Source: Bryoerythrophyllum caledonicum
Lineage: Eukaryota > Streptophyta > Bryopsida > Pottiales > Pottiaceae
NCBI GenBank assembly: GCA_963971425.1
Contig: OZ020517.1
Location: forward strand, 13,704,501 to 13,768,500
Direction: 5' to 3'
DNA: 64,000 bases
A model generated the notes under the pieces. It made no database searches and was not told where the DNA came from. It saw only the letters and a program-made list of their open reading frames with translations. The position numbers were made by a program, and so were the translations under genes. Numbering within the stretch: the first letter of the stretch is position 1; the number at the start of each line of letters is the position of its first letter. Of the stretch, positions 1 to 64,000 are shown piece after piece.

Positions 1-230
1 TCGCCCACAGAAACGTCCACTTCAGTGTCATCGATGAGTCCTTGAGCTCCCAGCAATCCAAGTGGTTGTTGTCGTCTCCATCGTCATCGTCAACGTCGAC
101 AGGCTTTGGCTAGAAGAAGTGCTACAGCTGTGACACCATCCTGTCCCTCTTAGATCTGCACAAACACGAAACAGAGCAAAGATATTAGATTGCTCTATTG
201 ATCATCCGATTAGGACGGCGAGGTCACACA
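1..230. other. Unassigned leading sequence
   Basis: No reading frame, repeat or RNA could be supported here. A short acidic Asp-rich stretch can be read on the minus strand but stop codons surround it. Confidence 0.3.
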
Positions 231-329
231 TTAGCTCGACTCGAGCTAAAGTGTACCGATATTCAAGTATGTGAGTAATACTCTACAACAAAATTTAGTC
301 ATTTAGAACGTTCTCTTAGACGCTCACAA

Positions 330-497
330 TCAACTCATGCCTACTTCTCGTTCAACTCACAGAAATGTGGGAGAGCTTCAGTTCCCCCTTAAATCACTCA
401 CGAACCTCACTCTTTGAGGTTCTCAAGTGGTTGAAGCGGGACTGAAGCTCTTACACGATTTATGAGAGGTGAACGGAAAGTAGACGTGAGTTGAGTT
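330..497. repeat. Long imperfect hairpin, copy 1
   Basis: The left arm (330-409) and the reverse complement of the right arm (415-497) match over about 80 bases with scattered mismatches, separated by a 5-base loop CTCTT. The best-paired segments are GAACCTCA/TGAGGTTC beside the loop and AGAGCTTCAG/CTGAAGCTCT further out. The shape suits a foldback MITE or a young miRNA-type precursor. There is no evidence of transcription. Confidence 0.7.
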
Positions 498-653
498 AGG
501 AGACTGCAATTACACCAATGTATCAATGTTGTATTCAAGTTTTAGCTTCATCTTTAGCTCGACTCGAGCTAAAGTGCTCATGCATGGAATGCATAGCTGA
601 ACAGTTCTGACACTTACAGAATTCATTCAAACAACTTTCCTATACATTTTTAT

Positions 654-816
654 TCAAATCATGGCTACTTCTCGTTCAACTCTCAGAACTGCGAAAGAGC
701 TTCAGCTCCGCTCTAATCACTCACGAACCTCACTCTTTGAGGTTCTCAAGTGGTTGAAGCGAGACTGAAGCTCTTGTACACATGTGAAAATATAACGAGA
801 AGTTGACATGAGTTGG
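654..816. repeat. Long imperfect hairpin, copy 2
   Basis: Second copy of the 330-497 hairpin, with the same CTCTT loop (733-737) and the same inner stem. The outer arms have diverged more than in copy 1. Confidence 0.65.
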
Positions 817-900
817 GTCGTCGGTATCATTGGTTTACTATACTTTTGGACTGTTTAAAGTCCGAATGTTGTTGTGGGGGATTGCTATTTTGCGTGCCCA

Positions 901-940
901 ATTATGCGAGCTGCGAGCTGCGAGCCTAGGTTTGCGAGCG
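901..940 (+). repeat. Heptamer repeat, possible left end of a heptamer-ended element
   Basis: Three tandem copies of TGCGAGC (905-925) follow ATTA, resembling the ends at 12.56 and 48.59 kb in the same orientation. Further in, CCTATAGCCATGG (about 1116) and CCTATAGCCGTGG (about 1231) resemble CCTATAACCATGG inside the 48.59-kb end. It may pair with the oppositely oriented end at 42.6 kb. That pairing is inference. Confidence 0.35.
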
Positions 941-1990
941 TAAAAAGAAAAAAATGTAAAATTTTGGAGCAAAAGTAAAAGTAACAAAACATTTAATAAG
1001 GAGGCCAATAAGAATGTATAAAAATGTTTAGAAAAAAGTAAAAAGGAGAGAGAAATTCGTAGAAAAGGGTAAAAAAAGGAAGCAATTAAAAGTGAAGATA
1101 AAAAAAGGTAGGGCCCTATAGCCATGGGAATGCGCGAGAAATTGGCGTCAATATGAATGAAACCTTATAATAATAAGGCGAGGGGTAAAAACAATATAGG
1201 GCATCTTAACTACGAAAGTACCATAAATACCCTATAGCCGTGGGGTCAGAAACTATGATCTGGATAAACTGCGAAACATTTGGAAATACCATAGTTTTAC
1301 AATGATATACCGACGTTTATACACTTGACAAAATAGACTCGTGAAGTGGGATGAACTCTTAAGTATTTTGGGGCGCTTCAGTATGCAAAGGAGCCCAGTA
1401 CGCTAAAGATGATATTTAGTGTAACCACAGTAATATTTTTGGTTTAGCAATAACTTTTCTCTTTGGACGAAGATTTTTACCGAGGGCACAACTATCAATA
1501 CTATCATATAGAGAGTGATCATTGTTAACATAGTTAGAAAAAATAATCATGAAGAGTAAAAACGTATAGCACTTAAAATCTAGTTGGAGTGGTTTAGTCG
1601 TCGGTTTGAGGTATAAATAATGGGAACGGATTCACGCGCACATTCCTGAACCAAGTCTGAGAAGACATGGGCTTAGATCCAATGAGTAATAGATTTTATG
1701 ATCAGAAGGATTGCCACTGAATCATGTTAAGTAAAATATCATGAACTGGAGGCTACTGAACTGCATATGAAGCTTTGAGGAATATACAAACCGAATATGA
1801 GTATTTACTAAATTGTGCAAAAAAAACATGTTGAATAAAGGAAGTTCTGAAAAGTAAGCAGAGAAATAAAACACACAGAAGGTGCAGAAAATTATTGTGT
1901 GCGCTTGTCAATATACTATGTAGTAGGATAAAATCAAAACCAGATGATGTACATCAAATTCTAGTCCTAAACAGAGATGTAATAAAAAGT
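941..1990. other. AT-rich stretch without a gene
   Basis: A-rich tracts run from about 945 to 1105. No reading frame of note was found. The part next to 1995 would be the 3' UTR and downstream flank of gene A. Confidence 0.4.
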
Positions 1991-1994
1991 GTAG

Positions 1995-4900
1995 TCAGAA
2001 GTAGGAATCCTCGAAAGTGTTTGTGGAAGATGACAGGCCAAAAATCTCCACGTCGGCTTCATCATCAATAAAACGACGAACACGACAGTCGAAATTTGGA
2101 ATAGAAGAAGTCGATGACGGAGATTGAGCCAGAGCCTGCGTAGTAGCAGCTGCCGCATCCCAAGGCGTCATGTTGAAGTCTCGTTCAGGAGATAACAATT
2201 GCGCAATCAATCTGAGCATGTGAACCACAGAATAGTTATAGACAGAGTAAACAGTTAAAGTATTGTATATCATCGAATTATCAAACTTACGTACTCAATC
2301 TAGTTCTCTTTGCAACTCTCCGAATCGGGACATCCACTTCAATAAGCGGATGAGCATCAGCAACAGAGGAAACATGAGGAACGGGATGACGCCCTTGAAG
2401 AAAAGGCTTCAATTTTGCATTGAAGACTGTAATGTCGTCGTCAAGGGCTACGATATGCCGGCCCGCTGATTTGCAAGCTCTTACGGAATTCCCTGTATTG
2501 AAAACACAAGATTCAATGACTGAAGAGGAAGACGAAGTTCAAATTACCGACCAATAATGCATCTTCAATGAAAAGGATTAGAAATTACCAACGGAAGCGA
2601 ATGCATCGAGGACAATGCAGCCAGGTTTCGTGAGTGCCTCAATGAACATCTCAATGAATGCTACGTCTTTTTCACGGGGGCCCCTCCACGGAACCGAGCC
2701 GTTCATCGATTGAGATTCTTTTGAAGTAAAGTTGAACACGACATCCGAATCCCCCACTCCCATGCCGAACTCGGTGTGGTCATCATTTACGGCAATGTGA
2801 AAGTTGTCAGCTCCAAGCTTCTCATGAATGAAGAGTTGTACTTTGAAGCGTCTGCTCTGGAAATGAGATAAGAGGGCAAAGAGTATAAAATCGAAGACCG
2901 GAATCCAAGAATGAAACAGAACAGAAAATCGTGTTATACCTGGACAACAGGAGAGAAGAATGACGACAAGGGGAGGTCGTTAATTCCCCACCACTCACGA
3001 ATCGGTTGAAAGCTATAAGCGGCCGCGAATGAGAGAACATCCGCTTTTATGCTGGGAACGTCGGGGACAAACAATAGAACAGCCCCCTTCGCTTGAAGAA
3101 AATGCTCCGCGAACTCAAAAAGCGTCTCCGTGTCCGCGACATCATACTGATTCCATATTGGGATGAAACCAGAGTTCTCGGAGACCCCGGGAACCGTCAT
3201 GCCATCCTTCAAATCTCCGATAATCAAATCGAAGCCGCTATGCGGGCACTTCGCAGAAAGAGAGAGTGTCCCAGTTTCATCCTTAACCTGAAAAACGAAG
3301 AGGCTCTAATTTTAAAAAAAGGCATGAGCTCGAATATCAAAAACCAAATAGGATGAAACAAATAACAAAACAGATTGAAAGTAGAGTGAAAAAAATAATA
3401 ACAAAATAGAACGAGAGCGACAAACAGCGTATGAAATACAAGTGCCGACGTCGTCAATGCTTGGGGAATACATGAAAGGAATACTTCCTCCCCATGAATG
3501 AGCTACCGACATTGGCTTTGAAGAAAACAGTATGCGAACAGATTGCATAATGAGTTGCGAACAGATTGCATGAAATCAATACGAAATAGTTGAATGGTAA
3601 GTGAAACTGAATTCTAAGTAAATGAGAGGAGTACCTGAAGGGCAAAGTTGTTGAGTTCTTGAAGGTTTGGATGGACGTTGGGCAAATCCTCAATTATATT
3701 TCTTATACTGGAGTTGGCAACAAAAACACGAGATCGAACAGAGGAGGATGGCTTGGTTTGGGGCTTCGTCGAAGCCGCACATTTCTTCCGCTGTTCAGAG
3801 ATGATAGGGTCTGAATTCACAAGACCAAAGTCTACGTCCGTAGCCAATACCTCCGTGGAAGTTGAAGGCCGTGGTGGACAAAATAGCGGAGCGAACTCGG
3901 GGACGGCAACATCTACATCCATCTCGGTAGTGGCCGTTAATATTGGTTCCAACGTTGTCTTCCGGCGGGAATCCACTGCCGCCGCCTCTGATAACAAGAG
4001 AATTCTCGCTTCTGCTTCAGCTGCCACCTTCAGGGAAATTTCTGCAGCAGCTTTCTTCTTTGCCTCCTCTTCGGCTTTGCGCTTTGACACCCGGGCCTTC
4101 GAGGTAGTGGCGTCGGAGGCGGGGGGGTGCACAAGTACCTCCGTGCCAATCAAGGCTGGCTATATCCCATTCCTTAGGGAAATCTCAAAAGACGGAGGGC
4201 ATTTCAGTGGGCAATCTAAATACCAACCGCAAGTTGCAAAATGCTCTTGACCCCACCTCTTCGCAATCTCGTCAGTTATCATGCAATTGTCACTTCTTCT
4301 GTCCAAGTATCCAGGAAAGAATGCAGGAGTCTTCGACACTGCACTTCGAGGAAGGAGAACAAATTGGTAGTACCTGTATAGAACTCTAGAAACCGCCTCG
4401 GCCAATCCGATCTGGTCCTCCGGTTGTTTATTCTTATGAGTTTTGTTGACCTCGAAGTCCTGAACAAAAGCAAGATCCCATAGCTGGATCCGCATCTCCT
4501 CAACGTAATCAGGAAGACTCTTCACAGCGCATTGACCAGCCGGGTGATAGTCGATGGTGACATTGAGATCAGATAGCGAGGCAGTGAAGAGGTCCTGAAC
4601 ATCACTGGCAATCTGGAAACATGGAACATATAAAATGAGGGAACAATAAACATAGTGTTTTGCAGCGAGTATGCAGAAAAATTGCATACCTGCGCCCACC
4701 AGGTGGCCTTGTGCAGCCATTCTGGAAATGAGTGGTCAGCGAACTTTGATCGAGGAAACCGCACAGCTGCCCGAAGCGATGTAGGCATATTCCAACGCTG
4801 CAACCACTTGACCTTCGTTGAGGGGTCCATGGTTGATGTCGCAAGGTACCAAAGCTTCTCCTGGGACATTTCAGGGTCATCTTCGTGGTTCTCATAGTGC

Positions 4901-6502
4901 TTTCGCACCTCACCTAGAAAATGCGGCGTATGCTTCGGATCTGCAATGGGAAGCTGCTTCATTACTTCAGACCGCCGGTCCTTCCTGATCTTGGCAACCG
5001 CTTTCCCAATAACCTCATGAAGTTTCCCAGTGTTCCACTCGCTAGATTTCTCTGGAAACTGTTCTTTGAACTTTCTAGTAGCATGGGCGACGGCGTCACC
5101 TAACTCTTGCTGCAAAAACGAGAAAAACAGCATACACTTAGGGGACTATGTAGAGAAATGGTAATGAGGAAAAAATAATAACATGGAAAACACAAAACCA
5201 ACAGGGTTCGGCAACTGCAAGATTTAGAGCTCCTCTGAAGAGGCCTGCTCAAGGTGCCTACATCATCATCAGGAGATGAACTGAACCAATGGAACCATTT
5301 CAATCAATAGACTATTCGATGTCGGAAAGGATAATGATGATCAATTCAGTCGATGGCACTTTAAAATCAAAGCTGATACAATGTACTGGAAGAATGAGAT
5401 ATAAGGAGAATTAATTTTACATGTACCTGATAGAGGACACCAATGAGAGCATCAACTGTCAATGTGTACCATGTGTGTTGATTTGCAGACTTTTGCTTCT
5501 TATCCGCACTTGCGAGGTCCTCTTTCGATACCAAATCTTCAAAAAACTTCAAAGGCTGTCCAGCGATTCCTTGCATGCGGTAGAGCTTATGGACGAGGTT
5601 AAGTTTTACATGTCCAGTTTGGTTCCTCCTGCATTTTTAAGGAAAAAGAGTTAGAAAAGTACAAAGCAAGAAAACTTATCACGAATTGGTCCTGAAGCGT
5701 ACCAATTCACTTGGTGAAGCGCGGTTTGTAGGCGCCCCACTTGTCCATCAACTTCTAGAATGATTGACTCAACCGCATAATGCCACGCTGGGTCACTGCT
5801 GTGATCTCTATTAATTATAGGTAACCACGCTGCGAGTCTGTGATTACCGTCCCACACGAAGAACATTTTTCCCGAGAACTGCATCCATACTTCTTCTTTC
5901 ATTAACTCAATCTCGAACTCTTCGTCAGCTTTAACCCACATTGGGCTCCATTTTGCTTTAATATCATGCGTCACTTCCTGCGATCTGCCCTCATTATCAT
6001 GGATGGCAACGTAGAACACGCCGTGGCCGTCCATATAGCCTGTGGTCACAAATTGTGCTCCAAGTGCCATTACATCATTTTTTAGGTATGGTCTTACCGC
6101 AGCGAGAGGCAACATTCGGCATAGGGGAATACAAAGCTTCGACTTGTTTCTTGGCTTGAATCGCCGTTCGTCAAGGATTAGACTGGTGTTCGATGACTCC
6201 ATGACTACCAACTTATCCATTTCCCTCCCCAGCTCTTCTGCTGACATTTGAACAGGCGGTTCGCAATCACGCAGCTGATCTCCAACATCAGAAACTGGAA
6301 CGTCCTCGATGATCAATGCATTGTCCAAAGTATGAGCCTCCCCGCCATCATCACCTAAGGATTCATAGCATGTCAGCCCATAATCATGAATTCAGTATTG
6401 AAGCAACTGAAGAATTACCTTCTTCAAAGATTTCAGGCTGTGACCGATGAAATAAACCAGCAGAAGCCGGAACTGTAGCCTCCGCTTCTCCTTCTTCCAA
6501 TG
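1995..6502 (-). CDS. Gene A: ParB-like plus methyltransferase-like protein
   Basis: Nine exons can be placed with GT-AG junctions: 6419-6502, 5703-6354, 5427-5628, 4690-5109, 3635-4612, 2940-3287, 2589-2856, 2291-2492 and 1995-2211, giving about 1,120 codons plus 5' exons further upstream. Order of parts: acidic N-terminus; ParB-like domain with DGNHRLAAW; helical middle; Ala/Lys/Glu-rich segment with KRKAEEEAKKKAAAE (probable coiled coil and nuclear signal); methyltransferase-like C-terminus. Gene B aligns along the whole length, which supports the exon calls. The product could bind DNA or nucleotides through the ParB-like part; no function is proven. One in-frame TAG (4160-4162) breaks the 3635-4612 exon, so the gene may be a recent pseudogene. 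The stop is TGA at 1995. The true start is not identified. Confidence 0.7.
2291..3287 (-). other. Methyltransferase-like domain of gene A
   Basis: Exons 2940-3287, 2589-2856 and 2291-2492. The segment FDLIIGDLKDG sits where amino-methyltransferases (N6-adenine or N4-cytosine) carry DLxxxDPPY, but the DPPY catalytic tetrad is absent. Near the end, GCIVLDAFASVG followed by NSVRACKSAGRHIVALDDD matches the SAM-binding pattern VLDxFxGxG...GR...E/D with changed glycines. Catalytic motif first and SAM motif last is the class-beta order. The family match is by pattern only. Loss of DPPY argues for a binding role or inactivity. Confidence 0.55.
5703..6354 (-). other. ParB-like domain exon of gene A
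   Basis: This exon encodes LCIPLCRMLP, similar to the opening IPL segment of ParB-like domains, then KMFFVWDGNHRLAAW (about 5822-5866), matching the ParB/Srx-like (D/E)GxHRxxA motif. Gene B has IPLCRM and YIYDGNHRYEAW at equivalent places. In bacteria and phages such domains bind DNA or nucleotides and are sometimes fused to DNA methylases. The donor after codon letters TG joins exon 5427-5628 in phase to complete a Trp codon. Confidence 0.6.
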
Positions 6503-6599
6503 CTGAACAAGGACAACATTTCAATGATTATGAAGTACAACCGGGAGCAAATGAGATTATGAAATGAATAGATCAGTCTTGATCTGGCGGGCATATCAA

Positions 6600-6820
6600 A
6601 GGCACTCTTGGATACAAGCGCCCCGGCACCTCCAGCCCAAGCATCGAGCCCCGGCATCTGGAGGCTGCCGACATCGGCAGCCTCCTGCTGGTGCCGCAAC
6701 CAGCTGCGTGTCACGAGCCTGTGTAAGCTTGTGTATGCTTATAGCCTGTGTCAAGAGCCTGTGTAAGCTACGCTCTTTGCGGAGTCAAGAGCCTGTGTAA
6801 GCTTGATAGATATCATAAGT
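6600..6820. repeat. Palindrome plus GCCTGTGTAAGCTT repeats in a gene A intron
   Basis: GGCTGCCGACATCGGCAGCC lies at 6662-6681, followed by several copies of AGCCTGTGTAAGCTT-like sequence (6715-6810). These lie inside the intron between exon 6419-6502 and the 7.4-kb exon. Confidence 0.6.
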
Positions 6821-7381
6821 TAGGAGTCATCGTGCACCTGAAAATTATTTAGGCTTGGCCACTTAGCGTAGCGGATTATACATGTGCGTGCAGCATGCAG
6901 ACCACTTCGCCAAGCCCAACTGCAACTAAAAATGCGGCACAAACGACTGGACTTCGCGAAGTGTGGATATGCGTGTGCGAGCAGCATGCACTAGTTTGTA
7001 GCGTGACCTTGCTATCCCTAAACCAGGACACTCAGAATGTTGATATTTATCTTCACCCTAAACCCAAGACCTAGGGTCCGACCAAAGGTTTCTTAATCCA
7101 CATGATTTGTGTATACACTGTCTCTTCGTTCGCATCAGACACTACTTCAGTTCTACTGTCGCCTAGCTAGAGACTTATCATTTTTCGTGAGTTACTTAAT
7201 TCTCATTGATTTTGTAGACTTGGAAATGGTTTTAATATGGTACCTGAACTTCGTAATGGCATGAGTCAAAGATTTAAGCTCGAATCCCAGTGTCTTATAA
7301 CAAAACTGGACCGACCAATTCTGTGCAAAAAAAAAATTCATGATGATGAAAATGAGTTGGGATGCAACAAGAGTTACATAC

Positions 7382-7453
7382 CGTCATTGACGTCCTCCGA
7401 GCTCGTCCTATTTTCGGCGTCCTCCACAGCCATACTATAAAGATCTCGTTCCT
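7382..7453 (-). CDS. 5' exon of gene A, copy nearer the core
   Basis: A 72-bp open segment between ATGCAG and a GTATGT donor encodes ERDLYSMAVEDAENRTSSED and a few further residues. Its final base G completes an Ala codon with the CA at the start of exon 6419-6502, so the splice phase fits. The acidic composition matches the N-terminal part of gene B. Confidence 0.5.
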
Positions 7454-7525
7454 CTGCATTCACATCAACGCACGTTTAGCATCCAAAACTCAGTAAGCCG
7501 CATACAATATGAAGAGCCTGGAGGC

Positions 7526-7612
7526 TGCCGACATCGGCAGCCCCCTGCTGGCGCCAAAACCAGCGCGGGTCGCTATGCCAACACTGAGCTGCCGATGTCG
7601 GCAGCCTCTCGG
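7526..7612. repeat. Pair of GGCTGCCGA palindromes
   Basis: GGCTGCCGACATCGGCAGCC and GCTGCCGATGTCGGCAGCC flank a short GCGCGGGTCGC-containing spacer. This is the same unit as the array at 9.2-9.6 kb. Confidence 0.7.
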
Positions 7613-9086
7613 TGCCGGGGCTGGATGCGTTATCCTCAGCTTCAGCTTACACAATTTTCAGGAGATTTCTATACTCACTTGCAACTGACAACTCCATTGT
7701 CGCGACTTCAAAGCTTTGGTGCGTTGGTGCACTGAAATGCCTACCTTGTTCAAGGCCTGCTTATGGAGCCCTAACGTAGAATTCAGGGCTTGGCGCGCAC
7801 AAAGGAAACCGCCGGGAATTAGATGGCCTCGGTTTGGACCGCTTCGGCTGACGTAAAATATCAAAAATTGTTGACTTATCTCCCGAAAATAGCTACCCTC
7901 GTTGGTTTGTCAGAACCCTGTGTAAGCTTGATGGACATTATAAGTTGGTCCTAATCTTAGGTATCACCGTGCAGCTTGAGATATGCAGGGCTAGGCCACG
8001 AAGCGAAGCGGATTAAGCATGTGCTTGCTGCAAGCAGCATGCAGACAACTTCGCCAAGTCAAACTGCAACTTTAGACTTTAGTAGTCTCTCAACTTACTG
8101 GGTCAGGCTCTCAACTACTAGGTTTAGATCGTAAGAAGTTACAATTTTGGAAGGTTGTAGAGTTTTCCCATACCTTTAAAATGACACCATTCATGCTTCA
8201 AAATTCCTCATACTTTAGGAGATATTCCCGGTCAAAGTTTGAATACACTGTAAGGGCATGCTGAAATCTGAACACAACTGCGGTATATGCTTATTTATTC
8301 TCAAAATCTGCCCAAAATCAATTAGATCGCAGTAACTTCAAAAATTCACCAAAATTAGAGAATTTACTTTTTTTCGAATTTCGTTTTTCGTACATGTAAA
8401 AGAGGTAGTAAAGCATGATCTCACCGTTTGGATTTTCAATTCGATAAATTTTTAACATGCCTTTTTAATTATTGAAAATGGGCAATTGAATTTGTATATC
8501 AGCAGACCTCCATGTGAAAAATTTTGCAGTTCTTTACGTTTTATAGGTCCTATGAGGGTAAAAAATATCTGGACATATTCCTTACTCACATAGTAACAAG
8601 AATATGAAGAGCCTCATGTCAAATTTTCTTTCAAAAATGGTTTTTATGGCCCCCAAAACATTAGTTTTCCATTCTACAACAAGGAAAATTTTTTTTTTCA
8701 ACTTTGACCATTACGATCTCACAAATGGAGAAGAATTTGAATCTAAGATTCGGAATGCATGTTCATGTTCAAGTTAGGTACTAGATCTTACGGTTATAAA
8801 CTCGAAAATTTAAATACTCGAAAGTTTTTAAATTGTCACCTTGCATTCAAAGAGGGCAGTTTTGAATCTACATGAATTGTGTATGCAATGTCTGATCGTT
8901 CGCAACAGACACTACGACATTCACAACAGTACTACTCTCGCCTAGCTAAAGATTTGTCATTCCTTCGTGAGTTTTCAATCGCATCTTGCACACACTGGAA
9001 AACTAGACCGACCGGCTTGGTTCTGTGACAATAAGAATTAATCGAGAAAGATGAAAATGAGTTGTGGTGCAACAAGAGTTACATAC

Positions 9087-9158
9087 CGTCATTGACGTCC
9101 GCCGTAATCCTCCTAATTTCGGTGTCCTCCATCGCCATACTATTAGGATCTCGTTCCT
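9087..9158 (-). CDS. Duplicate 5' exon of gene A
   Basis: Copy of the 7382-7453 exon with the same 72-bp length, ATGCAG acceptor and GTATGT donor, encoding ERDPNSMAMEDTEIRR and onward without a stop. It could be an alternative or additional exon of gene A, or a passive duplicate. Confidence 0.4.
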
Positions 9159-9229
9159 CTGCATTCACATCATGACAGGTTTAGCATGCAAAACTCTGTG
9201 CGGCGCTTATAGAATGAAGAGAAAGGAGG

Positions 9230-9610
9230 CCTGCGCGGGTCTGCAGCCCCTGTCGGCGTCGCGATCCGCGTAGGTTGCTGCGCCAATGGGGGGCTGCCGA
9301 TGTCGGCAGCTCCCAAGTGCCAGGGCTCCATGCATGAGAGCGCCATTACCTGGAGGCTGCCGACATCGGCAGCCCCCTTTCGGCGTAGCAACCTGCGCGG
9401 GTCGCGACGCCGATAGGGGGCTGCTGATGTCGGCAGCCTCCAAGTGATGGCGCTCTCGCGCATGGAGCCCTGGCACCTGGGAGCTGCCGACATCGGCAGC
9501 CTCTTTTTGGCGCAGCAACCTGCGCGGGTCGCGACGCCAACAAGAGGCTGCCGATGTCGGCAGCCTGTATGTGCTGGCGCTCTCGCGCATCGAGCCCCGG
9601 TACCTGGGAG
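9230..9610. repeat. Array of perfect 20-bp palindromes, about 63-bp spacing
   Basis: GGCTGCCGATGTCGGCAGCC or its CATC form recurs at about 9292, 9355, 9419, 9482 and 9546. Spacers alternate between a GCGCGGGTCGCGACGCC type and an AGGGCTCCATGCATGAGAGC type in opposite orientations, so larger dyads are nested around the short palindromes. The array runs into the assembly gap, suggesting collapse during assembly. Confidence 0.85.
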
Positions 9611-9810
9611 NNNNNNNNNNNNNNNNNNNNNNNNNNNNNNNNNNNNNNNNNNNNNNNNNNNNNNNNNNNNNNNNNNNNNNNNNNNNNNNNNNNNNNNNNN
9701 NNNNNNNNNNNNNNNNNNNNNNNNNNNNNNNNNNNNNNNNNNNNNNNNNNNNNNNNNNNNNNNNNNNNNNNNNNNNNNNNNNNNNNNNNNNNNNNNNNNN
9801 NNNNNNNNNN
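9611..9810. other. Assembly gap (200 N)
   Basis: A run of exactly 200 N. It interrupts the palindrome array on its left and a reading frame on its right. Confidence 0.99.
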
Positions 9811-10176
9811 CGAGTCATGGTCAAACTAGGGTTGACCCTTATCGGACGGACAGCAACCTCTACCGGACGGACAGCCGGACGGACGGACACTACCGGACGG
9901 ACGGACGGCCGAACAACCCTGGCCCCTCCAACACGATCCGGGCCTCATCCGGGCATGACTACGGTGTCACTCACCCCGGATGGCCCGGATTTCTCCTTGC
10001 CTTCAAGGGAAACCTTGTTGAGGACAACCACTGCCCCATCCACGCCTTCCACCGATGTGTTTGCGCCATTGGTGGCACTTGCAGCAGCCGCATCCACCCC
10101 GACTTCAAGCCGGAGTTCCAAGAAGCGCAAGAGGAGGGAGGAGCGGAAGAGACTCGAGGAGCTGGCCCAGAAGTAG
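9811..10176 (+). CDS. 3' end of an unknown gene with a basic tail
   Basis: An open frame runs from the gap to TAG at 10174-10176. It begins over degenerate GGAC repeats and ends with a Ser/Thr/Pro/Ala-rich stretch followed by SKKRKRREERKRLEELAQK, a typical nuclear-localisation-like basic cluster. The 5' part is in the gap, so neither start nor family can be given. The repeat-derived first half may not be coding. Confidence 0.35.
   Translation, partial: RVMVKLGLTLIGRTATSTGRTAGRTDTTGRTDGRTTLAPPTRSGPHPGMTTVSLTPDGPDFSLPSRETLLRTTTAPSTPSTDVFAPLVALAAAASTPTSSRSSKKRKRREERKRLEELAQK
9841..9913. repeat. CGGACGGA short tandem repeat
   Basis: Irregular tandem copies of ACCGGACGGACGGAC. Confidence 0.8.
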
Positions 10177-10595
10177 GCCAAGATCTTGGTTCGTAGGTCA
10201 CTGTTCAGTTCGGGATTTGGCCCCCGGTTGACTTTGGTTTTGACTTGGTTTTGCCTTGGGTTTTGTGTAATAAGTGACCTCTGACGGTGCACGTCGTGTG
10301 GAGTGGCAGCACCGCCGCCAAGAGTAGTTAATGTCATCGTTTTTAGTTAGAAGGTATCGTTTGAGTTTAGACTCTTGTGTGAGTCCTTTGCAGTATAAGA
10401 GAGGAGTCTCGTGGCCTCTTTCTTCACTGCTTGATGTGTGTACTTGCTTTCAGTTTAATTCTAAACCTACGCTCTCAAAAAAAACCTTCGACAGTTGGAG
10501 AGCTCGGATTCTATATGACTGTGAGTACCATCTCAAGTAGTCCACTCCTCAAGTCCATACTAACCGTCGAGTCATTGTTTCCTTGTTATCGTCAA

Positions 10596-10850
10596 GTAGA
10601 GTTAGTCCGGGTGGATGGGAATAACAAGTGAGATGGTTAGATGGTTAGTTGGGCGTGACTCTAACTCTGACCCCTTGTGATTGTTTCCTTGTTCCATCAA
10701 GTAGAGTTAGTCCGGGTGGATGGGAATAACAAATGAGATGGTTAGATGGTTAGTTGGGCGTGACTCTAACTCTGACCCCTTGTGATTGTTTCCTTGTTCC
10801 ATCAAGTAGAGTTAGTCCGGATGGATGGGAATAACAAGTGAGATTATAAG
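10596..10850. repeat. 105-bp tandem repeat, 2.4 copies
   Basis: GTAGAGTTAGTCCGG starts at 10596, 10701 and (with GA for GG) 10806, exactly 105 bp apart. The third copy breaks off after about 45 bp. Confidence 0.9.
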
Positions 10851-11540
10851 TGGTTAGGGGAGGACGAGGGGGGGGTGACGGGTGCGGAAGGAGTCTTGAT
10901 ATGTCTTGTGTGACCGGTCAGCGGCAGGATGTCATCGATTGTGAAGATGTACTCTGGATCTCGGATGCATCAACCTTTGGTCAGATAGGTTGATCCACAG
11001 GAGCATTAGACACCATCAACCCTTTGTGTTGAGGACGGAGTAGATTGGCTTGACCCAAGGGCAGTAAGCCCAGACCGACTCTAACAACTCGGATTATCTT
11101 GAGAGAAGAAAGGAGATCCAATTAACCCCTGTGCGCGGTGACCATCGGAGTAATAGGAAGATGACTTTGTTCCCTGAAGAAAAGGAGTAGGAATCGGGCA
11201 TTCTCGAGGCTAATAGCTAGGCGATCCCACTACGTACTATTCCTTTAGCTGATTCTAAGGTAAAGGAAGGTCTCACAGCTCGAATGGTAGGTAAACCGCG
11301 TACTTGCCACAAGAGTAGTGTTAGTCCTTAAGGCCCAAGCCTTGTCCCCTCTTACGGGGGGAACCCAGTGACACCACAACCATCCCAAGTTAGTGAGTAG
11401 GAGTGATTGGAGAAACTGTGAGGAAGAATTGATGTTTACTAAAACTTGTTTGAGTCCGTGAACCGTCGTTCATGGTGATAAAATACCCTCCGGATACGCA
11501 AGTATCCCGGATGTTTATAATGTACATAGTTGTAAAGTCC

Positions 11541-11660
11541 ATGTGGGATCCGGGCCGTGTAGGATCCGGGCCATGTAGGATCCGGGCCATGTAGGATCCG
11601 GGCCATGTAGGATCCGGGCCATGTAGGATCCGGGCCATGTAGGATCCGGGCCATGTAAAG
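11541..11660. repeat. 16-bp minisatellite GGATCCGGGCCATGTA
   Basis: About seven head-to-tail copies, with one early copy carrying GCCGTG in place of GCCATG. Because 48 bp equals three units, the repeat reads open as a 16-residue peptide repeat on the minus strand. That is a by-product of the period. Confidence 0.95.
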
Positions 11661-12206
11661 CACTTGGGTGGGGCGGTTGGTGTAATTAACGCTTCCCCCT
11701 TGTGATCTAAACCTTTCTCTCCTTTCTTTGATGTATCTATTGTATATTTGACATTGTACAGATCGTGGCTTATTGTTAGTCGTTGTAGTTCTCGGTGATT
11801 CTCTGTGGGAACGATTACCTTAAGGGTATCTTTGTGTTAAGATGTGAATACTTGGCAACGCGTACTACGACAATGTGAAGTAGACAAGTAAAAATGAAAT
11901 TTGCACTCTTTGTTTTGTAGATCTAGAGGAGAGTGGAATCCAAACAATTATTTTGTGCTTGAGCAAGTCAAAACATGTGAAAATGACGATATGATGCAGA
12001 GTCGCACCAAGCGCACCCGTCGTCGAAGATCATCTAGTAGCTATGCGCGTCTAATTCATCCACTTTCCAATGCATTTGGTCCGAGAATGTCACTCATCAT
12101 AAGCACTTGTATCAAATCCTCTTTCCCTCGCTCCTCACAAGATTGCCTAAAAATGTTGGTCCCTTGCAAATGATGGAAGAAAGTAATGGTCAATGACAAA
12201 TAACTA

Positions 12207-12568
12207 ATGACTCAAACACGCCCATCATCTTTATGGATACAACATATAAGACTCAAGAGTACCCGTAGTATTATTCCGTATGCCGACAAGACTTGTTCTA
12301 GAAAGGGGTTACACTTTGAGTTGATTTGCGTTAATTTTGATAGTTTTGAGATTACACGCGTCAAGTATCTAGCTCCAAAGTACAATGGGAACATGATGTT
12401 TGAACTGCCTTCACTTCCAGAAGGCATTCCAACTTAGTTTGGAGGCAGGCTGGATGGATGAGTAAACAATACGGTGGTCACACATGGTGCAAGACAATGA
12501 CTACAAACAATATGAACAACTTTGGTCTCACACACCGTAAGTCAATATGTACTAGAGGACGCGTCTTG
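12207..12568 (+). pseudogene. MULE transposase, N-terminal fragment
   Basis: KYNGNMMFELPSLPEGI and, in a second frame, MSKQYGGHTWCKTMTTNN align with EFNGDVIFELPPAGI and MDKRYDGHV...TKTITTNI of the minus-strand MULE at 13.6-17.3 kb. A frameshift separates the two parts. The match stops where a GTATGTGAGCGG repeat begins (about 12568). The next part of the protein appears at 37.35 kb on the same strand, so a large insertion is inferred. Confidence 0.6.
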
Positions 12569-12593
12569 TATGTGAGCGGTGAGCAGAGAGCAA
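12559..12593 (+). repeat. Heptamer-type terminal repeat, left end of the 24.8-kb element
   Basis: GTATGTGAGCGGTGAGCAG (starting at 12568) is inverted relative to CCGCTCACATAC ending near 37352. The exact element boundary is uncertain by about 10 bp, and no target-site duplication could be recognised. Confidence 0.55.
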
Positions 12594-12599
12594 AAAAAT

Positions 12600-13360
12600 T
12601 TCCCTCGGGGAGCAGAAAATATTCGAAAATTATTCGAAAATTTGAATAATCAGAGCATATTTATTTTATTTTTTAGCATTTTTTTGAATTATTACTAAAA
12701 TAAGAAATTTTAGTGACCTAAACCCGTGGATCAATTTATCCAGGGATTGCTCAAGTTCCTATTACTTCCTCCCAAATGCCATTAATGTTTTTTCTTTAAG
12801 ATTTACGTGATAAGTACTTTAGCCCAAATTTCCCGTAAAGTTTGCTTATCTTTCCTTAAAAGATTTTCTTTGAAGATATTACAAGGCCATTGACACTGGC
12901 CACTCAAGAGATGAGAAACACTAGTGAAGATGAGATTGTGTCCTTTGAAGATGTCTACATACCATTAGAAGTGCTAAAAGAATTGCTAAATGAAATTAAT
13001 AGGGAAGATAAAGATTTTGAAGCCGCAACAAAGGGGACGCCTTTGGAAGGGAATTGCACTTTCGACAATAAAGAAAGATCAGAAGTACAGTACAATTTGG
13101 GGATGCAGCCTTGCGTAAAGAAGAGTCAATTACAATATAAGTACAATGTGAATACCATACTTAACTAAGAGGCCTAAAATTGAAGTACTGAAATCAAAAC
13201 TTGAGAAAAGGAGTTCATACTTGTTGATGAAAATAGAAACATATACTAAAATAAATAGCAATAGTGGCTCTGGACTGGTGACGATTTAGGAAAAATAGGG
13301 TCAAATATCCTCTTGATTCCAATAGGAAAAACGTCTAAAGACATTAATGGACATTGAGGA
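12600..13360. other. AT-rich stretch inside the element's left end
   Basis: AT-rich DNA. A 92-codon frame (12890-13168) is acidic and without recognisable features. It is not called as a gene. Confidence 0.3.
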
Positions 13361-13367
13361 CTACAAG

Positions 13368-13552
13368 CTGGAGTACCCTCTCGGAAACGAGAGGATACGT
13401 GTGAGAATATAGTAAGTACTCTATGAGCTACATCTTTGAAAAAGAGAGTACATTGCTGAAAATAATTCGCAAGGCAGAACAAATAGTACGTACACAAATA
13501 ATGGGTAGTGAATATGGTAGAGTACCCTCTCAGAAACGAGAGGGGACGCAAA
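13368..13552. repeat. Two CTCTCGGAAACGAGAG-type hairpins
   Basis: GTACCCTCTCGGAAACGAGA (about 13371) and GTACCCTCTCAGAAACGAGA (about 13523) lie about 152 bp apart. They share the core of the large arrays at 23.9-25.1 and 33.1-33.9 kb. Confidence 0.8.
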
Positions 13553-13582
13553 CAACATTACGGGATAGGAATTGACACTGCA

Positions 13583-16500
13583 TTAAGTTCTAGGGTGTGC
13601 CAGTACGTCACTTTCTAGAACTAATTTCACCTCGTTGAAGCTAAAGGACGGCGCATGAATGAATCTGTGAATATCATATTGGAATTTACAAATTCTCAAG
13701 AAGATGAAGTAGATGTGCTTACAATACGAGAAGAGGTTCTGTCCACGGAATTCCCATATGGTCTTCACGAAGGCTTCACACGTATAGTAAGAAAAAGAGC
13801 TCACAGTGATTGTGTATGTCCTCTCATCAGGAGGAATACCCGAGTCGAGGGAGATAATGCACCCAAATCCAGGATGAGGAACCATACGGACAAAACGGAT
13901 ACAGGCTATGATAGACGCGGCAGATCCCATTGATCGCCTTTGATTTGTATTGGGCTTTGCAGAAGAGCGCTTCACAAGCTTCCCGTTCCTCTTCGCTGGG
14001 TACTTATCAGGATATTGGGGCACGGGAACACTGGCAAGGTCTAATGGTGGTCTAGCGGTTGAAAAAAGGCGCCTCAAAGAAACCTGTTGCTTCTGTGGAA
14101 GTTGAAATCCACCAAGTTGTAAATCTTCAATCTCGTTCCGAGTGAGATTAGTGCCCGACATTACCGGCCAAACATCTGGAATTGGAGGCATGCCTAGCTC
14201 CGTTGAGTATCGATGAACCCATGGACGTCTTAAACCTTTCACGCACCGGTCGATGTCGTCGTTACAGAAGTAAAAATCGGTTGGGTCGTTAGATATCTTC
14301 TGTCTGCATTGATAAGTACCATTGTAAGTGGCGCAGCAGTAGCCTTTCCTCCTCTTACAATCTTCTCCTTGCATCTTCTGGTTTTGGTGTGATTAGCCCA
14401 ACACTTCTTAGTCGAGTTAGAAGGCAATCGAGCAATATGCCACTCAGTTGGGATGGCAAAAGTTTTGTGTACACTAGTCACAGGACGAATACCAACCCTA
14501 CATCCCAAAGACGCACTTGAAATTGGGGGCGCCGGTTGTGCAGGTGGGATCTCGACAATTGGAATGTCATCATCTTCATCAATAACTGGCAGAGAATTTG
14601 AAGAAGAACCAAGCCGCCTAGAAGAGTAGCGTGGATGAGAAAATTTTACCCTGTCCGGACGGTGTGACTCTTCATCGGCGCCGAGAGGTAAGTTGGCCTT
14701 GCGCTTGTGTGTATTGAATACCTCTGCGCCTTGCATATACGAATCACGCGTACAAAATTCATCCGCCCCCGGCATCATCATCATGGGATCACCAAGAACG
14801 CGTGGATCACCTGTCTTTCTAGCTCTACGTTCAGCCGCTCGGAGTTTCAATTCTTCTTTAGTTGGACATGTCCCGCCAGCGTCACCCTTTAGAAATTGGT
14901 AATAGTGAACAACTTGGAGGAAAGCACGAACGTAGTCATCCATTGTCGCGACGTACAAATCTCCGCCGTTATTCCTTGAGGCTTGCTTCCACTTATTGTG
15001 AATGGATTCAGCGAGATTGCAAGAGGGCATCTCAGCAAGCTCATCCTCAGACATACTCTACAATAGAGCAAGAAAAATTAGTACGATGTCTCTCAGTAAA
15101 ACGATTTAGATGGAAGAAGTTGGAGGGCAATACCTGCGTCATGAATCCACCCCACTGCCGGTAACGAAAGTGCCAAAAAGCTAACCAAAGGTCAAGATGT
15201 TGGAACCCGGACTCGGAAACAGCTCCAGAGGATGCCCACCATGCTCGAATACTGTGATATAACTTCTCAGCCTCGTCCATTGTACACGCCATCTTGTATT
15301 GGTGACATAGTGCCTTGTGTTGATCACATAATGGTCCCTAAATAATGTATTTGTCACTGTGCTTAACCATCGATTGGGCCCAATGAAATAGGCAGGTTTG
15401 CTCCCTGTCTATCATCGGTTCGTCCTTATGTCCGCTACCGTACAAAACCCGTACGGCATTCCAGTTAGCCTGAGCACTGTCGGCCATGAAACCTTTAAAT
15501 TGAGGTGAAGCTAAACCATGTCGAGACATTACAGCATTATGGTTCTTCCAGAATATCATTTAAGCTTCGGCATCTTCGGACTGCATGTCGCAGCAAGCAA
15601 TGCTCATAACCAGATAGTAGGTAGCATCATACACGTGACACGCCATGGTGGTCCACTGTTTCACGCGTTTAACATGGTCAAACATCAACCACGAATTCTC
15701 CAGATCACCACCAGGCTGCATACGCTTCACTAAATCAACACCCGAACCAGGTCCTACTTCATACATTTTGAAGACGAAAACCTTCTCAGATTCTTCACTT
15801 TGACCAGGGAACATATTTTTCTGAACAAAGGCCCAGCTACTGACTCCCCTAAGTCTGGTAATGCTGTCTAATACGCCGTACCGCTTCAAATATCGAAAGG
15901 AGACAACCTTATTTCGGATGCTAGGTGATCCCATATCCTTGCACTTATCAAGCATCGTAACTAATTCTTCAAAACTTAGAATTCGCTCAGGGTCGTCCTC
16001 TTCTCGCAATAAAAATTCCCCCACAAGATCTTTGCTTGCTTTCAAAACAATGGAACTTTTGGTCGCAAGAGGAGTTCTCTGTATCTGCTCACCAATTAAT
16101 GAATTGATGCACTCCTTAACCTCTCTGTAATCTCCAGTTTTAACCGGATGGTTGTGTGTCCCGAGGTGAATACATGCACGGGTGATATTGTGCTTACTCG
16201 ACACATAGTAAACTATAGCAGGACACGGCGCAAGACACGAAGGGGGCTTGCGGCAAATTTTACAAACCAGTGTTGAGCCCGAAGGTGGTACCTGACCCGG
16301 AGCAAAAGGATGTTGCGTAATGTCTTCGAACTCCGTTTCATTAAATGGCGCCGTCCGATGGTTTCGGCGGAGATACTCCCAATCCTCGTTACTGCAACAA
16401 AGATGTCCAACGCACTTGGAAGTCTTGAAGTTGAGGCCATCGTCGTTGGTGATATTTGTGGTGATAGTCTTCGTCTAAACGTGCCCGTCGTATCTTTTGT

Positions 16501-17306
16501 CCATGCCATGCATGTTCTTCGCCTGAGTAGACGCTGATGAAATGCCTGCAGGGGGTAATTCAAAAATAACATCACCATTGAATTCGTGAGGAAGGTATGG
16601 AACTTGCTCACAGCGGATCTTGTTATAGTCTAATTGTTTCAAGGGATTCTTACTACCTGGTCGAGTTCGCAACTCTCTCAGGCAAGAAATAACACTCATA
16701 ACAGTCGAGTCTGTGGTACGCTTAGCAGGACAAGACATCGGCGTACGAGATACTGGGACGCAAGACGAGGGGGTGTTAGACGAAGGATCGTACGACACAG
16801 GAGTAGTATTCCAGGGAGGGCATGACATAGGGGTATCGGTCTTGATCGGACAATTCCTCGAAGAAGGGGACTTGTTATCTGATGACAACAAAATTACGCT
16901 CTCCCTCCCAGGTTCAATCTTAACTCTTACTCTAGGTGGAGGTGGGGTGTGCATCTTAGACGACGATGACCTGGGAGGCGTAGGAACGTAAGAACTTGTA
17001 GGAACCTTAGATTGCTCAAGACCATAGACTCTATAGTGTCCTGGTCTGAGCTTCCACAATTTTTGCGACCCCTTGACCACAACAGACTGCATAGCTATAG
17101 TATGAACAAGCTCCAAAGATACGTCGTCATAAACCTCTTCCTTGACGTTGATACTGTCCAGCAGAAGTGAAAATCTCAAACTTAACATGAATGGAGTCAC
17201 GGAAGCAAGCCCATCGTTATCTACATGAATATTGAGCGGTACGCCACTATCACTAGTCCGAAGAGAAACAAAGACAGGAGAAGGTGCACCGGAAGAGGAT
17301 GCCATT
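13583..17306 (-). pseudogene. Mutator-like (MULE-type) transposase, broken
   Basis: The reading starts at ATG 17304-17306 (MASSSGAPSP) and runs through a Ser/Pro-rich N-terminus, a Cys-rich segment (CKICRKPPSCLAPC, then CIHLGTHNHPV), a DDE-type core (VYDATYY; FMADSAQANWNAV; TCLFHWAQ), a second exon with NLAESIHNKWKQ and a C-terminal SWIM-like Cys/His cluster (YYTCEAF...YCKH). Intron 15058-15133 (76 bp) is conserved in the copy at 39.5-41.7 kb. Lesions: TAG 16475-16477, TAA 15560-15562, TAG 15338-15340 and a frameshift near 14328-14334. The role would be cut-and-paste transposition; this copy cannot encode a full enzyme. It could be the former transposase of the surrounding element. Confidence 0.8.
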
Positions 17307-17399
17307 GCAAAAGATGGCGACTGTGATGGATGCAAGTGAGTGTGGGTCGTATTAATCCTGCTGGAGCGAATGCGAGCACTCACCAGAGGTTGGTGCAAG

Positions 17400-18770
17400 G
17401 GCCTATCAAGCTTAATTCAAGAGGTAGTGAGTAGGGAGGACGGCGCATGAATGATAGATTAGCAGGAGTTAGAAATAATGTTGCGAGGGAGTCTATTACT
17501 GTACGTAGCTTCTAAAGATACTTGAGAAGCTAGGAGCAACGGCGATCAATTTATAGAACCGGAAGTATAGTTTTGGAATTAGCAGATGTCGTGATTAGTA
17601 AATAGAGTATAGCAACGAAGCATGGCCTATATAGTCATCGATTCGAATTGTTTATTAAAAGTGGTGGGTGAAAGTTGTCTACAAGTGTCGGATAATTCAA
17701 ACATCACCACAGAATAGAGTACTTATATTGGACGCCGCCGTCCTGACGTAAATATAATGATCCCAGTGTATAGAGCGTGGTGCTTTTGAAAGCGGGAAAG
17801 TTCTATTGGGCACACGATATGTCCACACGAAGCAAGTAGATAGGCAGTAAATCGCAAGCCCAGAGTTTGGAAGTCTACAATATTTAGCGTATGCTAGGAA
17901 CGAGTTGAGTAGGAAAACCCACTTAGATCAGATTCCAAAGAGGAAGAAACGGGCGGCCCAATTCTCAACCTCGAAACAACTGAAGGCGTGACAGGAGTCG
18001 CGAATGCGGAGGTACGCGGGCATAGAGGGTACAGCTAGAATATTAGGTCCGGAGTTCGCGAAGCTAGACGTAGTGACAACGTCGAGGCGAAGAAGGAAAG
18101 CAGCGGCTGACAAGGAGCAAGAGGTTCAAGTATCGATGGACGATGCGCGTGTTTCAGAAACGCAGGTGCACGCTTGTTTTGTAGCGAGGAAGGGTGATAG
18201 AAAATGTATCTTCTGGAAGGGTCATAGGTGTCCCGTGAGTCTTACTTAGACGTTGTTTATCGGAAAAAAGAATGATGGATGATAGTGCTTTTTAATGTCG
18301 ATCTCGTGGCAGAATTTGATGATTGCAAGAGTCCTCTGGATGGGCAGAGGGAATTCGACCTTGACGGCTTAAGTATAGGACAATTATGATGTTAATGGAA
18401 TACAATATTGATGCAATTGGTAATGTGTAATATGATGGTAAGGTGAGGAAGAGGTTGAATATGATAAATGATAAGTTGGGTGGCGGCCAAAAATGATGTT
18501 GAAGTGATAAGGTACGATGATTGCTTGACTTGTAAGCGAAGTCGAAATGATGAGTATTTTACATGTGTACTCGATATTGACGGCTTAAGTTGCGGCCGAT
18601 GCTGACGGCTCTCCCATGTTATGTCAAATCAAGGCCCTAAGAAATGACGATTGTGAATAAGATGGCTTGTAAACATAATAATTGGGTTGTTGATGGAAGG
18701 GTAGTGGTCTTAATGAGTTCTTGAAATGGACGGGTTAGGTAGAGGCAGAGGTTGACCGCTCACCCCGACC
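17400..18770. other. Region between MULE and gene B
   Basis: Mostly unassigned. A 17-bp stretch GGACGGCGCATGAATGA at 17438 repeats in the same orientation inside the MULE 3' coding end (13646). Confidence 0.35.
18004..18249 (+). CDS. Hypothetical ORF, basic and short
   Basis: An 81-codon frame encoding MRRYAGIEGTARILGPEFAK, then SRRRRKAAADKEQEV and a Cys-containing tail. Upstream in the same frame, before a single TGA, lies PKRKKRAAQF. No family recognised and no splice signals convincing enough to extend it. It may be a decayed exon. Confidence 0.2.
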   Translation: MRRYAGIEGTARILGPEFAKLDVVTTSRRRRKAAADKEQEVQVSMDDARVSETQVHACFVARKGDRKCIFWKGHRCPVSLT

Positions 18771-18775
18771 AAGCC

Positions 18776-18783
18776 TATAAGTA
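18776..18783 (+). promoter_or_regulatory. TATA box of gene B
   Basis: TATAAGTA about 107 bp upstream of the inferred ATG at 18890, a normal distance for a TATA promoter with a short 5' UTR. Confidence 0.5.
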
Positions 18784-20924
18784 GAGAAACCTCCTTTGTT
18801 CATCTTCTTTCATTTGTGCAACCTTAGGAGTCTTAGGTTTTGTAGTCGAAAGTTTTGGTTTGCAAGTTTAAGCGTTCTAGTGCAGAGCGATGTCGAGAAA
18901 TTCTGCGTTTGATAGGGCTCCGGAGCGTTCTATGCAGGTAATTGTAGGCAAGCTTAGGTTACGGAATGCTTTGGGTTTCGAGTGAAGTGAGAGTCAAGGT
19001 ATGGCGAGGTGTATTGGAGAATAGTTTTGTGAAGGAAGTACGATATATAGCTAACACCGGAATCGATGGAATCGCAGGTGGATGAAGAGGAAGCTCCCGG
19101 CGATCCGGTTTTGCGCATGGCTCGAGGCCACAAGAACGTGACTGTCGGTGGAGAGGATGCACGTGAAGTCGGTGTGGAGCTCACGAGCGATGGTGGAGGC
19201 GAGGGTTTGGCGATGGCCATGGCCGACGTTGAAGAAGTCCGAGACAGAGGCGAAGGAGACGAGGCGGGACGTGGAGGCGATAACGAATTCAAGGAAGACG
19301 TTTTAAACACGGTGACCGAAAGTGGCGGAGAGGAAGAGCAGGAGCCCGACAAAGGACTTGATGATTTAGATAAAGGCGACATTGAAGAGAGCGACGAAGA
19401 TGACATCGACAGGATTGAAGAGGAGGCGGAGAGCGAGGAAAGAGCTGGTAGTGAAGCGGGGGCGGAGAGCAATGCAGCCGCTGTCGGCGAGGCCCTTGTC
19501 GGGCTGGGCTTGTCAGACTCAAGTAAGGACAGCGAAGCCGAGAGAGGGTCGACGAGGAAGGGCAAACGCAAGAGCAAGAAAAGGGAGAAGAAGGAGGCTA
19601 CACTAGACCTTGACGATGACCTCGGCCAGGATCCGGATGCGTCCATTGATGAAGTGACGGAGCGAATTGGCATCGTTTATCACCCTGATGCATTTGCGGC
19701 GATCAATCTAATGCGGCGTCTCCCGATGGGTAAATTCTCACATATTCAAATTCCCTTGTGCCGCATGATACTAATGCAGGAACTTTGAAAAGTGCACAAA
19801 ATCGAGAAGCAGAAGATGATGGCTGGGTTTGCTCATGGTTATCGAGATGGCGACACTTCTTTCTACCTAGCGGTGACTGGCAAGGAGGGAATGGAGCGGC
19901 TTGTTGATGTAGCGATTTTGAATTCTTGGTCCTCAGGCTGGAAAACCATGAACGACGAATTTGAATCCGAGTTGGCTGACGACGATGACCTAAAGCATCT
20001 GAGTGGAAAGGTGTTGTACATCTACGATGGCAACCACCGGTACGAGGCGTGGAAAGAGTACATTGACACGAAGAAAGCAGGTGACACAGAATTTGTCAAG
20101 AAGAACGGGAGGCCGTTGTGCATAATACTTGACATTACACCGAATGGGTATCCACGAATACTTTCCGCGATGCACGCCCTCAACAAGTAAGTCTCTTTCT
20201 AAAGTTGAAAGGTTTGCAAGCTTATTTGGTTTTGCAGCTGATGTCCGCTGTTTTGTTACGGCAAACGAGACAAATCATGTCGTTACGAATGTCATGCATC
20301 AACTTGACCGGGTGCATTTATACGGCACTCGACCACTAGAGTATTACAAGAACTTAATTCCGCCCCATCGCTATGATATATGCGTGAAGAAGCCAAGCAC
20401 TACGTGGTACCCGATTCCCGCTTCTCAGATGGTCAAAGTCCTATTCCAAGTAATCCTCGTTCCTCACATCCTTGGATCAATTAAATTTCCAATGCGAGCT
20501 CTTACTTGGTTATTGCGGTGATGCAGGATGAGTTACACGAAACCGCTGTAAAAGAGCGACTCGCGTATCTGGCTGAAACTCCACAGGACGAACAGATAGG
20601 ACGAGGAATACAAGAGTATATGGAGGGCCAGATCCGTCTCAAGCGTGATAAACTGACGAAGAGGTTTGGCAAGCTTGCCGAAGTGGCAAACCCAGCTAAC
20701 GGGGATAGCTTTCTTAACGAGGTAACCAAACAAGCCACCGTTAATCTTCTATGAATGTTTATAAATTCAAAATAGTTATATGAATCCACAGAGGATTTGG
20801 GAATGACTAGGACCGATAGAACAATATTAGGCTGCTAATGAGACTACTAGGCTTCATATACAAAAACTAGGAAGTGTAATACGAGGAATGAACAGGTCCC
20901 AAAAAGTACCCACTCCCGATTCCG

Positions 20925-21005
20925 AGAGTGTACCCGGCGTAGCCTGGGTACCACTCAGCATATCCTTTCATTACGAGAGGGTATGCTGAGTGGTACCTGT
21001 GAGCC
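20925..21005. repeat. Isolated unit of the CGAGAGGGTA palindrome family
   Basis: GGTACCACTCAGCATATCC and its reverse complement flank TTTCATTACGAGAGGG. It is nearly identical to the last unit of the array near 25.04 kb. Confidence 0.75.
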
Positions 21006-21889
21006 AAATAAACCGCCCCCTAATGGGGTGGCTTATCTTGAACACAAGATCCTACATATGGGATGCAGCCCCTTGTGCAAACATACTTAACCATTCATAC
21101 AAGCATGATGACCCAAGGCGTGGTCACTTAAGAGGGTTCATTAATAATTAGTGATGTGATGGCTGAATTCAGCCTTAGGTTGAATCCAACCTTTAGACAA
21201 GCGTAAATTCCGCCTCACAGCTCCGTTTCCAATGTTTTAAAGCTCCATTAGGTTCAATTTCGCCTTGTGAACTTGATTAGCACCTTAACCACCAATTCCA
21301 GGCCCAAGTGCGACCCTGACAGCAGCAACCAGCAGACAGGCTCCTCTTTTTATGTTAAAAGTTTAATTCTTCATTATCTTCGTGATTATGACTCCGTTTT
21401 TTACGTTTGTTTTTTGTATTCTTATTAGTTTTTCTTGCTTAACACGATGGCAGCCTTCAATTAACAGGTTGACTCAATCCGGGACTCACAGCCAACGACT
21501 AGCAGTGCACACTTAACATACATGTTTATTCAAAATCGTGCACCACAATTCACGTGTATACCACATGCATTCACACAAGTGGCCCTACTCAAACACTATA
21601 CCATGCATGAGCCTCCAGCTGCCTTCACTTACTATTGTAGATTAAACCGATTGTTTGGTTGAGTTGATAGCAAACCCTAATCCTAGTGAAAATTTGGCAG
21701 CGCTTCCGCGTGATTTTTTGTAACTAGAAAATTTAGGGTTCCTTCTCCACATGCAATCAAGAAGATAATGAATCAATTGGGAGAGGAAGAAGGCTCCCTG
21801 ATCTAGCTCAATTCACCCTCTGCCGTGTTCGTGGTCGTTCTTGTGCAGTGGTCGTCCTCCTCTTCTTGGTGCTCTTCACTCCACAGCCC

Positions 21890-22915
21890 GTATCTTGGTC
21901 GTCACAACTCCGATTTGTACGTTCTTGATCTTGTTGGAAAGCCAACGCTCTAATCTATCTAGTCCTAAAATCTTAGCTTGATCGAACAAGAACTCTGCGA
22001 CAAACAAGGGGAAATCGGAGGCGGCCAAGTGAGATCCGTCGCCGCTCCTCCAGCTGGTCGTCCTCGCTCCGCAGCTTGTATCTTTGTTGTCAGAGCTCCG
22101 ATCCGTACGTTCTTGATTTTGTTGGAAAGCCAACGCTCTAATCTATTTAGTCCTAAAATCTTAGCTCGATCGAACAAGAACTCTGCGACTGACAAGGGAA
22201 AATCTGAGGAGGCCAAGTGAGATCCGCCGCCGCTCCTCCAGCTGGTCGTCCTTGCTCCGCAGCTTGTATCTTCGTTGTCACAGCTCTGATCCGTACGTTC
22301 TTGATTTTGTTGGAAAGCCAACGCTCTAATCTATCTAGTCCTAATATCTTAGCTTGATTAGACAAGAACTCCGCAACTGACAAGGGAAAACCTGAGGCCG
22401 TATGAGATCCGCCACCGATCCTCCAGCTGGTTGTCCTCGCTCCGCCGCCCGTATCTTCGTCGTCACAGCTCTAATCCGTACGTTCTTGATCTTGTTGGAA
22501 AGCCAACGCTCTAATCTATCTAGTCCTAAAATCTTAGCTTGATTGGACAAGAACTGCGCTACTGATGAGGGAAAACCTGAGGCCGTATGAGATCCGCCAC
22601 CGATCCTCCAGCTGGTCGTCCTCGCTCCGCCGCCCGTATCATCGTCATCACAGCTTCAATCCATACGTTCTTGATCTTGTTGAAAAGCCAACGCTCTAAT
22701 CTATCTAGTCCTAAAATCTTAGCTTGATTGGATAAGAACTCCGCTACTGACAAGGGAAAATCTGAGGCCGTATGAGATCCGCCACCGATCCTCCAGCTGG
22801 TCGTCCTCGCTCCGCCGCCCGTATCTTCGTCGTCACAGCTCCAATCCGTACGTTCTTGATCTTGTTGGAAAGCCAACGCTCTAATCCATCTACTCTCCAA
22901 TTTTCGTAACGATTG
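21890..22915. repeat. 185-188-bp satellite, six units
   Basis: GTTCTTGATYTTGTTG begins at 21921, 22109, 22297, 22482, 22667 and 22852, giving periods of 188, 188, 185, 185 and 185. A 3-bp indel separates the first and later units. Open frames across it come from the repeat itself. Confidence 0.95.
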
Positions 22916-22949
22916 AATCACATTCCAGTCCACAGGAGGGGGAAATCTG

Positions 22950-23864
22950 GAACCCTACCTCTCTCTCACTTCCACACACCTCTCTCGGTTTTCTAGCTCC
23001 TACCACACACCTCTCTAACTCCTACCTCCCACACTTCGAATGAGCGCCCTCCAAGGAGGTAATCCCAAGGCCCTTGCTCCTTTCTTTGTTCCCAAGGTCG
23101 TTCCCTTCGTCGTTCACAGCCGCCATTTTGGGTGGGCACATTAATGGTCACACTAAACAACTAGTAACTAAAAAGCTAATAAATCACTAGCCACCCTTGC
23201 ATTTAACACAAGTGGGTGTCCCACTAACCAAGGAATATCTAAATCTAAACTTTGACTCCATGCCACATGTGTGTGCATGATCTCAATAAGTGAGCTATTA
23301 GCTAATTTTCAAAGGTGCAAAAATCTAATTTAACCTACCTAAATTGAATTCCCCTTGCTTGGGGGAATTCCTAATTTACTTAGTGATTGGTGACGGTTTT
23401 TTTCCACTTCTTTTTGGACCCTTTTGACTATTTTTTTAAAGGCTTTTAACGCCCCATTCTTTTTTCTTTTCTCCTCACCATCCTCCTTCTTCTTCTCCCA
23501 TTTTTTTGGTTTCGTGATTTCTTCATCGTGACCGAATACGGTCTACAACTCGATAGGAGGTAAATTCTTCTCCACCACTACTCATTTTAATTCTTTTCTA
23601 ATTTTCTTTTGTCTTTTTTCCCTTCTCTCTTTGCTTTTCTTTTCTGGTTTATTCCCTTTTTTTTTTCTTCCTTTTTGGCTAACTACATAAATTCCGCGAT
23701 TGCCCATAAATGGCTCCTCTTTTAGTGAGGGGAAAGGCCACTTGGTCATTTTAATCAAAAAACCACGAGCTAGTCCATGGAATAACCCATTTTCACCACT
23801 CATTAGCCTTAATGGACCCGACGTGAGGTCCATGTATCACCGTGAGCCATTTTTGCGGCTCACA
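22950..23864 (-). repeat. LTR-like block starting TGTGAGCC
   Basis: Reading the minus strand from 23864, TGTGAGCCGCAAAAATGG and GGCTCACGGTG match TGTGAGCCCCAAAACCGG and GGCTCACGGTG at 59728, followed in both by purine-rich GAAAAGAAAAG tracts and AAAAGCCTT. This suggests one LTR or solo-LTR family. The far ends were not found. Confidence 0.35.
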
Positions 23865-25075
23865 GTACCCGTGCTACGCCGAGTACCCTCTCGGAACCGG
23901 GGAGGGACTCCACCAGGTGGACCTCACTCGGTCCCGGGAGGGTACCTGGTGTTGCCCGGGTACCACCGGGAGTACCCTCTCGTTACGAGAGGGTACTCTC
24001 GTTGGTACCCGGGCGACACCCGGTACCCTCACGGGATCGAGTGAGGTCCATCCGGTGGAGTCCCTCCCTGGTTCCGAGGGGGTATCCGGTGTCGCCCGGA
24101 TACTACTGAGAGTACCCTTTCGTAACGAGAGGGTACTTCCGGTAGTACCCGGGTGACACCGGATATACTCTCGAAACCGGGGAGGGACTCCTCTTGGTGA
24201 ATCCCCCTCTGATTCCGAGAGGGTACCCGGCGTAGCACGGGTACCCTCTCGGAATCGGAGGGGGACTCCTCCGGGTGGACCACTCTCGGTCCCGAGAGGG
24301 TACCCGGTGTCGTCTAGGTACCACCGAGAGTATCTTCTCGTAACGAGAGGGTACTCCAGGTGGTACCAGTGCGACACTGGGTACCCTCTGGGAACCGGAT
24401 TTATGGCTATGTTTAGCATAACATTGTATTGATAGGGTACCTGGCGTCGCCTAGATACTACAGGGTGTACCCTCTCGTAACGAGAGGGTACCTCCAGTGG
24501 GTTTTGGGCGACACCGGATACCCTCTAGGAATTGGGGGGTGACTATTTCACGACGTCTTCGCTCAAATTTGAGAGGGTACCCGGAGTACCCCAGGTACCA
24601 CCCTGCATACCTTCTCGTTACAAGAGGATATGTAAAGTAGTACACGGGGTACTTGGGTACCTCACAAAATCTAGGGAGGTTTACCAAGAGGAGTTTCCTC
24701 TCGATCCCGGGAGGGTACCCGATATCGCCCGGGTACCACCGGGAGTATCCTCTCCTTACGAGAGGGTACTCTTGGTGGTACCCAGGCGATACCGGGTACC
24801 CCCTCGGAACCGGGGAGGGACTCCACCGGGTGGACCTCGCTCGATCCCGTGAGGGTACCCGGTGTAGCCCGGGTACCATCGAGAGTACCCTCTCGTAACG
24901 AGAGGGTACTCCCGGTGGTACCTGGGCGACACCAGGTACCCTCCCGGAACCGAGAGAGGTCCACCTGGTGGAGTCCCTCCCTGGTTCCGAGAGGGTACCC
25001 GGCGTAGTACGGATACCACTCAGTATACCCTTTCGTTACGAGAGGGTATGCTGAGTGATACCCGGGCTATGTCAG
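23865..25075. repeat. Array of nested palindromes, about 139-bp spacing
   Basis: Cores of the type ACCCTCTCGTTACGAGAGGG are centred near 23994, 24124, 24341, 24479, 24619, 24757, 24897 and 25037. Between them lie GGTACCCGG...CCGGGTACC and GGAGTCCCTCCC/GGGAGGGACTCC arms, so each core sits in a longer dyad of a few hundred bp. Spacing is 138-140 bp except at the left end. Confidence 0.9.
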
Positions 25076-27930
25076 GTCTCCTTCTTTATGTCGTGAGGTT
25101 ATCTTAATCGATAGCTGCTTATGTCGTCGAAGTTTGAACTCCTCTGAATTTGACTGGACTTTATTACCTTTTCCATTTGTGCTGGAACTTTTTCGTGAAC
25201 AATGCATATCTAATTTTGTGACCTATTGAATCAAGACACAGGTTCAAAAGAACTACGACAGGCACAACTTGGACCGAGTGGAGATGGGCCTTGAGAAGCT
25301 TCAGCTTGTTGCCACTACAATTGTTCCCGCCAAGTACAAGGTCATGTGGCTGAGGATGTGGAACGAGTCGGACTTTCGGCGAAAACAGAATCATTTTCCA
25401 GAGTATCCATGCTCTGATAGCGGATCTGGAGAAATTTCTAGCACGAGCGGTCTTCTATGCTTGGGTACGTTTAATCACTGCTCTGGATTTGAATTATTCA
25501 ATTTTCTTGTTTTCTTCACGCATTCCTGTATATCTATTACATCTTCAGGAGGATCTCGGGCCAAAGATGGATGATCTCCTCGGCTACCTGGAGCTGAACT
25601 CCCATTCAAGGGAGCAGCCACTATCTTGGATGGAGTAGTTGGCGATGTGGAAGCTCCGCTTGTGGGAACATGCGTTCAACACCCACTTTCTGGCAGAGTC
25701 CCCTTTTACTCGACTGTCGAAATGGGAGGACGTCAAGGATCGCGGAGATATTGCAACCCGGTTTGCCTACCAATATATCAAGCATGAACTCCTTGAGAAA
25801 TGTGCTATTTCCTCTCTTCCACTATGGATGCATACGGCGTACTCAACGTCGTCTAGCTCTTGCATATACTCTTCGTATCAGTTGTCGTTGTTTCCGTTGG
25901 ATCATCGGAAGGACTGCTATTGGTATGTTGAGCGTCACAAGAACTACTGCCATGAGGAGGAGCTCTTCATGAAGGAGGGGCACGGTCCTCTGAATGACGT
26001 CAAGGAGGACTTTCCAGAGAAGGCTGAGACAGCGAAGGAGAAGAAGAAGCGCTCGAAGCCAATGAGCCCAAACACAAGATGTCTGTAAGCCAACAAGAAG
26101 GCTAAGTAGCGACGTGCTAAAATGAAGAAGGCTAAAGGCAAGTCTGCTGCGGACGATGACTTAGATGTGGAGGATGATCTCCAGGTAATGGAGGAATCCA
26201 CATTTCCTGAGTCCTCCGTCAGGGATCATCGAGTTGCTACAGCCTCTGTAGTCGTCCAGCCACCAGCCCGTGTCACTCTGTCGGATGATCGGCCTCTAGA
26301 GGTTGAAGAGTCGCTGCCGGAGGAGATTCCTTTACGCCCAAAGACGGAGCCTACACCAGCGGAGGATTCAGAAGCTGCTCTCCTAATTTTTGGATGTGTG
26401 CAGCCTCTTCGATCTCTCAAGTCACTCGCTGCTAATCCTACAGTGTCAATTACGCACTCCCACTCCACATCCACGAGGGTGCCGCACGACGATCCGACCC
26501 CTAGTCTAAACATCACCCCCACGAGTCACACAAACCCCGGTGGCGCAGATCAGACGTCGAGACAGCTGATCATGAACGAGTCAATGTCACGTGATGTTTG
26601 GAATGAGATCTCTGACTTTGTCACTGATTGCAATGACGGAAAGACTTGCCTACTGCGAGGAAATGTCGTTCAGAAGGGGCAAAGGGTAGACCTCGTTCTC
26701 GCTCAAGTACCAGACAATCTTCCCGTGCCTGATGTATCACTAAATCCAGATGAAGTTCCTGATTGGAACATGCTCTCGACTAGCTGGATGAAGATGCTCT
26801 TTGGTTTTGCCAACGTCTTCTTGCATGACAATGGCGGTCTATTTCTAACGTTTTCTGATGATAAGGACAAGACGATGCAGATCTTCAGGGCCCACTTTTA
26901 TGGGTTCGGATTCAAGGTTATGAAGGAGTGGGTCGGTGTTAACAGACTGCCAGAAAGATCCGCTGCAGCGACTTCAGGGACCACTAACTTGTTCAAGGTC
27001 GTTCTTCTTGTGCGTGCCAATTCTCTTCAAGGTCCAGTCAAAGCGTACCGCAAATCAAACTTCCGATTCCGAAAGCATCCGACACTTGAGGAGCTCTCAC
27101 TGGATATTGCTGGGAGTGATGCCATCCTCAATTTTGTGAGCAAGGAGACACTCACTCGGATTGCTGATCGGGTGTGGCGTGGGGCAAAAGAACGTGGTCT
27201 GCACTTCTACACGTCGTTGATTCTATCTGCATCAGACGAAGGGGACGTCGTAGTTGACATAACCGCCGCTACACGTGCGCCTAAAAATTTCTTCGATTTT
27301 ATTTAATTTTTTTTTCCCGCTAGTTTTCACTGTCTGATTTTTTTCCAGGCAACTCTATTTGAGTCTACAAGGATCACGGTCGTCACATCGTTGCGCTTGA
27401 GGCCAATGCGGAGGTATTTGAAGCCGTTCTGAAGCCTCTCACTGTCCAAGTCCATGCAATGCGCGTCGAAGACTACATGGATGTATCTGACGACGACTCT
27501 GACCATTTGACTCTACCCTCCAACATTCCAAGTGTCATTCCAGATGCTGCCGACCTGGACTTCGAGCCCTCCCCAAAGCGTGCCAAACAATCGAAGCCGT
27601 AAGTAGGTGAAACTCAACGGTACCTTCACCAAGAACGTTGTTGATGTCATGATTTTCTTCTCTATCTCGGCATCGATTTTCATAGACTCTTCTTTTTACT
27701 GCAGACGTCATTTCTCTGTACCTCAAAGTCCCGAACGTTTTTCTTTCTTGCCCGTATATGCGAGGGATATGGCCAATGCACTAGCGGCTTCAAATTCCCC
27801 ACCTGCTTCTCGTCTTAGAAGGCAGCGTTTTGATCCAGCAGTTTATAAATTTCTAGACATTCAGGCTGAGGAAGATAATGACTTCGACACTCTCTTTGGA
27901 TCAGATAAATGCTCTGCAAGCAAATCTTAG

Positions 27931-29300
27931 CGTCGTGGATATTATAAACATACTATCATTGCATTTTGTGACTTAGCATCCATGCAAGTTTTTGCGGCTT
28001 TTTATCTAAATAATATATTTCGGCATCTGTCAACCCCAGTATAGAATGATATGATAAAGAAATCAGAAGTACAACCAACTGGCATGAGTTCCGAACGGTT
28101 TTGAGTAGAGCTTGGGATATAGTTCCACAAAGTATCCATGTATATCTATATTCCATAAACTCCCATTGCCAACACCTATACAATTGGGGTCTAGCCCACC
28201 CTCATCCATCCCATTACCACTTAAACAGCTTCAAATATATGTTTACTGTATTTGCGATTAGAGATGATTCCAGAATTAAAATATCACATTGTGCAAATCA
28301 TTGTGAAAAAATGTGTGCAAATCATAGATGTTAATGAAGACGACGGTTCTATGAACAACGAGGATTCTGAGCTCTAAATGCTTTGAGATTCGGGAGTGGA
28401 CAAGGGTTTGCTTGCGGTTGGTTTCTTTATGGATTTTGTACAATATAGGGCGTATGGGGGTATCCTTGCTTTTTTGGCGATGAATTGATGATACTATTTG
28501 TCTAATGTGAACCAGTTTCACAATGGCCATTTGACTTGATATGAGATAAATCGTATGTTAGGTTTTAATGCATTTACTAATATGATAAGTCTCATTATGA
28601 GATTTCAATAATTCATTCATTTGTTATTTTGTGATTTACAACATCTGATTACGATTGATTCAGTGTATGACATTATGTAATTTTATTTAATTACTTGATT
28701 TTTTTAATATTTTTTTAATAAAAATATGGCCTTCTTTTTTAATAATCACATTTTGCCTAAAATTGCCTAACGATATATTATGAAAACTGCCACACATTGA
28801 TTTTATCACATTTTGGTTGAATCATAGAATGTGATATTATTATGGATAGACTATACCATGGATTTAATGTTTTAGGACGCCGTCAATCTTCCCACACTCA
28901 AGTCATGTTGATTAATCAAGCCCGGCCATAATCATCTAATTCAGCATTATTTGTACCTTTCTAGCTCGCCGCCGAAGTCCCTACTTATGACCGGCTTGAT
29001 AATCATATGACACCCCATGATTGTGTGCAACCGCGATGGAATGTTTCATGCACACGGCATTTGCCCCGACACACTTAAAGCAAGTCTTATTTATCAATTT
29101 CCACTCCAATGATCCATGTACAACTTTGATGGGATGTCTCAAGCTTGCGGCCAATGCCCACTCACGCTCCAGGCAAGACGCCCTCATGATTTTGTACAGT
29201 CATAGTGAAGTTTTTCAAGCACGCCGTCACACTTCCTTTTGAGGAGATGTTTTAGTGAGTAATTATGATAGCTTAAATCATTTATGACTGGTTTGCATGT
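27931..29300. other. AT-rich stretch without a gene
   Basis: AT-rich DNA with no supported reading frame or RNA. A/T runs near 28.68-28.75 kb. Confidence 0.4.
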
Positions 29301-29326
29301 CGGTGAGTATAAATAGGAACGTCGAA

Positions 29327-29884
29327 ATGGCAAATGCATCACAATTTGCGAGGCGTTTTGAGTTGTTAGTGAAGATGGTAGAGACTCGCCATATGGCTCG
29401 AGTTTGTAGAGAGAGAGAGGCAATGGATTTGCAGCTCCAAGCCGAGGGTTTTAGCGATGTGGGAGGTGTCAAGGAGGAAGGGGTCAACATATCGACAACC
29501 AATGTTGATGTAGTTTCTGACGGATTCCGTAGTCACAAGGATTTGATGGCTGCCGGATTTGATTTTACCGACATGTTTGACATTTTTAACGATGAGGGTG
29601 TAGATTACTTCGGTTACTGTCGTGAGTATTCCGACGACGAGTGTGTCGGTGGCAGTGTTGTGCGCGAAGCGGAGGACCACTGGCGATCGGAGATGGATGT
29701 GGTAGAGTCTTCCGACCTGGAGTTTGGCGATGGCAATGCGAATCTCGAAGAGGACCTTTTGGGATTCGAGTCGGATCAATCGGAGTCATCTGATGATGGG
29801 CGTGCGTTCATGTATGGTGGTTGCGATATTGGCTCTGATGTAGACTCTGACATGTACGCGCCGTCTTTCTTGAAAGACCGCTAG
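29327..29884 (+). CDS. Acidic hypothetical protein, 185 residues
   Basis: An uninterrupted frame from ATG 29327 (MANASQFARRFELLVKM) to TAG 29882-29884. The N-terminal third is basic and probably helical. The rest is rich in Asp, Glu and Ser with no recognisable domain. A TATAAATA at 29308-29315 is only 12 bp upstream, too close if it drives this ATG, so translation may start at ATG 29375 (MVETRHMARV). It lies between gene B and the small-protein modules inside the inferred element. Function unknown. It is one of few frames here with no lesion. Confidence 0.45.
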   Translation: MANASQFARRFELLVKMVETRHMARVCREREAMDLQLQAEGFSDVGGVKEEGVNISTTNVDVVSDGFRSHKDLMAAGFDFTDMFDIFNDEGVDYFGYCREYSDDECVGGSVVREAEDHWRSEMDVVESSDLEFGDGNANLEEDLLGFESDQSESSDDGRAFMYGGCDIGSDVDSDMYAPSFLKDR

Positions 29885-30640
29885 ACAGTTTTCCAGTGTC
29901 TTCTATCTTATCAGCAAAGATGATCATAGTAGCCTCCAAGTCATGTACCTCTGTTTCGAAAATGTCAATCTGAAATCTTATCGTTCTTTGCTACTTGAAG
30001 TTATCGTAATTTTAGTTGCACTTGTGATCATGATGGTGCAATTGGTTTAATGCCCTTGACTCACCTTTCAAACTCATGAGTTGATGGCCACGGACTTACC
30101 TTTCAAACGCATGCTGGTACAAACACTAGAGGCTATGAAACTCCCTGAACTATATGTTTCACTTCTATATGCATTGATGAGGCTCGTTTGCATGTCTCTA
30201 TAGTTCTTGTCTTGTTTTTGGTGCCCTCGGTATTCGGTACCTTGGGTTGTGGCGGTGGACACTCTATTTCGATCGTTGGTGAAGCTCTCCGAGGACATGC
30301 CTTCAACCGCGATGGAGGCTCTTGGAAACCGAGGTGAGTTGCGGTTGCTTCACTTCGTGGTTTTGTAATCAATTATTTTGGATGTGTTGGAGTTTTTAGG
30401 TGTTTTGTGAATGGCGGCTCTTTGGATGTGTTGAAGTTTTTTGGTGTTTGGTCCAGAATTTTATGATGTGTTGGAAGTTGCATCCAGTCCGAATGCCGTG
30501 AAGCTTCGATGCGTTGTCGTGTTGTAAATTAATATATTGTGTGAAAACATTAAAGATGTTGCCTTGGACATCGGATAGAATATGAGGAGAAAGATACAAA
30601 AGGTTGGGGTCGTGGAGAAATCCACGGTTTGGTTCAATGG
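29885..30640. other. Spacer without a supported gene
   Basis: No supported coding region. The end (about 30505-30560) resembles 34419-34470, marking the left edge of the duplicated module. Confidence 0.35.
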
Positions 30641-30900
30641 GGGATAACCGGAGCTTATTAGTATAACTTGGAAGCCTGCATCTTGTCACTGTAGCTCAGG
30701 GAAGCGTAGGTGGCCGGTTGGCTGCTTATTTCCTGCTTTCACTAGCAAGTACCAAGTTGCAACTATCCAAGCCGTTCAACGAGTTTGATAAAGCTCGAAC
30801 CCGGAACCGGCAGGCAACAATCAACGGACCTTGACAGCCAACCAAGTCCGCAACTTGGCGACCATTAGTGGACTTAAGGCGGCTTTATACAGCTGTTGAG
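30640..30900 (-). repeat. tRNA-derived SINE-like sequence, copy 1
   Basis: On the minus strand, GACTTGGTTGGCTGT (A-box-like) is followed about 40 bases later by GGTTCCGGGTTCGAGC, close to the tRNA B-box consensus GGTTCGANTCC. The same arrangement recurs at 34.53-34.77 kb. No cloverleaf could be closed, so it is not called a tRNA. Confidence 0.4.
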
Positions 30901-31033
30901 GGACTGTACAATGTCGCAACCTTGTCCTTTAGCCAGATCTTTTGATGCGGGCAACTTTTAGTTTAAATAGAATTATTTATGGCTATTTGAGTAATTCAGT
31001 GAAGGCAAGCTTCTTAAAGAAGTTACTGAGAGA

Positions 31034-31041
31034 TATAAAAA
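31034..31041 (+). promoter_or_regulatory. TATA box of the small-protein module, copy 1
   Basis: TATAAAAA 70 bp upstream of ATG 31111. The second copy has TATAAATA at 34937-34944, 84 bp upstream of its ATG, so the promoter is part of the duplicated module. Confidence 0.45.
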
Positions 31042-31110
31042 GGAAGATAGTTTCTTTGCCTCACATGTTTTGCTTCAAGCCAATAGCTTGGATTGCTTAG
31101 AGTTGATAGT

Positions 31111-31533
31111 ATGGATTCTCAAGACCCAGATGAGTAGGAGTTGTCGTTATCGCAATTACCGGAGGATCCGTTTCAATCTTCTCAGCCATCAACTTCCAGA
31201 CGGCGAGTGCGAGATGAAGCGGGGCCTTCCGAGCGTCGTGTTCAACCACGTCCAGATCCAAGTCTGCGGCAATTTGTATTTGTGAATCTACAACCGGACG
31301 CGAGAGCTCTAGTGATTGTATTGGAGGTTGAAGCTTCATTGACGGGTGGCCATCAGATGGTGTTTGAAGGGTGTTTTGAAAATATTAATGAAGGCCAAAT
31401 GGTGAGTCGCTTTTCTAATGAGATGGGCCATCGTCTTTGGCTTCGAGGGCCGTTGACCTACTTAAGCAATGAACGGAGAGCGAGTTATGTTTCTGCGGTG
31501 CTCCGTCAAATTCTAGAGTTTTTATTCGGTTAA
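31111..31533 (+). pseudogene. Small unknown protein, copy 1, stop at codon 9
   Basis: ATG 31111 encodes MDSQDPDE, then TAG (31135-31137) where copy 2 (35028-35459) has a Trp codon TGG. Past it the frame stays open to TAA 31531-31533. The two proteins share SQPSTSRRR, ERRVQPR, LVIVLEV, VFEGCF, NEGQMV, GHRLWL and ERRA. The N-terminal half is Ser/Arg-rich and possibly disordered, and the C-terminal half looks folded. No family is recognised. Conservation across two diverged copies suggests past selection on the protein. Confidence 0.6.
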
Positions 31534-31949
31534 ATAAAGGTAGAATCCATTCAGTTGTTAATATAGGAGTTTGTTATGTGTTTATGTTTATGTTAGATCA
31601 AGATCCAAGAAAGAAAAAGAAAAGAAACTAAGAAAAGGTTTGACGGTCTTAGAATTCTTTTGGAACTTCACCTTTTGAAGCCCAATGGTTGGGGTTTCTT
31701 TCCTATCTTATCTTGATAGACTTTAGAGTGCTTTTGGAGGTTAACCAATAGGCTTTAGATGCCCATGTGGCTTAGACGTGGGCTGATGTGGAAGGATAAG
31801 GGGGGGCGACTCTCTTTTCTTCTTGGTGTGTGTTTTTGGTGTGTAGAGAGTGCTGTGAGAAAATTCCCGAGAAGGAGATCGGGCGGTGTGTACTCGTTTT
31901 TCATGAGAATGTTATGAAAGTTTGTGAAGTTGTTCCTTGTAAAATTGCG

Positions 31950-32510
31950 CTTCTTTGAGCGGTGTTTTTGTTCAATTTGGAGTTCATACGCAAAAGTTAT
32001 GAGAGATTGAGTGAGGAGTAGTTGGCCGCTACCCAATTAGAGGAGCAGCAACTTCGGGCCTTCACCACGGCTTCGATACTTTGTGTTCGGACTTGAAATT
32101 TAAGAGAAGCATTTCTCATTGTATTAGCTTTCTAAGAAGCTATCACTCGACTCATTTAGATGCGCTATGAAAAAGTTATAGCCATCTAAGTAGAGGAGAG
32201 TTCTGCCGTCTTGGAAGTGGGGAGGCGTGAGTTTTAAGCTTACACAACTTTTAGTGAGTAGATTAGTTTGAAGTGAAATTTAGAGGAGTTGTAGCTTATT
32301 AAATTAGCTTTCTATAAAGCTATTATACGGCTCATTTAGAATAGTAATATAGAAGTTATAGCCGCCGAAGTTGGAGAGGGTTTGCTGCCATCGACATAAG
32401 AAGGCACAAACTTTGAACCTCCATAACTTTTCGAAGGTAGTTTAGAATAACCTGAGATTTTAGAGGGTATTAGCTTATTGCACCAGCTTTCCAAAAAGCT
32501 ATAGCACTTG
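31950..32510. repeat. 180-bp tandem repeat, three units, copy 1
   Basis: TTAGCTTTCTAAGAAGCTAT (about 32124), a TCTATAAAGCTAT form (about 32306) and a TCCAAAAAGCTAT form (about 32485) mark units of 180 and 179 bp. The same satellite follows the second small ORF at 35.8-36.2 kb. Confidence 0.7.
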
Positions 32511-33137
32511 GCATTTGGCGGCTCAAATCATCTGTGGCATCGATCGGAAGCTCGCAGCTAGTGTGGACAAGAACTTTGGGAGGTCTTTTGTGTTTTTGAA
32601 CACTTCAAGACTTGAAGATAAGAAGACTAGAAGACTCGCGTGTTGTGGCTTGTGGCTTGTTATTCCTAGCCGGTTTTGGAGGCTCGTTGTCTTTATTTGT
32701 TATTCCCAGCCGGTTTTGGAGGCTAGTTGTCTTTCAATTCTGCTTCGTAAACTTTGTTGCGGCGAAGTGGGGTTAATGGCCCACGCGGTCGTGTTTATGT
32801 TGTTCCCACCGGTGAGGCGCGATTGCTGGTCACCGTGGGTTTGAAGTTTAGGAGCCAATCTTTCGGACGGTCAGCTCGTGGTTTGGCCGTCCCGTTTTAC
32901 CCGTCCGAGGCCGTGGTTTCTTATCACCTACCCTTACCCTTAACCCTTTAGAGCCATCACAGGATAGGCCAACGGGGAGGAGTTTGAAGATTGAAGATTG
33001 AAGAATGAAGATTAAAGATTTGAAGACAAGAGGATTTGGTGGTCAAGACTAGAGATTTATTTGGAGACAATCTTTGTTCTCAAACAATTTCTAGCAGCAG
33101 CTAGGATCTCCGCGATTTTCCAAAGAAAAACTCTCGC

Positions 33138-33930
33138 TACTCGACAGCGTACCCTCTCGTTTCCGAGAGGGTACTCATCGAAGCATTCCGGCATGTTTTC
33201 TTAAAGCAACTCCGTCACTGGAGTTACATCCAGGGCATGGCCTACCCTGAATTCAACTCCATTGACGGAGTTGCAATCCGGGCCATTGCCCTGGCGCTTC
33301 GATTAGTTCCCTCTCGGATCCGAGAGGATACTCATTGAAACGCCAGGGCAATGGCCTGGCTTGCGGCTTCGAAGGAGTTGCATCCAGGGCATGGAGTGCC
33401 TGAATGCAACTCCAGCAATGGAGTTCCATTGATGTGGGGTGGTTTACCCTGGAGCACCAATGAGTTCCCTCTCGGAAACGAGACGGTACTCATCGGAGCT
33501 CCACGGCAAGTGCGCCGAAAGCAACTCCGTGAATGGAGTTGCATCCAGGGCATAGCTTGCCCTGAATACAACTCCATTGATGGAGTTGCTATCGAGGTGC
33601 TTGCCCAGGAGCTCCAATGAGTACCCTCTCGTTTCCGAGAGGGTACTCATCGATGTTTGTGGGCAATGGACAGGATTTCGTCGTCAATGGAGTTGCATCC
33701 AGATTATGGCGTGCCTGAATGCAATTCCATTGTCGGAGTTGCTATCCAGGCCCTTGTCCTGAATCTCCATCAAGTTTCTTCTCGGAAACGAGAGGAAACT
33801 CATTGGAGATCCAGGGCAAGGGCCTGGATAGCAACTCCGTCAATGGAGTTGCTTTCAAGACAAGCTATGCCCTGGATGCAATTCCATTCATGGAGTTGCT
33901 TTTGGCGCACTCGCCCTGGAGCTTTGATGA
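33138..33930. repeat. Second palindromic array, about 158-bp units
   Basis: ACCCTCTCGTTTCCGAGAGG-type cores are centred near 33160, 33320, 33478, 33636 and 33793. Between them lie GCAACTCCATTGATGGAGTTGC-type dyads and GCCCTGG/CCAGGGC arms. It shares the core with the 23.9-25.1-kb array but has a different spacer, so the core has been placed in two satellite backgrounds. Confidence 0.9.
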
Positions 33931-34029
33931 GCACTACGATTGCATATTTGAACCCTTCCAGAGATGGAAGAGGTTTCAATATTTTTGTTTACGTTGTACA
34001 TTTCTGTAGCTATTATGTTGCTTGATTCT

Positions 34030-34435
34030 TTTTAATTTGTTTGTTTCAAACCCGAGCGCGGATTCGAGGTTGAATGCCTTGCTGATCCCATGATTGGTGG
34101 ACGATGTTGACTTGGGATGCATTTGGCCACGCATCGCTAGGTCAGTGCACATGATCAACCACTGCACTCCTGATTCTGGCATCCGCGATGTTGTTGATTG
34201 CATTTACTCCGTTCGGCAGCTCAGTGCCCGATGGTGGTCACTTGTTGAGGGTTCATTGGAGGTCACAGCGGTGAGGGCTTCGCTACACATGGCTCTGGTT
34301 TATGGTGGCCGTGGAGATGGCCGTGGACCTCGACACATTTGGATTCCTCACTTTCGGCGGAGTTTTAACCGCAATCTTCTATTGCTGGATGCACGGACGG
34401 TTATTCCATTGCCATTTGATGCAGCGCTGTCGTGA
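34030..34435 (+). other. Weak open frame, 114 codons without an ATG start
   Basis: A frame running to TGA 34433 encodes DDVDLGCIWPRIARSVHMIN and later YGGRGDGRGPRHIWIPHFRR. No ATG opens it and a TGA lies just upstream in frame. Its last bases and the following sequence resemble 30505-30560, so it may be the 3' end of a decayed gene in the duplicated module. Confidence 0.2.
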
Positions 34436-34529
34436 TGTAAATAACTACAGTATGTAAAAAAATAAAGCAGATGCAAAAAGTATGGTCGTAGAATGACTTA
34501 CAGTTTAATTCAATGTGGGAACAATTGGA

Positions 34530-34770
34530 GCTTGTTAGCCTAGCTTGGATGTACTACATCTGTCACTCTAGCTTAGGGGTAGGTAGGTGGCCAGTTGGCT
34601 GCTTATTTTTCTGCTCTCACTAGCAAGTGCCAAGCCGCAGCCGCCCGAACAGTTCAACGAGCTCAATGAGACTCGAACTCGGAATCAGTCGGCGGATAAC
34701 AATCGGGCTCTAACAGCCAACCAAGTCTGCAACTTGGCGATTATCATCGAGCCCACAATAGTTTTATACT
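34530..34770 (-). repeat. tRNA-derived SINE-like sequence, copy 2
   Basis: The minus strand reads GACTTGGTTGGCTGTTAGAG, close to a tRNA D-arm, then GATTCCGAGTTCGAGTCTC, close to a tRNA T-arm. It matches the copy at 30.64-30.90 kb over its length. Confidence 0.4.
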
Positions 34771-35027
34771 ACTACAGATAAGTTGTTTGTTTCTTAATTT
34801 GGCTTTACTGTGGACCTTCTTTTAGATGGAAAGGCATCTATGGCTACTTAAATTTGCTTAACCGTTTACTATTAAAGAAATGTCATTGAGTTAATGTTAG
34901 GGAAGGCAAGCTTCTTGATGAAGTTATCGAAAAACATATAAATATTAGATAGTTGCCGTGCCTTATGCATTACTTCAGGTCATTGTTAGTTTGGATTGTT
35001 TCTTCTTAGTTTCTATAGGTTGATAGT

Positions 35028-35459
35028 ATGGCTTCTCAAGACCCTGATGATTGGGAGTTTTCTTTAGCTCACTCACCGGATGATCTAATTCAACTTTCTC
35101 AACCATCGACATCAAGGCGGCGTGAGCGAAAGGAAGCAGGGCCTTTTGAGCGTCGTGTTCAACCACGTACCACTTTTGATCCTCAACAAGTTCCTTTGAC
35201 AAGTTTAAGAAGTTTACAACCGGAGGCAAGAACTTTAGTAATCGTCTTGGAGGTTGGAGATGTGCTTATCGAAGGCCATCAAGTGGTGTTTGAAGGGTGT
35301 TTTCAAAACACTAATGAAGGTCAAATGGTAACCCACTTGTCCAATGACCTTGGTCACCGTCTTTGGCTTCAAGGCCCGCTCAGACACTTGGGTAGTGAAA
35401 GGCGAGCAAATTACATTGCTGTTATTCTTCGTGAGATTCTTGACTTTTTACATGTGTAA
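35028..35459 (+). CDS. Small unknown protein, copy 2, intact
   Basis: A 143-residue frame from ATG 35028 (MASQDPDDWEFSLAHSP) to TAA 35457-35459. Conserved blocks shared with copy 1 are listed there. No signal peptide, membrane segment or known domain is visible. TATAAATA stands 84 bp upstream. The preceding SINE-like block and the following 180-bp satellite are duplicated with the gene, so the module of roughly 2 kb moved as a unit. Confidence 0.55.
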   Translation: MASQDPDDWEFSLAHSPDDLIQLSQPSTSRRRERKEAGPFERRVQPRTTFDPQQVPLTSLRSLQPEARTLVIVLEVGDVLIEGHQVVFEGCFQNTNEGQMVTHLSNDLGHRLWLQGPLRHLGSERRANYIAVILREILDFLHV

Positions 35460-35799
35460 TCCATCTAGGGGCTGAAGTTGAGATAATTTATTGTTATTTC
35501 TCTTTATTTATTTGTGGTTAGTTGTTGTTGAAGAAACCCGGTCTTTAGATTGATGACCAGGTAGTTAGTGTTTAAAAATACAAAGAATAGAAGGGATAGA
35601 GGGATGATAAGAGTTGATAAGGGGGAGAATTTGAGCAACCAATGGGGTTTAAGATGCCCATGTGGCCTTTGAATGGGCTGTGGTTAGTTGTGATTGGCTC
35701 ATTTTCCCGTTTGGGGGTTGAGTTCTTCCTTACCAAGGAGGGGTTGGACTGCGGGGGCTCTATTTGGTTGTTTATATTGTAGATTGTTTTGGATTTTGA

Positions 35800-36210
35800 G
35801 TATGTTGTAGCCCTTGTTGTTAGCTTTCTATGAAGCTATCACTCGGTCTTAGAGCTAAAAGTATGAGTGAACTGCGCCTTGTCGAATACAAGGGGGTCTA
35901 CTGCCCCATGTTTTCATGAGCAGTAGGTTTGAAGCCTTGTAGCGAGTTGTAAAAAGTATATCTAAATGACATCTTTGGTGAGTGTTTGTACACTGTAAAT
36001 AGCTTTCCAAAGAGCTATCTTATGCTCTATTTCGAGCTTTTGTGAAGCCAAAGCACTAGTTGGAAAAAAGAGGGGTCAGCTGACTTGAGTTTTTGTAAGA
36101 AGTAACTTTGATTGCCCATAGCGGCTGGCCAGATGAGTTTCTGGAAGTGAAATTTGGTGTGTTCGTGGTGTATTTTAGTGGATTTTCAAGTAGCTATAGC
36201 ACGTCTCATT
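35800..36210. repeat. 180-bp tandem repeat, copy 2
   Basis: TAGCTTTCTATGAAGCTAT (about 35821), TAGCTTTCCAAAGAGCTAT (about 36000) and a weaker unit near 36181 are spaced 179-180 bp. Confidence 0.65.
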
Positions 36211-36219
36211 CCAAGTTTG

Positions 36220-37320
36220 TATGAAACCGTAGTGGTATTTTGAATTAGAAGGTTAATCAAGAGTTTAAAAGAGAGTTTGAGTTCGGTTTATACTTAATGA
36301 GAGGTTAGATAAATGATTTCAAAGGGAGTAAGGGTATATAGGAGAAGGATATGAAGTGGTTAGGGTATGTAAGGGTAAGGATATGAGGGATTGAGGTTAA
36401 TTAGGGAATTAATTATCTTAATCAAGGTTAATTGTGTTAAGTAAGATTAACTAGTCTAATTGTAATCAATTAGCTTAATTAAAATTAAGTGGATTAATCA
36501 AGGTTAATCATTTTAGTTAAATATAATTATCTTAACTATTAATTAATTATTATTAAGTAGAATTAGTTAATTTAGACAGAGTTTGATTAAGGCTTGATTT
36601 AGGTTAAAGATAATTAATGTTTTGAGTTAAGTTTTTGAGAGACAAGTTCTACAAGACATCTGCATCATGTCTTATTATAGGTACATCGAGTTTTATTATA
36701 CAAGTTGAAGATCGGAGGCCTTTCTGATATGGTGAATGAGGACTTATAAGTTTATATGGACTTAGACACAAATCATATGTTCTATATTCTCTCTTTCCCT
36801 CTCTAAACTAAGTGCAGCCAAGAACCCTGGGTTTTCCTGAAGCAAAGACTCTCTTCACGACAGAGCTCTTTCGACCAGTGCGGGCGCTATCGGCATTTCA
36901 GCTTTACTTATTGATCGTCATGTTACGGAGGGTTGTTCGTCGCAACGAACGGAACGGCCACCCGCCATTTTTATTTGGCAGTACAAATGTATGGCAACCA
37001 CTTATGCGTTCGGACATTGATGTTGAGTACTAGTCTTAGTGCCGAGTTAGAGTGAATTTTGACATTCCATTTTAGTATACTGGTTTCAGAACTTCATATT
37101 ATTTATAACGGCTTTTTCTTTTTCGTTAACAATGACGTCAGCAATTTTTTTTGCACTCAGTTCTTTTGATAATAGTTCACGATGACGTCAGCCGTAATTT
37201 TTATACAGTAACCAAAAAAAATATATATTGGCCTATATAAAGATTTTTTTTTTAAAAAGACCACGGTAATAGGGCCCCTTTAATGCAATTTGTGCACATG
37301 AAATGTATGATTCTCCGGTC
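36220..37320. other. AT-rich right end of the inferred element
   Basis: TTAATTA-rich sequence (36.40-36.62 kb) and no supported gene. Two AATGACGTCAGC/GATGACGTCAGC sites (37131 and 37181) carry the TGACGTCA palindrome bound by bZIP/CRE-type factors, 50 bp apart. Confidence 0.4.
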
Positions 37321-37324
37321 TCTT

Positions 37325-37355
37325 TTTCTGCTCACCGCTCTCCGCTCACATACGA
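37325..37355 (-). repeat. Heptamer-type terminal repeat, right end of the 24.8-kb element
   Basis: The minus strand reads GTATGTGAGCGGAGAGCGG, an inverted counterpart of the 12.57-kb end with an extra hexamer-like insertion. MULE coding resumes just to its right. Confidence 0.55.
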
Positions 37356-37710
37356 GCTTTTCCCGGTCTTGCCGTATCCTTGTCTCTTGTCAATGGCACT
37401 CCATCACAGAAATCAACCTTGTCATGTAAGGTTTGTCAATCCCCGCCAATATGTCTTGCCCTTTGAGATGTGCGTTTTTATTATGTGACGTCTACCGATC
37501 CTGAACGCACCCGACTTGCCATTCATCCTAGATATTACCATCATCCTATCTCAACAGGGGTTGATCAAACCGCAGTGGACGTGATCCATCAGTGCGTTGC
37601 CAAGGAAGTTGTAGTTCGGAAAATTCACCTTCGCAAAACACCCAAGACTCACACAAGTCTACCCTTGATTCTAAATTCTTCCCGGGATGGTCTAGCGTCA
37701 ACCGTTAAGT
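37350..37710 (+). pseudogene. MULE transposase, middle fragment
   Basis: CKVCQSPPICLAL, a TGA, then FYYVTSTDPERTRLAIHPRY align with CKICRKPPSCLAPC and VYYVSSKHNITRACIHLGTH of the minus-strand MULE, and further to its RTPLATKSS...SKDL region. It is broken by TGA and other differences. It is the expected continuation of the 12.2-12.57-kb fragment. It overlaps the start of the 39.5-kb copy in homology by about 16 residues, so those two come from different copies. Confidence 0.6.
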
Positions 37711-37711
37711 A

Positions 37712-39510
37712 GTTTGTCTTTAATTATAGGTCAAAAAGCTATCTTTCCATTGAAATACTTAAGTTTATGCACTGGTTTTTAGGGAATTAAGCCTTAAAAC
37801 ATATCATCCTTAACATTCCACTCTTAAGGTATTAATCCCAAGGATTTAAGTGCTTAGGTAGAGCCTTGCTCCTCCAAAGAGCCTTGCCCTTGAGTTAACT
37901 ATGAATATGCACGTTTGTTAGTTTCCTATACTTTTGCCATCTTCGGCTCTTGGATACTATCCATTGCACTCATGGTTGATTCCTTAATTAATTCCATTTA
38001 GAATTCACGAACTTACCTCGTGTAATTCGCTCCACTTTTCACGTACATACCACGGTTCACGTACTCACGTACTCACGTACTTATCACAAGTGTTAGTCTC
38101 GAACAACATACAAGTTAGATTAAGCCTCTAAATATTTCTACTCTAAGTCCGGACTTAAGTCTAACCTATCTATTAGTCCTTAATACTTAAATACAAAAAG
38201 AGTATCTTCACTCTTACACTTGCATGACTTAAGTTCTGTAACTCAGACTTAAGTCTTATCATTCAGACTTAAGTTTTCCCTCACTCTAGACTTAAGTCCT
38301 AACACTCAGACTTAAGTCTTATCGTCTATACTTAAGTTCTTTCTCACTCTGGACTTAAGTCCTATCACTCTGGACTTAAGTCCTATCACTCTGGACTTAA
38401 GTTTTATCACTTTAAACATAATTTCTATTCCACTGTAAACTTAAGTCCTAATACTCAGACTTAAGTCCTGTCATTCATACTTAAGTCATTTTTCACTCTA
38501 GACTTAAGTTTTCTTATTTACACATGCACAAGACTCCCGTCTTATGTCTTAATACTTAAGTTTCCACAACTGAACTTAAGTATTTCATCAATTACTTATG
38601 CATTCCTCACATTAATGCATTAAGTTTCTTACTCCAAATTAATTTCTAAATGCCTTACATACACTTAGAATTATTACATTAATATTCACAATGTCACTTT
38701 GACATAGTTAGGATCTTCCCTAACTTTATCTCTTGAAGTTTTAACATTATTAAGTATTCATATTTCACTCATATGTAATACATTAAATTTAATTCATCAA
38801 CACACACACACAATTCCATGTCACATAATTAATTAGGATAGTATCCTAATTTTTACAATGAAGATCTAAATAAACATATAATGCATTTATGCATAGGAAT
38901 TTATTCACAATTAATACCTCATACATATAATTGCATTTACAAAACACAATATTAAATTTATTCAATGAAGTTCAAATATTATTGTAATTATACATATGAT
39001 TCAAGTCACACACAAGACTCTACACACGCAAATTCAATAATAATTATATATTAATAATTTCACACACAACATAATACTCTTACAACATAAGAGATTTCTT
39101 CAATTACTAGCTTTTTTCACCTAAGCTAGGGCTCACTCCAACCTTCCTCCAAGGAATTTCTATGGTAATGGCCAAGAATGCTAAAAATTCAAGCTAGTCA
39201 TTCTACTCAAACCCAAGAGGCACACCTCTTGGAAAAATGGTTTTGCCTATAATTAACCATTGAGATTAATTCCACTAAATCCTCACATCTATTCATATCT
39301 AGATATGAAAGGGTACACCCTTCCCAAAGGGTGCGAGTTCAACCCTTTTCCCATTAATCCTTCTATCTTAGATATGAAGAGGTACTTTTCAATTAATTAA
39401 GTACTTAATGTAAACTTAATCATTAATTATTTAATTCTCCATATATCTACAATCCTTTTTACACTTAATTTCCTTAAAAAAGCTATTTTTAGGATTTAGG
39501 CTCTACAGAA
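37712..39510. other. Insert-like stretch between MULE fragments
   Basis: AT-rich, no gene. GTCTAGCG occurs just before it (about 37690) and at its right edge (about 39511), compatible with an 8-bp target duplication, but no terminal repeats were found. Confidence 0.35.
38150..38590. repeat. Array of GACTTAAGTC palindromes
   Basis: More than a dozen ACTTAAGT cores recur every 20-30 bp within TCACTCTGGACTTAAGTCC-like units. The units are degenerate, but the palindromic core is the best kept part. Confidence 0.8.
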
Positions 39511-39512
39511 GT

Positions 39513-41716
39513 CTAGCGCACATTGAGAGCTACTTATTCCGCAATCATCATGGCTGCAAGCAAGAATTACCTTTCAAATTACCTCATCCATCCCGGGTCG
39601 GGTTCTTCAAACCTTGAAGGAGCATCTATGAATGTCATCTTAGATCAATTCGAGACTCTATTGTTGCCAAATATACGGAATTTGGTGTTGACATGCAAGC
39701 GCTTCTACAGTGGAGGGAAGGAGGAAATGGACAACATCATGGAGCTAGAGGAGTCATCAGAGTTCGTCTTCATTCATGAGAACAAGTTCCCGGGCCAATC
39801 CAAAGGTAAAGCGTTTGTTTTTAAAATGTCTGTTGATCGGCTTGATAGTGGTGTTGACCTTGTTAGGCGGATGAAACCCGCTGGAGACCTCCAAGATTGT
39901 TGGTTGATGTTTGATCACGTGAAGCGGGTCAAAGACTGGACTACCATGGCATGCCATGTGTACAAAAATAAGTTTTGTAGAGTGATGACAATAGCCATGT
40001 GCGATATGCAATCAAGCATAACAATTGTTTTAGAAGAACCTCAACGATACCATGATGAAGCACGGATTGAAAGACACAAAATTCAAAGGGTTCATGGCTG
40101 ACAGTGCCGGCGCGAATTGGCATGTTGTTCGCGAAGTATATGGTAGCAGTGACAAGGACGTGCCCATGGAAAACAAAAAACAGACATGCATGTTGCCTTG
40201 GACAAAGTGCCTTCAACGAGCAACCACGGGGACCATTCTCCCTGCCTTCCAAGATCAACACTTTGCAATACTTGGAAGAACGCTAAATCACAAGAGGAGG
40301 CTGAAGCACAATTTGATGTCATTTGAAGGTGGTTGGTGTCATCAAGAGCCACTACCGAGAGCAAGCGTTGTGCGCGTCCTAGAAGACTGAATGGCGTTTT
40401 TGCACTTCTGATATAGACAATGGGGTGGCGCAGTGCAACTTGTAAGTTCTTCCCATGTCTCTATCAAATTTTTCTTGTTTATTAGAATGTCAGAAGTGAG
40501 TCCACTAATTTTGGCAGGTGTATCTTATGAAGACTTCATGTTCAACAAAAAATTTGACATGCCATCATATAACCTTGCAGAGACAGTCTACAACCGTTGG
40601 CTCCAACAATCTGGAAATACCATGCCGTGTTTATACGCGGCTACAATGGATGACCTCATCCGGGCTTTCATGCAAATCACTTCGTATTGAGCATGGTTGA
40701 AGTCTGGGGCACCTCCGAGAAGGTCTAGACAAAGGTACGCTTTGTTAAAGATCTATCCAATGTTATGGTGATCTCAAACTCATAGGAGAAGCATTCAGGA
40801 GTTTCCCACGGGCGGAGGATCTTTTCACAAAGACGCGCGGGCTTAAAGAGGTGGAGATTTTTGGGTCTACCAAATGCAAGCTTGACATGCCACCCGTATC
40901 CAGTCACGACTCCCACCAGTTCGATACGGTGAACTACTCAATTCCACGGAATGGCACAACGATGAGTTGAGCACCAATTGAAGAGGCCCTCACTGGACAA
41001 GACTTTGGAGTCCAACACACAACATCAGTGTTGGAATCTGATTGTGATCCGTCAAAGTGGTACATTGTTAGCCTCTTGAAGATCGCTTATCAAAAATATC
41101 AGGCATTGCTGGCTCACACTGGTGAGAAGTGTGACGCTAGAGTTGGACGTGGGAGCCATAGTACACCAGATCGAACATATGTTGGCAGGAAGAAGGAATT
41201 CAAATCACCTTGAAATACTTCCGTTGAGTTTTGATTTTGTGCTGATGATATTGGTGGTGCGTGAAGGGCTCAAAGAAACCATTTGTGTTAGATTGGCCAT
41301 GAGTTCCAATGACATGGCCAATGAAGCTTGGCACTAATTTGACAATGCAAGAGGTTTTATCTTATGAAGAAGCAGGTTTTCAGTTAGAACAATGTGGAGC
41401 TCTATCACCTCGAAGACAATTTCAAGTGTCTTTGAACATGCCTCTCCTGCGGTCCCAAATCCCCATTCTAGAGAATCCGGATTTATACCATACCTTCCGC
41501 AACGGCTACCAAATTTTCAGAACGTTGGATGTGCGGTCGGTTGAGCACTGTAACAAGTGTTCAAGCGCCGCGCTTATAAATAATTGTTATGTCTCAATCT
41601 TTATGTCATACCGCATCCAAGATGGGGATGCATTATCACTCTTCACACCAGAAAAGAGCAACCCTATTGCATCACCTTCACGGATATCTCGAGATGTTCA
41701 TGCCTTGATTTTTTGA
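39513..41716 (+). pseudogene. MULE transposase, C-terminal two-thirds, broken
   Basis: RTLRATYSAIIMAASK, ENKFPGQSKGKAFVFKMS, SGVDLVRRMKPAGDLQD, FDHVKRVKDWTTMACHVY, FKGFMADSAGANWHVV and LAETVYNRWLQQS align in order with the minus-strand MULE. The first catalytic Asp (DATY there) is replaced (KNKF here). An intron at 40442-40517 is 76 bp, exactly as in the other copy. Lesions include TAG at 39512, a frameshift near 40020-40050 and others. It also carries TAA at the same place as 15560 in the minus copy (GCATAA against GCTTAA). Confidence 0.7.
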
Positions 41717-42590
41717 AGATGCAATCATAGGCGATGAGGAAGAAAGGGCAATGGAAATATTGTAAGCATGTGTATTACATCTTACGTTTCTAATGTAAGA
41801 TGGACAACAAGGAAGACTTATTCATACATGCCCTAAGCTACGGCTATAACAAAGTTATGTGCATATTGGAGCTTACTAACATCGCGGAGCAAACATGACA
41901 AACCCAATGAAGTCTTATTTTTCATCACTGTTTCTATTTATAGACAATTTGTATTCAAACATGTTTCATTGGTATTGCATGCGTGGTATGGCTACTAGTC
42001 ACTATATCAATGTTTCTCTCATTGTTATTTTTTTCTCTATTTTTTTTCCGCAGTGATGTTATTTTTTTTTGTTCTGCCGTGCTCGAGGTGCTATGTTGGC
42101 AAACTTGCAGTAGTTCTATCAATTGGAGACAATATACCATAGCTTGGCTTTGAATCCGCAACCACTCCATTTGGAGAAATTGGGTATTTCCCACCATCAC
42201 CCAATAGTTTAGAGTCATCTCGGACCGTTGATATGTTAGTAGAAACATCTTGTCATATTGCTTTGACGAACAAAATATCTTACTCCACATCGGCCTCTTC
42301 AGCACTTCACTTGTATTCTAAGTCTTTACATTTTGATCTTGTATATGTGAGGCCCCTATAAATGTTATCTTTCAGAGGAAATCAATCAAAAAATTAATTA
42401 TTACAATTCAAGGGCAAGAGTGAAGAAACGGGGAAAAAAATCGTCAATGGTTGATGTATCCATAGCTATAGGATACTTTCTCAATATGAAGTTTTTCCAA
42501 CACTTTTTGTCAAAACTTATAGTTATACCATGAATTTCCTTCAAAATCCAATTTTTTTTTTCAAACTACATTTTTTCCCCTTTTTCAGGC
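41717..42590. other. Unassigned stretch left of a heptamer end
   Basis: No gene found. Near 42460 the minus strand reads CCTATAGCTATGG, resembling the CCTATARCCATGG motif inside the other heptamer-type ends. Confidence 0.35.
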
Positions 42591-42591
42591 T

Positions 42592-42640
42592 TTTTTCTGG
42601 TCACCGCTCGTCGCTCACTGCTCACAAGATAGCGTCATTG
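42592..42640 (-). repeat. Heptamer-type end, unpaired right end
   Basis: The minus strand reads GACGCTATCTTGTGAGCAGT followed by GAGCGACGAGCGGTGACCAG, similar to the 48.59-kb end (GACGCTAGAATGCGAGCAGT). LINE coding sequence begins immediately to its right, so an element probably inserted into the LINE. The only matching unpaired left end in the window is near 901. Confidence 0.5.
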
Positions 42641-42659
42641 GATCCGGTGGGCATGCATC

Positions 42660-43330
42660 AAAGGTCATATTGGGCATGTCATGGATGGAAATTGTTCTAT
42701 TCCAAAGAAGAGTTGTTTGCGGGCATTTTCCATATATTGCCCAGTACAAAATTTGATAAGGCATGTTTTTTGTAAGTTTGTCATTGTGGGACTTTTCCAA
42801 AAGTTTGTAGAAAGTTCATTATCAATGTTATTATTACCGGTCCATTTGTCTATGTTGGAGAAACTTTCTGAGATTAAATCTTGTTTTTGAGATATTTATC
42901 CAAAGATCTAATGGGGCTTTTGTCCGGGGTGTCTTCCATAGAAGACCAACTTTCTCTCTGGAGGTAGTATGGAGTAGCATAAGGGTGTTCATGCGGGTGT
43001 TTGGCATTTCTATGGGATTTACCTAGTCCTTCTTTAGCTAGTTTTCCACTTGTTCGTTCCCTTCTATGTTGACATCTGCTCTAACTTTATACAAGTTTGT
43101 AGTTTGTGCCATTTTGTAGCATTTTAACCATAGATGTTAGAATGGCTTGGTTGGGGTGGCTAATGTAGAGGGTAGGGTGTGTTATTTGTGTATTTAATAG
43201 ATACAATACATTTATACAATCTCTAAAGATGTGTGCATGTTCATTAGCGTATTGTTGTCGGAACCTCCTTTTCACCTTGGAAGTCACTTGGAGAAATAAA
43301 TGTGTTAGTAAGATAGTTTTTATTGTTTTG
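42660..43330 (-). pseudogene. LINE RNase H and 3' coding region
   Basis: DCINVLYLLNTQITHPTLYI and (with a frameshift) NIEGNEQ match the RNase H region of RNase-H-bearing LINEs. Downstream come HEHPYATPYYLQRESW and LIKFCTGQYMENARKQLFFG. Several frameshifts and stops. It continues the LINE at 44.9-48.0 kb beyond an inserted repeat. Confidence 0.6.
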
Positions 43331-43379
43331 GATCAGTTTGTTCTTGTTAGTTTTATGCTTTTATTAGTTTTGACAATTG

Positions 43380-44745
43380 GCCATGATAGTCAAATCCTTA
43401 AACGATAAAAGTGTTAAGGAAAGGTTAGTGAAAAACCGAATTAGGGAGAAGGAGTTTAAACGACCACCTGAGGAGCGTGAACGGTGGGTATTTTTAAACA
43501 TCCGATAAAAACTGGACAGGGTTCTAGATAACTGGAAACATGAACCGGATTGTAAATTGTGGATCTGATCTGTGATTTTCGGATTTGGTTGGGGTCTGTT
43601 AGAGGGAGTTGGGCGGCTATTTTTAGGACTTTGAGGGCCGTTTTGACTTTGTGTGATATGCGGATTTTTAGGACCTTGAGGAATATTTTGTGTACATAAG
43701 GAGAATGGTTGCAAGCCATTCCCATCTTTAATCTTCATCCCCTTTCTACCACGTTTTGTCGTGCTTCCAAGTATCCTTGTGGACGTGTGAGCCCCAGTAG
43801 AGAATGGAGAGTTCCTTGGTGGTGTCCAAGTGTTGTTGATGGGAGGGTGGGTTCTAGATCCAATTTCTTTAGGATTCCGTGAAAAGGTTACATGTCTCCC
43901 CTTCTTTAATCTTCATCTCTTTATCTCCACATTTTTTGTGCTACTAAGTATTCTGATGCGGTAGCATCCCATTAGCTAATGCATGAGTAGCCTTTGGATG
44001 CCCGAATTGTTGTGGTAGGGAGGGAGGATTCTAGAACCTCGTTTCCTTAGGATTCCGAGAAAGGACCTCAAGTCCTTTTTGCTTGTGTGTATTTCTTGCG
44101 GTTGTCCGGCGGCGTTTCCTATAGTTGTGAGATACATGCAAGATCAATTGACCGTAACCGGAACCGGAAATGGAACCAAAACTGGATCCGAAACCAAAAC
44201 CGAAAGGAAGCTATGGTTTTAGTAATCGAAGGCTTGGAATTCTTCTTGCGTGAATGGCTATCCGGTAGCGTCCCTACACTTGTGAGGAAGTAGACACCAC
44301 CCTGGTGCGTGTGTGGATGTGTGTTGTATTTAGGATTGATTAGGATTGATAGTGGAGTCTTTTGCCACTTTAATCTACAAGAGTAGAGTTTTGAGCACCG
44401 TCCCTCTACCAATCAGGACGTGTCCTCCGATAGCTAATATCATGAGGATAAACTAGAGCTTGATTATTGTCACTTGTTGAGAGGGTTTCGGATCCGGAAC
44501 TATATTCGGAAATAGGAAGCAAGAAAAGCTTTTGGCCAATCGAAAACATGTGGTTGACCGGATAGATCATAAAAAGTAGAAAAGAGAGTTGTAGAAAAGA
44601 TATGAGAGGAAGTATGATCAGATTGGATTTGGCTAGCTACTTCACCAAAATCCCAAGAACGATACACGAGTCACTTTTTGGGTGTTTTTGATGTTAAAAA
44701 CGCTCAAGGGAATGCACCTGTTACAAACGTGTTCTGATAATTTTG
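43380..44745. repeat. Dispersed repeat inserted in the LINE, copy 1
   Basis: Shared with 61.96-63.13 kb in the same orientation: GGTAGCATCCCATTAGCTAA, GAGGAAGTAGACACC, TGTCCTCCGATAGCTAA and GATGTTAAAAACGCTCAA occur in both, in order. It is non-coding and its ends and class are undetermined. It lies between two pieces of one LINE. Confidence 0.7.
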
Positions 44746-44959
44746 TAGTGATAATTTGGATGGTTTTATAGAGGGCCATCATTTCTCCTTTGAGGATATT
44801 TTGAAGTCCATGGAGTCTTTTTTATATTTATATTTCTTTGGTAAAGTTGTATATGCCATATCCAACTTTTTCTCTATGCCAATGTCTGGGACTTGCTTCA
44901 ATACGTTCTTTTGAAAGAACCATATGTGTGGTAACTATATGTGGGTTTGAATTTTAAAA

Positions 44960-45800
44960 GAATATAGTCACAATATGTGGGGAGGAGAAGGTGTGGTGAG
45001 GCGGGTTTGTATTGTGTTTGCATATTTAAGTTGAGACCATTTTTTGTTGCAATTCACCGAGGTTTGGGACGGTGTAGGTGGGGCTATTTTTGTGTATAAT
45101 CGGCATATGTTGAGGTTACTTGTTATGGAGGTAAGTGTGGCAACTTGTTCCATGGTGCCAATATCATTATTCTGGTGGTGTATATATAGTATTTGTATGG
45201 TGGATGACTCAACCTAGGCTTGTTGTATTAATTTGGGTGAAATAGTGGATTCTTTATATGGTACCGAGTCTGCCTCAAATAGTGCAATGATGTGAGAATT
45301 TGGAAATGGGCTTGAGTGTGGCTTAAAGTTTTTGTACCAGCTATTATATGGTGTGATAATAAGAGTGGAGGTGTACTTTGGGTCTTTTTGGCTGCATGTC
45401 TTGCCCAATGTAATCCTTGTTGCGTTTCTTCTACACTGTGGAGGTATGCAACACCATTTCCAATCCATTTGTGGTCAAAGGCGTTTCCTAGTGAGCCAGA
45501 GATTTTGTTTTTTTTCAAAGGATAAATAGAATTTAGTGAGTTAGATGGGGCATGTGATGGGGGACGAGAAATACGAGTGTTGGATGTTGAAGGATTAGAT
45601 TAGTGAGTCTAGAATGGGAGTGGGTAATATGTATTGTGCGAGTTCAAAGGGCTTATGTTTTGGGATGCAATATTTATATCTTTGGTTTAGCCAAACTATT
45701 TCAATTTCAAACGGTTGGATTGTTGGTTTTATGTTTGAGGGAGTTTGTAATTTGTTATAGTTTTGGTTCCAGGCCATTGGAGTGTAGTGATGGGAATAGT
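44960..45800 (-). pseudogene. LINE region downstream of the RT, degraded
   Basis: Frames with YKYCIPKHKPFELAQYILP and EETQQGLHWARHAAKKTQS lie between the reverse transcriptase and RNase H parts in the same orientation, so they are taken as the linker of the same ORF2. The assignment is mainly positional. Confidence 0.35.
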
Positions 45801-46214
45801 GATTACATGCCTCTTGTTGTCTTTGTATATATGTGCGTGATCTTCATTGATTTTAATTGTATCTATTTAATGTGAAAATGTCTTTTTTGGAATTGCATTC
45901 AATTTTGTGTATGTTGAGGAAGGGAATGATTATGGGTGAAGTAACAAATCTTAAGTTTGGAAATTGCTCTTGAGGATGGTGTGCTTGAATGATTTCTCAA
46001 TAGAATTTGTTTTGGGTTTTTTGATAATATTGTATCAATTGTGTGGAGTTATAGGTGGAGGTGTTTTGGTCATGCCATAGGAAGAGGTTTCGTTGGGGTA
46101 ACCATTAGTTGTAGGTAATGTTATTGTGTTGCCACTGGCATAAATATTTGGTATCATTTTTTATAATTTTGTTTGTGTCAATATGTTTTCTATATTTATG
46201 GTCAGTAATGAGAT

Positions 46215-47960
46215 TTATGGGATATCTAGATGAATTTTTAAAGATGTGTATTGAGGGGAAGGAAGGGATGGATGTGGTGGGTTTAGAGGGTTGTTTATGG
46301 ATTGGATGTTGTAGTTGATGATATATGTGTCTTTGAGTGTGTAGGGGTTTGAATGCATAGGGCATGGTGAGGCGCATGTATTAGAGCATGAGGGGTAGCA
46401 AAATAGTTGTTGGGCAATATTAAGGGCACTTTTTACTAGTTTGAATGGTGTAGCATGAAATGTTTTGAAGTCATTGTGGTTCATAATATGTGTTCCATTT
46501 GGTATTGTAATTTGCTTTAAATCGGTAATATTTACTAAAAATAATAATTTGTAAGAGTTTTTGGAAGAGGTGTTGGTTAATTCTTCTGTAATTTTGGATT
46601 TCTTGTAGCCACATTTTTCCAAAAGATGAGGGCTCTACAAGGAAATCTATGAGTGCACTTTTCAAGCAAACTTTTGCTTCTTTTTTTTGTAGAAAAAATG
46701 TTGAGATGATTGGTGATCAAATGCAATTGGCTTTGTTTATTCTAGGAATGTATTTAGCACCACCGTATTTGACAAGGACATAGTGAATGAGTCCTTTGTA
46801 AATCTTTCCAAGTCTACCTTTGTCGTTGAGTGCATTTTGAAGTTGTTCATTTTCATGTAGTATAGAGATGGGTTGGTTACGGTATTTTATTTTGGCGGTT
46901 TGCAAAAGTGCTTTGAATGCGGTAGGGTTCATTTTGGATTTGTTTGGACATTCCGTGGCGACACATTTTTCGATGCCAACATCCATACTGGACCAATCGC
47001 AAAATTTGTCAATTTTAGTAAGTTGGATTTGTAGTGATTTGAGTTTACCGGTTATAGCGGCAAGGTCATTGGCACAGGCGGCCAAGTAAATGGTGACTTG
47101 TGATGTTTCAAAGGTATATTAGCCGTTATTTCCCCTTTGAATTCATCTTATTTGTGGTTCTAAGAAGATAAATTATGAATAGATATGGGCTTTGTCGTAA
47201 CAGGCTTAGGGCATCACCTTGTATAGTTCCGTATTGTATGGAGATGGAATGGGTTGTTTTGATATATTCTCCAACGTATGAGGTGGACGTGAGAATAGTA
47301 GATGTTTCCAACTAGTGTAGCTGTGTCGGTTGGGTATCCGAGGTCAGACATAATTGCTAATAATCTTGCGAGGTCAAAAGAGCCTAATGCATTTTTTATA
47401 TCAATATATATAAAATATATTTGTCTTGGTTTGTAAATTGTGTGTCTTCAAGTGCAGCTACTACAGTTTGAAGTTGTCTAGAGGTACTTCTTTCCGCACG
47501 AAAGCCTTCCTAGCTATTGTGTAAGATTTGGTGTCTTTCAATATATGAGGATAATATGGATGTGAACGTGCTTCTGAAGAGTTCATAGATGGCATTGGCT
47601 AAGATAATTGATCTATGGTTGAAAAGCATTGAAAAGGCATCCTTTTATATAATAATACTATAAAATTGGTTTTTCATGAGGCATGGATTTGTTTTTGTTT
47701 GTAGCAATGAGAGAAGAATAGGGAGAGGAGTTTATGGAATCTCGAGGGCATTAGTTTAATATGGAGTTTGGAATGCAGTCTGGCCTTGGGGCTTTGTTGT
47801 TTCCTAGATTTTTGAGGCATGTGTCGTATGTGGCTTACTTTAAGTAGGTGTGTAGTAGAATTTGTGGTTCACCATGTTTATATATGGTGAAGATGTTAAG
47901 GTCATGCCATGGATATTGTCTTGCCGAGTGATCGCACACAATGGTCGCCCCCTTGGCCAT
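46215..47960 (-). pseudogene. LINE ORF2 reverse transcriptase, degraded
   Basis: In order on the minus strand: YPWHDLNIFTIYKHGEP, NNKAPRPDCIPNS (consensus NKAPGPDGIP), SYIERHQILHNS then TAG then EGFRAERSTSRQLQ (Gln expected at the stop), ARLLAIMSDLGYP, IQYGTIQGDALS and AACANDLAAI where the catalytic (F/Y)ADD box is expected. A Cys-rich segment CYPSCSNTCASPCPMH follows. These are the palm motifs of a non-LTR reverse transcriptase. Many frameshifts and stops make it inactive. Confidence 0.75.
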
Positions 47961-47999
47961 TGTACAAATTGTACAACAAGTACAATAATTTTGTACAAA

Positions 48000-48587
48000 A
48001 CCTAGAATTTCCAAATTCCTGGTAGGTTTGTGGGTATCTTTCCTATCGTGCACATGATGGATTCGTGGTATCTATTGACATCCAATTACAATGTACACAT
48101 TGAAGGTTTAAAAAAAAACTATGGCAAAATGGGGAGTATAACCTTCAATGCAAGAAATGAGGAGAAAAAGTTTTTTTGGTCAAAATTTAATTGTTGGCCC
48201 ATCTGCATCAATAGTCCTTGTATCTAATCCCAAAAAATAAAATAGAAATGATCAATTTAAACTCATGTTTTGGGACTTTGCCAAAAATCACATTTGTTTC
48301 ATTTTTGGTCAATTGGCTATCAGTTAACATATTCAAATAGTGGAATATAGTAGCCAAAGAGTAGAAGATCATATATAGCTCCTTAAGACGTAAAATTGCT
48401 ATCAATAAGTTCCTATAATGAGTACAAACATGTGAACCTTGCATTGGGACAGTACAAACATTTTAAGTTTGTATTCAGTATAAGGTTTTTGTACATTGGT
48501 TTTTGACATGGAATCAAGCACCTAAACATTTTTTTTGTTTGGTGTTGTGGCTATTTATCTAATAAGTGAGTTGTTTGGGATTTTCAA
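48000..48587. other. AT-rich flank between LINE and heptamer element
   Basis: No supported feature. Confidence 0.3.
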
Positions 48588-49392
48588 CGACGCTAGAATG
48601 CGAGCAGTGAGCGGTGAGCAGAGAGTAGTGAGTAGTGAGCCTTTTGTTGGTAGGAAATGTACTAAAATGGGAAATATTCCTAAAATAATATTCCATTTAA
48701 ACTAATAATAGTAACTTTTTAAACCTATAACCATGGACTGTGAAATGTCTTTAGTAATAGGAATGTTCTAGATGGCCTCTTACATGACTGTACTTATAGT
48801 CATTTGAATAATATAAGATTAGATTTAGCACCAACTTTGGTACCAAAATTCCTCTTTTTTCTTTTAAAGTGGATGATTTTTATTGGATGAAAAGTATTCT
48901 GGATGTGTAGAGTTATAGATGAACATATTCTGTGGATGAACAAAGTTTAGGCATGAACAAAGTTTATGGATGTGCATTGTTCAATTGACCCCTTACAAAT
49001 TACCTTGATCTTTCTAAAAACTGAACTGCCATGTGTACAGTATCTCTATGATTAGGAAAATGGCATTATCATACGGAGTCATTTTGGTTGTTTGACCCAA
49101 TAGTAAATTTTGCATGCTCATTAGTGTTGTTTCATACACCCACTCTTTCAATAAGATACTATCTCATATGCTAAAAAACAACACACATGAACCTCCTCTT
49201 CCAAGTTGTTGTACTCATCGGCAATATGATAATGAAGTCCTCTAATTTTTATTGTAGCAACAACATTTAAGTTAGACAGTAGTCTAGAAAGCACCACCTC
49301 CAGTCTTGTAATGCCAGCCTCTCCGCAAATAAAATTTGTCAATTCTACATCCGACATCTTGCAACTTTCATAATATCATTAATAATATAATT

Positions 49393-49760
49393 GTGTTCAA
49401 AATTACTTAAAATTTTGGAGTGCAAAATGGGCACTTTGGTACCAGGGTCCCATTTTTTCCCTCATTCAAATTATGTAAAGTTGTAGAGGAAGCAAGAATT
49501 TTAGTGTTCAAAATTACATAAAATTTTGGAGTGCCAAATGGGCACTTCGGTACCGAGGTCCCATTTTTCCCCACTCAAATTATGTAAAGTTATAGTGGAA
49601 GCAAGAATTTTAGTGTTCAAAATTACATAAAAGTTTGGAGTGCCAAATGGGCACTTTGGTACCAAGGTGCCATTTTTCCCCTCACTCAAATTGTAGTGGA
49701 AGCAAGAATTGTAAAATTATGTAAAATTGTAGTGGAAGCAAGAATTTTTGTATTCAAATT
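49393..49760. repeat. About 110-bp tandem repeat, 3-4 units
   Basis: GTGTTCAAAATTAC begins at 49393, 49504 and 49613, with a rearranged unit near 49750. Each holds TTTGGTACCAAGGTCCCAT. Confidence 0.85.
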
Positions 49761-49830
49761 TATGGAGAAGTTTGGAGTGCCAAATGGGCAATTTGGATAA
49801 CCCCTTAAGGAGAATTTTTCTTAATGGGGG

Positions 49831-49833
<3 letters not shown>

Positions 49834-49873
<40 letters not shown>
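49834..49873. repeat. (TA)n microsatellite
   Basis: About 20 TA dinucleotides. TTTG and TTTA runs follow at 49905-50000. Confidence 0.95.
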
Positions 49874-49876
<3 letters not shown>

Positions 49877-50935
49877 TGTACTTTTTTTTGGTTGGCAAGT
49901 GGATTTTTGTTTGTTTGTTTGTTTTTTTTTTTTTTGGTTTTGCCCCCAAGGCCATCCTCAGTACCGAGGTGCCCCTCAGCTGGTTTTTATTTATTTATTT
50001 ATTTTCAAAAAAATTAAAATTTATTATTATTGTTATATTTATTTATTTTTTGTGTTTTTTTTTATAAATAGATTTTGCCCTCAGGGCGCTCTTTGGTACA
50101 GAGGTGCCCCACGACATATTTTTTAAATTTATTCAATTTCCAAAATAGTGAGAGATCAATATTAGAGATATGTTAGAAGCAGTTTCTATTCTGAAGATGT
50201 CATGTCAATTAATGTCAACTCGCCGATATGTTTTCAGCTTTGTATGTCTTGGCTTCTTCTCTCTTCATATAACTAGAGTTTTGGGCCTATGACCACCATT
50301 TTAAAGAAAATAGAAAATTAAAAATTGAAGTATTTCTAAGATATTTTTTAGTGAAACAACTTCAGGGTTTTTTCTCAACCCAAGTGATTTCATGTTTTTC
50401 CAATGAAAATCGAATCACTTATGAATTTTCAAAGAGTGTTGCCACTTTAGCATATTTCTACCACTAGGTACCCCATTAGCTCCAACCAAAAGTCAAAGGT
50501 CTTGACTAGAAAGGTGCTACAAACCGCCAATATCAGTGTTGAAATCACATGAAGAAATTATTGCATTCTATGTAGTTGCTTAGCTCTGGTTGAGAGTAAA
50601 AAGCTTTTACTAATATTTTATAAGTTGTTATATTTTTTTAAACTGTAACCTGAGCAATCATTCATCGACATTCATCTATCTACATTCATCCAAGTATCCT
50701 CCAAACAATTTATTTCCGAGTTTTTTAATCCAATTTTCTCCCATTTTGAACTTTTTTCATACCACGGAAATAGGTCACAATGTAAAATTATTTCTTGTAA
50801 ATCACCCCAAATCTGTGGTTATAGGGTGCCCAACTGAAAAAAAAAAATTGCTTACTGCTCACTGCTCACCGCTCACTGCTCACCGCTCACTACTCATTGC
50901 TCACTGCTCATTGCTCACATTCTAGCATTCATGTT

Positions 50936-51560
50936 GAGATATTTAGTTGGATTTGTGAGTGGTATGAGTTTAGAATAACTTTTGTTTTTGTTGTACACTA
51001 GAGTGACATCTAAATTAGCGCCTTGTGCAATTCCAGGGATGTGTCCACACTGCTGCCAACTTTGACACCCTCTCGAGAATTTTTTTTTTTTGTTTTACCA
51101 TGAAATTTTAGACACATAATCATTTTTATGTTATAAACATGTGTACCAAATTTCAAGGCCAAGAGATTTATACAAAATAATTTATCCAAGATTTACCAAC
51201 AAGGGGTAGGTGTAAGAAAAGTTTCACAGCTACCAACTTTGACACGGTACACCCTCCCAAGTATTGAAGAATTTTTTTCCCATGGAATTATTGGATTGGA
51301 AACATCTTTATGTTAATTACACGTGTGAAAAAATTCAAGTCCAAAGTACCCACCAAAAGAAATGATGTTCCAAATCTACCAACAAGTGTAGTTGTGAGAA
51401 ACAAAGGAGAAAGTCGTTTTACAACTTCCAACTTTGACATCCTCCCTAGGGCTGAAAATTTGTTATTTCAATATGAAATTTTTGTCACAATATCATTGTT
51501 ATGTTAATAACATGTGTAAAAGTTTTCATTCCAGAAGATACACACAAAAATAGTTATTTG
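50936..51560. other. AT-rich stretch without a gene
   Basis: Diverged repeats of CTACCAACTTTGACAC (about 51050, 51230 and 51425) spaced roughly 180-200 bp suggest an old tandem repeat. No coding signal. Confidence 0.4.
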
Positions 51561-51564
51561 AAAT

Positions 51565-51960
51565 CTACCAACGTGTATGTCCTCCGTTATCGTCAATCAC
51601 TGCTTGTAACTTAGAGGGCATAGAATGACATAATTGAAGGAGCTTTGTATCACTAACTGACTTCCGCTCTCTCTCAAGAACTACGTATAATGCATCTATG
51701 TTTTGAGAACGTGCTGTGTCACGTTGTATTGCATCTTTTAGAATCTTCCACACGTTTTCAAATGGATTGAGATCGGGAGAGTTTGCAAGACAATTGAGTT
51801 TCTCAAGAAGGTGCATTCTTCACATATTTTATTTGTCTCCATTCTTCACATACTTTTTTGCGATGGATGGGTGCGACTTCTTCTATGAGCATTGCATATG
51901 CAACTTTATCCATGAAGTGAGATAATTCCCCTATGTAAACCACTTCCACAAAATCCTTTG
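51565..51960 (-). pseudogene. Tc1/mariner transposase, C-terminal fragment
   Basis: EEVAPIHRKKVCEEW followed, after a frameshift, by LNCLANSPDLNPFENVWKIL matches the Tc1/mariner DxAPIH and SPDLNPxENxW signature with the last catalytic acidic residue. The Asp before APIH is lost. The N-terminal half of what may be the same gene lies at 63.4-63.9 kb on the same strand. Confidence 0.75.
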
Positions 51961-52115
51961 TAGATCGTTAATTTTAAGCTTAAACTTTTTTTAGACTTTT
52001 GACCTCTAGCGAATGCGCCTCAAATCATCAAGGAAGTCCGTCCACTTTTAGAAGTAGAAATTGTTGGAGTTTAGAGCCGCTCATAGTTATTACGGTCGTG
52101 TAAATAGTTATGCAT

Positions 52116-52118
<3 letters not shown>

Positions 52119-52153
<35 letters not shown>
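52119..52153. repeat. (TA)n microsatellite
   Basis: About 17 TA dinucleotides near the left edge of the block that splits the mariner relic. Confidence 0.95.
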
Positions 52154-52155
<2 letters not shown>

Positions 52156-52364
52156 TTAAAATTTTTAAAGCACAGTTTTACGAGAATTTGCGGCAAAGGG
52201 AGAGAGAGAGCAACGAGTAGAGATCCGGAAGTGAGTGTGAGAAATCCGTAGATAGGGTATCAATCGGGTTTGGATTGATATTAGGGTTTGGTCTTAGGAT
52301 TTTAGGAGTGAGTGAGGAATGTACTGTGGTATTTGGGTGAGTGTTTCCATTCGGAGGTGCAACC

Positions 52365-52935
52365 ATGGGCAAGGTGTCGAGCAGCAAGGCAATTGTGGAG
52401 GTTGTTGTCAAACTCAAGATAGTGATTCCTGTGGTGCTAGAATCCGAGAAGGACCAGAAAGCACTAGAGGCGGACCTAAAGCGGATGGGCTGCATAAGAT
52501 TGAGGGAGCAACCACGGAGCTTTCGCGACAACTTCATGGTGGGGCGATCAAACGAATAGGATCACACCCTACGAGCAGATCCAAAGAAGTGGACAACGAA
52601 AGTCTGGAGGGCCGTTTACAGATTCTCAATGAGAGGGGAAGGTATGTATTCGCGTCGAGAGTCGTTTATAGAAGAGAAGTTCACACAGAAAGCCGATCTT
52701 AAGGACAAGCTGACTGTGGTAGATTGTAAGGATCCGGCAGTAAGGAGAGTGATGGAGTTATTGCTCCTGATTTTGTATCCGGATCGTCCCTCTAAGACCA
52801 CGACTAGGCTGGCGAACACCATTTACGGATCCTACACAAGTGAGCGGCCGGTAGCGTGGAGGGAGATCGTAGGAGAGTTAGTGGAGAAGCTGTCGACCGA
52901 GTTAGGAAAGGCCGACCTATTCCGATGTTGTGAAG
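52365..52935 (+). pseudogene. Gene D, N-terminal part
   Basis: ATG 52365 in a strong context (AACCATGG) starts MGKVSSSKAIVEVVVKLK. TAG at 52557-52559 interrupts an otherwise open frame that continues through KKWTTKVWRAVYRF, CKDPAVRRVMELLLLILYPD and RPVAWREIVGELVEKLSTEL. It aligns with gene C (EKWTRSEWKQTYGF; LNPIFHPEKPIDRLV; ITVDWASLMQDVVERLVKSL). The domain resembles hypothetical transposon-associated proteins of plants, but no precise family can be named. The homologous frame resumes at 58.46 kb. Confidence 0.5.
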
Positions 52936-52959
52936 CAATTAGGTACATGATGTAAAAAT

Positions 52960-55100
52960 ATAAAGTTTTAAAGAAAAAATGGAGATATTGAATGATGGGG
53001 GCCATGGTGGAGATAGGACTAGCGATTTCATCTTCAAATATACGGTGATACTTTACCGGGGCGGGAATCCTATCTTGGAGATTATTTCCTACGTCATGCC
53101 ACTGGCTTAGGGGCCAGGAGCGTTTATCAACCGGTTGTCTGACTACTAAAACTTTTAGTAGTCCCCGGACCACGCGTTGCACCAACTGTTCAGGTGAATA
53201 GTGGGATTCAAATTCTGAATCAACACGGTGCAACGGAATTGCTCAGCCAGCCTACTGAACCGCGGTCGATGTGTGCAAATAGTCTTCAAACCCTTCTAAT
53301 ACTATTGCTATCGGCAATATGTTAAAAAACTATCTAATATATTTGATAATATGTTTATAGGTTTGAAGTATGTTAGATAGTAGGCAAATAGTTATCGAGT
53401 TGATAAAAAACTTCTTTCGTTTAATTTATTTAAGTTGGTTATGAGCTCTAGATATTTTGGACCAAAATATACAATACTAAATCTTTAGAGAACGTTTTAG
53501 GCCTAAAGATTTAGAATTTAGACACAGGGTTGTTTTTAGAGAGATAAAAGAAAGTGTAAAGAAGATAATAAAAAGGATTGAATAACAAGGCAAGGGATGT
53601 GGCAAAAGATTAAAGATGTGGCAAGTGATAAGGGTTAAAGGAGTAAAGGAGGTGGCAAAGGATAGCAAGAGGTGGCAAGGAATGGGGGAAGGATGGCAAT
53701 TGGATAAATGTTGTCTTCCCATTGGCCATTGGTCATGTTCAATGAGATGTAAGGGGCTAGCCGAGGCTACTTTAGGATTTTGGGAGATTCTGTTGCAGTT
53801 CGTAGGGTCAGTATTCCTCCGGAATGCACTCAATCGTCACTAAATGCTTCCAAAGCAAACCACTCCGGTTTTGTTCCCACAGAGATCTATTGATCCTTTC
53901 AGAATCTCCAATATCACTAACTATCAATTACTTAGGCTAGCTATTTCTATTTATTTCCGGATCCGAATCTGTCCGGATTCCGGAACTTACACACAACTTA
54001 CTGGAACTAGGGTCAGGAAAGTTTACAATTGTCTTCCGGATCTAATTACCAGATAACCGGAGGGTGGTTTGATTTATCTCTATTCTTCCTCAGAGAGACT
54101 TCTGAAAGGTTTAAACGAGTGACCGGAAGGCCACTGATCCTATTTTGTGTAAGTGGTCGGATTCCCTAGTGCCTTGTGACTTTAAGTGGCTAGACACCCA
54201 CTGTCCCAGAGTCTATAGTGACCGGACAAACACTCTCTCTACTCTGCTACCGGTGATTGATTGTTGCTACTGAACCTATACTCTCACAACATCCGGAAGG
54301 CCTTTCGGACGCGGTCACGCAGAGACAAGTCCGGACTACAACGACGTTCCGGTAGCACTGTTGTAGTTCTCCGGAGAAAGTGACATAGTTTACTGGGAAG
54401 GACTCCTTCTAGACTCACATAACAGGCTTTTCCTATCGTGGGGGTAAACTCCGGCTTTTGACCGGAATCCGCGTTCACACGGATTCTTTCCGTGCCCTAG
54501 AGACTACGAGGAACTCCTCTGCAATATATCTCTTCCCCTCCTGGCTTCTTCCGGACCCTGGAGGTTACTAGGAACACCTCTGCAATCCCCTCCAACTCTT
54601 TCGGGCGCTCTCTTGATGTAGATCCCAACCGGCTCACTCCTAAGTAAGATCAAGTACCACTCCCTTCCACAAAGATAGTACTTTCCACAACAAGTACTAC
54701 AACAACGGATCATGTACCTCACAAAGATAATAATTCTCGTCACGAGAACTAGATAGAAATTCTAGTAATAGCTCCGAAATATATTCAATGTAAAGGAAAA
54801 CAAGACCATGAGTTGAGAGAACTCATTTCACTAAGTACTAGCTAATCTACCTAATCATAGTATCACCTAATCTGCGAGTAATCTGAAAAATCCTATCTTA
54901 AAAAAAATCTTATCCCTAAAGATCCGGAAATTCAAACCTGAGATCCGAAAAATATGGATCTCAGATCTGGATTTTCCGCCGGTCAACAATTTTAGTTTCC
55001 GGTTAACAGATAGGTTGGTAGCCGGGTGCAATCATGAGCCCCATCGTTAGTCGCTACAAAAATCCTAGCAACCGGAACTACCTATCTTCAATACTAAATC
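52960..55100. other. Left flank of the block that splits gene D
   Basis: Non-coding. Rich in TTCCGGA/CCGGAA-type words from 53.9 to 55.0 kb. A duplicated GGAACTCCTCTGCAAT/GGAACACCTCTGCAAT pair lies at 54.5-54.6 kb. A direct-repeat terminus matching the 57.2-58.4-kb side was not found. Confidence 0.3.
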
Positions 55101-55103
55101 TAA

Positions 55104-57065
55104 CTAAAGGGTCTTCTTGTTCCATCCACTCCCGCGCATCGGAGATGCTCCCACCGTCTGCTTCCTACCGCCAGTCTTCTCCGTACTTGGATACGGTACT
55201 GGTCCACTTCCGGAAGCTGGAGTTTCCGGCTCCGGTTGGTCGGCTGAGGGTGCCGCCTGAGTGGCCTTCTCTGCTGTGCTGGTGGGGGTTTCCACCACTG
55301 TCTTGGGGCTGGTGGTTGCGTCCGAATGGCCCCTAGATAGTGGGGAAGTTGTCTTCTGGCGGCTGGAAGTAGGGAGAGAAAGCGGTATCCGGAATGCAGG
55401 TGGAGTCCCCTGAAATAGAGCTGACGGAAGGGAGGTCTTCTTAGCCGTCTCCGGGCTGTTGGAAGGCGCCTTGCCACATGTTGGGAGAAGCTGCATCAGG
55501 TGTGTCCACAGCCTCATCCATAGGTCGCTTACCTTTCCCGGAGGTATTCTGTGTCTGTCGTGAAGGTCCGGTTGCATCCGGAGACGAGATGAGGTCGATG
55601 GTGGAGATTGGCGTCTTCGGCTCCTCTCGAACGACGGTGCTGGCGGCGTTGCTGGCCAACAGTTCCATTTGTTCCCACGTCTTCTCTATCTTCCGGGCGT
55701 GGTCCATAAGGAATTAGATGATATGGCCCGAGTTTACCTTATCTTCCTTCTCCAAGCGCTCGTTGAAGAGGAGGTTGCGGTTGACTGTGACAACCGGAAA
55801 ACTCAGCGCTTCCTCGACCTCGCCAAGGGCTTGAGTTGATGCAACAACCTTGTCCTCTGCTGCCTTCCGGGCTACTTAGGCTTCCGCCAGCGCTACATCA
55901 GCCTTAGCCAGGTCCTGTCGCATTTTCGTCCGGGCTTGGAGAATGGATCGCTGCTGCTCATCCATTGCTTGGAGTCAAAAGTAGCTCTCCCGGAGGCTCT
56001 TCAGCCGTGGCATGATCTCCTCCAAATTCTTGACTCGGAGCTCTCTCATGATGTTGTATATCATGGAGGTGCTGTCGTTGAGATGTTGGTTGATCCGGGT
56101 GGCCCTCCATGCCACATGCTGAAGCAGCTCCATGATGTCCTCCTTGTGTCTTCCGGTAAGTGTCCGAAGATCCGGAGTCGGGCATCGATCCGATAGCTTC
56201 GAAGGTCCCGCCCCCTCCGGATCTTCGGGGGCCGGGTCCAGACAGGTGGGTGGAGATCTCACCGGTGTTGGTTCCGGTTGCACCGAGCGACTTTTCTTCC
56301 GTATTGGAGGCGTTTCCGTCGGAGGTGGCTCCATATCTTCCTCCTCCTCCGATCGGTCTCCATCCCTCCGTACTCCTGAATGGTCAGAAGCTCTTCATAG
56401 TTGTCGTGCTCCTCCGACTTCAGCAGCTCGTGCTAGTAGTAGAGATGCGTCAGGTAGGCCGGAAGGGGTGACCCAACCTTCCGGTTCCAGTGAAGGCTCT
56501 TGACCAGCCTCTCCACCACGTCTTGCATGAGGGATGCCCAGTCAACCGTGATCTTGCCTCGCATCGCTTCCAAAAAGGTTGTTGCCCACTTCAGTACCAG
56601 ACGATCAATGGGTTTCTCCGGGTGGAAGATAGGGTTTAAAAACCCTATCACGATCTGGGCTTGTCGGTCGGTTAGGTCACGGATCGTATAGCCTTCCTTC
56701 GGGTCAGCCAGTCCGTTGAACTCTCCGTCGACGAGGTCGTCTTTCCGCTCCGCAATCTTGACGTCTCTGTCCTGGAAGCCGTAGGTCTGCTTCCACTCTG
56801 ACCGGGTCCACTTCTCCATGTGAGCTCAAAGGCTTCCGTCGTACTGGTTTTCGGGAGTGTCGATCAACTCTGTCACTATCTTCTCGTCCTTAGTTCTCCA
56901 TGCTGCCTCCATCAGACAGGAGCATCCCATCTTGTCCGTAAAGTGGAACAAGACGTGTAGGTGCTTGTCTTCCGTCGGGTACTCCGGTATCACCCTCACG
57001 ATGGGCGGTGCTCCGGTGGCACTGCTCTTCAATCTCCCTTGTTTCTCGGCTCGCTCTCCGGCCAT
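55104..57065 (-). pseudogene. Gene C: paralogue of gene D on the opposite strand
   Basis: ATG 57065 starts MAGERAEKQGRLKSSATG. The frame passes TGA 56826-56828, then MEKWTRSEWKQTYGF, PEKPIDRLVLKW, LPAYLTHLYY, TAG 56433, a frameshift, an acidic SEEEEDMEPPPTETPPIRKK linker, a long heptad-like region (LEEIMPRLKSLRESYF, LAKADVALAEA, DHARKIEKTWEQMELL) and a Ser/Thr/Pro-rich tail ending WNKKTL at 55104. Further stops lie at SYF, AEA, HII and GDG, each explainable by a C-to-T change. The architecture is globular domain, acidic linker, coiled coil and basic tail. A gag-like or transposon-accessory role is possible but unproven. Confidence 0.5.
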
Positions 57066-57247
57066 GGTGGCTACTTCTTCAGTCCGTCTTGCACGCACTG
57101 ACCTCACAAGAGCTCTTGAACTACTACCGGATACTTACAAGCAACCGGCTCAAAAAATAGCAGAGGGAGGAAGAGAGAAAGGAGATAAAAGAAAGAAGGA
57201 AGAAAGGAGATAAGACAACTGTTTTGGGGATTCCCGTCGGTTGCCTC

Positions 57248-57255
57248 TTTTTATA
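57248..57255 (-). promoter_or_regulatory. TATA box of gene C
   Basis: The minus strand reads TATAAAAA about 185 bp before ATG 57065, followed by a pyrimidine-rich leader. Confidence 0.5.
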
Positions 57256-58440
57256 AGGGCGACGAAGTACCGGAATTTTCTAACGGCTCTGACGTCACCA
57301 TCAAGGAAGTCATCATGACGGTTTCATCTTCCGGTTATCATCCAGAGAACTCCTCCCGGTTCCGGGTTCATCCAGAGAACTCCGGTCATTGCCGGATATA
57401 GTCGTGTCCGGCCTTCCGGTGGACGCATTTCGTTTGCACTGTTAAGGACTTAACCTGCCCCTTAGATACCTTATTTTCTAATTTCTATCTTCCTACCATA
57501 TTAATCTATTTTATTAATCTTTTAGTACTAATTTTTTTTTATGTCGGATTTTAAGGTTAACTTCTGGAAACGTGTGGAAACGACTTACCACAGATTCCAA
57601 AGAGGTCATTTGAAGAAGAGAAGCCAAAATTGCAAAGCTTAGGTTGTGGGCTACAATTTTGGCGCAAAAACATAGAATTTGGAGTTGAGGTGAAGGAGCT
57701 ACAAGCAATTGAAGTTTAGGTGTGATTTGGAGACCCACTCCTGCTCTTTTGAGCATCCGAGGAGTGTTGAGAGAGCTGTGGGAGATAAAAAAAACGGTTG
57801 AAAAGGTGTTTTTAAGTTCTATATATTACATGGAAATATTGAAGGGTTTGGAGTTTGTATGAAGGAGTCATTGGAAATGAACAGAGCACATATAATTTCT
57901 AAGACTGTAAGTATATTACTTTGATGTTGGTGATGCATTTGGGCATATCTTTGGATTCCGGACGACCATTTGGCTAAGAATTTCTATAAAGGTGGTTTAT
58001 TATGCTAAAAAGATATATCTTAAGTTTCGTGGCGTTTGGAAGATTTTCTTGAAAGTTATGAAGACTTTAGTGCTCGCATGTTCATAATCAAGGGTTTTAT
58101 GAGGCTGTGAGTATTTTGGCAATATCTCAGAATCTGTGAGGACTTTACGGTTGAGATTCGGTTTGAAGGTTACTAATAGTGCATCACTTCTACAAGTGAA
58201 ATTTAGATTTGTTTGGACGGTTAGATCGTGAGATACAAGCTCTTAGGATTCGGGTTAGTTTCCCTTTCCAAGGCTTGTGAAATTTACTTAGTTTTCTTAG
58301 ATAGTTGGACTTCTTTATCCTAAAAAGACTTGTGTATTGAACTGATTGTCTCTTAAAAAGACAAAACATATATATACATATATATATTTATTTATTTTTG
58401 AAGTTTCACTTATCAAGGACTTGATTGAGTAAAGTGATAG
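57256..58440. other. Right flank of the block that splits gene D
   Basis: CCGGTT-rich sequence at 57.3-57.43 kb with GTTCATCCAGAGAACTCC given twice, then AT-rich DNA. No gene found. Confidence 0.3.
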
Positions 58441-58462
58441 CCAGAAATCCAGTATTTTCTTG

Positions 58463-59560
58463 GGATACAAACTCTCTACCACGTCACCGATCTCCCCTTT
58501 TCTATACCACCTCTACCACCATTTCGATCTGCTGCGCGACAATAAAGAAACCACATACAAGATTGCCAAGGTGTTGGCAAACCATGACTAGGTTGAAGAC
58601 AATGAATCGGTCAAGGATTATGAACCGGATTCTTCCTAAGAAGACGTGAGACCTACGTTGACCAGTGCAAGGAAGAGGACGAAGTAGACGGAGCGTTTCA
58701 ACACTACACCCCCAACCTGAAAGAAGAAAACCAACAAGAAGGCAGACAAAAGGACTCGTCAACACCATCGCCACAAAATACGAGAGGGCGAGGGAGAACT
58801 ATGAAGACATGGAGGCCATTCTTGCCCAGGCGTGCGAGATTGCTGGAGAGGTGAGTCCCGAGGAGCTTTGGTGCCAGCTGGAGAGAAAGCTCCAACTCCA
58901 TAACGTACAGGAGTTAGAAGCTCGGCATACATTACTTGACAACCAGAACCGGAAATTCTAAGCAACACTGGAGAAGAATGAAGAAGAGGCTGCCGCATTG
59001 GCCACAAAAGCGAACAAGCCCGCATTAGCCCTGGCCCGCATCACCAAACTTGTACAGCACTCGGACAATGTGGTGATGAAGGTTAGACTCTTTGATGAGG
59101 GATTTGACGAAGCTCGGAAGCTGTCCGGACTGGTGGCCAAGAAGTTCGTTGGGGTATTGGTGGAATACCAGTCAAAGATGGAGAAGGTGCTGGAGGAGTG
59201 CCGGAAGATCATTGCGAGGATCTCCCGAGAGATTGTAAAAGGTGAGAGGAAGGTCTCTCCAGAAAGGAAGCAAACTAACGCCCTTCTAGAGTCAGTCAAG
59301 GATCAAGAACTGGAAATTGGGTTTTGAACCCGAGGACCGGTACCAAAGAAGCGGAAAGATGAATGGCTCCCGAATGCTAAACTGAGGGACGAAGACAAGA
59401 AGGGCGAGGTGAGTAGAGATGAAGACGCCACCACGGATTCCAGGGTTTTCAACAGGCAAATCTCGATTGGGCAAGAGAAGACAACACCTTCGATGCGTCA
59501 AACCCGATCAGTATCACGTCTAGCAACCGGTGCAAGGAGTACAAGGTGTGATTTATTCAC
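58463..59560 (+). pseudogene. Gene D, C-terminal part
   Basis: Starts with SPISPFLYHLYHHFDLLRDN, matching SPLPAYLTHLYY of gene C, so it continues the 52.36-52.94-kb part. After stops (LANHD, PDSS and ARKRTK are each followed by one) and a frameshift, a long helical frame follows: LWCQLERKLQLHNVQELEAR, TAA 58959-58961, ATLEKNEEEAAALATKAN, FDEGFDEARKLSGLVAKKF, then TGA 59325-59327 and a basic PKKRKDEW segment. It is a probable coiled coil like that of gene C. Confidence 0.5.
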
Positions 59561-59727
59561 CACCTTCATTCATATAGAACTTTTCCATTTTTTTTATTGT
59601 CTTGGTTCATCTTCTCATCTATTACGAGGAGATGGATTTTTTTGACCTTGTGCCCAATGACAAGAGATTCGTGAGCTTCTAGCTCTGGGTCCTCTGCCTC
59701 TTTGAATTGTCCCAGATGGCCGCCATG

Positions 59728-60900
59728 TGTGAGCCCCAAAACCGGCTCACGGTGTCAAATGGGGTTAAAAGTTCACAAATTAAGATTAGGAAGTAGTGAA
59801 TTGGATTAAGAGGTTAAGTTAATTCACATTTTTTGGTTAAAGTGGCCACATAGCCTCTTAATTTGTTATTTCTTAATTTAGAAGCAATATTATGGCGATT
59901 AATGATTTTATGTGTTTAATCAAAAATTTAAAAGGTTAAAAGGAAAGCCTTCCCAACAATTAGAAGGGCCACAATTAACCCCGGTGTTTTTAACACAATT
60001 AAAGGGGTTGAAGGAGAAAGAAAAGAAAAGAAAATTATAACAGAGGAAAGAACAATTAGGCATAAAGCCAAAGAAAAATTAGCCAAAAGAAAAAATCAAA
60101 AGGCTTTAAACAAAAGCCTTCAAGCAATCACTATTTAAATTAATTAGAGTAGTCACATGTAAATGGTAGCATGTGATTTAGTTCGAGTTAGGTAGAGTTA
60201 AAACAATGGAATTAGGTAAAGTGGCTTCAATTATTTGAGGCCCATGTGCTCGCCTTGTGGCAAAGGATTAAAATTAAAAGAGGATCGTTCATAGAAATTT
60301 GGAAGTACCTCCAAGTGTTGCAAAAAGGGTTAGGGAGGAAATTAGCATTTAGGTTAAGTTTTTTTTAGAGCTGGCCGTTGGGGTGGCGGCCGAGGCGGTG
60401 CCCGAACACAAGGAACGGACGCGGGAACGCAAGTTGGGAGCAAAGCTGTGGCTTCGGGGATACTGGCAAGAAGAATCGGGAGAGAACTCTAGCAAGTGTG
60501 TGGATGCGGGTACTACGTGCGTGAGGGAGAGGGAGAGCCGGAAGCCTCGGCTAGAGCAAGAATTGTACGTGGGGGTGTGTATGTGAGGGGTGTGTGTCTG
60601 CCGTGTGTGAAGGAAAGGAGATCGACAGGGAGGAGAGAGCGCCGTGAGTTGGAAGCCCGGTCTAGAGCGCCGAGAGCAGAGCGCCGTGAAGATTAGCTGG
60701 AGCGTCATGAGCTAGAAGCCCCGGGTGGAGCGCCGAGAGCAGAGCGCCGTGAAGATCCGCTGGAACACCGTGAGCTAGAAGCGCCGTGAACAAGAGCGCC
60801 GAGAGGATCAGCGCCGTCGGTGAGCTGTGCCGAGAGCAGAGCAACTGTGAAAGAGGAGCCAATTGCGAGGATACTCGGCTCCTGATCAGGAAGCTCCCCC
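59728..60900 (+). repeat. LTR-like block starting TGTGAGCC
   Basis: TGTGAGCCCCAAAACCGG then GGCTCACGGTG opens a block with purine-rich GAAAGAAAAGAAAAG tracts, matching the minus-strand block at 23864. GTGAGCC/GGCTCAC also forms a small hairpin. The right boundary is uncertain. Confidence 0.35.
60665..60830. repeat. 63-bp minisatellite
   Basis: GAGCGCCGAGAGCAGAGCGC starts at 60665 and 60728, with a degenerate third unit near 60795. Confidence 0.8.
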
Positions 60901-61960
60901 CTCTTTCAACTCTAATTGATCTCTTGACTTGATTGTGCTGGAGCTATGTTGTAAATCCTTTCATGTATTAGCGGTAAAAGAAAAAATTCGAGTCTTAACT
61001 TCCGTGCGGAAGTGCTGCTGAAACTTTGATAGAATTAGGGTTTCTTAAACTCAAAACGTGAACATTGCTCTTGCATGACATTCGATCCTATAGCAACCAA
61101 TTCGTGCGTGTTGTATGAGGTTGTACGTGGAGATGCATGAACAATTGTGAATGTATGTGTATGGGTTGAGTTACTGCTGTCCGCATATATGTGAGGTTCC
61201 CAAGGTTTGTTGATCATTCGGAGAGTCTTGTAGTTAAAATCATTTGAAATCAGTAAGGTTAGGAGGGAAAACGTTCAATTTGGAGTTACCACCAAGGAGT
61301 GAGGTCTAATTAAAGTTCTGGAATGTTGGAGGGGCATGTCTGCTATTGGCTGCCTGTGGAGGTCATGAATCAGTCTTGACTTGGTGTAAAGTAGTCTAAT
61401 CAAGTTGATAACGAGTTGCTAATCATTTTGGAGGTAGAAAATTGAAATTCGGAGTGATAAGTCAAAAAATACGAGCTGCTGAAGTTAGGCCATAAGGCAA
61501 GGGCAGAAATCAATCCTAAAGTTAGCCCAGCTTGACAAGAATTATGACAAAGGGAGTAAGATAAACTAGTTTAGTTTGGCATCCAACCATGCTAAAGCAA
61601 GTTGCACTAATCCACATGGTGGAAAACACTTAAAATTATTGTGATGCATGTATGCTTGTGATTGAGTGCTGATTGTGTAAGGGCTGAATCCTTAAGTAGG
61701 ACCTTGTATTCAAAATAGACTACCCACTAGGGGGGGCTTTATTTGGTTCACATGCAGAAAGTGGTGAACAAAGAAGGTGACGGTGGAACAAGATCACCGC
61801 AAGTGGGGACTTTGGTGGGCGGAAAACCGGAGTCGTCGTCGGAGGAAGAATACCAGAGGCATGAGGACGAGGATTAGATGAAGATGTGTTGATTTAGGCG
61901 TTCCAAGAAACTAGCCATAGAGGTTAGGGTTTGAGGTAGGATTAAGTGGTTATGGTGAAC
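60900..61960. other. Unassigned stretch
   Basis: No supported reading frame, repeat or RNA. Confidence 0.3.
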
Positions 61961-63130
61961 CGGTAGGTTAAGGTTGGCTGCTAGATATGACTCCGTGATT
62001 TGTGGATCTGATCCATGATTTCCGGATCTGACCGGTAGAGACAGCTGTTTACGGCTGACAAAGGGTTGTTTTCGGCCATTAGATAGGCATCGTGGCAAGG
62101 GAGACCCACAGTACAAGTCGTGGATTTTCCAAATTTTTCTCCCCAAGTTAGAGTACTTAGCTGTTAGTTGCAACTTTGTTAGGGTCTCGTAAGTTCATCT
62201 AGTCCTAAGGGTATTAGAAGGGGATTATAGACTCGATTTCCACTTGGATTTCTGCGAATGGATCGGAAGCCTTCAGTGGTCACAACCGTATCCTCAATCC
62301 AGATTGTGTTATCCTAGTGTTAGGAAGGGTTTAGCAAGCACCAACTGCCTGACGGATTTTCCTACAGTTGTAAAGATGCACTACCCTGTTATATGTCAAG
62401 TCTGTGTCTTCCATCTTGATACCTTCCAACTTCTGTTTGTACGTGCATCAATGTAACTCTAGCACGGTAGCATCCCACTAGCTAATGAATGAGTCGCCCT
62501 TGGATGCCCAAATAGTTGTAAAAAGGAGAGGTAACGGATCCGGGTTACCTTAGGATTCCGGAAAGAGGGCAAAAGCCTTAACTAATCGTAACCGGACCCA
62601 AATTTTCAAGGAAAACCGTTGTAGTAAGCAAAGGGTCAGAATACTTCTTGCGAGACTGGATGTCTGGCGGCATCGCTATAGTTGTGAGGAAGTAGACACC
62701 ATCCTGGTGCATGTGTGTGTTGTGTTAAGAGTGATTAGGGTCAACAGTGGAGGCTTTCGCCACTCCAATCTAAGAGAGGAGAGTTTTGAACACCGTCCCT
62801 CTCCTAATAGGATGTGTCCTCCGATAGCTAAATTTATGAGGGAAAAATATAGTTGAATCATTGTGGATTGATCCTTCCGAATCCGGAAGCATTCCCGGAA
62901 ACAGGAAAGGAGGAAGTACAATCTAGTTATTTGGAAGAGAGAGGTAAGAGGATTGTGTTTGATTGCGAGAATAATAAGAGGAAGAAAAGATAGGAGAGAA
63001 TGATCCAATAATCCTAACATCCGGCTAACTTCACATGAATCCCTAGAAAGATACACGAGTCACTTCTTGGGTGTTTTTGGATGTTAAAAACGCTCAAAGG
63101 GATGCACCCATTACAAACGTGTTCGGATAG
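61960..63130. repeat. Dispersed repeat, copy 2
   Basis: Matches 43.38-44.75 kb in order and orientation (TGTGGATCTGATC, GGTAGCATCCCACTAGCTAA, GAGGAAGTAGACACC, TGTCCTCCGATAGCTAA, GATGTTAAAAACGCTCAA). Open frames within it are not conserved between copies, so it is treated as non-coding. Confidence 0.7.
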
Positions 63131-63230
63131 GATGGACACATGATGTCGGACCGCCATTTGTCCCATGCATTAGTTTGCAAGGGACATGTAGATGGACACA
63201 TGATGTCGGACCGCCATGTGTTCAATGTGT
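63131..63230. repeat. 60-bp direct duplication
   Basis: GATGGACACATGATGTCGGA followed by CCGCCAT occurs at 63131 and 63191. Confidence 0.9.
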
Positions 63231-63379
63231 TGGCAAAAACTTGCTACCAAGTTCTTCTATAAGTAAAGACCTTCAAAAGAAGGCAACATCTCACAACAAG
63301 CATTGTTTGTACTCCTTTGTGTGTTTCTTTGCTTGTGCAACTATCTCTCTACTACTTTTTAACTTCAATAGGAACTTTA

Positions 63380-63905
63380 CACATTGATTAATAACGCTCA
63401 TATGCAATTTTCCAAACAAAAACTATTGTTGAATTTTTCCTAATTTCAAAAGTAGATTCATCTGTCCAAACAACATGCTCCCAATCTTTTGCGCTCCGTC
63501 CTGGATACTTCTAAGCGAAATCCAACCTTTGATATATGTGACGAGGTGTCAAAAAATATTTTTTGACTGTAATTCAACTAAAGATGCCACTTCTACATAA
63601 GAGCCTTCAAATGGTATGTCCACACAATGGAGTGGGGCACATACTGGCAATTTATGATACCGACGAACGTCGATCATTTTTTGAGTAAATGCAAACCACT
63701 ACGCACATCTCTATCACTAAGTTTTGTAGTGTGACTTCCACCACAAAGTTTGCGCTTGTATGTTCCATCTTCTCTAAATTTTTTCATCAACCTGTGAACT
63801 ATTCTAATGAAAATGCCAATAGTGGCAGCAATTTGAACTTGAGTACTCCCTCCCTCACTTATACTTGTAATACATCCACGAACTCATCTGAAATCATCAT
63901 CTAAA
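63380..63905 (-). pseudogene. Tc1/mariner transposase, N-terminal fragment
   Basis: The minus strand encodes a helix-turn-helix-like segment (IAATIGIFIRIVHRLMKKF, then KLSDRDVRSGL) and, after frameshifts, KDWEHVVWTDESTFEIRKNS-like sequence, the WxxVxxTDES block with the first catalytic Asp, then AYERY. It stops near 63375, and the C-terminal part is found at 51.56-51.96 kb on the same strand. Confidence 0.6.
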
Positions 63906-64000
63906 ATATGTTGGACATTCATTTACTAGGCTAAAAAACCTTAAACTCTATTTAACAACATTAACAATTTCATACAAAATCAGTTACTTAACATCAACCA

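Follow-up and report, generated by a model that had tools for sequence, protein, structure and literature searches.

Only a few accessory proteins encoded by transposons, VANC and mudrB, are to our knowledge understood. Like the element described here, MuDR (mudrA and mudrB) and other two-ORF MULEs are transposons with terminal inverted repeats (TIRs), a second gene that is not a transposase and target-site duplications (TSDs) of 8–11 bp (excerpt of PMC6446971). Arabidopsis VANDAL elements with VANC also encode an accessory protein, which we take as an analogy of function, and the tandem-repeat targets of VANC vary between related elements (excerpt of PMC5735166). Other relevant systems are methyltransferases. 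The beta-class DNA amino-methyltransferases DpnA and CcrM (PF01555) share the permuted order of motifs with the protein analyzed here and resemble it in profile comparisons, bacterial Bce_0392 combines a ParB domain and an adenine methylase in one fusion protein (excerpt of PMC5512222), and dinoflagellate and charophyte retrotransposons have taken up a DNA-methyltransferase gene (excerpt of PMC5890265).

Here, we analyzed 64,000 nucleotides of Bryoerythrophyllum caledonicum (OZ020517.1, positions 13,704,501 to 13,768,500; the window), in which an earlier note had described a ParB-like domain fused to an amino-methyltransferase-like domain in two genes, A and B. The genes belong to mobile units that differ from MuDR and two-ORF MULEs by a second protein derived from a methyltransferase, by genes diverging from the centre, and by a transposase missed by the MULE profile. 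In contrast to DpnA and CcrM, the five lineages read have other residues in place of DPPY, motif I is altered, and the gene is a spliced eukaryotic transposon gene. Compared with Bce_0392, whose domain order and motif are not given in the excerpt of PMC5512222, the ParB assignment is motif-based, a long middle region and a linker separate the two parts, and motif IV is changed. The retrotransposon genes encode cytosine methyltransferases, whereas the gene found here is related to amino-methyltransferases and sits in a DNA transposon. No published account of such a transposon gene was found among the papers listed from the open-licence literature, judged by titles and the beginnings of abstracts. 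The elements are large and the system is very abundant, with a methyltransferase-derived protein conserved as the second gene of a transposon and its catalytic motif replaced. It makes testable the use of dead amino-methyltransferases by transposons for recognition of self-DNA or for defeating silencing, supplies many natural combinations of protein and array, and may reveal a new kind of tool that transposons use on their own DNA or against host silencing.

Gene A, its paralogue and their copies

Gene A on the minus strand splices to a single frame of 1036 codons, counted from the preceding stop, with seven exons and six introns, all GT-AG and of compatible phases. According to the splice model, exon 1 (5703..6391), also supported by copies throughout the genome, encodes an acidic N-terminus and the region with the ParB-like motif DGNHR. 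Exons 2 (5427..5628) and 3 (4690..5109) encode a middle region, which ends in exon 4 (3635..4612) and is followed there by a Lys/Ala-rich linker. The methyltransferase-like part comprises exon 5 (2940..3287), aligned with DLIIGDLKDG at the motif IV position, exon 6 (2589..2856), which contains PWRGPREK and VLDAFASVG in the motif I region, and exon 7 (2285..2492) with the remainder and the stop. A single in-frame TAG (4162-4160, exon 4) interrupts the copy in the window; the 1036-codon frame is open in three of the five A-type copies read.

Gene B (19051..about 27600, plus strand) is a broken paralogue. Its DGNHR exon (19051-20187) contains an in-frame TGA at 19786-19788, and its methyltransferase-like exon (26110-27303) is followed by a last exon (about 27350-27600) in which a frame change was read by eye. 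Homology between A and B was detected by blastp for the DGNHR exon (E=3e-15), the middle exons (E=9e-9 and 2e-6), the methyltransferase exons (E=3e-9 and 5e-6) and the last exon (E=2e-4). The earlier view of A and B as one family therefore stands as far as two homologous paralogues of the same layout are concerned, with the qualification that the B copy is broken and that A has a single stop. As claimed, the translations show a Lys-rich linker and an acidic N-terminus, which is obvious in B and less marked in A. The stretch 1995..27930, which had been treated as one feature, combines pieces of two mobile units; a full unit also includes a transposase-like gene.

The first search for A and B gave 1,774 and 2,221 candidates, respectively, with at least 150 matches each; the genome contains at least 150 element copies and probably thousands. 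Some of them look recent, being near-identical and having open frames. For one pair of A-type copies, dN/dS was 0.22 overall, 0.17 in the DGNHR exon, 0.06 in the middle region (0.044 in exons 2-3), 0.13 in the methyltransferase part and 1.06 in the linker. The A-type protein is thus kept by purifying selection, as far as this one pair is concerned.

A TIR transposon with a divergent transposase-like gene

The gene-A half of an A-type transposon extends over 877..9610 (minus strand), delimited by ends shared with other copies. The match to four other copies breaks off at 877 (876 in one of them), and on the other side this half is collinear with two C8 copies to 9487 (99.7%) and to 9610 (97-98%). 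An assembly gap follows (9611-9810), beyond which the transposase half of this copy was not seen. At 877..939 (plus strand) lies a terminal inverted repeat starting with GGGGATTGCTATTTTGCGTGCC and accompanied by subterminal GCGAGCT repeats, identified by its inverted partner and the TSDs; the partner at the opposite end of one C8 copy aligns over 56 bp (89%, E=2e-16). Both terminal sequences are present in the remaining paired A-type copies except for one unparsed end. Exact 10-bp TSDs flank 13 of 16 A-type copies, representing 12 independent events; two further copies agree at 8/10 and 9/10 positions by eye and one was unparsed. A script read the strand at 17 of 30 loci, and the flanks of these were unrelated except for one pair sharing the same flank. 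The 5 kb past the A-type array recur at at least 22 places, the query included, among 26 scored of 1,852 candidates. A-type units are TIR DNA transposons that duplicate 10 bp of their target site.

A one-ended, Helitron-like element had been considered as long as the surroundings of the array showed no inverted end, and was dropped once the opposite end had been located. As a candidate 5′ end, position 4773 of the C8 copy was rejected; it belongs to an internal repeated leader-like segment. A lone host gene or a decaying pseudogene is ruled out by the ends, the TSDs, the copy number and dN/dS.

The transposase-like partner of gene B, TPase1 (13586..17416, minus strand), is homologous to a degraded second copy in the window, TPase2 (37311..41713, plus strand), and to a gene inside the A-type C8 copy. 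It has at least 130 matches in the genome (all of the 130 scored among 2,425 candidates). A transposase match lies within 25 kb of 49 out of 80 B-type places, compared with a mean of 1.2 and a maximum of 5 in a random control. All 49 pairs are divergent, with a spacing of 6.5-9.0 kb in 39 of them. Both A and B are thus second genes of mobile units, in which they diverge from a transposase-like gene. The ends of the B-type element were not found; a candidate TIR pair at 12565/37356 has only 34 nt at 85% identity and no TSD by eye. We assign the identity as a mobile element with high confidence.

The superfamily is less clear. By eye, the transposase contains D...D..CxxH and NLAES motifs and a C-x-C...C-x-H cluster, which we take to be MULE-like. 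The MULE transposase profile PF10551 did not match it, with no match at the C8-copy transposase among the 150 listed (150 of 384 candidates scored). Pfam scans of the transposase pieces gave nothing except a UPF0715 line (E 0.076), and hhalign, run with very thin profiles, reached 0.15% for two MULEs taken from this genome. These results favour a separate, unnamed superfamily with a MULE-like TSD length, which we consider doubtful in view of the motifs, the long TIR and the 10-bp TSD, which falls inside the MULE range of 8–11 bp (excerpt of PMC6446971). We file the element with the MULEs because of its TSDs and TIRs, with the reservation that the MULE profile misses its transposase.

Methyltransferase-like and DGNHR regions

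The C-terminal domain almost certainly descends from a beta-class DNA amino-methyltransferase, judging by profile comparisons. PF01555 matched one lineage (L001) with E=3.7e-7 and 30.8 bits (cut-off 26.7) and gene A with E=0.002 in the open frame that surrounds exon 6 and 1.1e-5 in the spliced protein, there at 26.0 bits and just below the cut-off. Only 8 of the 150 places scored in the genome matched, all above the cut-off, and the methyltransferase-like exon of gene B alone matched neither Pfam nor PHROG. PHROG matches were obtained at 1.6e-8 and, for exons 5-7 of gene A (DNA methyltransferase), at 3.6e-6; the PDB search returned DpnA (5hek, E 3e-4). By hhalign, 226 columns aligned with six phage methyltransferases (98.4%, E=6e-15) for a query of four rows, three of which were retained by the program filter, and 20 shuffled controls reached at most 0.3%. 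Across the whole domain, the motif IV region precedes motif I in the permuted beta-class order. The methyltransferase assignment proposed before is upheld by Pfam, PHROG, PDB and hhalign.

The catalytic (D/N/S)PP(Y/F/W) is absent in all five lineages read. At the DPPY position, the alignment shows GDLKDG in A and AQVPDN in B, as the earlier note had stated, and IDQPFE, TDVPEG and AEIPDG in the others. The SAM motif DPFxGSG has kept its D, the remainder being altered (VLDAFASVG, VVDLNASTG, VVDITAATR). Since DPPY is replaced in every lineage read, the change looks ancestral and kept. From the loss of the first proline in 5/5 lineages and of the aromatic residue in 4/5, we infer that the protein has given up DNA methylation of the usual kind; the IDQPFE lineage keeps D, P and an aromatic residue, and some residual catalysis is therefore possible there. 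A spliced, multi-copy eukaryotic two-part family in which the methyltransferase active site has changed is thus supported. The active site had been called eroded; in view of the absence of DPPY together with a dN/dS of 0.13 in this part (one A-type pair), the domain appears to have been re-purposed and maintained. Searching viral contigs for relatives, 195 stretches matched a pattern and none was confirmed.

In their DGNHR exon, A and B are identical at 43 of 128 aligned residues, with DGNHR as the longest identical run; 27 of 30 fetched A-type loci have the motif intact, which agrees with its description as a shared motif. YbdM and five phage ParB-like proteins have DGFHR in five cases and DGYHR in one. 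The ParB-like identity proposed for this half was not established: a genome-wide search with PF02195 gave no match at E≤1, with 11 of 14 controls recovered, and the PDB profile search returned only a ribosomal protein (E 0.11), taken as chance. Beta-lactamase PDB matches of the gene A exon (E 0.15 or worse) were likewise discarded as chance. Alignment of the region with the six ParB-like proteins by hhalign covered 15 columns at the motif (3.3%), with a score of 21.7, the highest of 50 shuffles scoring 19.6; with B left out, it fell to 0.9%, under the best of 50 shuffles (2.0%). The exon of B retrieved five phage records (E 0.7 or worse), none annotated as ParB, and the middle region had no match in PDB or PHROGs. 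The evidence for a ParB assignment is the DGNHR motif.

Possible roles and palindromic arrays

On balance, we favour the explanation that the second gene of the transposon encodes a methyltransferase-derived, non-methylating accessory factor. The protein would be a DNA-recognising, non-catalytic factor of the element in the style of MuDR and VANDAL. Its DGNHR and middle regions would engage the element's own DNA, possibly the lineage-specific palindromic arrays, the dead methyltransferase fold may bind DNA or S-adenosylmethionine, and this binding might keep the element active against host silencing. Anti-silencing or self-recognition as the accessory mechanism is put forward tentatively. A more specific version appears rather unlikely, namely that in this transposon lineage a bacterial-type ParB-methylase became a self-recognising factor that does not methylate, whose ParB-like part reads parS-like, lineage-specific palindromic arrays and whose dead fold counters or senses host DNA methylation; if true, a ParB/parS-like recognition system would be built into a transposon.

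The strong constraint on the middle region and the DGNHR exon would also suit a part of the transposition machinery, in which a ParB/Srx-type nicking or NTP-dependent domain aids cutting or assembly of the ends and the methyltransferase fold docks DNA. Bce_0392 is reported to nick DNA (excerpt of PMC5512222) and mudrB is apparently needed for integration (excerpt of PMC6446971). However, PF02195, PDB and hhalign do not establish a ParB fold and the partner gene is transposase-like by itself, so we regard this role as unlikely. An active, unusual amino-methyltransferase marking element DNA with 6mA or 4mC is improbable: the retained domain order, the similarity in the SAM region, purifying selection and the reported role of 4mC as an epigenetic mark in bdelloid rotifers (excerpt of PMC8885841) are set against the replaced DPPY and a motif I that is non-canonical as well. 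MULEs tend to take up host gene fragments (excerpt of PMC6446971), but passive cargo, captured from a host or bacterium, is disfavoured as very improbable by the identical divergent pairing at all paired places in several lineages and by dN/dS values far under 1 in the domains and about 1 in the linker. Of the former suggestion of a captured and repurposed or cargo gene, re-purposing looks right, for a domain of the second gene of a mobile element and not of a host gene, and the term cargo is misleading.

Palindromes were located in both arrays. A 127-bp GC-rich array with the palindrome GGCTGCCGACATCGGCAGCC (9281..9607, found by TRF) sits between the two genes of the A-type element, runs into the assembly gap and also occurs beside other copies. 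Another palindromic array (GAGTACCCTCTCG.T.ACGAGAGGGTACTC) lies inside gene B (23864..25082). Palindromes in GC-rich minisatellites can form without a function, and those in the arrays were identified without a chance control; by pure inference, the protein might bind to them. The array sequences of A and B differ, which we liken to the variation of VANC targets among related elements (excerpt of PMC5735166). Palindromes related to the B array also occur at 13371-13550 and 33147-33648.

Ends, copies and partner gene of a mobile element

Genes A and B are mobile. A search of the 437-Mb genome with the DGNHR exon of gene A gave 1,774 first-look candidates, and all 150 that were scored matched; the methyltransferase exon of gene B gave 2,221 candidates, 147 of them scored, with at least 150 matches, some being pieces of one copy. 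These first-look counts are not numbers of confirmed copies. Contigs C5 and C13 had no DGNHR-exon match among the 150 matches listed. DNA alignments to four other copies ended at window position 877, in one of the four at 876. With the last 300 bp as query, 379 candidates were found, and all 40 scored ones matched and extended to that end. Outside it, the flanks of 17 of 30 loci (those whose strand was read by script) were unlike each other, except for one same-flank pair.

The element extends past the array, a GC-rich palindromic repeat, since the next 5 kb of one copy on contig C8 recurs at 22 places, its own included. The far end of this copy bears an inverted terminal repeat (56 bp, 89%). 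Used as query, it gave 325 candidates, and all 40 scored matches stopped within a few bases around a common position, the query itself reaching just four bases beyond the end. The target-site duplication was exactly 10 bp in 13 of the 16 A-type copies (relatives of gene A) with both ends paired; as two of the 13 have the same flank and duplication, they represent 12 independent insertion events. In the other three copies, duplications matched at 8/10 and 9/10 bases (by eye) and one right end was unparsed. End-to-end distances were 14.4 to 19.0 kb in 14 of the 16 copies, and 25.3 and 28.6 kb in two. A nested insertion is suggested by a C10 copy (L043, position 1329), in which a terminus of the same family, GGAGATTGCTATTTTGCG, adjoins the 5′ portion of an A-type copy.

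Past the array, the C8 copy carries an opposite-strand gene with open frames, homologous to the window's transposase-like gene TPase1; the two DNA alignments, 576 and 164 bases long, show 71-73% identity. The TPase1 exon gave 2,425 candidates in the genome, 130 of which were scored, with 130 matches. For pairing, all of these were set against the top 80 B-type places out of 150 rows, after removal of two second pieces. A transposase match lay within 25 kb of 49 B-type places, divergent in all 49 cases and spaced 6.5-9.0 kb in 39; 200 random placements, with C6 and small contigs entered at assumed sizes, gave a mean of 1.2 pairs and a maximum of 5. TPase1 (17416-13586, minus strand) and gene B (plus strand) are one of the 49 pairs, and 31 of the 80 places had no partner among the 130 transposase matches listed. 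Ends of B-type elements were not found, the candidate pair 12565/37356 comprising just 34 nt at 85%. For the gene A copy the transposase half was not seen: the assembly gap is met, and the sequence past it is unlike other copies.

Gene structure and protein domains

Gene A (6391-2285, minus strand) joins seven exons into 1036 codons, counted from the preceding stop; in this splice model all six introns are GT-AG with compatible phases, and the window copy has a single in-frame TAG (4162-4160). Gene B (19051 to about 27600, plus strand) is linked to gene A by six blastp matches between exons and is broken by a TGA (19786-19788) and a last-exon frame change, the latter seen by eye. Among five A-type copies the whole frame is open in three, the splice acceptor being altered in one of the three; of the remaining two, one carries a stop and the other a stop plus a 2-nt insertion. 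In one pair of A-type copies (C8 against C4), dN/dS was 0.22 overall (95% bootstrap 0.15-0.32), with 0.59 in the acidic N-terminus, 0.17 in the DGNHR exon, 0.06 in the middle, 1.06 (0.46-3.1) in the linker and 0.13 (0.05-0.29) in the methyltransferase part. In the DGNHR exon, comparison of gene A with a lineage at 77% gave a dN of 0.078 and a dS of 1.56; with a second such lineage (L036), dS was saturated and yielded no ratio.

An earlier note had proposed a ParB-like DGNHR domain fused to an amino-methyltransferase-like domain that has lost DPPY. The methyltransferase relation was borne out by PF01555, matched above cut-off by the L001 lineage (E=3.7e-7, C-terminal part of the profile) and by gene A at 0.7 bit under cut-off (E=1.1e-5); 8 of 150 scored places in the genome matched. 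Gene A also matched a PHROG DNA methyltransferase (3.6e-6), the methyltransferase exon of gene B alone had no Pfam or PHROG hit, and the best PDB match was the adenine methyltransferase DpnA (5hek, E=3e-4). Two A-type copies, L001 and gene B formed an hhalign query, three of whose four rows the program retained; over 226 columns it matched six phage methyltransferases at 98.4% (E=6e-15). None of 20 column shuffles exceeded 0.3%, and the reversed profile gave 0.1%. DPPY is indeed lost, its column holding GDLKDG (A), AQVPDN (B), IDQPFE (L001) and, placed by eye, TDVPEG (L099) and AEIPDG (L100); the first proline is absent in all five lineages read and the aromatic residue in four. We read this replacement as an ancestral, retained change, and the domain probably lacks ordinary catalysis.

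Of the ParB-like half, the shared motif held: A and B have no longer identical run in common than DGNHR, and 27 of 30 copies keep it intact. The ParB-like label itself is a reasoned guess, because named matches were weak (DUF1015 at 0.0036 for the gene B exon; a ParB-like PHROG at 0.14), PF02195 had no match in the whole genome, the region had no NCBIfam and no relevant PDB match, and hhalign, run with YbdM of E. coli plus five ParB-like phage proteins, aligned the motif alone at 3.3% (its score of 21.7 compares with a maximum of 19.6 in 50 shuffles). Without gene B the same comparison gave 0.9%, not above its own shuffles. The six comparison proteins carry DGFHR (five) or DGYHR (one).

Identity and likely role of the element

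The best-supported reading is a terminal-inverted-repeat transposon, Mutator-like in build, that carries two genes: one is transposase-like, the other a conserved accessory gene descended from a beta-class methyltransferase. Of the MULE features, target-site duplication and terminal inverted repeats were found; the MULE transposase profile was not matched. Among the open-licence papers listed by literature searches, none reported such an element, judged by titles and abstract openings. By analogy, mudrB offers a functional model for the accessory gene (PMC6446971), and VANC a second one: VANC binds a short motif clustered in tandem repeats, which differ from one related element to another, and brings about a loss of methylation across its element (PMC5735166). 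We infer a mudrB/VANC-like function.

In A-type elements the 127-bp array with GGCTGCCGACATCGGCAGCC lies between both genes; gene B contains a different palindromic array, GAGTACCCTCTCG...CGAGAGGGTACTC. These arrays, whose palindromes may be due to chance, are putative targets of the gene A/B protein. The A-type array seems to break assembly, since a 200-N gap (9611-9810) lies within it in the window and an N run likewise in a C8 copy.

The GAGTACCCTCTCG palindromes of gene B recur in dense minisatellite-like repeats at 33095-34022. A small unknown open frame is present twice (31138-31530 and 35019-35456, both plus), with 61% identity over 137 aligned residues. Fragments at 46720-47447, 51568-51819 and 63677-63883 (all minus), seen by eye in open frames, are presumably LINE reverse transcriptase-like and Tc1/mariner transposase-like, labels we assigned from their motifs. 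Two distantly related gag-like open frames (52560-52952, plus; 56436-56825, minus; 26%) are presumably of plant retrotransposon style.
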